The translations under genes and the position numbers were made by a program. The notes under the pieces were generated by a model. That model saw only the letters and a program-made list of their open reading frames with translations, was not told the DNA's origin and did no database searches. Below, piece by piece: positions 1 through 64,000 of a stretch of 64,000 bases of DNA (its first letter is position 1; every line of letters begins with the position of its first letter). This stretch comes from Pohlia nutans (taxonomy: Eukaryota > Streptophyta > Bryopsida > Bryales > Mniaceae): NCBI GenBank assembly GCA_022496805.1, contig CM040088.1, forward strand, positions 21,917,001 through 21,981,000, in the 5' to 3' direction.

Positions 1-80
1 ATGCCATTGTTATATTGTGACATTTACCAGATCACTAAATGAACAAATGATTGACGTTTGTTTCCCGATGATCCCAACAG

Positions 81-14051
<13,971 letters not shown>

Positions 14052-14866
14052 GATGACGAATCTAATTGGGGTTGTGGGTTAGACCTCCCCATTATCCATC
14101 TCATTGTATAAAGTTACAACTAGTATATGTGACGACCACGAACTAAACCTTGGCAGGTGTAGGACTTAGAGCAAGTTTCTGCTATTAGGTTGAATGTTGG
14201 TCCAAGCTTCTCTTGCAAATTGAAATTGTTTTATTCTCCAGCTATTTAAGAGGTGCAATTTTTTTTATTCAAACACAAGCAAAAATCAAAATTGAACACA
14301 GAAAATGGCTCCAAGTTTTGTGCCAAGAGATTCTTGCAAATTGAATTAACCACCAACATAATTACACAAATCTTTCTACTAGAGAAATTCTGTCTTTTGA
14401 GTTTTTAACCTTTTAGTGCTCAATTCACCACTTTGTGGTCTTTGATGTGTGGATAATGTGAATATTGGAAAATCCGTGAAGAATTGGATTTTGAGTTGTG
14501 AAGTTCAGATTTTGAGTCTTATAATTCACATCTTCTAGAAAAAGAAATTTTCAATTTGGAGTTGTGCAACTATCAAAATACCTATGAAAAAAATGTGAAA
14601 ATATTGCAAATACTTGGAAAATATTATAAATTCTTACAAATGCAACACATGTACTGTGGTATTTCTTGTGTTTGGATGTTTGTTATCTTGTTTTTTTTTT
14701 TTTTTTTGGATTGTGTTCTCTTGTTCATGTTTCATTAGTGTATGTATTCCGATCTTGATCAATGTACCAACTTCTTTCATATTTTAACGTATAAATTTTG
14801 TCCTAAATCGTATATGGATAAGTCACTCACTTATAAAATTCACAATAATTATGTGTGAGTCCGTTC
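14052..14866. other. 3' flank of BEACH gene; no gene seen
   Basis: AT-rich DNA after the stop codon. TTAACCTTTTAGTGC at 14405 matches the left end of the element at 49274 (TTAACCCTTTAGTGC) and is probably one end of a decayed member of that family; I could not place its other end. A run of T lies at 14693-14708. Confidence 0.5.
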
Positions 14867-15771
14867 TGAACCCCTAACTGCCTGAGCGTCCATTTTTTGG
14901 ACGATGTACAAATTTCATCCATAATGTCTCATCCGTCATGCACTTTTTGCAGTGTGGATTTTTTACTGTAGATTCTATGGGAAGTTAGTTTCATGCATAT
15001 GTGATCCGATTAGAAAGGGGATGATTTGTGAAATTTCTATGCCTCATTTCATGTAGTGATTCACCCAAAATTTTAAAGATTTCAGTGTAAAAGTGCTCTT
15101 GAAAAAGTCAACTCATAAAATTAAGCAACTAAAAAAATCTCCAAGAAGCACTACACTTAGAGTATTACATTTCAACCAATCACAAAAAATTTCATCTGTA
15201 GATTGTCAATATCTTATTCGAAATTGAGTTACAAAATAATTTTGAATTTCATGTTTCAAATTTTATACAAAATTATTGGTAATAGCAATCATAGGTCTAA
15301 CCGTATAGATAGAATCTAAAATTCATAATGTACAACTTTTATTCATATATCAAGTTCAAAATATCCCTCTAGGTTGCATTTTATAAGGCATCTTTGCAAA
15401 ACTGTCGAATTTGGAGAGATGTTAATATGAAAGATTGCAATGGAGAGGTGTTGACATAGGTCACTGTTCAACATCTTCACTTTCACTTTAGAAAATTTAA
15501 CCCAAATTCTATTTAACTTTGAAGTCATTGACCCTCCCAAATCTCATTTTTGAGTGTGCATACTACAGTTCAAAGACATAGTATGATCTTCCAATCCCAC
15601 CATCGGATGATTCTCTAATTTTGGCAAAATGTCTCCACTCCAGTTGATAATACAATTGTACAGTTATTTTCCAATTTAATCCATTCTAGTTCTGGTAGTA
15701 TCAATTATAGTGGAATAACCCAATGAAATCCAGTGAACCCAGCTATAGTAACCAAAGCGTTAAAGGGTTAA
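14867..15771. mobile_element. TTAA/CCC element, family A, degenerate or enlarged copy
   Basis: The left end reads TGAA-CCCCTAACTGCC, then GCGTCCATTTTTTGGACG, and is followed by about 550 bp clearly similar to 15796-16372 and 20104-20673, including the shared stretch CAAAACTGTCGAATTTGGAG near 15395. The family A right end is not present there. The sequence runs on for about 350 bp to GTTAAAGGGTTAA, ending 15771. This may be an insertion into the copy or two abutting elements. Confidence 0.6.
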
Positions 15772-15795
15772 GGAGTTCTTGAATAATTGATCTCA

Positions 15796-16372
15796 TTAAC
15801 CTCTAACTACCCAACCGTCCATTTTATGGACGATGTACAGATTTCATCCACGTTTTCTCATTTGTCGTGCATTTTTTGCAAGGAAAGAAAATACTACGAA
15901 ATTCTATTTCAGTATAGCTTCATGCACGTGTGCTCCGATTAAAAAAGGGACGATTTGTGAAAAAAATTGTGCACTATTTCATATTGTAGTCATTCCCCAA
16001 AAATTTCAAAGATTTTAGTCTAAATGTGCTCTTGAAAAAATAAACTCATAAAATTAAGCAACCATAAAATCTCCAAGAATCACTACATTTAGAGTAATAC
16101 ATTTCAAACCATTGCAACAAATTTCATCCACAAATTGTCAATATCTTATTCGTAAATGAAGTACAAAATATGTTTGAATTTCAAGTTTCAAAATTTATAC
16201 AAAAATATTGGTGATAGCAATCCTTGATCCAATTGAATGGATAGAATCTAAAATTTATCATGTACAACTTTTATTCATACATCAAGTTCACAATATCCCT
16301 TTTAGTTGCATTTTATAATGTATCTTTGCAAAACTGCCGAATTTGGAGAGGAGTGAAGACATTAGGGGTTAA
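15796..16372. mobile_element. TTAA/CCC-ended MITE, family A (577 bp)
   Basis: Bounded by TTAA at both ends (15796-15799 and 16369-16372). Just inside are CCTCTAACTACCC at the left and GACATTAGGGG at the right. An internal GTCCATTTTATGGAC palindrome follows the left end. There is no coding capacity. It is highly similar to 14867-15420, 20104-20673 and, inverted, 40479-41064. Confidence 0.85.
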
Positions 16373-16979
16373 TCAACACCTAAGCAAGGAATTTTGGAAG
16401 TCAGGATCACAAGGCAAGAATTTCTTTTCTAAGTTTGACTTTAGGCCTATTGTTTGGACCTCGAACACTTTGAACTATGGATTCAAATGATTATATTAAT
16501 CCAAATCGGCGGATTATGGAGCAACCATGTTTAAAGGAATGCCTAGACTGCATAGGTCCTTGAATACCTGAATACACCAGTAGAATTCATTTGATTGTAA
16601 TCCCTGTCAGGAAAGCATAAACATTGTTACTGGAGTGGATAACAGAGATTGTTGCAACCTTTTTCACAACTAGCGTCATACAAAGATTCCATAAACCTGG
16701 CCAGATAGGCCACTTATGATAAATACATTGAAAATATAACTGTGAATTTAGTTTAGTGACTCATTGAATGATTCACATAAATACTCTACAAACGTACCTA
16801 GTGGTCAAGATGTACCACGAGGTGTCATTGCAAGTATATCACCTCTGCTGCTCTTCACTTCATTCGCGCTTGATACATACACGGACATTTGTAGCATTCG
16901 ACGCCTGTGTCCACCACTCGGACTTGGTATTGATGGAAGAGGAACGGGACGACTTCCCTGCCTCAACAATAAGGCTAAG
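16373..16979. other. Intergenic, nothing recognised
   Basis: Mixed-composition DNA with short overlapping reading frames around 16764-17043 but no recognisable domain. No transposon end was found. Confidence 0.4.
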
Positions 16980-17614
16980 TTATCCCTTTGAGGCGCATGC
17001 GTCAACTATGTGGACGATGAAGAGATTCAAACTATTCTCCTGACTACATACATGGGCAATTTTCATCCATCCAAATTTGGACAAATTCTCATCCATCCAT
17101 TTGGACAAATTCTCATACATCCATTTCAACAAATTCATCCATTTGTCCAATTTCTCTTCATCCATCCAAATTTCTCTTCATTAGTTGACTTTCATTTGTA
17201 CGGTACGGATCTTCAAAATAAAATATTATGATTTTTTGAAGAACAACACAAATGGTTTATGTCAAGTTTCATTTTTTGTTCTAAAAGAGAGACTCTAAAC
17301 ATGATTTTCCAAAATAAGTAGAATCAAATAATGGAAACCATACCATCTCGTAGTGCATGTTATTCCAATTTCATTACAATATTTTCTGATTTTTTTGTGT
17401 TACTTTGGGATTTTTAATTGAATTTCAAGAGAATACCTTGCAAAATTAATTAAAAAACATTATTAAAAAATATGATGAATCCAACCATACAGATGTGATC
17501 TTCACATGGACATTTACAACTTTGTTGTAAACATCATCTCCATTTTTGTTTTTCATCAAACATTTTATAACGAATCTTTGAAAACAATGTTGAATCGGAA
17601 CGTTAAAGGGTTAA
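16980..17614. mobile_element. TTAA/CCC-ended MITE, family B, inverted copy (635 bp)
   Basis: The left end is TTAT-CCCTTTGAGGCGC (degenerate TTAA) and the right end GAACGTTAAAGGG-TTAA (17611-17614). It is the reverse complement of the family B elements at 22347-22893 and 41061-41608. A short tandem array built on CATCCATTTGGACAAATTCT occupies about 17058-17180 and explains its greater length; the same motif recurs at 17680-17710. Confidence 0.75.
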
Positions 17615-17804
17615 AGTGTAATGAGATAACAGAGCAAAAGTACTATATATTGTGGGTGGGTGAATGGCGTGGGTACATTCATCCATTTGGACAAATTCTC
17701 ATCTATTTTAACAAAATTTCATCTAATTTGGATGAATTTTACCATAGTATTTTGAAAATTTGATTATTAGTAAAGCCACTCGTAGATATCGTGGGCCACA
17801 GTAT

Positions 17805-18026
17805 ATGGTGATTTCAGTGTAATCAAGTTTCATGAGTTCAGATCTTGACATGTGGAAAGTGTCCAAATATTCTGTGCAGATTCTGGAATGTGATATTGGA
17901 ATGTGATACTAACAAATTTTTAGTGCACTGGCTTGTTCATCTCAATTCGGTCAAATACTCTATATCAAATACTCTATATCCTACACGTAAATTTTGTCTT
18001 GCGCACTCAATCATCGATTGGGTACT
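17805..18026. repeat. Dispersed repeat Z, copy 1
   Basis: About 200 bp that recur at 27040-27252, in two separated pieces within 55725-56330, and inverted within 58935-59290. Diagnostic pieces are GATCTTGACATGTGGAAAGTG and GGAATGTGATATTGGA. At its right edge GGGTACTT runs into TTAACCCCTAATTC (18027), a TTAA/CCC end; copy 2 continues with GACAAG at that point. A TTAA element therefore probably inserted here, but its other end is lost. Confidence 0.6.
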
Positions 18027-18162
18027 TTAACCCCTAATTCATGAACAAATTCACTTTTGATTTCCTCTTCCACACTTCAGTTTTGCAGCGTGAAATTTTT
18101 ATTGAATATTTTATGGATAGTTACTTTTCTAATTCCGATTCAAATATGCGACCTTCCCAATA

Positions 18163-18455
18163 TCACAAACTTAGGAAGTCATGTTTTTGCAATGTTTTAC
18201 GTATGTTATTGAGATGAACAGGGGTGATTACGTTCGACATACGTTTTATGTAAATTTATTGTATAGAAACCGTACGAACGACATATTACAAACATGTAAA
18301 TTTTATCATGATGTTTTTTTTCATGTTTGTAATATGTCGTTCATACGTTTTCTATACAATAAACATACGTAAAGCGTATATCGAACGTAATCATCCCTGT
18401 TCATCTCAACAACATACGTAAAACATTGCAAAAACATGACTTGCCAAGTTTGTGA
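18163..18455. mobile_element. 293-bp foldback element, copy 1
   Basis: A near-perfect inverted repeat. The left arm begins TCACAAACTTAGGAAGTCAT and the right arm ends with the complement, CCAAGTTTGTGA. The arms are about 135 bp and meet around a short centre at about 18300-18325. Transcription of either strand would give a long hairpin RNA. The second copy, 57815-58107, has the same length. I could not determine a target duplication. Confidence 0.85.
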
Positions 18456-19264
18456 TTTGAGTAAATGCAAGAAAAGCTCCCCCAAACCACATTCAAGTTT
18501 CCATGGTGAAATCTCTAAGTGCCCCTACTCCGGCCTCACTCTCCCAAAACCAGCTGCTTGGCTGGTTGTGTTTGAATTTGTTATGAAAGTTTAATAAATG
18601 TATGAAAATATAAGGTAGAGATATGCCAACCCCTCTCAACTTTACAAATAATTGTAATGTCACTTATGAAATTTTGGCAAATTTTTTAGTCTAGTATGTT
18701 GTCATTTCAGCAAAAGAACTTTTCTTCCATTTCATCACGTTTCAGTGCTTGGCCACGTAGTCCCTTTTTTGTGATACTTTTGGAAGTATATCAGATTACA
18801 AGTATATCATTACAAGTATATCAAGTATATAAGATTACAAGTATTGGAAGTATATCATTGTTTATATGACAATGTAGACTTTTCAGATCTGCTTCATGAA
18901 CTAAGACCCATGTATCTCACACATTCACTTTGGTATTTGTACAAGATTTTTTGGAAATCATAAAAAAAATAAAAATTTGTGGTTATTCATGAAAAAGCAC
19001 CCCTATCTAGCATTTTCAATGCCCCCAAAAAGGTGGTCAATCACTAAAACCTGATTCATCTTGTTCTATTATAGTCAATCGCGAAGTGAGTTTCTGCTTA
19101 CATAGGCTTTCGCTAAATTTCATATATATTATTGTTGAAATGTTGAAGAATCACAATTTTTTATCACTCCTTAAACTATTTGGGGAAAAAGTGTGGGTTT
19201 TGGACGAGAAAAGAGCTACTCTTGTAATCAAATTCATTCTAAGTGACTCCCAAATGCTATGGGA
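18456..19264. other. Intergenic, nothing recognised
   Basis: AT-rich DNA. A short tandem run of AAGTATATCA-like units lies at about 18784-18860. No gene or transposon ends were recognised. Confidence 0.4.
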
Positions 19265-19570
19265 TACAAAGTTACAAGCCCCTGTGAATTCTTAGTACAC
19301 CATATTTTCAGTAGGTTTTGGTGCACATTTGAGTGTAACAAATGATCATATTTATAAAAAGAAATGAACAAAGAAAAGTTAAAAGGCCAAGTCATCTTTC
19401 ACCTCTAAAAGAAATTTTGTGATTTGAATGTTTTATGCATGAGATATGGACAAAATTAAATCAGGTTGTGAAGAATGTGCATGAGTTGAACAATAAGAAA
19501 ATGTGTTATGATCAGACTTTTGAGGCTCAATTGTGCATAGTAGACTAACTTATTTTGAGTATTGTTCAAC
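19265..19570. repeat. About 300-bp dispersed repeat, partner of 25540-25837 (inverted)
   Basis: The stretch containing CTGTGAATTCTTAGTACACCAT and, later, GAGGCTCAATTGTGCA reappears as its reverse complement 6 kb downstream. Neither copy has a convincing reading frame. The class of repeat is unknown. Confidence 0.65.
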
Positions 19571-20103
19571 CTCATTTTGTCGTTTACTTTTTTCAGATTG
19601 AAAATAATTATTGAGTAGAAAAGTGTGTCAACAGCTCTCTGGAAACAGGGGCATACTCACATAATTGTCCTGCCAGGGAACATCAATGTTTGAACCAACA
19701 TCAAAAGCCTTTGCAATCACTCAAACAGCAGACTTATGGAAGAACGAAAACATTACGCAAGTTGCTCCGGCGTCATTGTCAAAGAAGAAAGTTGCACCTT
19801 GACATCACATCAAGCACTTTACAGGACGATAATGAAATCAAAAAGCCAACTGCCATGGAATTGATGATAATGGTGATGGTGATGGATTTTATTTTTTTTG
19901 GTTTTTGGAGAAGTGCAAATGTGGCGACATAAAATAAAATGGGGTTGTCCAATATTTTCATATTCACCTATATTTTGGATAGAACTATATTTTCATCTAC
20001 ATATTAGGATGTCTTTTATTAAAAAATTGGCGATTTCATTTAGTTTATTATCAAAAATTGGAATAATTTGGCGTTTTCATCCATTCTTTCTCCAAAGTTT
20101 TCC
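19571..20103. other. Intergenic, nothing recognised
   Basis: A weak open frame at 19690-19932 encodes a basic, glutamine-rich peptide with no recognisable domain. Its last third is a GATGGTGATGG-type low-complexity run. Not called as a gene. Confidence 0.4.
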
Positions 20104-20673
20104 TTGACCCCTACAGGACCATCCGTCCATTTTTGGAAGATGTATAGATTTCATCCATGTTTTCTCATTTGTCATGCACCTTTTGCAAGGAAAAGAAATA
20201 CAGCAAAATTCTGTGGCAAGATAACTTCATGCTTGTGATTAGAAAGGGGATGATTTGTGAAATTTTTATGCCTCATTTCATGTTGCAGTGATTCACCAAT
20301 AATTTCAAAGATTTTCGTCTAAATGTGATCTTGAAAAATAAACTCATAAAAGTAAGCAACCAAAAAATCTCCAAAAAAATCACTACACCTAGAGTATTAC
20401 ATCTCAAGCCATCACAACAAATTTCATCCACACATTGTCAATATCTTATTTGTAATTGAATTACAAAATATGTTTGAATTTCAAATTTCAAATTTTATAC
20501 AAAAATATTGGTGATTGAAATCGCAAATCTAACGGTATGGAAAGAATCTAAAACTTATAATGTACAACGTTTATTTATACATCAAGTACATAATATCCCT
20601 CTTTGTTGTATTATATGATGCATCTTTGCAAAACTGTCGAATTTGGAGATGGGTGAGGACGTTTAAGGGTTAA
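20104..20673. mobile_element. TTAA/CCC-ended MITE, family A (570 bp)
   Basis: The left end is TTGA-CCCCTACAGGACC (one change from TTAA) and the right end GACGTTTAAGGG-TTAA (20670-20673). The interior matches 15796-16372 throughout. There is no reading frame of note. Confidence 0.8.
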
Positions 20674-21731
20674 AATTATCTTTCTGGTTCGAGTTAGATT
20701 GCCATGCAAGACACAGTCATTTATTTGATCCCATGGTGATCTACCAGTAATGTTACAGTACGATACACCCAATTCAATTTTATTTTTAATTTTTCTTCGA
20801 AACAACAGGACATTTTATTCCTTTGAGAGAACAGAAACATCACGGCAAACCAAGGGCAATAGGCATAGTGAACTCAATCTAAACACATGAATATGCCTGT
20901 ACATAAGGTATTTGCTTCACCATGCATCTAGAAATGTGTGAAGAATAAGGTTATAATTGTGCATTCAATTGAGTTTCACAAGAACACACCACAATCTCCA
21001 TCTTCCAATACTTTAGATATGAAATCAATGTTGGCAGAGACAATCCAAAAGAAGAAAAGATGAAAAAGAGACAGAGAAAAAAAAGGTAATTGACAATAAT
21101 GTTAGAAAAGCAAATGTTTGTCATTGAATTAAACAATAGTACTGTACTGCAAAGTCACAACAACTTTCACTTGGTGACTCAGGTGTTATTGGGGCCAAAT
21201 TTTTTAATAGGAATTGTGAGAAAGAAGTCCACAAAAGAAGGCGATTTTAGAATGAAGTACTAAAATTCAACAAAGAAACTAGTACCATGGTCTCTGATCG
21301 GCTTCGGCACAATTATTTAAAAGTGAGAAAAATGCTCGGGCAATGGTTGGCTGAGGTTGTAGGTACTCTTCTCCTCCCTAGATCAACTCTTTCTCTTATT
21401 AAAGTCTGAAATGTTCTGAAATCTTAAGTAGATGAATAGCAATTGTAAGTCATTGAAAGCCATTGAAAGAGAATAATGTTAACAAACTTTGTCGAAAAAA
21501 AATTATGGATCAACTGGTTCAATATGGGGGCTCAAAATCTTCTAAGCAAGGTGAGTATTATTCAAGCAGTCTTCCCGGTGCAGGCTGGTCAGTCAGTTCT
21601 GTTGTTAGGCACCATATTCAATATCTAAGCATGTTGAGTGTAAATTTCATGAAACATGGTTATAAATACATATCACAAAGGAAAGGAAGGCTAAGCACTA
21701 ACCATAGGGGTGGGCATTGGGAGCAAATATA
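20674..21731. other. Intergenic, nothing recognised
   Basis: AT-rich; only short frames without recognisable domains (for example around 21463-21735). Confidence 0.4.
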
Positions 21732-21962
21732 TTAACCCTTGAACGGCCCGAAAGCCCTTTTCGGCCGTATAGTATATCATGTATTCGGTGGCATTCGATC
21801 AAAATAACAATGACCAAACACTTTTCAGTACAAAGTAAATTAATAATCATGATAATATGTTTATAACAATATATCACAATTCATATATTAAACCACAATT
21901 GAACAATTATAAGGCTAAATACGGGTTGTAGAGAGGGACCCCAAGGGCCTTTTAAGGGTTAA
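21732..21962. mobile_element. TTAA/CCC-ended MITE, family D (231 bp)
   Basis: TTAA-CCCTTGAACGGCCC at the left and GGGCCTTTTAAGGG-TTAA at the right, with TTAA at 21732-21735 and 21959-21962. The interior resembles 54186-54418. Confidence 0.85.
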
Positions 21963-22346
21963 ACGTACAGTACATGAACAACTTGCAAACAGGTAGCGTT
22001 TTTGACGACACGCTTAAATACCTTAAATACGTTTAAATACGCTTAAATGAGTCTTGTTGAATGGAGATTACTCTGTCAAAGGAGTATCACCAGATTTACA
22101 GTGGGCTTCCTTTCAAGATCGATATGTTGATGCAGTTGCTTCCTCTTTGCCAGTCTACTCACTTGTTTTACATTTGGAAACAGGATTATGCGAATTTGAA
22201 AATTTTCACTATCACTTTATCCACAAGGAAATGAAGTATTTTAACCTATAAAGTACCAAGAAGCTCAAATTGGGCATTATGTTATTTTTAAGCAGTTTCA
22301 AACAGGTCGTATGGGGACTTTCTTTTGTTCAAATTTATTTGGTTCT

Positions 22347-22893
22347 TTAACCCTTTAACGTCCCAATTCAACATTGTTTTCAAAGATTCGTTATAAAATG
22401 TTTGATGAAAACTAAAAATGGAGTTGATGTACAAAGCAAAGTTGTAAATGTCAATGTGAAGATCACATCTGTACGGTTGGATTTATCATATATTTTTTAA
22501 TTTTTTAAACTAATTTTGCAAGGTTTTCTCTTGACAATCAATTAAAAATCATGAATTAATGGAATTTTTAATAAAAAAAATTGTAATGAAATTGGAATAA
22601 CATGCACTACGAGATGGTATGGTTTCTATTATTTGATTCTACTTATTTTGGAAAATCATCTTTAAGGTCTCACTTTTTGAACTAAGAATGAAACTTGACA
22701 TAAACCACTTGTGTTGTTTTTCCAAAAATCATAATAACCTATTTTGGAGATCCAAATTGTACAAAGGATAGTCAACTTGCACAAGAACCATGAGAAATTT
22801 TGGTGGATGAAAACTGTCCAATTTGGATTGAATTTGAACAGTTTGAATTTGTTCAGCGTCCACTCTGTGGGCACAGGCGCCTGAAAGGGTTAA
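22347..22893. mobile_element. TTAA/CCC-ended MITE, family B (547 bp), inserted in a family F element
   Basis: TTAA-CCCTTTAACGTCCC at the left and CGCCTGAAAGGG-TTAA at the right (TTAA at 22347-22350 and 22890-22893). The interior matches 41061-41608 and 28574-29117. Its host sequence shows one TTAA-like tetranucleotide at the empty site, so the two flanking TTAA copies are a target duplication. Confidence 0.9.
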
Positions 22894-22945
22894 CCAACAC
22901 ATGCAATGTTTTGCACTATTGAACTAGTGATATAAATTCTGGTCC

Positions 22946-23569
22946 TGGGTTGAAGTACACTACGGGTGCTACACTTTGGGCATAAAAAATTAGTACTTTT
23001 TAGTCCTTTTTCAGTACTATTTCAGTACTTCATATATTTTGAGCTCGATCTCCACATCAGCTAAGAGGTTTTTTTCGGTTTTCAACATAAGACATTCTAG
23101 AAAACAATATGATTGTCTCGTAGCACTAATTGATGGTTGGAAATTTGCTACCATCGTGTCAGAACTTACTGCAGAAAACAATTGCTTTAAACAAACAATA
23201 TCTTTTCAAGCAAAGACCTTAGGCCATCACATACTACAGATTCAAGAAACTATTGTAACACTCTTTTCACATGCAAAACAACCAATCTAAATATATTATA
23301 GTTTAGAAGATATGGAGTACTTTTGCCAATTTTGAAACTTCTTACAGTACTTTCATTTTGATTAAAAGTACTAAAATGAAAGGTAATTAATGTTCCAAAT
23401 ACTCTTCCAAACACTTGAATATAATGTTTATAAGGTATCCCTCCTCTATTAAAACAAAAATTCTCATTTCAAGAATACTTAACCACTCACTTTTACACTC
23501 AAAGTTTAGCACCTCCAGAAAATTGTACTTCTTATGTACTTTTTTTGTACCCGTAGCATACTTCTACCC
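22946..23569. mobile_element. hAT-like non-autonomous element (about 624 bp)
   Basis: Imperfect terminal inverted repeats of about 25 bp: GGGTTGAAGTACACTACGGG at the left, and at the right the complement of GGGTAGAAGTATGCTACGGG. The flanks TCTGGTCC (22938-22945) and TCCTGTCC (23570-23577) match at 6 of 8 positions, consistent with an 8-bp target duplication. It is inserted in the family F element described at 22241. The hAT assignment rests only on the duplication length. Confidence 0.6.
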
Positions 23570-24258
23570 TCCTGTCCAAATTATGCTTTTCACAACATAA
23601 TCAATTTAATATGTCATTTTATAACCATGAATTCTTGGTCCTTTAGGGATTAACAGAAATGTGTTAAAAGGATGGCCTGTATTTAGCATATCTATTGAAG
23701 TTTTTATTTATTCATTCTTCCCTTTGTAGTATAGGTATTTGTCTAGAGGAATAGCAGCTTCAAACTTGTGTGAAGGGTCTTAAGAATCATTGTTGCTGAA
23801 TCATTTCCCATTGAAAGGTGTGCAGCCTATTGCAATAAACTCTCGAGGAACCCATTTACATCCAAGGAATCTACGTAGTAGTCCATACTGAATTGCTTCC
23901 TTCATTGCCTTAATTGCTTAATCAACACCTTGTGATCTCATCTTCATTCATTGAAGTACATAAAACCGCTTCATGTACACCGAATTCCACCTATAACTTA
24001 TTTCTTTTAGTGTTCGTTTGAAGTGAGCTGGAATGGGTGAAATTGTGGATCATTAATAGGGTGCAAAATTGGGTCGTGTGCGTTTTTAGGTTTGTCCATC
24101 TTAGTAGAAATGATAGTGAAAAAATATTGCTTAGGATAAAAGGAATATATTGGTAGTCTATTCTTTGATTTGTGCTTAATTTGTTAGCGGAGATGTATGC
24201 TTGATTGTCACTTGAGATAAAGTGTCGATGAAGTATCTCTCTTTATGCTATTTGCGTA

Positions 24259-24481
24259 TTAACCCCTAAGACTATAAGGCACCCACAGGGCCTCTTGTTT
24301 GTTTTAGTAGTTGTGAGTAGGTTTTATGTAGATTTTTTTTTTTCAAATTTATTTATGTTTTATTCAATATATGTAACATTCTTCACTAATTCCAGCGATA
24401 TAAAATTTGGTCCCATTCGAATTATATTTTCCACAGTATGATTGTTTTCAAACCATGAATCCTTGCTCCTTTAGGGGCTAA
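24259..24481. mobile_element. TTAA/CCC-ended MITE, family F (223 bp)
   Basis: TTAA-CCCCTAAGACTATAAGGC at the left and CTCCTTTAGGGG-CTAA at the right (one change from TTAA). The interior has the family F core AATTTGGTCCCAT and the ACCATGAATCCTTG piece near the right end. Confidence 0.75.
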
Positions 24482-25539
24482 TAAAATTTGTGGTGTTGCA
24501 TTTGTGGGTCGGAAACAGGTGATGAGGATGCAGAAGATGCAAATGACCATGAGGCATCTATGACCACAAATTTTGGCATTCCAACTCCCGGCCAAACACC
24601 CCGTGGAGGAGATCTCCTTAAAAACCAGCTGATAGGTTTTACTTCCATTGATCCAATTTTTTTTTGCTAGGAGTTGATTTAGATACACGGCATTTGTAAA
24701 ATTGACCAGTTATGAGAATTTTTATTTGCACACCATCCTCCTGCTAGTGTTAAAACAATTGATACAAGAATGTTCAGAATCCAGGGCAATGGCACAATTG
24801 GGGTATCCCAAAAGACCGACTTAACTCTTAAATGAGCCCCTGTAGCAACTTTGAATGAGTCCCTCTTTAAAACAAAATAACAAATGAACTGACCAAATGT
24901 GGTTTTGATTTCCTACACTCATGAAGTACTTAAGAAATTTTGACATCAAAATTGAAACGTTTTAAAGATTTCAAAAGAGATTTATTGTACAAAGATCAGA
25001 GTTTGTCTTAACTACATTAAAACATCCAAAACATTTATTTAAAATATCAAATGACATCATTTTGGTACCAGTTATTTATATGAAGAACATTTAACTGTGT
25101 GTTACTTAAAATGATTACTTTGAAGGATTTATAAGCATATATTTAGATAAGAAGTAAGATCTAATTAAAGACATTTTTACCACTACATTCACCTGTACCA
25201 TGAGAACACCTTTACTATTGAAATTATAGTTTATAGAAATTTTGACTTTTTTGCCAACTTTAAAATAAAACTCAACCATGACCAATCGGTATGCCTAAAA
25301 TGCATGAGAGTGAATTACACCTCATAAATGTGAGTTGTGGAGGAGGTAAAGCCTTGTGCTTTATGCAAATTCAGTGCACTAGTACCAACAACGAATATGG
25401 GATACGTAGAACTTATTCTGTCTTAATCACTGGTTAAACTCATTTACAAAATGTGCATAACTTAAGCATAAATACTTCAAATCAAAAAAAATCTATTTGG
25501 AGGTGGAAGGGTACTTGATTATGTAATTGTTATTAGTTG
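24482..25539. other. Intergenic, nothing recognised
   Basis: AT-rich. A short frame at 24488-24670 contains an acidic and polar run but no known domain. Not called. Confidence 0.4.
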
Positions 25540-25837
25540 AACAATACTAATAATAAGTTACTTTACTGTGCACAATTGAGCCTCAAAAATCTGATCACAA
25601 CACATTTCTTCTCATTCAACTCATGCACATTCTTCACAACTTTACTAAATTTTGTCCATGCTATATCTCATGCATAAAAAATTCAAATCGCAAAATTCTT
25701 TTTGGAAGTGGAAGGTGATTTGGCCTTCTAACTTTTCTTTATTGAAAAATATGATATTTGCCTATGCTCAATTGGGCACCAAAATCTATTGAAAAATATG
25801 GTGTGGTGAGAATTCACATGGGGTGCTAAGCCACCCA
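25540..25837. repeat. Inverted copy of the repeat at 19265-19570
   Basis: The reverse complement of the earlier copy, ending in a stretch containing GAATTCACATGGGG. See 19265-19570. Confidence 0.65.
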
Positions 25838-26370
25838 GCCTAGATTAATAGGCCTCCTCCAAGCGCAGTCAGTGACTTTACCAGACACACAAGTGAGGTT
25901 GCGGAATTGGGCCGACAACCTACAACAGATTTGTGAGTTGGCATCGATTATGTCTCTTGAGCTTGGATTATGTCACCCACAACGAAAGTTATAGTAGTGG
26001 CTTTGGGTTGGACCTCAGATACAGAGTGTAGGCCCACGCACATGTAGATGCAAGTTGCAGCCGGCTGCTCTAGCCTTCGTTGATGAAGATACATGTGGAA
26101 GGCTAAGAGTGGCTCGCTATTTTCGGCAAGACATTAAATATTGCCTTAGAAGCTCAACTAGGGTTGTAACAGCCGTGAACAATGACTGCAAGGTTTTTGA
26201 CGACTTGGGAGCGCACTGGCATCTTTCAGCATCTCGCAACTCTTCCAACGAGAACACTGTGCCGCTTATACTGGTGTCGCGGCTGCAACTGGCGGTCGAT
26301 ATCGATGTGTGTGGGCCTTGTAAATGAAGCTTGAACTGTGGGACTGCTAAGCCACTCAGCCCAGATTACT
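25838..26370. other. GC-richer block bounded by a short direct repeat
   Basis: TGCTAAGCCACCCAGCCTAGAT at about 25833 and TGCTAAGCCACTCAGCCCAGAT at about 26344 are direct copies about 510 bp apart. The block between them is less AT-rich than its surroundings and holds an open frame at 26055-26327 with no recognisable domain. It could be a small element or relic; unidentified. Confidence 0.35.
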
Positions 26371-27039
26371 ATTATTTCCAAGGATTTGCAGCTGAGTGTG
26401 GTATACGGTAATTGTATCAATAGATTTTGTGTCGAGGTTTGGGCTTTTGAGTCTTTTGGCCAGGTGGAGTAATTTTTCCTCATCCACAGTTGGTGTGCGT
26501 CCCTAGAACCAGCAGCGACTCTGTGCTTGGGATGGCAATGATTGTGGATCCAATGTGGGTTTTGCCACTTTTTGTGAACTCCATCTACAATAGCTGTCGC
26601 TTGTTCAGTACACCCATTATCATTTTTAGTCTGAGAGCCACAATTAGTCTGAATTTTTTTACAAAACCTTGGACTAATTCCAATATGTACTATCTAAATT
26701 AATTTGAGAATATAATAATAAAATATCATTATTTTACTTAGATTTATAATATTTTATTTTTCAAACAGTCAAAAATAGTAATTTCAGGTTATTTTATTCA
26801 TGTTTTGCATTGTAGATTCACAGTAATTCGGATATAAAAAATTAGCAACACTATACTGACATTACCACAATTACTTCAAGTTATCTCAATTACTCCGATT
26901 CAGTCTTTCTCCTAATTCCACAATTAGTCCAAGCTTTTGTTAAGAGTCCAAGTTGGACTAAAGATGATAATGGGTGTAGTATTAAATTAGCAATCAATGG
27001 TGAAACCGGTATCTTTAATGGAGTTCGGAACTCTCTTAT
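26371..27039. other. Intergenic, nothing recognised
   Basis: Mostly AT-rich. GGACTAA/TTAGTCC-like words recur at 26630-26965, suggesting internal inverted repetition, but I could not define an element. Confidence 0.35.
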
Positions 27040-27252
27040 ATCACCCCTTTGCTAATCAAGTTACATGAGTTCAGATCTTGACATGTGGAAAGTGTTCAAA
27101 TATTCTCTGTAGATACTAGAATGTGATATTGGAGTGTAATACTAATGAATTAAGAGTATAACAGCTTGTCCATCCGTCAATTCAGTCAAATACCCTATAT
27201 CCCACACCTAAATTTTGTCTTGCACATTCAATCATCAATTGGGTACTTTGAC
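27040..27252. repeat. Dispersed repeat Z, copy 2
   Basis: Similar to 17805-18026 through GATCTTGACATGTGGAAAGTG to TCATCAATTGGGTACTTTGA. Unlike copy 1 it is not interrupted by a TTAA end at its right edge. Confidence 0.6.
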
Positions 27253-27999
27253 AAGTACACAAGAAGTGAGTTTTTCCTTGTGAAGCTTGTGTTTGCTCAT
27301 GTGTGGGTCACAATCAACATATGAGCTTGCTAAAGTCAATGCTAGCTTATGTTCGTTGCACTAGAGAACACACTACAATGAACATCACTATGCTATCACA
27401 TACCACATCCCACATTCCATACATACCTGTGGAGTATGGTATTGCCTCGATAGACAACTACTCCAAAATAGAAACTTGTTGTATTCAAATTTGATGAAAT
27501 CAATCTAGTTTGCTTAATTTTGTGATTTCTTTCGAAAGCATCATCTATTATGTGACGAAGGGAGTATATAGGTTCACCTATAACCGACAACAATGAGATC
27601 AATTCCTGAACATAAGCTGCTTTGTGTTGGCATGTTGTGTGTTGGATTAGTTATGGAGTACTTATTGACTATGGGTACTTCTACCTTGTTACAACCTTTT
27701 TACAACTTTTGAGTTCATGACTGATTTGAAGATTGCTTTTGATTAAGTTGGGAACCTCTGGAATGTTCTGAGGCTCTATTTGTCTGATATCCCATGTACT
27801 CCATAATACCATAGCACTTTGGGTTTTTTGGCTCCCAAAATTAGACGAAAAGAATCTTTGAATGCTTGTAGGGCACACAAGCCACTTCGGAGTTAGAGAA
27901 ATCCTCTCGAAATATACTGTACTACAAGAGAGTAAATAATTCTATTTCATTTGGTGAAAAACAGTTCATGATATTGAGGGTTGAAACCTCCTTAACCCT
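27253..27999. other. Intergenic, nothing recognised
   Basis: No gene-like frame. GACGAAGGGAGTATA at about 27554 resembles a Stowaway right end, but no matching left end was found. Confidence 0.35.
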
Positions 28000-28577
28000 T
28001 TAACCCCTAAAAGTACTAGGGTGTCCTTAGAATTGACAATTTGAGAAAAATCATCATAAAGTACTATGTAGAAGAATATTTTGGAATTAATAGACAAATG
28101 AAAGTTCTAGAATTTTTATTTTTAGATTCCATCCATACAGTTCAATTCACCAATACTATCACCAATGTTTTATTATAAAGTTATAAAGTTAAAATTAAAA
28201 ATTCCTTCTAAATTTGATTACAAACAAAACATTAACATTTTTGAGTAAAATTTGTTGGAATGGATTTGAAATGAGATACTTTTACCGTGGTGATTCTTTG
28301 AATTTTTTTTTACTAATTAAATCTATGACCTCATTTTTGCAAGGCCACTTTTGAACTACAGTCATTGCAATTTCGGCTTAGTCAACAACTTGACATACTT
28401 CTACAATTGTAATTTTAGAAAAATATGTACTCCAATATAATCAAATCCAACCTTTTGAATAGGATAACATCTTGATGAAGTATCTCCAAAAATTGAATGA
28501 CTTTCATCCAAGCACTAATAAGAACGTAGGGTGGGTTTGAATCTGTTAGTCATTCAGCTGTGACATTTAGGGGTTAA
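28000..28577. mobile_element. TTAA/CCC-ended MITE, family E (578 bp)
   Basis: TTAA-CCCCTAAAAGTACTAGGGTG at the left (28000-28003) and GTGACATTTAGGGG-TTAA at the right (28574-28577). An extra TTAA-CCC lies just outside the left end (27992), so the end looks doubled, as at 37857-37867. The left portion matches the complement of the right portion of the element at 37356-37860. Confidence 0.8.
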
Positions 28578-29117
28578 CATCCAGATCACCACCGATTTCA
28601 AAGATGTGTTATAAAATGCTTGATGAATCACAAACATGGAGTTGTAGTATATAAAGAAAAGTTGTAAATCTTAGTGTGTAGATCACATCTGTACAGTTGT
28701 ATTTATCAAAAAAATTATTAATCTTTTTTAGTTATATTTGCAAGGTTTTCTTATGACATTCACTTTAAAATTCCAAATTAACTAATTTTTCATTAAAAAA
28801 ATCTATAACGACTTTGGAATAATATGCACTATGAGATGGTATAATTTCCATTATTTAATTCTACTTATTTTGGAAAATCATTGTCAAGGTCTCACTTTTT
28901 GAACTAAGAATGAAACTTGACATAAACTTGACATTTTTGACATTTGAAAAGAATCACAATATCTTATTTTGAAAATCCATACTCTTCAAATGGTAGTCAA
29001 CTGGCACAAGAACTAAGGAAAATTTTGATGGATGAAAAATTGTATGGGATGTAGTCAAGAGAAGGCTTACAATCTGTTCATTGTCCACTATATGGATGCA
29101 AGCGAGTCAAAGGGTTA
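28574..29117. mobile_element. TTAA/CCC-ended MITE, family B, left tip lost (544 bp)
   Basis: The right end is GAGTCAAAGGG-TTAA (29114-29117). The interior matches 22347-22893, with GTTATAAAATGCTTGATGAA near the left. The left end starts TTAACATCC and abuts the preceding family E element at a single TTAA. The CCC tip is missing, so the junction may be a deletion. Confidence 0.7.
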
Positions 29118-30415
29118 ATATCTAATTTTTTTACTTTCAATATCTTGCACATTTTTCATCAAATGAAACAAACACTATATCTTTGTAGTACATAAATATT
29201 GTTATGTTGTTATGCATTATTCGAGGCATTATCCCATTGAAGGCTTTTTAGGTTTTCCAACACTAATTTTTTTGACATTTTGCATTAATCTATAGAATCA
29301 GTCAAATGGTGAATAAGGCATTTTTGGCTTCTGATATGTACTAACGACATAGATTTTGATGTCTAAATTTTTATTAAATATTCCATTTTAAAGAAAGAAA
29401 ACTTAATTAACAGATCAATTTAAAGAATCTTCATGAGATGAATTCTATAAAATATGAGCCCCTTCCAGATAAGAAGTTCTCATAATGTACTTTTTCATAA
29501 TTTCTATATATCATAATTAACTGTATTTGGTGACAAACGTGCAAGATGATAAATTTTGCTTTAGTGCCATATATTGTAAATGAAAGATATGAAACGCCTT
29601 CTTTGAACTATAAGGGCCAAATTTTCTTCGATTTACTCTCATTAAAAGAATTTATCTTTATAGAGATATGCTAAGGAAGTATTGTTTTGAATAACTCTCA
29701 TTGCTTTTAGACCTATTTTACTCCATACATGATGTAATGTACATTTCTAAAGAGCTAAAGAAATGGGAAAGAAGCTAAATCTACTTTGAACAAAAACTTG
29801 TTTTCATCATGATAATACACTATTTTGTATGGTACGCTATTTTATATATTACACTATGTTAAGACAATTTAGTGTATAATAATTTATTTTGCAGTCCTAT
29901 AAAACATTAGCAATATCATGAAGTAGTGTACTTGTAATTGATGAACCCATTTACCAAGTTTTGAATCTTCTGTTGATCACTTGTTGATTGACCTCTTGTT
30001 ACTTGAGAGACTATTCATTAAAAAAAACCTCTTGATGGTGCTTTCAACGTAAAAAATTTAATTTAAAAAAAGTAGTTTGTTTTATAATATGTTATTTTGG
30101 TGTTACGTTAAGTCACAAATGACACTAAACATAATAAAGTGTATAGTAATCTATACATTAAGAGAGGTTGTTTGTTTTGTTTTGTTACGTTGAGATCTCC
30201 CCAACCATGCACCCCCCTAGTGCGTTCTTAGTACCGTCAGAAAACTCTCGACATAAAGGGGTGCACGGAATTTGTCTTGTTACGTTTGGACCTTCGGTGT
30301 GAAAGTTATGGATTTTAAAATGAATTTCAACACAATAAATTGAATTAAATTTATGAAAGATGAAATATGGGGTTTTTGATGTCATTATTGGTATCGTTGA
30401 AAAGCTCTTGACAAG
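29118..30415. other. Intergenic, nothing recognised
   Basis: Very AT-rich; no convincing gene, RNA gene or element ends. Confidence 0.4.
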
Positions 30416-30818
30416 TAAGGTTGGATGTCCTAAAACCACCACCTCCCCCAACTATGGCATGTAGAGTTTTCTTGGGGCCACCACACTTGAGACTCAAAAC
30501 CACCAATTTCACTATTCAAGTAAACTAATCGCATGCCAAGCATTGCGAAGAAGTAGTTGGTGGTTTTGGGTATCATTATGAGTGAAAATTAGTACCACAT
30601 GGTGTGGTCATGGGGAAACCTAGAGGTCTGATTTGGGTCACGAAGTTCTTTTCACTTCGAAAATTTGTTTCAATTTGGATATTGGGAATTAAATTGCAAA
30701 AAATTGTGCATTCCGTGTGAAATCTTCTTCCAAACGACCGAAAAATATTTCTCATAAATAACCTTATTACAATGAGGCCATATTTCTTAAGTTGGTGGTT
30801 TTAGGACATCCAACCTTA
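30416..30818. mobile_element. 403-bp inverted-repeat MITE upstream of MutS2 gene
   Basis: The ends are TAAGGTTGGATGTCCTAAAA followed by CCACCA, and the exact complement at 30792-30818, a 25- to 27-bp terminal inverted repeat. No coding capacity. A target duplication is unclear: the flanking TAA and TTA could belong to the inverted repeat. The PIF/Harbinger-like guess is weak. Confidence 0.7.
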
Positions 30819-30910
30819 GGGCAATCGAGTGTATGATACGAGGCCAGAAGAATGGTTCAAGTTGTATTTGGGGAGGATAAGGTCTTGTGTGCTACTGTGG
30901 CTCTGTGGTT

Positions 30911-31084
30911 TTAGGGTTTCCATTCCCTGAGGTTCGAAATTCTTCGGCCATTAATTTTTTCGCGCACATTTTCATACCAATGCAGTCGAGCTTGATTGAG
31001 CGTGTCAATTGTGTAGGTGTGCTTAATTTCGGCAGTTTAGAGATGAATTCTCTACTGCTGGAGCAGACTCTTACTTAGGGTTTA
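30911..31084 (+). promoter_or_regulatory. Two telo-box-like motifs upstream of MutS2 gene
   Basis: TTAGGGTTT occurs at 30911-30919 and TTAGGGTTTA at 31075-31084, about 255 and 90 bp before the start codon. This is the complement of the plant telo-box (AAACCCTAA), often found near transcription starts of plant housekeeping and translation genes. Presence is seen; function is inferred. No clear TATA box was found. Confidence 0.4.
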
Positions 31085-31165
31085 CATGGATTAGACTTGC
31101 CTGCAGAAATTTGATCAAGGCGCTTCATCAAGCATGAAGCTGATAATTTAATCCGTCGAGCTGCG

Positions 31166-34100
31166 ATGGCTAAACCCCTACTCCTTCACTCGCTGCCACC
31201 CATAAACCACAAGAAAGGTTTAGTCACTGAAGACACCCTATCATGCAGTTATTCAACTATCTCTGCAAGATGTCGTCCGCACCATAAGAATCAGTGGTCG
31301 GTTTCATTGAGAGCAGCTCGTTCCTTGGAAAGATTAGGGTTCGGGAATGTGATATTTGACAGGCCATTACAGGGAAGGGTTCATGCTGCAGCATCGCAAG
31401 AGAAGGCATTGGAAGAACCGAGGTCGGTTGCCATGGAAACCCTGGATCTTTTGGAATGGCCTCGGGTGTGTCGTGCGGTGGCTTCGTTTGCTGCCACTTC
31501 ATTAGCAAAGGAGGAGCTCCGGGTTTTAGACATTCCTGCAACGAGGGAGACGAGTGAAACTTTGCTTGAATTTACAAGTGCCGGCGTCGAGCTCATCTCT
31601 TTACTTGGAGGCCCCTTCGAGCTGGGAGCCTTGCGCACACAAGTGGTACTTGAATTCTCTAACCCTAATTCTGCCTAAGGTACAGGATACTCTCTCCGTA
31701 ACTTTTCAGCGCTTTAACCCTAAGAGGACCAAGGATCTACAGTTTTCAATGAAGAAATTCAATTGATCGTATTGTGAAATTGTAATTCAGATGGGACCAA
31801 ATTTTATCATTACATTAATAAGCCCTAGACTTTGGACCCTACTAAAGATTCCAAGATTCTCTCCGATGCTCTTGGACACTCTTGGATGCTATTTTCTTCA
31901 CATCTTAAGAAGTTTTCTTTGTTTGATTCTTACTAGATTCCTTCATACAATGCCAAATGTCCTCTCTTACCATAGTTCCAAGAAAAGATACTGTATCTGT
32001 AAAATTTGATCCAAAGCGGTTGGGGGTTTGGAACCCTACTATTATAAAATGTTATAAAATGTTATGATATTTGCATGTGTTGGTCAAAAAATAAATAAAA
32101 TTTGAACAAGAGGAAGTCCAAATAAGTGTTAAGAAAAACATGGTGACCATTCTGGTCACTGTGGACGTTAAGGGGTTAAATAATATTTTAGAGTGTGATT
32201 TTTGGGAGATCAATATAGAGATCATTTTAGGTACAATGAGCCAAATCTTTAGAGATCAAGTTTTATCACTGTGTATGATTTTCTTATGCAATCATTCAAA
32301 GTTGGAGGTTGTAGATCACTATCGAAGGGACAGTAGACAACTCCATTTCCATTCAATGATCAGTGGCTATAGATATCAGTTGTTACTTGCTAATTGAAGG
32401 CCAACCAATTGTATGAATAGATACTTGCTGTTGGGTAACAGGGGTTGATATAGGAAGCCGGATTCGGTTTTAGTATCCTCTACCTTGTTATGAGGAGGAC
32501 TTACCAAGAAAGTATATGACCGCTTGTTTCTGTGCATTTTTTGCAATGCAGGTGAAGGACTGCGTTTTGCGCACACGCAAGGGCATGGTAGTATCTGGAA
32601 TTGAGGCTCTCTCAGTTGCATCGCTTCTGCAAACGGGTCGGAATGTGAGGCGCCAGATCTCTAACACTGCACAGGAGTTTCAGGACAGGCAATCTGTGCT
32701 ACAGCCACTTGTGGACCTGGTGGGTTTGTGCAACTTAGAATTTTTTCTTCCATGTCGAATGCACACAGTCAGTCATTCGGGGTTGGAGAATTGGATTTCA
32801 AAATTTGACTGTATTGATAATTGCTTGTGGCAGGTTGGTCCCATAGCAACGCATCCTGATTTGGAGAAGAGCATATGGAGGGTGATAGATGAGGATGGTT
32901 CAGTCAAGGACAGCGCTGTAAGCTTGTACTCTCAGTACCTGGACTTCCACCTGTGAAAGTTGGATGGTCCTATTGTGGAACGTTGAGCAGAATTCCTTAC
33001 AAGAAATGAATATGGTATGTGCAGAGTCCGGAGCTCAGGAAAGCTCGGATGCAAGAACGTTCGGTTGAGCAACGGGTATGTCTTTGTATAGGATTTGACA
33101 TTGCATTTGAGTTTGAGGGACCACATGTTTGTGGACTTGATATTTCCTTTCTAACTCTCTTGAATGGTGTGTTTTCAGCTTCGGAAGTTTTTCAACAAAC
33201 TTACTGAGGAAAAATCGGGGTCTGACGGTCAGTCTCAGGTAATTCTTGTTGCTAATGAATCAACAGCCATGTATGAATCTTTAGCTCCAATAGAACTTGT
33301 TTACGAAAACTTACCACAAGGACCGACCTGCTCTTTCAGGAGATCGTGCAAGTGGATGGCAGAATGTGCTTGGAGGTTGCTTCTGACAACCGCAGCACCG
33401 TCCCAGGCCTTCTTTTACGAAGGTATAGTGTTCTGTTGATGTCACTTTTCATGGTCTTTTAGCTCAGATGCTGATTTGGGATTTTTCTCGTAGTGCCTCC
33501 TTTTTTAACTTTTTTTTTGTCACGTGCTGTTGACCAGTGGCTCCGGAGCAAGTGCATACATTGAACCAGCTGCAGCAGTATCCCTTAACAACCAGCTTAG
33601 TGAAGCTCGAGCGGAGGTTGTCAAGGCCGAGTATAATGTTCTGTTAAGATTAACTGATCAGGTAGCCAAGGGTGCGCATGACCAGTATTGGCCTTCTAGA
33701 GATCTATTAATTGACAATACAACATGTTTTTTTAAGTTTTTCCCCTGTTTCATCACCTCATTCTTCACTAAGAGCTATCGATTTCTTGAGAATACGAATG
33801 TTGGAATATACGATTTATTTCTTATTGCTTGGCATACTTTTCATGATCGGTATTGTGCAGCTGAGACCCTACCTGGATGACATTCAGTTTTGCCTCAACA
33901 CCATAGTCCGTCTTGATGTGGTACGTGATCTTGAATCATCACGTTGGTCCTGTTTTTTTCTTCCATGTTATTAACCGAAGAGGCAACTAGATGTTCCGAG
34001 TCATGAAGTGCTTCTTATGTTTGGTTGGTTTCCTTGAAATTGGAAGGTAATGGCTCGTGCAAGGTACAGTACCTGGTTAGGGGCTACCAAACCTACCTTT

Positions 34101-37100
34101 ATCGATACCGACTCTCAGAACCCGGTCAGACTACAACTGAAAAGAGCTTGTCATCCATTGCTTTTGCAACAACACCGAGAGGCTTTGAAGGAAGCCAAAG
34201 CCACCCTGAAGTCTAAGTCTAAGGTACGCAGCGTCTTCGTCATACTGAGCCTCCAATGTCATTTCGTTTGCTGCTTGCTTTTGGGGTTTCAAGGTAGATA
34301 ATTAGTCAGTTCAACGTCATGTGAGTTGTATTCAATTTTTATATTTCACCAGGATTGCTTCGTTCAGCATAGAGATGGCACTGCAAATTTTTATCTAGTT
34401 TCAATGTTATGTAGGATAGAAAGCTAGCAGAAATAACACAATGAGCATCTAAGACACTGTTAGCCGTCATGGGCTCAGAATCTTGGGAGGCTGAAGTCAA
34501 GGGCAGGCATGATGACGGGGGCTCTGGAAGAAATAAAGGCCATAATTGCAGAAGCAGAAGCTGAGGTGTGTTTTTCTGCATAAGGGCTCAAAGATCGTAA
34601 CTCATCAGTACATTTGCCTTCTCTAGGTCTTCAGATTTCATGACCTATATGCAATGCTGCTGCGTCTCTTGTGTTTGCACCTGAGACTAGCATTTTGGCA
34701 TATGTACTTAATGAATGGAAGGGTGAACCTAAGGTGCCTGTTAGGTGGCAGAAGTGGAGGAGCATGCACCTGTGCCGATTGATGTGCGGGTGATTGGTGA
34801 GACAAGAGTGGTGGCGATCACAGGTCCCAACACGGGAGGAAAAACTGCTACTATCAAGACCGTAGGCTTAGCTGCTCTCATGGCCAAATCGGGTGTGTTA
34901 CATAGTCCATATTGTGCTTTGGTTTCTTGTGCATTTGTTCACATTTCAGAATGAAAAGTCTTGAGTTCATCATATACATGACAATAATGCTTGATGCTCT
35001 TGCAGGACTTTTTGTGCTGGCAATTGAGCCGGTCGTGTTGCCATGGTTTGATGCCGTATTAGCAGATATAGGTGACGAGCAGTCATTAAGTCAATCTCTT
35101 TCAACATTCTCGGGTCACCTGCATCGGATTAAGGTGAGTAACCTATGGCGAAGGTCATATTCCGTAGCTTTTAGTTTATCATGCTGAAATTGGAGTATAT
35201 GACTCGGAGTATAAATGCTCGCAGTAATCGCTTTATATGACTCGGAGTATATGAGGTGCTGTCAACACATAACATCGATTTGTTGCACTCTTGATTCAAT
35301 TATGTCATCCAAAGAGAATCAGCAAGACCAAGTCTGGTTTCTGGACAGTGGTACGAGGGTGATCAGTATGAAAGCCTACAGTTAAGTCGTTGCTTTGTTT
35401 TCAAATTTTTGCAGCGTATTAAAGAAGTGTCCACTGGTAACTCGCTGGTGCTGCTTGATGAGGTCAGCAATTCTCTATTCCGTGCACCTCAATTATTTTT
35501 ACTGTCTTAGGTCAGTACCGCTTATGAATGGTGAGGTAGAGTTGGTATATTCTCTTATGCCAGATACAGTCGACTGGCATTTATGAGTAAGTTTCATGAT
35601 ATCAATTTTGTTGTTGCCTTATTGCAAGAGGAGAAAATGCATGATTACGTTTCTTTAGGTAGGTGCAGGCACAGATCCAACCGAGGGGGCAGCTCTGGGA
35701 ATGGCCTTACTTGAATCATTTGCACAAAGCGGCCGAGGAGGCTCGTTTCTTACTATGGCCACAACCCATCATGGAGAGCTGAAGACCCTCAAGTACAGTG
35801 ACTCCAGATTTGAGAATGCCTCCGTGGAGTTCAATGAAGAAAAGCTAAGGCCGACCTATAAGCTTCTATGGGGCATTCCTGGTGAGTTTATGCACCAACT
35901 CGTCTCCCTCAACTTTGGTTCGCTTTAACCCTAAGCGTCTAAAACGCCCAATATGGCCCAGCGTAATCACTGAACTTTGCAACGGTGGCATTTTCTCATT
36001 TTACCTCGGTTTTCTGATTGCAATACATAATTTTAGAGCTCTTGTTCTATACTAAAAGATCAGCAGTGTCGATTGTGTCAAACTGAAGTCATTTTCACAC
36101 AAATAGATGATTTGCAGCAAGGGGTCTAATTTTCCTACAGTACAGAAAATACGCAGTGGACGCTTAGGGGTTAATATCTGGATGCCGCCTGAGGTCTGGG
36201 TTTTTTGATCAATGATTATGGTGCAGTACTTCTGTGTATGATTGTTAGTGTCCGTTGAACATTCTTTGTCCCAACTGAAGCTTGCGCTTTTCAGGGAGGT
36301 CGAATGCACTGAACATTGCAGAGAGGCTCGGTATTTCAAAGGATATCCTGGAAGTAGCCAGGAGTCTTTACGGTGTTGCCGGTGCTCAGCTCAGCGAGGT
36401 AACCCGGCTCTTGGTGCTCGTAAGGGGAGCCATTTGTTGTTCAAAAAGTATGGTGTCCAATGAGAATGAGACAAGTGTTAAAAAGCAATAGTAGCATGTT
36501 GGGGCTCATCATGAATTTCTTATGTCTAGTATATTTGCAACATGTGGTTATTGGAGTAGTGGCATTCTATGATGATTTTTCAAATTTTCAATCAATGAGG
36601 ATTATATTGAAGATTGTACAGAGGATCATACATGGAGGATTGTAGTGAGGAAAGACATATGGAAATTATACATTTCTATTTGGGGTAGAGATTCTTGTGA
36701 ATTGCTGCTTGTTAAACGCTCTCATGTCTTTTTCTGGGTATTATATCAAGTGTATCAACTCTTAGAGGCTGGTTTTTATTGGACGTTTTTATCTCTGCAG
36801 GTTATTATGGAGCTTGAACAAGCAAAGCGTGACTACGACCAAGATATGGCAACAGCAGACTCTCAAATTGCGTACGTCTAGAGTTGCCTTTAAAAAGCTT
36901 GAACACCTGCGACAAGACTATTCATCAACTTTCACTCATATGAAGTGGAGATTGAAAAGCAAAGTTTTGTTGTGATGAAAAGGGAGTCATCCCTGTGAAA
37001 TTGTGCAGGGAGGCGAGGAGGCTTCTGAAGGAATTAGTTGCTGTGTCGAAAAGGCTTCAAGAAAACCAACGTATCCTGGACCTGCAGACGGCTGACCGTG

Positions 37101-38088
37101 TTGCTGCAGCTGCAGCAGCTGCCCGGTCGGAACTCCATGCCATTGCACGAGATGTGAAAAGCAGGACTCTCAAAGTCACGCCTTCCAATGCTACTACTCA
37201 GTTGCCACAAAACGACCGGAGCATCAATGCAACAAAACAGATCATGAAAGCCACAGCCGACACAACTCGCAGTAAGTTCTCAGGATATTATGCTTTGATT
37301 TTATTTCAAGCACTCTGGACTTTTTTCTCTCACTAGGTTGAATTTTAGTTGTTGGTTAACCCTTAAAGGACATAACTAAGTTTTCTCAGCTTTCAAACCA
37401 CTTTGACCATGAATTGCTAATAATGGAGAAATGTTTTTATGAGTTTTTTTCAAGCATCACCTGTGACAAGAATAGTACTCCCTCCATTTCATAATAAGAG
37501 TCTAAAACCATATGGTTTCTTGCGTCAATTTAAGATTCCACATTCATTGTGTCGCCTTCCTACATTGACTTCCTATGTTTTTCATCCCTTTCCATCGAGA
37601 CACATGGTTCTAAAAGTTGCCATGGTGTTTCATCCCTTTTAACATGGGCTCTATTTCCATCTTAAATCTCAATTTTTTCTGCAAAGTGAACTCTTGTTAT
37701 GAAACTGAGGCAGTATGTACCTACATTTTTAGAATGCAAAATTTGAAATCTACAACTTTCATATGTAAATCAATTCCAAAATATACCTCCAGATAGTACT
37801 TTATGATGGTTTTTATGAAATCGTCAATTCTAAGGACACCCTGTAACCTTTAGGGGTTAAGGGTTAAGATTCCACTTTTTATAAGTTTTGTTTTCTGCTC
37901 CTTGTCTAGGCTCTAAAGGTGCTGCTGTCCCTTCCGTTGGTGACATGGTGTATGTGCCCAAGCTTGGTCGGAATGCGAAGGTCATCGAAGTGAAAAGCAG
38001 CAAGAAGGAAGTGACACTCCAATCAGGATCACTGCAAGTGAAAGTGAAGTTAAAAGAGATTCAATGGCCAGGCCTTGTGCAAGCTTGA
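31166..38088 (+). CDS. MUTS2: MutS2-type ATPase, probably organelle-targeted
   Basis: Complete gene. Exons: 31166-31642, 32552-32719, 32834-32917, 33025-33075, 33179-33238, 33340-33422, 33538-33661, 33861-33920, 34047-34223, 34479-34565, 34745-34892, 35006-35133, 35415-35462, 35659-35881, 36295-36398, 36801-36871, 37009-37271, 37910-38088. They total 2535 nt (844 aa). Walker A GPNTGGKT is at residues 484-491, Walker B LLDE at 562-565, followed across an intron by the ABC-type [10 protein letters not shown] signature and the ATTHH motif. The C-terminus after a coiled-coil-like region is a KOW/SH3-like strand domain and ends at WPGLVQA; no Smr nuclease domain follows. The first 80 residues are Ser/Arg-rich with few acidic residues, resembling a transit peptide. 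Bacterial MutS2 acts on recombination intermediates and collided ribosomes; the plant role is inferred. The start is the first ATG of the frame. Three TTAA elements sit in introns. Confidence 0.95.
31714..32178. mobile_element. TTAA/CCC-ended element, family F with internal insertion, in MutS2 intron 1
   Basis: TTAA-CCCTAAGAGGACCAAGGATC at the left (31714-31717) and GTGGACGTTAAGGGG-TTAA at the right (32175-32178). Both flanks match family F (CAATTGATCGTATTGTG; TGCATGTGTTGGTCAAAAAA), but the middle holds about 225 bp of unrelated sequence, making 465 bp instead of 240. Confidence 0.8.
35925..36174. mobile_element. TTAA/CCC-ended MITE (250 bp) in MutS2 intron 14
   Basis: TTAA-CCCTAAGCGTC at the left (35925-35928) and GACGCTTAGGGG-TTAA at the right (36171-36174). 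The 11-bp terminal repeats are exact complements and the ends look the least decayed of the set. CAACGGTGGCATTTTCTCA in the interior is shared, inverted, with 41605-42185, so it is related to family C. Confidence 0.88.
37356..37867. mobile_element. TTAA/CCC-ended element, family E, in MutS2 intron 17, hosting a Stowaway MITE
   Basis: TTAA-CCCTTAAAGGACA at the left (37356-37359). At the right GTAACCTTTAGGGG-TTAA ends at 37860 and is immediately followed by GGG-TTAA (37867), a doubled end like that at 27992-28003. The right portion is the complement of the left part of 28000-28577. A separate MITE occupies 37478-37713. Confidence 0.8.
37478..37713. mobile_element. Stowaway-type MITE nested in a TTAA element
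   Basis: CTCCCTCCATTTCATAATAA at the left and TTGTTATGAAACTGAGGCAG at the right, flanked by TA on both sides. 236 bp. A different subfamily from 13351-13599. Confidence 0.85.
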
Positions 38089-38862
38089 GTTTCACTTTCT
38101 GATGCCATTTAATGAGTGGATGAAAGAAGATTTAAATCGATCATTAATTGAGTTACGTGCTGTAGGTTTTACTTTGAAACGTCGGAAGCACCAGATTAGA
38201 ATATTTAGAGAGATTAGGATCAGTCCTTGCATAGACCATTTATTTCAGAAGAGTTCAAAGAACTTGTCAAGAGAATAACTATGTCATCTTTCTACCCTTA
38301 TTTGTTCTCGGTGCTCTAGTTTAGCAGCTGGCTATGATCTTGACTCGCTAACTCATACTGATTCCATATGGCTCAAAGTTATGAAATATCATCTAGAGAG
38401 GAATCTCTTAGACTGAGCAATGATATGCATTTTCACTTTATTGCCTCTGCCCCACCAGGGGAGAGACTACGGAAACGCTTTGTTTTCAAGGAGTTACATG
38501 GCTGAACAGTATAAAGGTGTAAAAGTAAATCTAGGGTAAATACTAAGGCAAAGACTATGCGACTAGCCGCTTGTTTGAAATAGTAATAGTGATGCAAAAT
38601 GTTTTGGGATCGTACCTGTACATGTAGATTTCATACTCAACGAATTTCAAGTTTGTAGCGTTTGCATTCAAAGACCTATATCATGAGTGAGTAGAAGATA
38701 AAAGTGCAAACATAGAAGTTGTATAAGGTGCATGACCCAATAACTGACGTGTATTGTAAACCAACAATTTCTCCAACAAGTGTTCATTGACAACTTCTAA
38801 TTCTATACTAGTACTAGATTTGTGTGAAAAGCTTAAAGCGTTGGTTTATGGGCCATCCACTA
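38089..38862. other. 3' flank of MutS2 gene; no gene seen
   Basis: Contains the expected 3' untranslated region, but I cannot place its end; no canonical AATAAA was found near the stop. Confidence 0.4.
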
Positions 38863-38864
38863 TA

Positions 38865-39110
38865 CTTCCTCTGTCCGGAAATAATTGTCCTAGTTTTGGG
38901 CATTGTTTTTCCCCTAGTATTTGTCCTATGTTTTATACTTCAAATGTGAGCCCTATTCACTTCAAACGGGATGGACAATGAGAATGACAAAAACCACGTA
39001 CTACTATTAAAGAGACCATTTTTCAAGTATTGAGACGGTTTGTTTTGACAAAAGAAACTTTAAGTTGAAAAATGCCAAAATCTAGGACAATTATTTCCAG
39101 ACAAAGGGAG
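38865..39110. mobile_element. Stowaway-type MITE, second copy
   Basis: CTTCCTCTGTCCGGAAATAA at the left and TTATTTCCAGACAAAGGGAG at the right, with TA at 38863-38864 and 39111-39112. 246 bp; the same subfamily as 13351-13599, with more mismatches between its ends. Confidence 0.9.
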
Positions 39111-39112
39111 TA

Positions 39113-40478
39113 TTAGATTATGTACAATCATAATTTTTTTTGAAACAAAACGTATTTGTGGTTTGGAAACAAATTAGTCTTAAAATTAGAGTTAGCCATC
39201 TCTTTAACTTGGTTTTGAGGTTGTTATTAAAAATACTCTTTAATTTTTTTCAATTTTGTTTTGAATACCACAACATTTATCTTATACTTTGGCATGTTGA
39301 TATATATCATTTAGGATCCATCTTCATTATCATTTCAAAAATTTGACTTTCACAAGTTTTAAAAATATTAATAAAGTAATAAAATACATATAAGATTAGT
39401 ATGAATGGTGTTTCAAGATTCTTCATGTAATTATAGGGATGGGTTCTCATTTGCCATCTTCCATGATCCATGCATTGCAATGTGAGTCATTGTTGTCATT
39501 AAATGTCATGATGAATAATTAGTAATCAAAAACTAATGTTATATTTTGCATTTATATTGTATTTTTTCAATTTCAACATGTGATGATGATAATGTTGGGC
39601 TATGAAATGATGGTCCTTTGAATGATAATGACCCGGATAATGATTGTCCATTTCCTGTTAGAAATGGACGATTTTCATCTGGTTTTTGTTGTGCATGCTT
39701 TTTGGTTGTACTTCCTACTTCTTAAAATTTATTTTGGGTTACCCAAGGAAATTTGGATTTTACACTAGGTCTCTTGTGCAAAAAAAATGTAGTGAAAATT
39801 GATCACCGAATATTGTATTTTGAAATTTTTATCTTTTTTCTACCAAAAATTTAATTTAGGCTTGCAAAATGGTCTCTATTGCATTTGAGTCTACAAAGTC
39901 TAGTTTTAATTAAACTTGAATTCTTCCAGAAAAAATTAAAATTCAATGTTTTATTGCAATTTCAAGTTGAACACCTATTACCATTGGCTAGTGATTTTTC
40001 TAAATTTGGAAAACAAATGATTTTTCATTCACTATAATGTTCTTCATTATGATTTACAGTCATGGTAAAGGAATTGAAGGTTTTGAGTGTATTTTCTAAT
40101 AAATATAGATTTTCTTAATAATCAGTTAAAAATCACAATAATTTCAAATCTCTACCAAAATTTATTATAAAAATTATGACTTGTAGATAACACATGCCTT
40201 TGTCTATTAAAAAAATAAAATTGCATTCTTATCCAATTTTAAGGTACAAAATTGAGTGTGAACGTAAGAGCAGCCACAACCCTTTCCAGACGACCCATCT
40301 TTAAGACTTTACTAGAGATTGCTACAATTATCTACGAGTTTCACCCCACCATGACGCAACAAACACCAACACACATCTAGACCAAACACCATTGATAGTC
40401 CATAGTAGATGAAATATTTCACAATATAGTCCATAGTAGAAGACAACAAAAGAGGATGGGATGCAACTACAATCCTCT
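39113..40478. other. Intergenic, nothing recognised
   Basis: Very AT-rich; no gene or element ends recognised. Confidence 0.4.
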
Positions 40479-41064
40479 TTAACCCCTAAATGCCTAGAGC
40501 CCTTTCCAAATTTTGCACTTTTGCAAAGATGTATTATAAAATGCAACTAAGAGGGATATTTTGAACTTGAATAAATGAATAAAATGAATAAAAGCTGTAC
40601 ATTATGAATTTTAGATTCTATCCATACGGTTAGATTTATGATTGCTCTCACGAATATTTTTATATAAAATTTGAAACTCAAAATTCAAAATTCTTTTGTA
40701 AGTTGATTACAAAATCTATGAATGAAATTTGTTGTTATTGGTTGAAATGTAATACTCTAGGTGTAGTGATTTTTGGAGATTTTTTGGTTGGTTAATTTTA
40801 TGAGTTGACTTTTTCAAGAGCACTTTTGATTCGTTTTGAACTAAGATCTTCGAAATTTTTGGTGAATTGTTGCAACATGGAATGGGGCATAAAAATTTCA
40901 CAAATCATCTCCTTTCTAATCGGTTCACACATGCATGAGAGCTAACTCCCATAATATCTACAGTGAAAAATCCACACTGTAAAAAAGTGCATGACGGGTA
41001 AAAAAAACATGGATGAAATTTGTACATCGTCTAAAAAATGGATGATCGGGCAGCTAAAGGTTAA
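40479..41064. mobile_element. TTAA/CCC-ended MITE, family A, inverted (586 bp)
   Basis: TTAA-CCCCTAAATGCCTAG at the left (40479-40482) and CAGCTAAAGG-TTAA at the right (41061-41064). It is the reverse complement of 15796-16372 and 20104-20673. First of three elements joined end to end. Confidence 0.88.
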
Positions 41065-41608
41065 CCCTTTAACGTCTCGATTCAACATTGTTTTCAAAGA
41101 TTCCTTAGAAAATGTTTGATGAAAAAAAAAAATGGAGTTGATGTTCGTAGCAAAGTTGTATATGTCAATGTGAAGATCACATCTGTACGGTTGGATTCAT
41201 CAGATTTTTTTATTAATATTTTTGAATTAATTTTGCAAAGTTTTCTCTTGAAATTCAATTAAAATTTCCAAATTAATACAAAAAAATTAGAAAATATTGT
41301 AATGAAATTGGAATAACATGCACTACGAGATGGTATGGTTTCCATTATTTGATTCTACTTATTTTGGAAAATCATTTTTAATGTCTCCTTTTTTGAACTA
41401 AGAATGAAACTTGACATAAACCAATTGTGTTGTTTTTCAAAAAATCACAATATCTTATTTTGAAGATCCGTACCATTCAAATGATAGTCAAGTAGCACAA
41501 GAACCAAGAGAAATTTGGATGGATGAAAACTGTTCATATATATGTAGTCAAGAGAATAGTTTGAATTTGTTCGTCCACATAGTGGACACAACCACCTCAA
41601 AAGGTTAA
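41061..41608. mobile_element. TTAA/CCC-ended MITE, family B (548 bp)
   Basis: TTAA-CCCTTTAACGTCTCG at the left and CCACCTCAAAAGG-TTAA at the right (41605-41608). It is highly similar to 22347-22893 in the same orientation. It shares its left TTAA with the preceding element and its right TTAA with the next. Confidence 0.9.
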
Positions 41609-42185
41609 CCCCTAAAGGACCGGGGGGGTTTTTAGCTTAGCTCTTGTTTTCTTGACTAGCTCTTATGACAAGCTCAATTCCTCATTGGTGTGGGTTAATT
41701 TTGACGATCGGCACTGTTGAAATTAAAGAAGACTTACATAGCTTTTGTATGAAAAAATGATCAACAAAATTGCACAATTTTTGAGAAAATGCCACCGTTG
41801 AGAAGATTGATGGAACTTGTTCGGGGTATTTTGTACATATGCTAAAATCGGATTGATCAAAAGTACTTCAAAAATTCTGAAATTTCTACCATGCATAATG
41901 ATCATCATTTTGAACATGTGCAAAAACTTTCACATAATTTGGAGGTGTGAGGAGGAAGGTATGAGGGTCTCAAGTGACGCCCAAATAGCCTCCTTGTAGC
42001 TTAAAAAATCACCAAAAATTGCACACTTCATGAAATTTTGATCAAGAAGTACGCACAGATTAAGCTCTCAAAAAGAACTAGGGTCTCTTTGTTGCTCACC
42101 TTACAATTCATGGCCCAACAACTCGAATTTCCTCACTTTCTAGTTTTAAAGCCGCATGGTGACCTCGTGGTCCTTTAGGGATTAA
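41605..42185. mobile_element. TTAA/CCC-ended MITE, family C (581 bp)
   Basis: TTAA-CCCCTAAAGGACCGGGG at the left and GTGGTCCTTTAGGGA-TTAA at the right (42182-42185). Terminal repeats of about 13 bp. The interior shares AAATGCCACCGTTG with 35925-36174. Confidence 0.88.
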
Positions 42186-42808
42186 TAAGCACACTATTAT
42201 CTTTGCCCTTGATTTTTGAACACGACCACGACATTGATAGCAACACCAGTATGCCATGCCAACCATCATTTTCTGCCTTCGTTTGTGGCTACCGTGTGAA
42301 AAATTGCATCACGTTGACCTCAACCTGCTTGCATTCCCAGGAGCCTCCCAAGCTGTGCACATTATACGCCCGTCCTTTGGGGTCGAAGGCACTAATGACA
42401 ATGATCCTTCAACGAAAAGGTCTCATATCATAGTGGGAAATGAGATATGTATCTCCATTCTGAAGTGACCATACATGAAAAAAATGCACTCTTCTTTCAA
42501 GCACAAGGCCACTCAAAAAAGACTAGCTTGCCATTTGCAGCTTAGCAAGTGTAGGAGAATGGCTACACGTTTACCAGAGGTCAATATGTACAGTACATCA
42601 GTGTGAGTGCATTGAGAGTACAATGTTCAACTCATCTTACAACAAAAATTCCACACCAAGTATATCCTTCGTTTCTCTAGAATGTCGGCGTATTCCTCAA
42701 AGACACTTTCTCTCGTAAAATCTGCAAATTCTGCAGAGGTAGTGAATGGCTGGCTTGCTACTACTCGAGGTGTGATGGCTCCTGCAGAAAAATGGAAACA
42801 CTAGGGGG
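42186..42808. other. 3' flank of the F-box gene
   Basis: A less AT-rich stretch immediately downstream of the F-box stop codon (the gene reads leftwards). It probably includes the 3' untranslated region. No domain was recognised in short frames such as 42203-42468. Confidence 0.4.
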
Positions 42809-45800
42809 TCACAGATCCATGCAAAGCTCTGTCAAGATGGTGGCGTGTCTTCGCCGTGTGCGATCTGTAATCTTCCACTTCTCCACCAGGACCTTCTTGA
42901 GGGAATTACAACCGGCACAAACCGTGGCCACGCCCACCGACGTTATGCACGGGCAGTACACCATGTGACATGATTCCAAAGTCTGGCAATTCGTCACCAA
43001 CTGACCTATCCCTATGTCCGTGATTTTCCGGCAATGCGACAGGATGACCTCCTTCAACTGTGTACACCCCTTTCCCAGAGCTGCAAGGCCTATGTCTCCC
43101 ACATTCTGCACACAACAGAACAATCAAAAAAAGTTTTAACACGACTTCGCAATCACTTCTCAGTGATGAGAATCAGGTAAACTACCCTATTCGTGCCACT
43201 ATGTATCAGTGGCTTAGATTTAATTTTTTTGATATATACACTACTAGTACGTGGTAGCACAAATAGGGTGACTTCCAAATCGTGGCACAAATAGGGTGGT
43301 TTACCTTATTTCCCACAATGTTAGAAATTTGATGACGATGGAGTTCATAGAACTCACTGAGGTTTGTTGTAATGTGATAGAAATCGGTTGATAACCAAAA
43401 TTGGGCTTCATGTTTTGAGTAGGTCATAGAGCGACTTTCTTTTGTCCAATTTTATTTAGTTTTCCACTAACACATGCAGTGTTCTTCAGTGATAATAAAT
43501 TTGATCCTATTTTTCACAATGTGATTACGGTAATTGAATTGGTTGGATCCTTAGTGTACATACCTGGCAGACGCTGACATCAAGGTGAATAAGGGAAGGG
43601 CATCCTTCAGCAATGCTTGATAACCCCACATCGCCCACACGATGGCACCCACTCACATTCAGAAGCCGCAGTTGGTGGCATCCTTGGCCAATTGCAATCA
43701 ACGAATCGTCGCCTATTCTGCTAAGCCAAGATCCAAAGACACCAAAACAATTAACAAAACGTGCCTAAAAAAGAAAAATAACTTTTTCCAGCTTTACAGA
43801 GAACAATAGATGGCAAATTATGGATGCAACGGATAGAGAGGTACCTGTCGCAGAAACGGAGACTCAGGTCTGTCAGCTTCTTGCAATGGGTCCCAAACGC
43901 CACTATGCCTCGATCACCGACCTGCACCCGTCATTGAAGATGTCACATAACCAAATATGGAAGGGAACTAAATTTGTTGTTGAGATATTTAACCCTAAAG
44001 GACCAAGAATTCATCATTTGAAAATGACAAATTCAATTGATCATATTGTGAAAAATATAATTCAGATGGGACCAAATTTTTATATCACCAGAATCAGTGA
44101 AGAACATTGCATGTGTTGGTCAAAAAATAAATAAATTTTAACAAAATAAAGCTCACATAGAATCTACTCAAAACTGCTAAAAACAACACGAGGTCCAATT
44201 CGGGCTTCTTGGTCCTTTAGGAGTTAAGCAGACATGAGATATCCACCTTGTAACAGCGCCGAATATGCAATCGTCGCAATTGGTGACAGCCCAGAGCGAT
44301 ATTGCGAATGGCAACATCACCAATTGACGAGCAATCTACCAAATGCAGCGCCTGAAGCTGACTACAGCCTTTTCCAACTTCCACCAATCCTTCATCGCCA
44401 ATCTTCTGGCAATACTTCAGAACAAGCTCTTGCAGTCCCCTGCATACAAAATAAATTGTCTTCTCAGCAAATGCACACAACAAGCCAAAGTGTGTGCTCA
44501 AGTGAAAAGCCACTCTTCCTCAGCAACAGATCCCCGTGTCAAAGTATCACATGATGCTAATGTTCAGTCGAAATACTGAACCGGATCAAAGAAAGTAAAT
44601 TAAGAGGAGTCGGCCCTACCGACAAGACCGACCCACAGCCTGGAGACCCGCCGTGCCAATATTGTGGCAGCCGTTGATTTCTAAGACTGCAAGTTGGGGG
44701 CAGCCACTTGCAATGGCAGCAAGGCTCCGGTCACTCACGTAGTACGAGTCACTCAATGTGACTGTCCTCAACTTTTTGCATCCTCCTCCAATCGCCACCA
44801 GACTCCTGATATTGATCAATGCAGGGTGGCCATGCAGGTTAACAATCTAACTGAAAATTTGATTCTGTTTAAAAAACACAACATTCTGTGCAGCATAATT
44901 GGCATCTTGAAAAGGAAACGAAACGAATCTAAACATACATGGTTCATCAAAGGAAGAAACGTGAAGTATAGAATGCCTTAACTATTAAAGGACCAAGGAT
45001 TCATAGTTTTAAAATGACAAATCAAATTGATCATATTGTGAAAAATATACTTCAGATAGGACCAGATTTTATATCATTGGAATCAGTGAAGAACAATGCA
45101 TGTGTTGATCAAAAGACAAATAAATTTGAATAAAAGGAAGTCTACATGGGACCTATTCGAAACTGCTATAAAAAACATGAGGCCCAATCTGGGCTTCTTG
45201 GTCCTTTAAGGGGTTAATTGATTGATGAACGTTTTGAAGGTGAGGAAAAAGTACCGGTCTGTGAATTTCTGGAAGCTGAACAAAGCCAAGGTCTCCAACA
45301 AAGTGCAATTGCGGCCGACGACTTGCAAAGCCTCATCACACACATTCACACATTGGAGCCGGAGCATTTGCAGTTGTGAGCAACCTTGCGCGATTGCCAA
45401 GACACCGTCTGTCTGAATGCACTCCGAGTCCAACGTGAACTTCTTCAGCATGACACAATGGCTCCCCACAGCCTGCAACGCCAGGTCTGTCACACGCGCA
45501 CACGCTGCGATGCCAAGCGACTTGAGTGACTTCCCACATCCCTCAGCAATTCCCACTATGCCATCATCACTGACCCCCTCACAAAACCTTAAGTTGAGCT
45601 CCTCCAGCTGCTTGCAAAACCGGCCCACTGCCTTCAATCCTTGGTCCCCAACGTAGCAACCCTAACAAACACCAACACAACGTCACAAACAACACGAACA
45701 TAAAAGGACCAGGATATAAACGACCAATTCAATTAATCATACTGTGAGATAACAGACTTCAGATGAGACCAAATTGTATGTCACTGGAATCAGTGAAGAA

Positions 45801-48222
45801 TATTGTATGTGTTGCTCGAAAATGAATAAAATTGGACAACAGAGAGTCTTCATATGAGCTACGCAAAACTGCTAAAAAACACGAGCCTAGCTCCTTTAGG
45901 GGACATACAAACACGGAATGTTAATGGGGAGAATGGGACACAAACATAAAGGAAGGACCAGGTAATAAAACGACCGATTCAATTGATCATATTGTGAGAA
46001 AAGAGAATTCAGATGGGACCAAATTGTATGTCACGGGAATCAGTGAAGAATATTGTGTGTGTTGCTCGAAAATGAATGAAATTGGACAAAAGAAAAATCT
46101 CCTTACGAGCTACGCAAAAGTGCTAAAAAAAACATGACATACATACCTGCATGTCCAAGACCTTCAAGCCTCGGCATGCTTGGGCGACGTCAACGAGGCC
46201 GCAACTGGTGACTGCTGAGCACCAGATGAGGCAGAGCTTTTCCAGCCGGGGACACCCTTCCGCCAGAAACTGCAGTCCCATGTCGGTGAAATTACTCAGC
46301 CCAATGTCATGGTTGTCATCGTCGCATGTCAGCACCGCATGTTGCCCAGACCTCCTCCGTTTCCTGGACAATGTCACTCCCATTTCCTTCCCCTGGGGAT
46401 CCACATACACATACACATACTCAAATCAGCAGTCACCATAGAACCAGTCCCGTGCATTTCCACACTCCAATTCCGTTTGTAATTGTTGGACCTACTACCT
46501 CGTCCACTGAATGTAATAAAGCAAAAGATGGTACAGCAATAAACCAAAAGCATCCATTCCAAGAGCTAACAAAAACACAACATATACCCTCACATGATTC
46601 TAAAAAATTCGGAAGCTTCCATTCCAAGAGAAATGCAAAAACACATAACACATACACTCACATGATTCAAGCTTCAATTCCAAGAGCTAAAGTAAGAAGT
46701 GCAAAAACGCAACACAATACACTCACATGATTCTAAAAAATTCTGAAGCTTCCATTGAAGTGAGAAATGCAATAACACACAACACATACACTCAGATGAT
46801 TCTAAAAATTTCGAAAGCTTCAATTCCAAGAGCTAAAGTGAGAAATGATGCACAGTCACTGACGTGATTCTAAAATTTCCTAAAGCTTCCATTCCAAGCG
46901 CTGAAGTGAGAAATGATGCAAAAACACACAACACATACACTCACATGATTCTAAAAATTTGGAAAGCTTCAATTCCAAGAGCTAAAGCAAAAACACAACA
47001 CACACACTCACATGATTCTAAAAATTCCTGAAGCTTCCACTGCAAGAGATAAAAGTGAGAAATGATGCAGAAACACAAACATATACACTCACATGATTCT
47101 AAAAAATTCTAAACCTTCAATTCCAAGACCTAAAGTAAGAAATGCAAAAACACAGCACATACACTCACTTGATTCTAAAAATTTCTGAAATCAATTTAAG
47201 AATATCTATACGAGTCCTATGAAAACAACTAGAATTCTTGGCAAACATCCTCAATGAAAGCTTCAATTCCAAGAGCTAAAGTGAGAAACGATGCACAGAC
47301 ACTGACGTGATTCTAAAATTCCCTAAAGCTTCCACTCCAAGCGCTAAAGTGAGAAACGATGCAAAAACACACAACACATACACTCACATGATTCTAAAGG
47401 CTCCGTTTCAAGTGAGGAAAAGAAAAAACACATAACATGATTCAAATAAAGAAAATTTCTGAAGCTTCCATTGCAAGTGCTAAAGTAAGAAATGCAAAAA
47501 CACAAACACATACACTCACTGATTCTAAATTTCGAAAGCTTCAATTCCAAGAGCTAAAGTGAGAAATGATGCACAGTCACTGACGTGATTCTAAAATTTC
47601 CTAAAGCTTCCATTCCAAGCGCTGAAGTGAGAAATGATGCAAAAACACACAACACATACACTCACATGATTCTAAAAATTTGGAAAGCTTCAATTCCAAG
47701 AGCTAAAGTGAGAAATGATGCACAGACACACTGACGTGATTCTAAAATTCCCTAAAGCTTCCATTCCAAGCGCTAAAGTGAGATCGAGATGATGCAAAAA
47801 CACACAACACACACACTCACATGATTCTAAAGGCTCCATTTCATCACATGATTCAAATAAAGAAAAATTCTAAAGCGGGCGGGGGTTTGTTTGCTTACAA
47901 GGAAATGGCGCATGTTGCGGGAGCAGAGGGCATGGCGATGCGCGACGCGGCGGTTGACAGGCAAGGGCACGGGCAAGCGCTCGTCGACACACACTTGGCG
48001 GAGGTTGGTGAATCGCTGCACCATTTTGGCCAAGCACGAGTCGGATTGCCCGGTGGCGCCGAGAGTGAGCGAGTGGCGGCTGGCGCTTTCCAACGCGCAC
48101 CAGCGCTTGCACACCAGCGCGCACGCGTCGCGGTCGCTGTTCCGCCCGTCCACGTACTTCATGATCTCCATCAACGCCTCGTCGGGCAACATGCTGTTGA
48201 TTAGGTCCACCGCCCCCTTCAT
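42809..48222 (-). CDS. FBL4: F-box/LRR-repeat protein, FBL4 type
   Basis: Complete gene read leftwards. Exons: 48222-47899, 46392-46147, 45661-45255, 44805-44620, 44439-44247, 43921-43845, 43717-43564, 43105-42809. They total 1884 nt (627 aa, close to the roughly 610 of Arabidopsis FBL4). The F-box is near residues 11-45 (LPDEALMEIMKYV, then DACALVCKRW), a basic RKRRR patch at about 118-122, then tandem cysteine-containing leucine-rich repeats from about 130 to the end, with repeated GC..L..L.L..C patterns. The protein ends in ELCMDL; MVYCPCITSVGVATV nearby is the family's C-terminal signature. F-box/LRR proteins join SCF ubiquitin ligases through SKP1 and hold the substrate with the repeats; the substrate is unknown. 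Introns 2, 3, 5 and 7 contain transposons and intron 1 a minisatellite. Confidence 0.95.
43174..43307. mobile_element. Short inverted-repeat element Y in F-box intron 7
   Basis: It begins AGGTAAACTACCCTATTCGT and ends with the near-complement GGCACAAATAGGGTGGTTTACCTT; about 134 bp. The right half matches, inverted, 59823-59880. No clear target duplication. Confidence 0.65.
43989..44227. mobile_element. TTAA/CCC-ended MITE, family F (239 bp), F-box intron 5
   Basis: TTAA-CCCTAAAGGACCAAG at the left (43989-43992) and CTTGGTCCTTTAGGAG-TTAA at the right (44224-44227). Terminal repeats of about 15 bp. It ends 20 bp from the neighbouring exon (44247-44439), close to that exon's splice donor. Confidence 0.9.
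44978..45217. mobile_element. TTAA/CCC-ended MITE, family F (240 bp), F-box intron 3
   Basis: TTAA-CTATTAAAGGACCAAGG at the left and CTTGGTCCTTTAAGGGG-TTAA at the right (45214-45217). Highly similar to 43989-44227. It lies 38 bp from the splice donor of the exon 45255-45661. Confidence 0.88.
45703..46140. mobile_element. Two degenerate family F copies in tandem, F-box intron 2
   Basis: About 45703-45905 and 45955-46140 both start AGGACCAGG and carry the family F core (CAATTGATCATATTGTGAGA, then ATCAGTGAAGAATATTG). Both have lost clear TTAA/CCC tips. They resemble each other more than the other copies, suggesting a segmental duplication inside the intron. Confidence 0.7.
46545..47870. repeat. 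Minisatellite of about 75-80 bp units in F-box intron 1
   Basis: About 15 or more imperfect units built from GATTCTAAAAATTTC, AAAGCTTCAATTCCAAGAGC, TAAAGTGAGAAATGATGCA and AAACACACAACACATACACT. About 200 bp from 46799 recur almost unchanged from about 47522, giving a higher-order period near 720 bp. The array fills most of the 1.5-kb intron and ends about 30 bp short of the exon 1 donor. Confidence 0.92.
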
Positions 48223-48500
48223 CGCAACAGCCCTGTTTTCTTCCTCCTCGTAAGTTACTCATCAACCAGCAATCCACATCCTGGCTTGCTTCTTCTTCTT
48301 CTTCTTCTTCTTCTTCTTCAGAATTCCACACCAAATTGCGCGGAATTCTTCACTGCCAAGAAAACCAAGAACAAACAAAGCTTGAAACCCTATGCTGCGT
48401 TATTACCATGTGCGAGAGTGATGATGACGATGATGATGAGTAGGCTACATCCATTACTGAGTTTTGGAGAAGATGATGGTGTGAGAGTGAAGCAAGCAGT
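48223..48500 (-). promoter_or_regulatory. Probable 5' untranslated region of the F-box gene
   Basis: Between the predicted transcription start and the start codon. It contains a (GAA)n tract on the coding strand (TTC repeats on the plus strand, about 48289-48319) and an ATCATC-rich run near 48420-48440. The extent is inferred from the TATA box. Confidence 0.5.
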
Positions 48501-48529
48501 GATCAGAATTTTCCATTATCATGCTTGCA

Positions 48530-48538
48530 CTATTTATA
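48530..48538 (-). promoter_or_regulatory. TATA box of the F-box gene
   Basis: TATAAATAG on the minus strand, about 310 bp before the start codon. It is a strong match to the plant TATA consensus and predicts transcription starting near 48500-48508. No other TATA-like site lies between it and the gene. Confidence 0.65.
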
Positions 48539-48611
48539 ACTAAATGGCTCCGTCAGTCACTGGCATGTTTGTTCCTTTGTTTGTTTCTTTGTTTTTGAGT
48601 TGTTTCGGAAA

Positions 48612-48805
48612 GAAGAAGAAGAAGAAGAAGTGAGGAAGAAGAGACAGTGAGTGACTGACTGACTGTGGAATTCAGGTTTGACTGACTGTGGTTACTTTAA
48701 CCTTGATCGATTCCTGGTACTGTGTAACCACCTCCTCTAACCGACTCTGAGAGAGAGGAGAGAATGAGAGGAGAGAATGAGAGGAGAGAAGGAGAGGAGA
48801 GAAGG
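48612..48805. repeat. Triplet and GAGA-type simple repeats upstream of the F-box promoter
   Basis: An AAG run at about 48612-48632 and GAGAGGAGAGAATGA units at about 48750-48805 on the plus strand, CTT/CT-rich when read in the direction of the F-box gene. Such tracts are common in plant core promoters. Confidence 0.6.
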
Positions 48806-48811
48806 ATGCTT

Positions 48812-49250
48812 TTTTTTAAGCAGTTTTGAGGAGGATTTCATTTTGTTCGAATTTCTCTCTTTTTTATGAGCACATGCAATGTTCTTCACTGATTCCAGTG
48901 ATTTAAAATTTGGTCGTATCTAAATTATTGATTTTTCATGATATGAACGATTGAAGTTGTCGTTTTGAAACCATGAATCGGTTTGGTCTTTTAGGGGTAA
49001 ACCCCTAAAGGACCAAGGTGATTCATGGTTTCAAAATGAGAAAGTCAATTAATCTTATTGTGAAAAATCAATAATTCATATGCGACCAAATTTTATATCA
49101 CTGGAATCAGTGAAGAACATTGCATGTGCTCATAAAAAAGAGAGAAATTCGAACAAAATGAAACCCTACTAAAATTATTGCAAAAAGAAAAAGAAAAAAC
49201 ATGAGGCCCAATTTAAATGGGCTTCTTCGTCTCCTAAAGGAATGGATGAA
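48812..49250. mobile_element. Two family F elements head to head
   Basis: The first copy runs leftwards from CTTTTAGGGG and the second rightwards from CCCCTAAAGGACC. They meet at TAAA (48998-49001), a one-base change from TTAA. The two roughly 190- to 250-bp arms are complementary over most of their length (family F core ATCACTGGAATCAGTGAAGA in the second), making a large hairpin. Outer ends are degenerate. Confidence 0.75.
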
Positions 49251-49273
49251 GAAGCCTGAATTGAACCTCAGTT

Positions 49274-50568
49274 TTAACCCTTTAGTGCCCAGCTAACCAC
49301 TAGGTGGTCATTGGGACATCCGAAAACACTTTGGTGCTAAATCTGTGCAAAATTTCCATCCGACCCCTGAAATTTGAAACTTGTAACATTTTCCTATATA
49401 CCTTATGCAAAAAAATAAAAAATTGGTTTCAAGGTCTGGAACTACACAAATACGCATGTATAAAAACTTGAATACGCTCAATACGTATAAAACGTGCAAA
49501 AAGATTTCCGCCCTGTGTATAAAGAAAGTTGCGTTGGAGGGCCTTCCTGAAGTTCTCGGTTCCAGTAGAATTAACCGAAAAGAGTGTCTCAAGGTGGAAA
49601 CTCACCTCATACTCACGTTTAACTCATTTTCAGTTCAAAAAAACGGCAAAACTTGTCTATGGTGAATTGGAGAATAATCTAAAGCAAGACCCTACGCCAC
49701 CATAGGGTATGGACCTCGTGACCTCCCCAATGCTAGAGGAGAGTTCCCATGCGCTCCCCCAAGCCAAGAGCCCCCCCGACCATGGGGACTATTCATGAAC
49801 AATGGTCGTCAGAAAATTTAATTATAGAGAGGAAACTCCTCTTCAACTCCTCTTCTGTTTTCGGTTAACTCAAGTGTCATGAGTAGTTTGTGTCGGGGTT
49901 TGGATGTGGAGTGGAAAGATAGGATAAGTGTCAATACCGAAGATATAAAGAAATTTTTGGAAAGAACATACATGTATGGGGGACGACACTATAGCATTTT
50001 CTTGTAGTTTCGGCATTTCATCAGGTTTTGTGAACTTTCGTGCTCGGGTAATGACATTTATATGCAGGTATTTCCCTGATGCTCCAGAGCATGTATTATG
50101 ATCTGTTCAAAGAGTGATTCTCCGACCAGAATTGAGTGTACAAAAATCTTTCAAAAACCATATACTGGAGGTTGTGCTGCGATCGAAAATTCACTGAAAA
50201 ATCTGTGGTAACGCAAACATGATGTTTGATAGCTAGATTTGAAGCAGATGAGTTGAGGAATAGCTGAAATGAGTGCAGTTTATTGTGGAAGTTTTGCAAA
50301 ACCGTGCTTAGAATGCACAAATATGAGCACTCCTGAAACGGAGCTCGGATGAAGTAGAATATATGGTCCCATCAAACTTTGTTTTTTCCGCACCCATCGG
50401 TTGGATGTTTTCAAGATTTGCACAACTCCTTCACATTTGGGTGCTAAACAATTCAATACAATTTGATTCTATGTTTCCTGCATCTCCATCACGGTGGTGC
50501 CCTCTGAATCAAAACATCCTAGAAAAACATGCCACAACTCAAAACAACCCTAGGCGGTAAAGGTTTAA
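49274..50568. mobile_element. Candidate long TTAA/CCC element (1295 bp), family G
   Basis: TTAA-CCCTTTAGTGCCCAG at the left (49274-49277) and GGCGGTAAAGGT-TTAA at the right (50565-50568); the termini complement each other at about 10 of 12 positions. A second left end of this type is at 14405. It is longer than the rest but has no transposase-like frame. Confidence 0.5.
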
Positions 50569-51959
50569 GTAGGCCCTATTACAAATAAAATATTGGTTCA
50601 AATTTGATATTAGTGAGACCCTTTGTTCAATTTTAATTCCTGCAAATTTAAAAAAAAAAATACGCTATGTTAGTTTAAAGTTTTGAATTTGCCTTGGCTA
50701 TATAAACAATTATATAGTTAACAATAGACTCCACATTTCAAAGAAGCTATCATATCATCTCAGCACTATGACAAAAAATTTAGCCGTTATAAAAAACAAT
50801 GATAAGAAAGTGACGACAAAATTGTGGCACAATAGTTGCGACCTCAAAAATGAGTGGAAGTACAATGAATAGCAAAATCGGACTTGAAACCAACAAGGTT
50901 ACCTTTCACCAAAACCTTAACACTCCACTGTTGATCTAAACCTCAAGAGCCCTCAATGGAACGGTTAGAACTAGTACAAGGCAATTTCTTTGTGAAATAA
51001 TATTATCTCATTATATTGCGATCTATGAACCTTTGTATTGTCAAACCTACTTTGGAATTTTAAGTGGGTGAATATCATGCAATACACCATCTTTTAAGGC
51101 ATCCTATGTTATTTATAACCTCCTTTAGTGATTTTCATCACTTCTATTAAAAATAAAATAAATAAAAACCTTATATTTTTTTAGCCTCATTTAAAAAATC
51201 TAGGCCTATATTTTTTTGCACCTATATTTCTTACTCTCCCACTTAGTGAACCCCTGGAACACATTAGGTGAGGAATGGGGCCTTTGGAAGGCCTTTGCAA
51301 TTAATATGTTGAAATCAAATCTGATGAATAAATTAAAAATTAAAAAAATTCAATCTTATGCGAACAAGAAAAATATGTAACTACATTTTTAGAATGTAAA
51401 ATACATCTATTTCTAAGGTTAAAATTCAAAAATAATTCTTTTCTTTCTAAGCAATATTAGTAAAAATAACCCCATCGGAGATAACACGGAACTGTCACAT
51501 CAAATGTATTATAGATAATGCAATTTTCACATTATTTTGTTTATTCATAATTCATTCAACGTGGATTTTTCATGCTATCTGTAATAAAGATTTTTACAGG
51601 TAAACTTATGATTTATGTTGTTGTTATATAACTTAGGATTCAAAAAGAGTGCTCTTGACAGTCAATTTTTTTTTGAGTTCACACATTTTTTCAAATCTTA
51701 ATTAAATTTTATGACAAAAGGCGCAGCCATATGAAAGAGAAAGTGGTGTATTTTGCAAAATTTATATATGAATGAGGAAAGTATGAGTTAAAAAAAATCT
51801 AAAGCATTTTTAAAAAACCAACGGAGAAGAATGCACATAGCAACTTCTATGTGATTATATAGAATAAAATTTATATATGTGAGAAATGCGGCACATTCTA
51901 AGTACTATAAGTGAGAGTATAAGAAAGTGTGTAGGATATAACATGTTGATTCTTGTTCA

Positions 51960-51994
<35 letters not shown>

Positions 51995-54185
51995 GAATTT
52001 AGTCATGTATATATTTTTTATTTTTTATTTTTTGTGTGGGTGGGTGGTTGTGTGTATGCATAATTTGGGTTTATATTGTAAAACCAAGTTGCTTTAAAAA
52101 ATTGTTTTAAGTCTAGTGTAGAGCAAACTAGAGGCTATATGCAAAGATTTGTAAAAAGGGAGTAATGTTGACACTTACATGTGCCATTCACTTTGATGTA
52201 TACCAAACCAATATATGAGAGAATATGTGGGGATGAAAATTCTTTGTAATGTGCAACACTGGGACTTGAGGATGATAGAATTTTTCCATTGTGCGCGACA
52301 TGAAGACACAAACGGAATGAACATTCTTCAACAAATACCTAGAAAAGGAACGAAGAATTTTGACTTGGTCTATTATGAAGAACAATGTGCATCCTTTGTG
52401 TGAATACATGCTTTTCAGTAGCCAAGAAGGTCACCCATATATAAACTTACATACTTGGTGAGATTGTAAGAATGACATACAAGATTCACTCATATACTTT
52501 TTGAATATTCACAAGTACTAAATACCAAAATGCGCTTACATTTGAGGGTTTTAGAGCATCTCCACCTCACCAGTGAAAGCTGAAAATTGAGGGTGGAAGA
52601 GAGAGCCATAGATTATGAGCACGATGTAGTGATATCTGAATATGCACATCTATAGCTAATTTAAAGAAGGGCTCGGTATCCTAGATTGATAAACAACAAT
52701 GATTACCCAGACCATATAGTAATTGTGATTGATTCATGCACTATATAGAGGGACACATAGTGGTTCAAGGGGTGTGGAGAAGATAGCTTGTGACACCAAA
52801 TTTTGAATGTGATGATTGTGGGCAAGGGATGAATTGAAGAGAAAAGGGTGCAAATGCTCTTACACCCAATTCCACTTATCACGTGTTGCATTTAGTGTTC
52901 AAATGAAGTGAGGTGGAATTGAGTCAATCCCAAAGTGGAATTCCTCAACTCTAAATCCCCTTGTCTTCAATGTATGGAGACAAAATTTCTCCCTATTTTG
53001 GTTTGGTTGGGGGTCTGGAATTGGGGTTAATAATAAAGTGGTCTTAGGTGGTTTTAGGTCGGGTTTTAGGTATGTCCACCATGGCATTTTTTTGGACGAA
53101 ATATCGCCATATTGCACAGAAAAAATAATATGGCTTAAAGAATGGCTAGAAATCGTAAAGTTTTTCGCCAACAAACTTGAAATAAAAAAATGGATGAAAT
53201 CACGAGATTGTGGATGAAAAAAATAAAAAATTATGGATATGTGATATTTTCAATCCGATATATAGATGAATGTTGAAATATGGAGCATCACTATAACATT
53301 TTATATAGCCACTTTGGCTCTTCATGAAAAATGAACAATAATGGCATGATGTCAACCTTAACCCTTAAGCTTCCACGTTACAATTACCTGATCAAACCTC
53401 ATTAATTCCTCACATTTTAAAATGTATTATATTTTTTTGATATTTTCCTCACATGAGTTATTGTTAAACCAATTTACCCTGATTTTTTTTCATTATTATG
53501 CAAATAAAAATGAATTTATTAAAAAAATCAAAGATTTTTTCTTATAAAAAACTAAAAATCACATAGTAATTACAAAAATGCTTAAAATAGTATGATTTTT
53601 AAAAGGAAAAATGTAAATAACAGTGATAAACAACAAAGTTTAGGTGGCATGCTTCTTGATAGAAAAACTTTTTCTCCAGTGTCTACTAAAATTTTAGGGC
53701 TTTGAGCTTTAAAGTGCTGTAAAAGAATGCAATTTTAACAATTTTGAAGAATGATAAATTGGATTAGAAGATAGCCCCCCAACACTTTATGAGTTGAGAC
53801 CGTTTTCATTTGAAATTAGGAACTAGGTGAAAATCAACGTTTGATTGAAATGCCCCCGACTCAAAATCCCCTCCTCGACGTTAATGTAAGAGGACAAAAA
53901 CTGCCCCCTATTTTGTGCATGTAGGGGCCTACGTTAAAAAATAACCCCCTCTTCCAAGGGTTTAAAATTCCCGATGAGGTCTCCCCACACTAATTTAGGA
54001 TTGTAGGTCCCAAATTTGAAAAAAAATATTGCCAACAATAGACCCTAGAGTGCCCAAAATGGAAATTTTAGAAAATGGGGCCCATGGGTGAATAGTGTTT
54101 GCATTAACGTCAAGGGGGGATTTAGAGTCGGGGCTGAAATACGACCAAAGATGGTCGCAGGGGTCTCCTTGCACGCTTAGGCGGG
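50569..54185. other. Intergenic, AT-rich, no gene recognised
   Basis: It includes a (TA)n microsatellite at 51964-51991. TTTTAGAGCATCTCCACC (52551) and CAAATGCTCTTAC (about 52851) could be the ends of a MITE of about 310 bp, but the match is short. Similar words at 52896-53090 and 24010-24110 suggest another dispersed repeat. Confidence 0.4.
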
Positions 54186-54418
54186 TTAACCCTTAAAGGT
54201 CCAGAGAGCCCTTTCCGACCAGTATTATATACTAATATTCCATTGTATTTGGCATGGTTCCACACCTCCTATGAGTTTACGATCAAAAGTGAAGTTAAAA
54301 TTCACGTTGACATGATTCTAATGAGCTATTGGGGTCTCAATTTGGAGCTTTCTATTTACAACAAATGTCAAATATATGCCAACGTATATACTATCTCCAT
54401 CAGCCCTTTAAGGGTTAA
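54186..54418. mobile_element. TTAA/CCC-ended MITE, family D (233 bp)
   Basis: TTAA-CCCTTAAAGGTCC at the left (54186-54189) and GCCCTTTAAGGG-TTAA at the right (54415-54418). The interior resembles 21732-21962 (AGCCCTTTCCG). Its right TTAA is also the first four bases of the next element. Confidence 0.85.
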
Positions 54419-54638
54419 GGTAGAGGGCTCTAAAACCAACAGGGTTCTAATTCCAACAGAATCTAGGCACAATAATCATCCTAGAAACTAAATCTAGGTA
54501 GACCATAAATAGCTTATCATTTTGGTCAACATCCAATAAGAGCTCTACGATATGCCTAGATTTGTGTTCTAAAATAAATACATGGTCTAGATTCTGTTGG
54601 AATTAGAACCCTGTTGGTTTTGGAGCCCTCTACCTTAA
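54415..54638. mobile_element. 224-bp MITE with 52-bp terminal inverted repeats
   Basis: Arms 54415-54466 and 54587-54638 are complementary with a single mismatch, starting TTAAGGTAGAGGGCTC. TTAA at both ends could be target duplication or part of the repeat. The internal ends (GGTAGAGG) differ from the CCC-type ends, so this is a different family, possibly Tourist/Harbinger-like (TAA target). Confidence 0.85.
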
Positions 54639-55455
54639 TGAAAGCGGGCTCTCTGAGTTTCACATGCACCCAGAACTTACAAATGCACTTTATGCACGTG
54701 CAAACTTCAAGCCGGATTTCTTGGTCACAAATCTCGGAACAGAAATCCACGACTTTGACAGACTGGCACTGCCAGCGAGCATAGTGTAGTCGTCTAGTAA
54801 GTTACCATCATCAGTTGTAATCCATGTCAGATTTTGCAACTTCCATCACATCCCTCACAAGACTCAAAAGGTGGAGTGCTGGACACCCGTAGCGTAGATT
54901 GATTTTGACATCCCATACGTCAAATCCACCCGCACTTCAAAATAACACACACACCCTGTACTTATGATTTGAGGACCATGCAGTGAGTTTCTCCTGTCTT
55001 TGTACAGTTCCTGTATAAGGGCAGGCTGAGCAAAAATAATATATATTTAAAAATGCCAAAATTCTAGGAAATTGTTTTTTCAAAAAAATCTGCAAAGAAA
55101 ACAAAAAGTTGGACACAATTTCAAGTGTCCAACTCAATTTCTGCACTTTAATTAATTATTGGGCACTGATGTGTCCAACTTGCCTTTTGACTATGGTACT
55201 ATAGTTGGTAAAAATAATTATTATAAGAGAAGCTCAAATCTTTACGAAATTATTTTTTCAAAAAAATCTATTTTGTATGATGAAATAGAGAATTTTGAAG
55301 AATATTCACATAATTTGGCATTTGTTGAAAAGGAGTTTTCCAAAACAATCAATTATTTGGCATGAGATGTTGACCCTAACAGTCCGGTATGATATACAAT
55401 AATCAAAGGGTGTTGTTTGAAACGACACTTTTTCAACATTGTGTTTAAAACTTCA
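54639..55455. other. Intergenic, nothing recognised
   Basis: Short frames only (for example 55159-55365), with no recognisable domain. Confidence 0.4.
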
Positions 55456-55682
55456 CTAACCCTTTATGATGCCCAAATTAGGCCTCTGGTTTTTTTTAAG
55501 CAGTTTTGAGTAGGTTCTCAGTTTGTAGACTTCCTTTTCTTTAAATTTATTTGTTGTTTGACCAACACATGCATTGATTCTGGTGATATAAAGTTTGGTC
55601 CCATGTGAATTATATTTTTAACAATGTAATTGATTGAATTTTTCATTTAAAAACGAGGAGTCCTTGATCTTTTGGAGCTTAA
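55456..55682. mobile_element. TTAA/CCC-ended MITE, family F (227 bp), decayed ends
   Basis: CTAA-CCCTTTATGATGCCC at the left and GATCTTTTGGAGC-TTAA at the right (55679-55682). The interior has GACCAACACATGCATTGATT and AAAGTTTGGTCCCATGTGAA as in other family F copies. Confidence 0.75.
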
Positions 55683-55724
55683 TGGTGAAAAAAATTCAAC
55701 GCTAAAATATCAAACACACTCGAC

Positions 55725-56330
55725 CTTTTTTATGTTACCCCTTTGGTAACCAATGGGGTAACTCTACAATACACTCGAGATAATACATGAGTTAAGAAGT
55801 TGACATGTGGAAACTGTCCAATCACATTTGTATACAATAGAGATATCCGTAAAATAGTAAAAACATTGGTCTCTAGGCTTGTGTCAGTAAAAGAGACCCG
55901 TCGAATCCCAAATACAAACACTTTGTTTTGATCTAAAAACAAATGAAGACTTATGAGATTTATTTTTGGAAATTGAAGATAGGTGATTGAGTTTTGTATG
56001 GAGATGTCACTGACACTGCGAGGGTTGCATGGGAATCGCGTGCAGCTCCTATTTCAAGCAAGTCAAGGCCAAAATTCACTATTTACTATTCCCAAACTCG
56101 GTGCTATTCCCAGGCTCCAGCAAGCAGTCAATACCAAGCTCACTATTTCGAGGCTAACTATTCCATGATCACCAAGAATATGAGGAAATCTAAGGAATCT
56201 CCATTGCTTTTTGGTTTTCTCCAAAGGTTTGGGTAAGGTACGGAAAAAAAGACCACTCATCCAAATTCTTGTGGATATCTCTAATAGCAAATATTCTCTA
56301 GAATGTGATATTGGAGAGTGTAAAATAACT
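55725..56330. repeat. Dispersed repeat Z, copy 3, in two pieces
   Basis: TTGACATGTGGAAACTGTCC (about 55800) and CTCTAGAATGTGATATTGGA (about 56294) correspond to adjacent parts of the repeat at 17805-18026 and 27040-27252, here separated by about 450 bp of other sequence. Confidence 0.5.
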
Positions 56331-56491
56331 ACAGTAGACTTTCGGAGTGTACAACATAACTTTCTTCATACCTTGCTAGACCCCTCGGGAATGCACTTAA
56401 AGTTAAGACTAGGAATACACATGAGTGCATTTTAATAACATACCTTCTAAAGTACTTGGTCTTAATTAAGTTATTTTGGGTGCTAAATCAT

Positions 56492-56510
56492 TACACACAC
56501 ACACACACAC

Positions 56511-56600
<90 letters not shown>
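56492..56600. repeat. (AC)n then (AT)n microsatellite
   Basis: An (AC)n run at 56492-56510 continues into (AT)n to about 56599, uninterrupted apart from ATACAT near the junction. Confidence 0.97.
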
Positions 56601-56805
56601 CTTGGTATAAATTTTTGGACCAAGTTTTTGAAATCTTATGAAGTTTAAACTAAATTGTGTTGTTTTTCAATTGATAATTCAAACAATTAATTTTTATTTA
56701 CAAATGATTATTTTTTGAAATTTCTACAACAAGAACTTCATATTGTGTTTAACTACTTCATAATTTTTTACAAATTTTAGGTGATTTTTTAGTACATACA
56801 TTCGG

Positions 56806-56826
56806 CGGGGGGGGGGGGGGGAGGGG
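56806..56826. repeat. Poly-G tract
   Basis: Fifteen consecutive G, then A and five more G, in an otherwise AT-rich neighbourhood. It could form a G-quadruplex, or the count could be a sequencing or assembly error. Confidence 0.9.
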
Positions 56827-56829
56827 GTT

Positions 56830-57814
56830 TGCAAAAGCACGCACTCACATGATTCCTAATCTGAACTTTTAGTGCACTCCCTGGGGCTGGACCACACCCT
56901 TTATACTATAGCAACACTATAGAGAAACTACTAATAAAATAATTTAACTCTCCAACCCTCTTTACTTGATCCAGCTGAAGTAAACAAATTTTTCTGCGAT
57001 TCCTCTGATCCCTTAACAAATGCTTGAGATTTGGAGGTGAACAATAGGGAGCTGAAGAATGTTATGAATGTCGAAAACAATACTTTCTTTTTTTGTCGTT
57101 TTTGGTAATGATTGATGACAGAAAATAGCGAATACAAGACTATCATATCTGAGATAGTGTGATTCACTATTGTCGCATGTTGGAGGAGTAGGTGCAATCA
57201 CACATGCTTTTATACCAGCGAGGCAGAATCTTGTGGTAGGTGTTGGATGATTCCATTGACATGCATATGACTTATGATGAAAATATGCATCTTTTTCCAA
57301 AAAAAATAAAAAAACTAAAAAAAATTCTTCAATTTCCTTACAATGTGCTCAAAATGCTACCTGAACCCACACCAAAATTCATGTTCATGTTGCCTAAGAT
57401 TAGAAACACAATTGAGGTTTTAGGACCCGGAGGAATAACTCCCAGTCTCTTTTTGAGATGGTGTGAATTTCGAGGCTAAGTACACACCACGATCCATACA
57501 GTTGCACAAACTTTTAGGACTCATGGATTTTGTGGACGTGTTATGAAATTATTATTTTGAGGTGTTTGTACTTTCGATATATTTTAGCATCAACAAAGAG
57601 TTTATTACTAGTTTAGAATGGATTGAATTTTTGTTGGGATACAAAATGAAATTTCAGGAGTAAATGTACCCTCATTGAAGGCCAGTTTATACTACACTAA
57701 TTATCCCATTCAGTGAGGGAGGGTTTATAGTGCATGTCGAAATTAGTGAAGGTGATACTAAATATCATTATGATGTAAAATTAGCGTGATATATGAAGAT
57801 TTTAGCCACTTTCA
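56830..57814. other. Intergenic, nothing recognised
   Basis: Short frames only (56931-57300 on the minus strand, 57240-57479 on the plus strand), with no recognisable domain. Confidence 0.4.
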
Positions 57815-58107
57815 TCACAAACTTGGCAAGTCATGTTTTTGCAATGTTTTACGTATGTTGTTGAGATGAACAGGGGTGATTACGTTCGATATACATTTTA
57901 TGTATGTTTATCGTATAAAAAACATACGAACAACATATTACAAACATGAAATAACACATCATGATAAAATTTACATGTTTGTAATATATCCTTCATATGG
58001 TTTTTCTATGATAAACATACATAAAACTTATGTCGAACGTAATCACCCCTGTTCATCTCAACAACATACGTAAAACATTACAAAAACATGACTTCCTAAG
58101 TTTGTGA
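57815..58107. mobile_element. 293-bp foldback element, copy 2
   Basis: It begins TCACAAACTTGGCAAGTCAT and ends TTCCTAAGTTTGTGA, with complementary arms of about 135 bp. Same length and family as 18163-18455. Confidence 0.85.
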
Positions 58108-59822
58108 AGTTGCAAAGAAATTCATCCCTTACTAGTTTTGAGACTTGGGAGTGCCTTGGGAATTAGTATTACACGTACTAAATGGGATAATTAGTGTACT
58201 GACCAAGAAGTCGTCTCATGTCCCTCTAAAATCCGTGATTGGCCTATGAGCTCGTCTTGAGACAACTTGGGTATACACTACTGGAAAAAAGGAAGATGAC
58301 CATGGGCATCAAGAACCCTACAGGCCTATAAAGTTGCTTAGTGGATAATGTTTTATAGTCCAAGTTGATTTTCTGCAAATTGAGCAAAAAAGTTTCTCTC
58401 GCTGTGAAACCAAGAGACCATGTCAGAAAAATTCCATTCTAATAAGTTTTAATATATTAAAAAATTATAATTTTATTTTTTACCCAATGTTATTGGTTGC
58501 TTTAGTTAGGCTTTAGGAAAAAATAATTTGGAGTTTTCTGAATGACATAAGGTTCTATAGCAGTTAGTGGAGTCCACCCTTTTCAACAATAGCACTATAG
58601 ACGCTTCAACATTGTCTCACCACCAACTTCTTTAGCTAAAGATGAAGTATACTTGGTATGATTCATAGATTTGCTACAGTGATTTGGGAATAGTGCCCAG
58701 ATTCTGAGGTGTTGTAAAGAAGAGCTAAAGAACCTCATAGCAAAGTGATACGAAGATTTCCCGTGGCAAAAGATTGTCCCCTATTTTGAAATTGTCTAGC
58801 CCCCCAAAATTTCATGGCATGGCTTCATAGCTTGGCATTCAAAATTTTCAAAAATGGTTGATTGGATCTAAAAAACATGGAAAAGAAAAAGGCGTGCCTT
58901 AGGAAACGTTTGTAGCAGGGGTTTAGAGAGATCATAACATTTGTTGATACACTTTGAACTAGTTATTATCACACTCTTCAATATCACATTCCAGTATCTG
59001 CAAAGAATATTTGTAGTAAGCAGAGAGAATTGTAGGTTTGTACAAGCAATTGTGAACAATTTACTTATTTTGGTGCCTCCTAAACAATTTTGTGGGTTAT
59101 AGCCAATGCCTATGTAACATGTGGTAAGTTAAATTTTGTCAAATTAAATAAAAATAAAAATTTGTACACTCTCGCTATGTGGGTACAATATTGTGTGTAC
59201 CGGTATATGTAATTGGACACTTCCCACATCTCAACTTGTGAACTCATGTATGTTGGTTACCAACGAGGTGTTACAAAGACTTATGGGTGTAGTGTCATGT
59301 TTTCAAATTTAGATCATTGCCAAAAAGGCTGTTTGGAAAAGAACTTTTGAATATAACTCACTATCTTCCCATTCGTGCAAGAAGATGGTGTCTGTTACCA
59401 AAATTGTTGCATTAACTAGATTGCATTAACAAAAATAACATTCAGTAGCCTTCATGCCCACTGCTTTTCCTTCATGCCCACTGCTTTTCCTTCATGCACT
59501 TTGGTCATCACCTTGAACCTCCACCTGTTCACTTAGCTACTGATGAAGTATTGTTAGGTGTGGAATATTCCACACCATCTGTTATAGAGTCAAAGCAAAG
59601 ACACTGAATGTTATGAAGCTTCATCTAAGTTATTTGTTGTCATTTTACCATATATATATTCATCATGTTTCCATTCATCCTTCAAACACCTACTAACAAT
59701 TACTTTACACTGCACATTTCGGTATAAAAGTCATGGATTTTAAAGTTGTGGTTTTGAACTTTATTTTTGGAATTATCTGTAGGAAACCAAGACCGAAATT
59801 CTGTTCCAATATTCTTGCTCCT
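58108..59822. other. Intergenic with a reversed copy of repeat Z
   Basis: 58935-59290 holds, inverted, the repeat Z pieces CCAATATC-type (AATATCACATTCCAGTATCT at about 58980) and TTCCCACATCTCAACTTGTG (about 59221). Direct copies of TTCATGCCCACTGCTTTTCC lie at 59451 and 59471. No gene recognised. Confidence 0.45.
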
Positions 59823-59935
59823 AAGGTAAACCACCCTATTTGTACTACAATTCAAAAGTCACCCTGTTTGTGTACATATCAAAATTTAAATGTAATACAC
59901 AGTGACCACAATGTGGCACGAATTGTCACATGGCA
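59823..59935. mobile_element. Element Y, second copy
   Basis: AAGGTAAACCACCCTATTTG at the left, then a stretch matching the inverted right half of 43174-43307. The right end (GTGGCACGAATTGTC) is only weakly complementary to the left. Confidence 0.5.
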
Positions 59936-60667
59936 CATATAATTAGAAACTTCCAATGATCTTCCAATGATGACCCAAAGTCAATGTTCTTGGTACTCGC
60001 AAAATTACATAGCCACAAAGTTGCAAGCCTCCAGTGGGCCTAAAAGATAAAGGACTCTCCACCCCCTCATATGTGGTCAAGTGGTCGTGATGGAGAGACC
60101 ATTATATATTACTACAGTATTCTAAAGCATTGCATTCTTCAAACCAGCAAGCTATCATTTAGGGAAAGCTGCAAAGTGTAATGTAATGTAATATTTCCAC
60201 AACATGAAGATTGCAATTCAGACAAGTTGACAATTTTTAAATATAACATATGGCATGAGAAAACTACAGCACCTTTCACATGATCTGCCAGATATTGTCG
60301 GTCCTGAAAAGCCACCAAGAAATCATAAACAGATAAGTTACACCTAGTCTTTGCCTTACTATGCAATTATTGATCTCAACTCATGAGCTACATTAACAGA
60401 TATGACAGTCTCATATGAATTCTAATCCTATAGTAATGGACAAACTCACTTAGGAATAGGGCTACCTACTGTACACTGGCACTTTTGACTGGGTATGATT
60501 AAAATATGAGTGTCACAAGTTAAGGTCAGGATCCAACAATATACAGTGATCAAACCCTTCTGCTATACTCATCCTGGAACTAACAAGCTCCAAGAGAATT
60601 ACACTTTTGATTCTATACTCCACAACCCTACAGCTACATACAACTATTTACAGTGGGAATAAAAATT
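59936..60667. other. 3' flank of the RNA-dependent RNA polymerase gene
   Basis: The gene reads leftwards, so this stretch should include its 3' untranslated region. No other feature recognised. Confidence 0.4.
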
Positions 60668-63600
60668 TCATGCATCAAAATTACTAGGACCAAAGATCTC
60701 CTCCTTTGCAGAAGCTGATAACGTGTACGGCTTCCGTTGCTCCTTATTTGCATAGATCTCACACAGATATTCTAAAGCAACAGTTAATGCACAATGCAGT
60801 GAGGGCGAATGACCATTGCGAAAAGTCTGTTCTGCATGTGCGTGGTTAACAACGTAGAGAGCAGATGCTTCCTCCCAGACTTGGGTAATTGGTTTGTTTT
60901 GTCCTTGCAACATCTGTTGAGGCAGGGTAGCGAGTCAGCCCAGCACTTTATCTTTCATTAATGAGACCAACCAGACATCTGTCTACTGAGTTGGAACAGC
61001 TATCATTCATTCCTGAATGGCAGATATTCAACTCTGGAGTCTGGATACACTTGTACCATCATTGACACAACAGGCTAGCACATCCGACAACAACCATTAA
61101 TAAGGAAGAAACATATTTTAAAACTTGAAACATCATCAGATATGGTACCTCTTGATAATAAGCTATCACTCGGTCTTGCTCATTATTCTTATATGCAGCC
61201 TGCATGTCTTTGTTGTACTGCTGTAGAAGTCCTCGCCATCTTTCTGTGTATCTCTCAAACCTCCCATACTCGAATTTGGGATCATATGCGATTGTTTCTG
61301 CCATTCATGCAGAAACGCAAATATTAGATGCAACAAAGGTAAGATTGCATACGTAGCAGGTCACGACATCTCACACAATAAGCTGGTAAACAAAATGGAT
61401 AGAACTAATTGTTGATATAAAGATGATGAATTCTGCATGCTTGCACTGGACTACCTAATTAATCACTCTATTCCATAGGAGCTAATATGCACCTCCATGA
61501 ATGTGTGTTCATAAAATTCCTTCCACCATTGACGATTTTAAGAGAGGAAAAGCATACCTTCAGGTCTGAAACCAAGTCCATCGACATTTTTGATAACCTT
61601 ATCATATATTTGGCCAAGTATGCTTGTGGACGTGTAATAGGTCCTTCTGTTGGTCTGATTCTCCTTCATATAATGTGGAAAGCATTCCGGTTCCAACCTT
61701 CTAGGTAGCTTGACCTGGATTCGAGTGGTAACATTTATAAAACCAAGATAAACTCTGATCTCTATTTCTCACACTTGACGACAAGGTTTTGATTTTCAAC
61801 AATCTTATTGCCACCATATTGCACCCTAGCAGTTTCGTATTCCACTAAAACTCGAAGCTCAAATACAAGAAACATATTCCAAACGACTTGTGGGACTAAG
61901 ATTAGAATACATCAAACGACAGCACGTAGCTTACTGGAACTCCATTTCACGTTACTGTGAAGGACTATCTTCATGAACTGATAGCAAGGAAATATAAATG
62001 AGAGGGAGGAGAATACATACTGACATCCAAGCAAACACATGTCGATGTGAAAAACAGACTTCTTCTCCAGTTTTATCAGCATCCAAGGCTCTGTAAAAGA
62101 TCTCTATTAGATCATCAATTGACTCTGATATGAGATCCAACTCATCTGTAATGTCCTCTGCATCTTTGAGTGTCAAATACCGATCCATGTGTGCCGTCCA
62201 AAATGTGGCCGCTTGTTGCATAGGCTTACTGTGAGACAGCCAGTAAGTTAGACTGTCAAAATTATCTCCTCAGCAGGGAATCTCGTAACACGCCAGTAAA
62301 CTACAAACAATTTAGGGCAGTCTCGTGTGCATGGAGGTTACATTCAATAACCAGCAGTTACAAGGCATAACCAAGTCTTAAAGACAGCCTCCTAGATAGA
62401 ATCAAATCTGCTTTACGATTCATGATCAACAACTTAAAACACCACTTTGAATCCTAAAAGACAAAAGATGTGGTAAAAATGACAGAAGCGAATGGGATCA
62501 GGATTCCTCACTGTGTTGTGAAACGGCTTCTCAAGAATTTGTCAAAAAGAGTGTATTCAAGAGTTCTAGGTGTCAGATTGCCGGGGCCATCGCCAGCCGG
62601 GTAGTTTATCTTCTCTCCTATTCTCTTCCAAGGTTTGCTGGGAGTGAAAAGGGATATCAACTGCAGAAAATACGAACACCTTTTAGCTTGTGAACATTTC
62701 ACAGATCCTTACACGGCAGAAAATACTACATTCAACTTGAGAAAACGCAACCAAGAAGGCAAACTCAGTTCGAAACCCTTGAAGTTCTGGTTGCTGTTGC
62801 TAAATAAGATTGCCAAACTAAACTCAATACTGTTGAGCATATACTGGATATGGCAATAGCATAAACTCTAATGGTGTTGCCACCATATACAGGAGGTATC
62901 ATATTTAGCATGAACTTTGATTAAAAAAACCATTGCAACTACATGATCAGTCTTTTAAGAGTGTGAAAATCGCACTTACCTCAGTGTTGCAGCAAACCCA
63001 AAAGAGATCACTGTCGAAGTCACTGTTAGCAATTTCATCCACAATCGGCCGATCGCCTCGAACAGAAAAGAAGATGGTATGCTTTCCAGGACCAACATAC
63101 GGATTGAGTCGCTCGTCCCATACAGCGTCAAAAACATGCACGTCTCCCCAATGCTTGCCGGGATTCTTGTAAACAAGAACTTTCCCACGGACTTTGTCGC
63201 CATTCCTGCATGTTCGAAGTCGTTAAGAAGTTGCAGACTACAAAACATTGTCTGCTTGAACCGGCATAGGAAAGGCTACTTACTTAACAATCGCCACTTC
63301 ATTTGGCTTCAGAATTCTCTCCTTGGTTGGATCCGAAGTGCCCATGAGGCAATAGCTGTCGGGAAGAGGTATATAACCTTTCCGCAGAAGTGTGATCTTA
63401 TCCTGCGTGATCTTCTTCAAATTCTTTTGCATCTGCGGGTTGTTCATGGGGATATTCGCCATGATCATACGAAGTGTTTGGTCACCAACATCATAGTCTG
63501 GAGAAGATCTTCTCAGTTCTGCATAACCCACAGGATTGCCAAAACGTAACACCTCAGAACTTTTCTCAGAGGGTCCCAAAATCAGGTGCAAATTCTGCAG

Positions 63601-63839
63601 CAAAGAATGAGTAAACATGACAATCTTGCACCAAAACAATGAACATAACAGTAATGACACTGCTGAGCCAAACTGAAGTATGCGTACCTCTGAAGACCTG
63701 TCCACGGGTGTAAAAGAAACTGCGAAGATTTTCAAGAGCTTTATCCACGAGTCCCAGGAAGAACGAAGCCGGAACATTGCCTATGGATAGAAGAATAATC
63801 AAATCTTGAGACAATTTTGCCTCCTCTTTTAGCTTGTAA
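60668..63839 (-). CDS. Plant RNA-dependent RNA polymerase, RDR3/4/5 (gamma) type, 5' end missing
   Basis: C-terminal part of a cellular RNA-dependent RNA polymerase, a family that makes double-stranded RNA for small-RNA pathways. Exons read leftwards: 63839-63698, 63594-63284, 63205-62980, 62660-62512, 62228-62060, 61714-61558, 61297-61149, 60913-60668. After one base of a split codon they give 515 residues and a stop, with all frames joining. Family-typical pieces are PLPDSYCLMGTSDPT, GKVLVYKNPGKHWGDVHVF, the catalytic region NSDFDSDLFWV (codons at 63007-63021 for DFDSD), and the C-terminal helical part with NRRTYYTSTSILGQIYD. The three catalytic aspartates are present, but the usual Gly of DFDGD is Ser. 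The Phe places it with gamma-clade enzymes rather than DLDGD enzymes. The last donor-acceptor pair before 63594 uses GTCTTC, weak but the only in-frame choice. Upstream exons lie beyond 64000. Confidence 0.9.
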
Positions 63840-64000
63840 CTGAAAAATAAAAATAAAACAAACACCGGAAAAAAACATGCATTAATACCTCTCTAAGAGG
63901 ATTTAAGTAACACATTTCATCAACCATCAAACAGAAAATGACATCCCATGCGAAATAATAGGCTGAACATGGAACTCAAACCAGAGCAAGGGGCTGTTGC
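63840..64000 (-). other. Intron or upstream part of the polymerase gene
   Basis: A T-rich tract ending in TTTTTCAG on the minus strand precedes the exon at 63839. No further exon could be assigned with confidence before the window ends. Confidence 0.5.

Follow-up and report, generated by a model that had tools for sequence, protein, structure and literature searches.

Small TTAA-flanked elements in the moss Pohlia nutans are very probably piggyBac-superfamily MITEs with full-size partners in the same genome

The window analysed here, a 64,000-bp stretch of the genome of the moss Pohlia nutans, contains a swarm of small TTAA-flanked elements that are, in our firm opinion, non-autonomous MITEs of the piggyBac superfamily, mobilised by the transposase of full-size copies elsewhere in the moss genome. 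The direct basis for this assignment lies in the ends of the elements, in empty sites that have one TTAA (or a form one base away from it), in full-size elements with ends of this type, in the catalytic aspartates of their transposase and in many first-look copies. We infer that the moss transposases move, or once moved, the MITEs, and likewise which transposase lineage belongs with which MITE family. The transposase would come from full-size piggyBac copies at other genomic sites; it would recognise the common tip CCC(C/T)TAA.., excise the element and join it to a TTAA target; joining at such a target would therefore leave one TTAA on either side. By analogy with animal piggyBac, excision may be precise. 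The host, taken to be a plant in the initial annotation, is indeed a moss, its SPIRRIG protein being 71.5% identical to the Physcomitrium patens counterpart. The elements are as follows.

14867–15425, plus strand: A1, family A copy; left tip mutated, right tip lost
15796–16372, plus: A2, family A MITE; TTAA on either side, ~85 bp at left matched by the left terminus of full-size piggyBac element L019
16979–17614, minus: B1, family B MITE; ~80 bp extra internally, right tip mutated
20104–20673, plus: A3, family A MITE; left tip TTGA
21732–21962, plus: D1, family D MITE
22241–23655, minus: family C copy, split by B2 (22347–22893) and a second, unrelated insert (~22943–23565)
22347–22893, plus: B2, family B MITE within the C copy; empty site from other window C copies
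24259–24480, minus: family C copy
28000–28577, minus: A5, family A-like MITE; TTAA 28574–28577 common to A5 and B4
28574–29118, plus: B4, family B MITE
31714–32179, plus: MITE F; ends C-like, middle different; probably in an intron of a MutS2-type gene
35925–36174, plus: MITE E; probably in a MutS2-type gene intron
37356–37867, plus: MITE G; doubled right end, TTAA at 37857 and 37864 (right end 37860 or 37867); probably in a MutS2-type gene intron
40479–41064, minus: A4, family A MITE; TTAA 41061–41064 common to A4 and B3
41061–41608, plus: B3, family B MITE; TTAA 41605–41608 common to B3 and MITE H
41605–42185, plus: MITE H; 19/26 tip bases match between ends, a single copy known
43989–44227, plus: C1, family C MITE
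44978–45217, plus: C2, family C MITE
45701–45901, plus: family C copy, decayed
45955–46137, plus: family C copy, decayed
48811–49242, strand unassigned: two family C copies, head to head
54186–54418, plus: D2, family D MITE
55466–55684, minus: family C copy, tips decayed

The MutS2-type gene is marked by an MSSS domain at 37936–38061 in a six-frame Pfam scan, and MITEs F, E and G probably occupy its introns, the exons upstream of that domain being presumed.

The tips themselves are enriched in the window. There are 17 occurrences of TTAACCC and 17 of GGGTTAA, against means of 3.6 and 4.3 in 200 dinucleotide shuffles, and the longer tips TTAACCC(C/T)T and A(A/G)GGGTTAA are found 13 and 14 times, against 0.61 and 0.68 (again 200 dinucleotide shuffles). 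In 11 cases the next tip after a forward one is a reverse tip no more than 1.3 kb away, and the opposite order is seen in 6, the shuffle mean being 0.3 for both (n = 200). A chance origin of the tip pairs is rejected by these shuffle counts. A looser scan, for TTAAC..GTTAA pairs with at least 13/20 tip matches, finds 12 pairs in the window compared with 4.0 in 50 shuffles, so that a single pair at such stringency can be due to chance. All 13 of the elements that had been named as having TTAA at both ends do start with TTAAC and have a second TTAA end, with terminal inverted repeats that begin with CC, end with GG and adjoin the TTAA.

A first look at the 698-Mb P. nutans genome yields 1,305 piggyBac candidates, and all 116 of those that were scored exceed the Pfam cut-off for DDE_Tnp_1_7. 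These 116 strong matches, which are present on all of C1 to C22 and have no stop inside the match in 78 cases, bear out the prediction that a piggyBac-like transposase exists or existed in this genome. In the scanned part of the window none is found, in line with what had been noted: a six-frame Pfam scan of positions 14801–58902 (E 0.01) gives only MutS2-type and F-box matches, which indicate that the scan works. Neither Rfam, at its gathering cut-offs, nor a search for tRNA genes gives a match in the window.

Twenty of the 1,305 candidate loci were fetched for inspection. At 14 of them, the transposase lies inside an element with TTAA-CC..GG-TTAA ends 4.7–8.0 kb apart, ends of the kind seen in the MITEs. 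A fifteenth locus (L013) has a partial left tip alone, and five (L016, L020, L022, L024 and L025) have no matched ends in the fetched stretch. The full-size ends are set by the homology between sister copies (L015/L018; L009/L011), which stops at most one base from the tips; for L010 and L019, a lower-ranked CC-tipped pair was chosen over a better-scoring pair without CC tips. The transposase frame is broken at 5 of the 20 loci and is open in L019. The match of the moss transposase to the piggyBac structure 6x67 is distant (E 1e-36, 130 bits), and the three catalytic aspartates of 6x67, which we take to be residues 268, 346 and 447 (numbering matched by counting), line up with it and do not vary among the 9 proteins aligned. 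A C-terminal CxxC..CxxC..H pattern is visible in 8 of these 9, with Pfam zinc-finger models falling below cut-off in the 4 transposases scanned. At 15 of the 20 loci, a second, conserved reading frame is found upstream of the transposase. The short protein that it would encode has no Pfam match, and the frame was not found among the 120 protein relatives listed, which says little because these relatives are separate gene predictions.

The closest tie between MITEs and full-size elements is seen for family A. The outer ends of A2 and A4 match the left end of L019 with z scores of 14.7 and 19.0 (next best 6.3 and 5.7, respectively), and BLAST gives E 8e-10 across 85 bp between the family and that end, while at the right end the match is limited to the tip. 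Family A and its partner thus have a common terminal sequence at one end; the same is likely for family C, also at one end, where the right end of C2 matches the left end of L018 with z 9.6. For B, D, E, F and G, the best z per family is 3.8 to 6.4, which is weak for 672 comparisons with simple shuffles.

These weak partner links favour a variant reading, in which the MITEs are piggyBac-related, the autonomous parent proper to most families is extinct, and the transposases now present belong to other lineages with similar tips. Identity to the window copies peaks, among the genome matches listed, at 89% for A, 95% for B and 94% for C, so that no very young relatives are to be found there, which points the same way. 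Set against this reading are the strong match of family A to the end of L019, the open transposase frame of that element, and the fact that 20 of 1,305 candidates have been inspected; we regard extinct parents as possible, though less likely than not.

The families are also related to one another to some extent. An A profile aligns with B copies almost end to end (E 3.8e-14 and 9.1e-12) and matches G over its right quarter (E 1.4e-19), and F bears both ends of C. Distant kinship hence links A, B and part of G, and likewise C with F, and the earlier picture of families that share only their tips around unrelated cargo stands only in part, as the interiors of the families are not wholly unrelated. 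Adjoining elements with one common TTAA are seen at 28574, 41061 and 41605, and some of the longer units are therefore compounds, which would arise upon insertion into the terminal TTAA of a resident element.

The outer bases and the empty sites bear on whether the target is TTAA or a shorter sequence within it. The pattern TAACCYYTA leaves the outer base free, so that a T there is not imposed, and on both strands of the window that base is T in 18 of 19 occurrences, as compared with 726 of 2,484 for TAA at large; the initial annotation had described such a T in nearly every intact copy, and it was right to do so. Across the genome, TTAA stands at 40 of 40 ends of 20 family A copies, and the six flanking bases beyond it show no strong preference. 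These copies were drawn from 28 non-window rows (of 43 in all) with a match spanning the whole query, a selection that therefore favours intact tips. The joined flanks of B2 align through the join with ten window stretches (nine C, one F), two of the C copies having TTGA in place of TTAA. For the 5,968-bp L014 element, the best-scoring 40 relatives align through the join with one TTAA or a near form (four of these 40 were read letter by letter); the relative L071 reads TTAG. The L019 element sits in a hairpin arm, and the empty arm reads TTAG as well. We read TTGA and TTAG as one-base drift from TTAA. The elements are thus flanked by a duplicated TTAA where the empty site has one, in line with the TTAA target first proposed.

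Such an empty site would, by simple sequence logic, look identical had Tc1/mariner-type MITEs of the form ACCC...GGGT duplicated TA with a preference for T-TA-A targets, and Tc1/mariner elements are present in the moss P. patens, according to passages of PMC7466625. This reading is nonetheless very improbable: a TA duplication without further fixed bases, as is typical of Tc1/mariner (Stowaway) elements, is not what the 18 of 19 outer T bases and the uniform A ends reveal; two Stowaway-like TA elements in the window are not in TTAA (flanks read by eye); and full-size elements with such ends encode piggyBac transposase. Kolobok-type MITEs, which likewise duplicate TTAA, are less credible still, as Kolobok elements have 5'-RR..YY-3' termini according to PMC9587614, the ends here are CCC..GGG, and the partners found are piggyBac, in a search aimed at piggyBac transposases. 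PIF/Harbinger (Tourist) MITEs, common in plants and with a TTA/TAA duplication of which TAA is contained in TTAA, are equally hard to credit, since the 3-bp reading makes the element ends lopsided (tips read directly), and a four-base duplication, rather than a three-base one, agrees with both the ends and the empty sites.

Assigned to piggyBac, the moss elements may be set beside the well-known member from Trichoplusia ni, which carries one gene and has ends of CC type and a TTAA target. Like it (PDB 6x67/6x68) and like piggyBat (9c0f), they combine a DDE_Tnp_1_7 transposase with a TTAA target and CC-type ends, and their three aspartates align to those of 6x67. Unlike the one-gene T. ni element, 15 of the 20 moss loci have the upstream second frame. 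They are also longer, at about 4.7–8 kb, than the 2,472 bp given for T. ni piggyBac in part of PMC10803768. The nearest relatives found, among the matches listed, are proteins P0213–P0332 (jgi, ena and lgn sources); in a tree that included 69 of them, 46 fall together with the 15 moss rows, all of which are in this group (SH-aLRT 100), and the named hosts among the 120 listed are a wasp, at 34% identity, and a limpet, at 29%. MITEs with piggyBac-type systems are familiar from animals, namely corals, Daphnia (the Pokey MITEs) and insects, as far as excerpts of that literature go. Here, by contrast, the host is a moss, and there are several families of about 230–600 bp, often adjoining with a common TTAA.

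Research on piggyBac has been conducted mainly in animals. That it is no established plant superfamily, as was initially supposed, is only partly right, as several plant papers list it. A plant review counts PiggyBac as one of the superfamilies of plants, with reference to a general classification (PMC10794571), an animal paper has it isolated from plants too (PMC10813416), and a MITE review names it as one of seven angiosperm MITE superfamilies (PMC10004981); repeat tables give 1,230 copies in C-fern, at 0.00% of the assembly (PMC6890710), and 1 copy of 75 bases in Stipa (PMC8319324). Similarly partial texts of a review with six plant superfamilies lack the word piggyBac (PMC9033089), and those of a MITE survey of 207 plant genomes have five other superfamilies and one special group (PMC12550479). 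The excerpts of moss genome papers and of a P. patens transposon paper, one of them searched for the word, contain no piggyBac transposon. In the literature searched, we found no earlier report of comparable piggyBac abundance in a moss, or of a conserved second frame upstream of the transposase.

We would give about even chances to a broader proposal, namely that this moss, or mosses more generally, may harbor a large and old piggyBac radiation, with many deeply separated two-frame lineages whose short, Pfam-less upstream protein is maybe a second transposition factor, driving MITEs that number perhaps up to tens of thousands. A moss in which more than 100 transposase genes are well preserved, alongside candidate TTAA MITEs in the thousands, would show that a land plant can owe a major part of its small elements to piggyBac, and it provides plant biologists with endogenous transposases to test, from a class noted for seamless excision.

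A piggyBac-like transposase, whose existence the initial annotation had predicted from the termini of the window's MITEs, is encoded in the Pohlia nutans genome. A search of its 697,796,988 bases on 332 contigs (the window lies on contig C4) with PF13843, the piggyBac transposase domain DDE_Tnp_1_7, returned 1,305 first-look candidates, of which 116 were scored; all 116 lie above the cut-off, with E-values of 1.6e-81 to 3.1e-74. Scored matches are present on every contig from C1 to C22, and no stop falls inside the match in 78 of the 116 rows, an intact fraction biased upward because scoring took only the best candidates. No PF13843 match was found in 14 control genomes, a weak control whose identities are not shown. 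Twenty loci were fetched for their transposase, and a frame covering the domain is found in 15 of them and is broken in five. One moss transposase, 504 residues long, was compared with known structures: it matches piggyBac of T. ni (6x67) at an E-value of 1e-36 and piggyBat (9c0f) at 8.8e-29, and the three catalytic aspartates of 6x67 are aligned. All three are kept in nine aligned moss proteins, eight of which are 31-71% identical to the first. Two of the loci, L016 and L024, are 98.6% identical over 6.4 kb, and their common stretch contains long short-unit tandem arrays with offsets in ~40 bp steps.

The target of the window's CCC-tipped MITEs (families A-H) is TTAA, not TA or TWA. The argument that a T outside TA favors the longer site holds up when the outer base is left free in the search pattern (TAACCYYTA): T stands there at 18 of 19 tips, as against 726 of the 2,484 TAA trinucleotides in the window. 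Elsewhere in the genome, TTAA is found at 40 of 40 ends of 20 family A copies, a sample drawn from 28 non-window rows (43 rows in total) and biased to intact tips because matches spanning the whole query were chosen; the six bases outside these copies show no strong preference. Two Stowaway-like elements (13347-13602 and 38860-39113, CTCCCTCTGTCC..) have, by eye, TA flanks without TTAA context.

Empty sites holding a single TTAA or a one-base variant of it are seen in three cases. The family B copy B2 (22347-22893) sits within a C copy. When its flanks are joined at one TTAA, ten further stretches of the window align through the junction (65-81% identity): nine are copies of family C and the tenth is the C-like end of element F; the two C copies printed for this site read TTGA there. 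The full-size element of locus L014 (5,968 bp) has a tandem-type repeat as its host site. A search with its flanks joined produced 361 first-look candidates, of which 40 were scored, and all 40 best rows cross the join at 86-93%, the further rows of 108 being shifted matches to neighboring repeat units; four fetched relatives read TTAA, TTAA, TTAG and TTAA at the site. The L019 element (5,387 bp) breaks one hairpin arm; at the site, the joined arm has TTTAA and the opposite arm TTTAG. It is surrounded by a second, non-CC inverted pair (TTAATGTATTCTTATTT.., 21/22; L019:1878-7514), perhaps the ends of a repeat that L019 entered. The interrupted C copy holds a second insert (22943-23565), another kind of element, with inverted ends GAAGTAYRCTACGGGTRC.

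Within the window, TTAACCC and GGGTTAA occur 17 times each, against means of 3.6 and 4.3 in 200 dinucleotide shuffles of the 64 kb, and longer tips 13 and 14 times against 0.61 and 0.68. In 11 cases the next tip after a forward one is a reverse tip no more than 1.3 kb away, and in six the order is the opposite, each against 0.3 in shuffles. The 13 TTAA-ended elements originally listed all have a TTAAC left end and a TTAA-bounded right end. Self-comparison and profile searches give five copies of family A, four of B, two of D and one each of E, F and G, with five longer copies of C plus further fragments and decayed copies; a comparison of tips added element H (41605-42185). Between 14867 and 55684, a span of 40,818 bases, 9,434 fall within the listed intervals, H not included. 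Elements often abut with a single TTAA in common (A5-B4 at 28574, A4-B3 at 41061, B3-H at 41605), and near 48997 two C copies meet head to head at a common site that has decayed. Doubled tips TTAACCCTTTAACCCC, in which one TTAA end lies nested a few bases from another, mark A5 (27992-28003) and G (37857-37867), which are related elements. That the families share only their tips proved too strong a statement, because the A profile aligns nearly full-length with B copies (E-values of 3.8e-14 and 9.1e-12) and also matches G over its right quarter (1.4e-19), and F carries C-type ends around a different middle.

Tips of the form TTAAC(C/T)(C/T) flank the transposase in 14 of the 20 fetched loci, 4.7 to 8.0 kb apart; for five loci no ends were found within the DNA fetched, and for L013 a partial one. 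Because ends were picked on tip similarity (in L010 and L019 a CC-tipped pair was preferred despite its lower rank), they were checked independently where possible: homology runs tip to tip, within one base, between L015 and L018 (89.5%) and likewise between L009 and L011, and the ends of L014 and L019 are fixed by their empty sites. Comparison of 24 MITE ends with 28 full-size ends (672 pairs, simple shuffles) matched the outer end of A to the left end of L019 with z of 14.7 (A2) and 19.0 (A4), the next best being 6.3 and 5.7; BLAST aligns A with L019 along 85 bp (70.6%, E 8e-10), and the right end of A matches L019 at the tip only. The L018 left end matches right ends of C with z of 9.6 (C2) and 6.8 (C1), and the remaining families reach at most 6.4. 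On these z scores and the BLAST match, sequence comparison establishes a partner lineage for family A, at one end, and points to a likely one for family C, also at one end. First-look candidates in the genome, unconfirmed as copies, number 9,646 for A, 5,037 for B and 4,783 for C; among the 40 scored per family, primary matches are 85-100%, 93-100% and 87-100% identical, respectively.

Upstream of the transposase, 15 of the 20 loci carry a reading frame related to one of three short query frames (152-202 residues), the three queries themselves coming from three of these 15. The accessory frame, with the conserved pattern YLFRR..W..GIP.EVN.FLR, matches nothing in Pfam at E 1.

L018, 1667-2272: accessory frame
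L014, 6455-6910, reverse strand: accessory frame
L027, 6733-7221, reverse strand: accessory frame

Genome-wide, 150 of 618 candidate frame matches were scored. Twenty-one lie upstream of a transposase match from the scored set of 116, on the same strand and within 12 kb (20 of them at 1.4-4.1 kb), one has a different arrangement, and 128 have no scored transposase nearby, as would be expected with the 1,305 transposase candidates mostly unscored.

A profile search with the transposase scored 5,470 protein candidates and listed 120 of 207 matches. The best 80 of the 207 are jgi, ena and lgn entries without organism name; among the matches listed, two bear organism names, a wasp and a limpet. 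In a quick tree of the 15 moss copies with unbroken domain (five dropped) and 69 listed relatives with 440 or more residues (51 dropped), all 15 moss rows group with 46 rows without organism name (SH-aLRT 100), scattered over several lineages inside that group; the deeper branching order is unsure because of long branches.

The host gene SPIRRIG occupies 57-14048, the window DNA being 71.5% identical to the Physcomitrium patens protein over 3,380 aligned residues, and 51.8%, 48.8% and 47.4% identical to those of Marchantia (liverwort), Diphasiastrum (lycophyte) and Amborella. The Ceratodon (moss) protein found, perhaps a paralogue, reaches only 53.0%, which counts against a simple reading of these figures; the host was read as a moss. 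A near-perfect foldback at 54415-54641, with TTAA on both sides (one in common with D2) and ends GGTAGAGGGCTC..GAGCCCTCTACC, shows the RR..YY arrangement beside TTAA that is described for Kolobok elements; one related stretch occurs in L028. Long palindromes at 18153-18460 and 57810-58117 form a two-copy family, ~90% identical, and a degenerate tandem array (46547-47843) lies between an F-box exon (47830-48258) and an LRR-type exon (45209-45661).

In the portions available of each source, plant MITEs are divided among five superfamilies and one special group (PMC12550479) or among seven superfamilies that include PiggyBac (PMC10004981), six plant TIR superfamilies are given and piggyBac is not named (PMC9033089), piggyBac is stated to occur in plants (PMC10794571; PMC10813416), and PiggyBac appears as traces in fern (PMC6890710) and grass (PMC8319324) repeat tables. 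No description of moss piggyBac transposases or MITEs was found in the literature searched, as far as its texts extend, most subscription papers lying outside that scope. The elements described here are a new and abundant occurrence, in a moss, of the known superfamily piggyBac; their mechanism, judged by anatomy, is that of piggyBac, and their two-frame layout is unusual.
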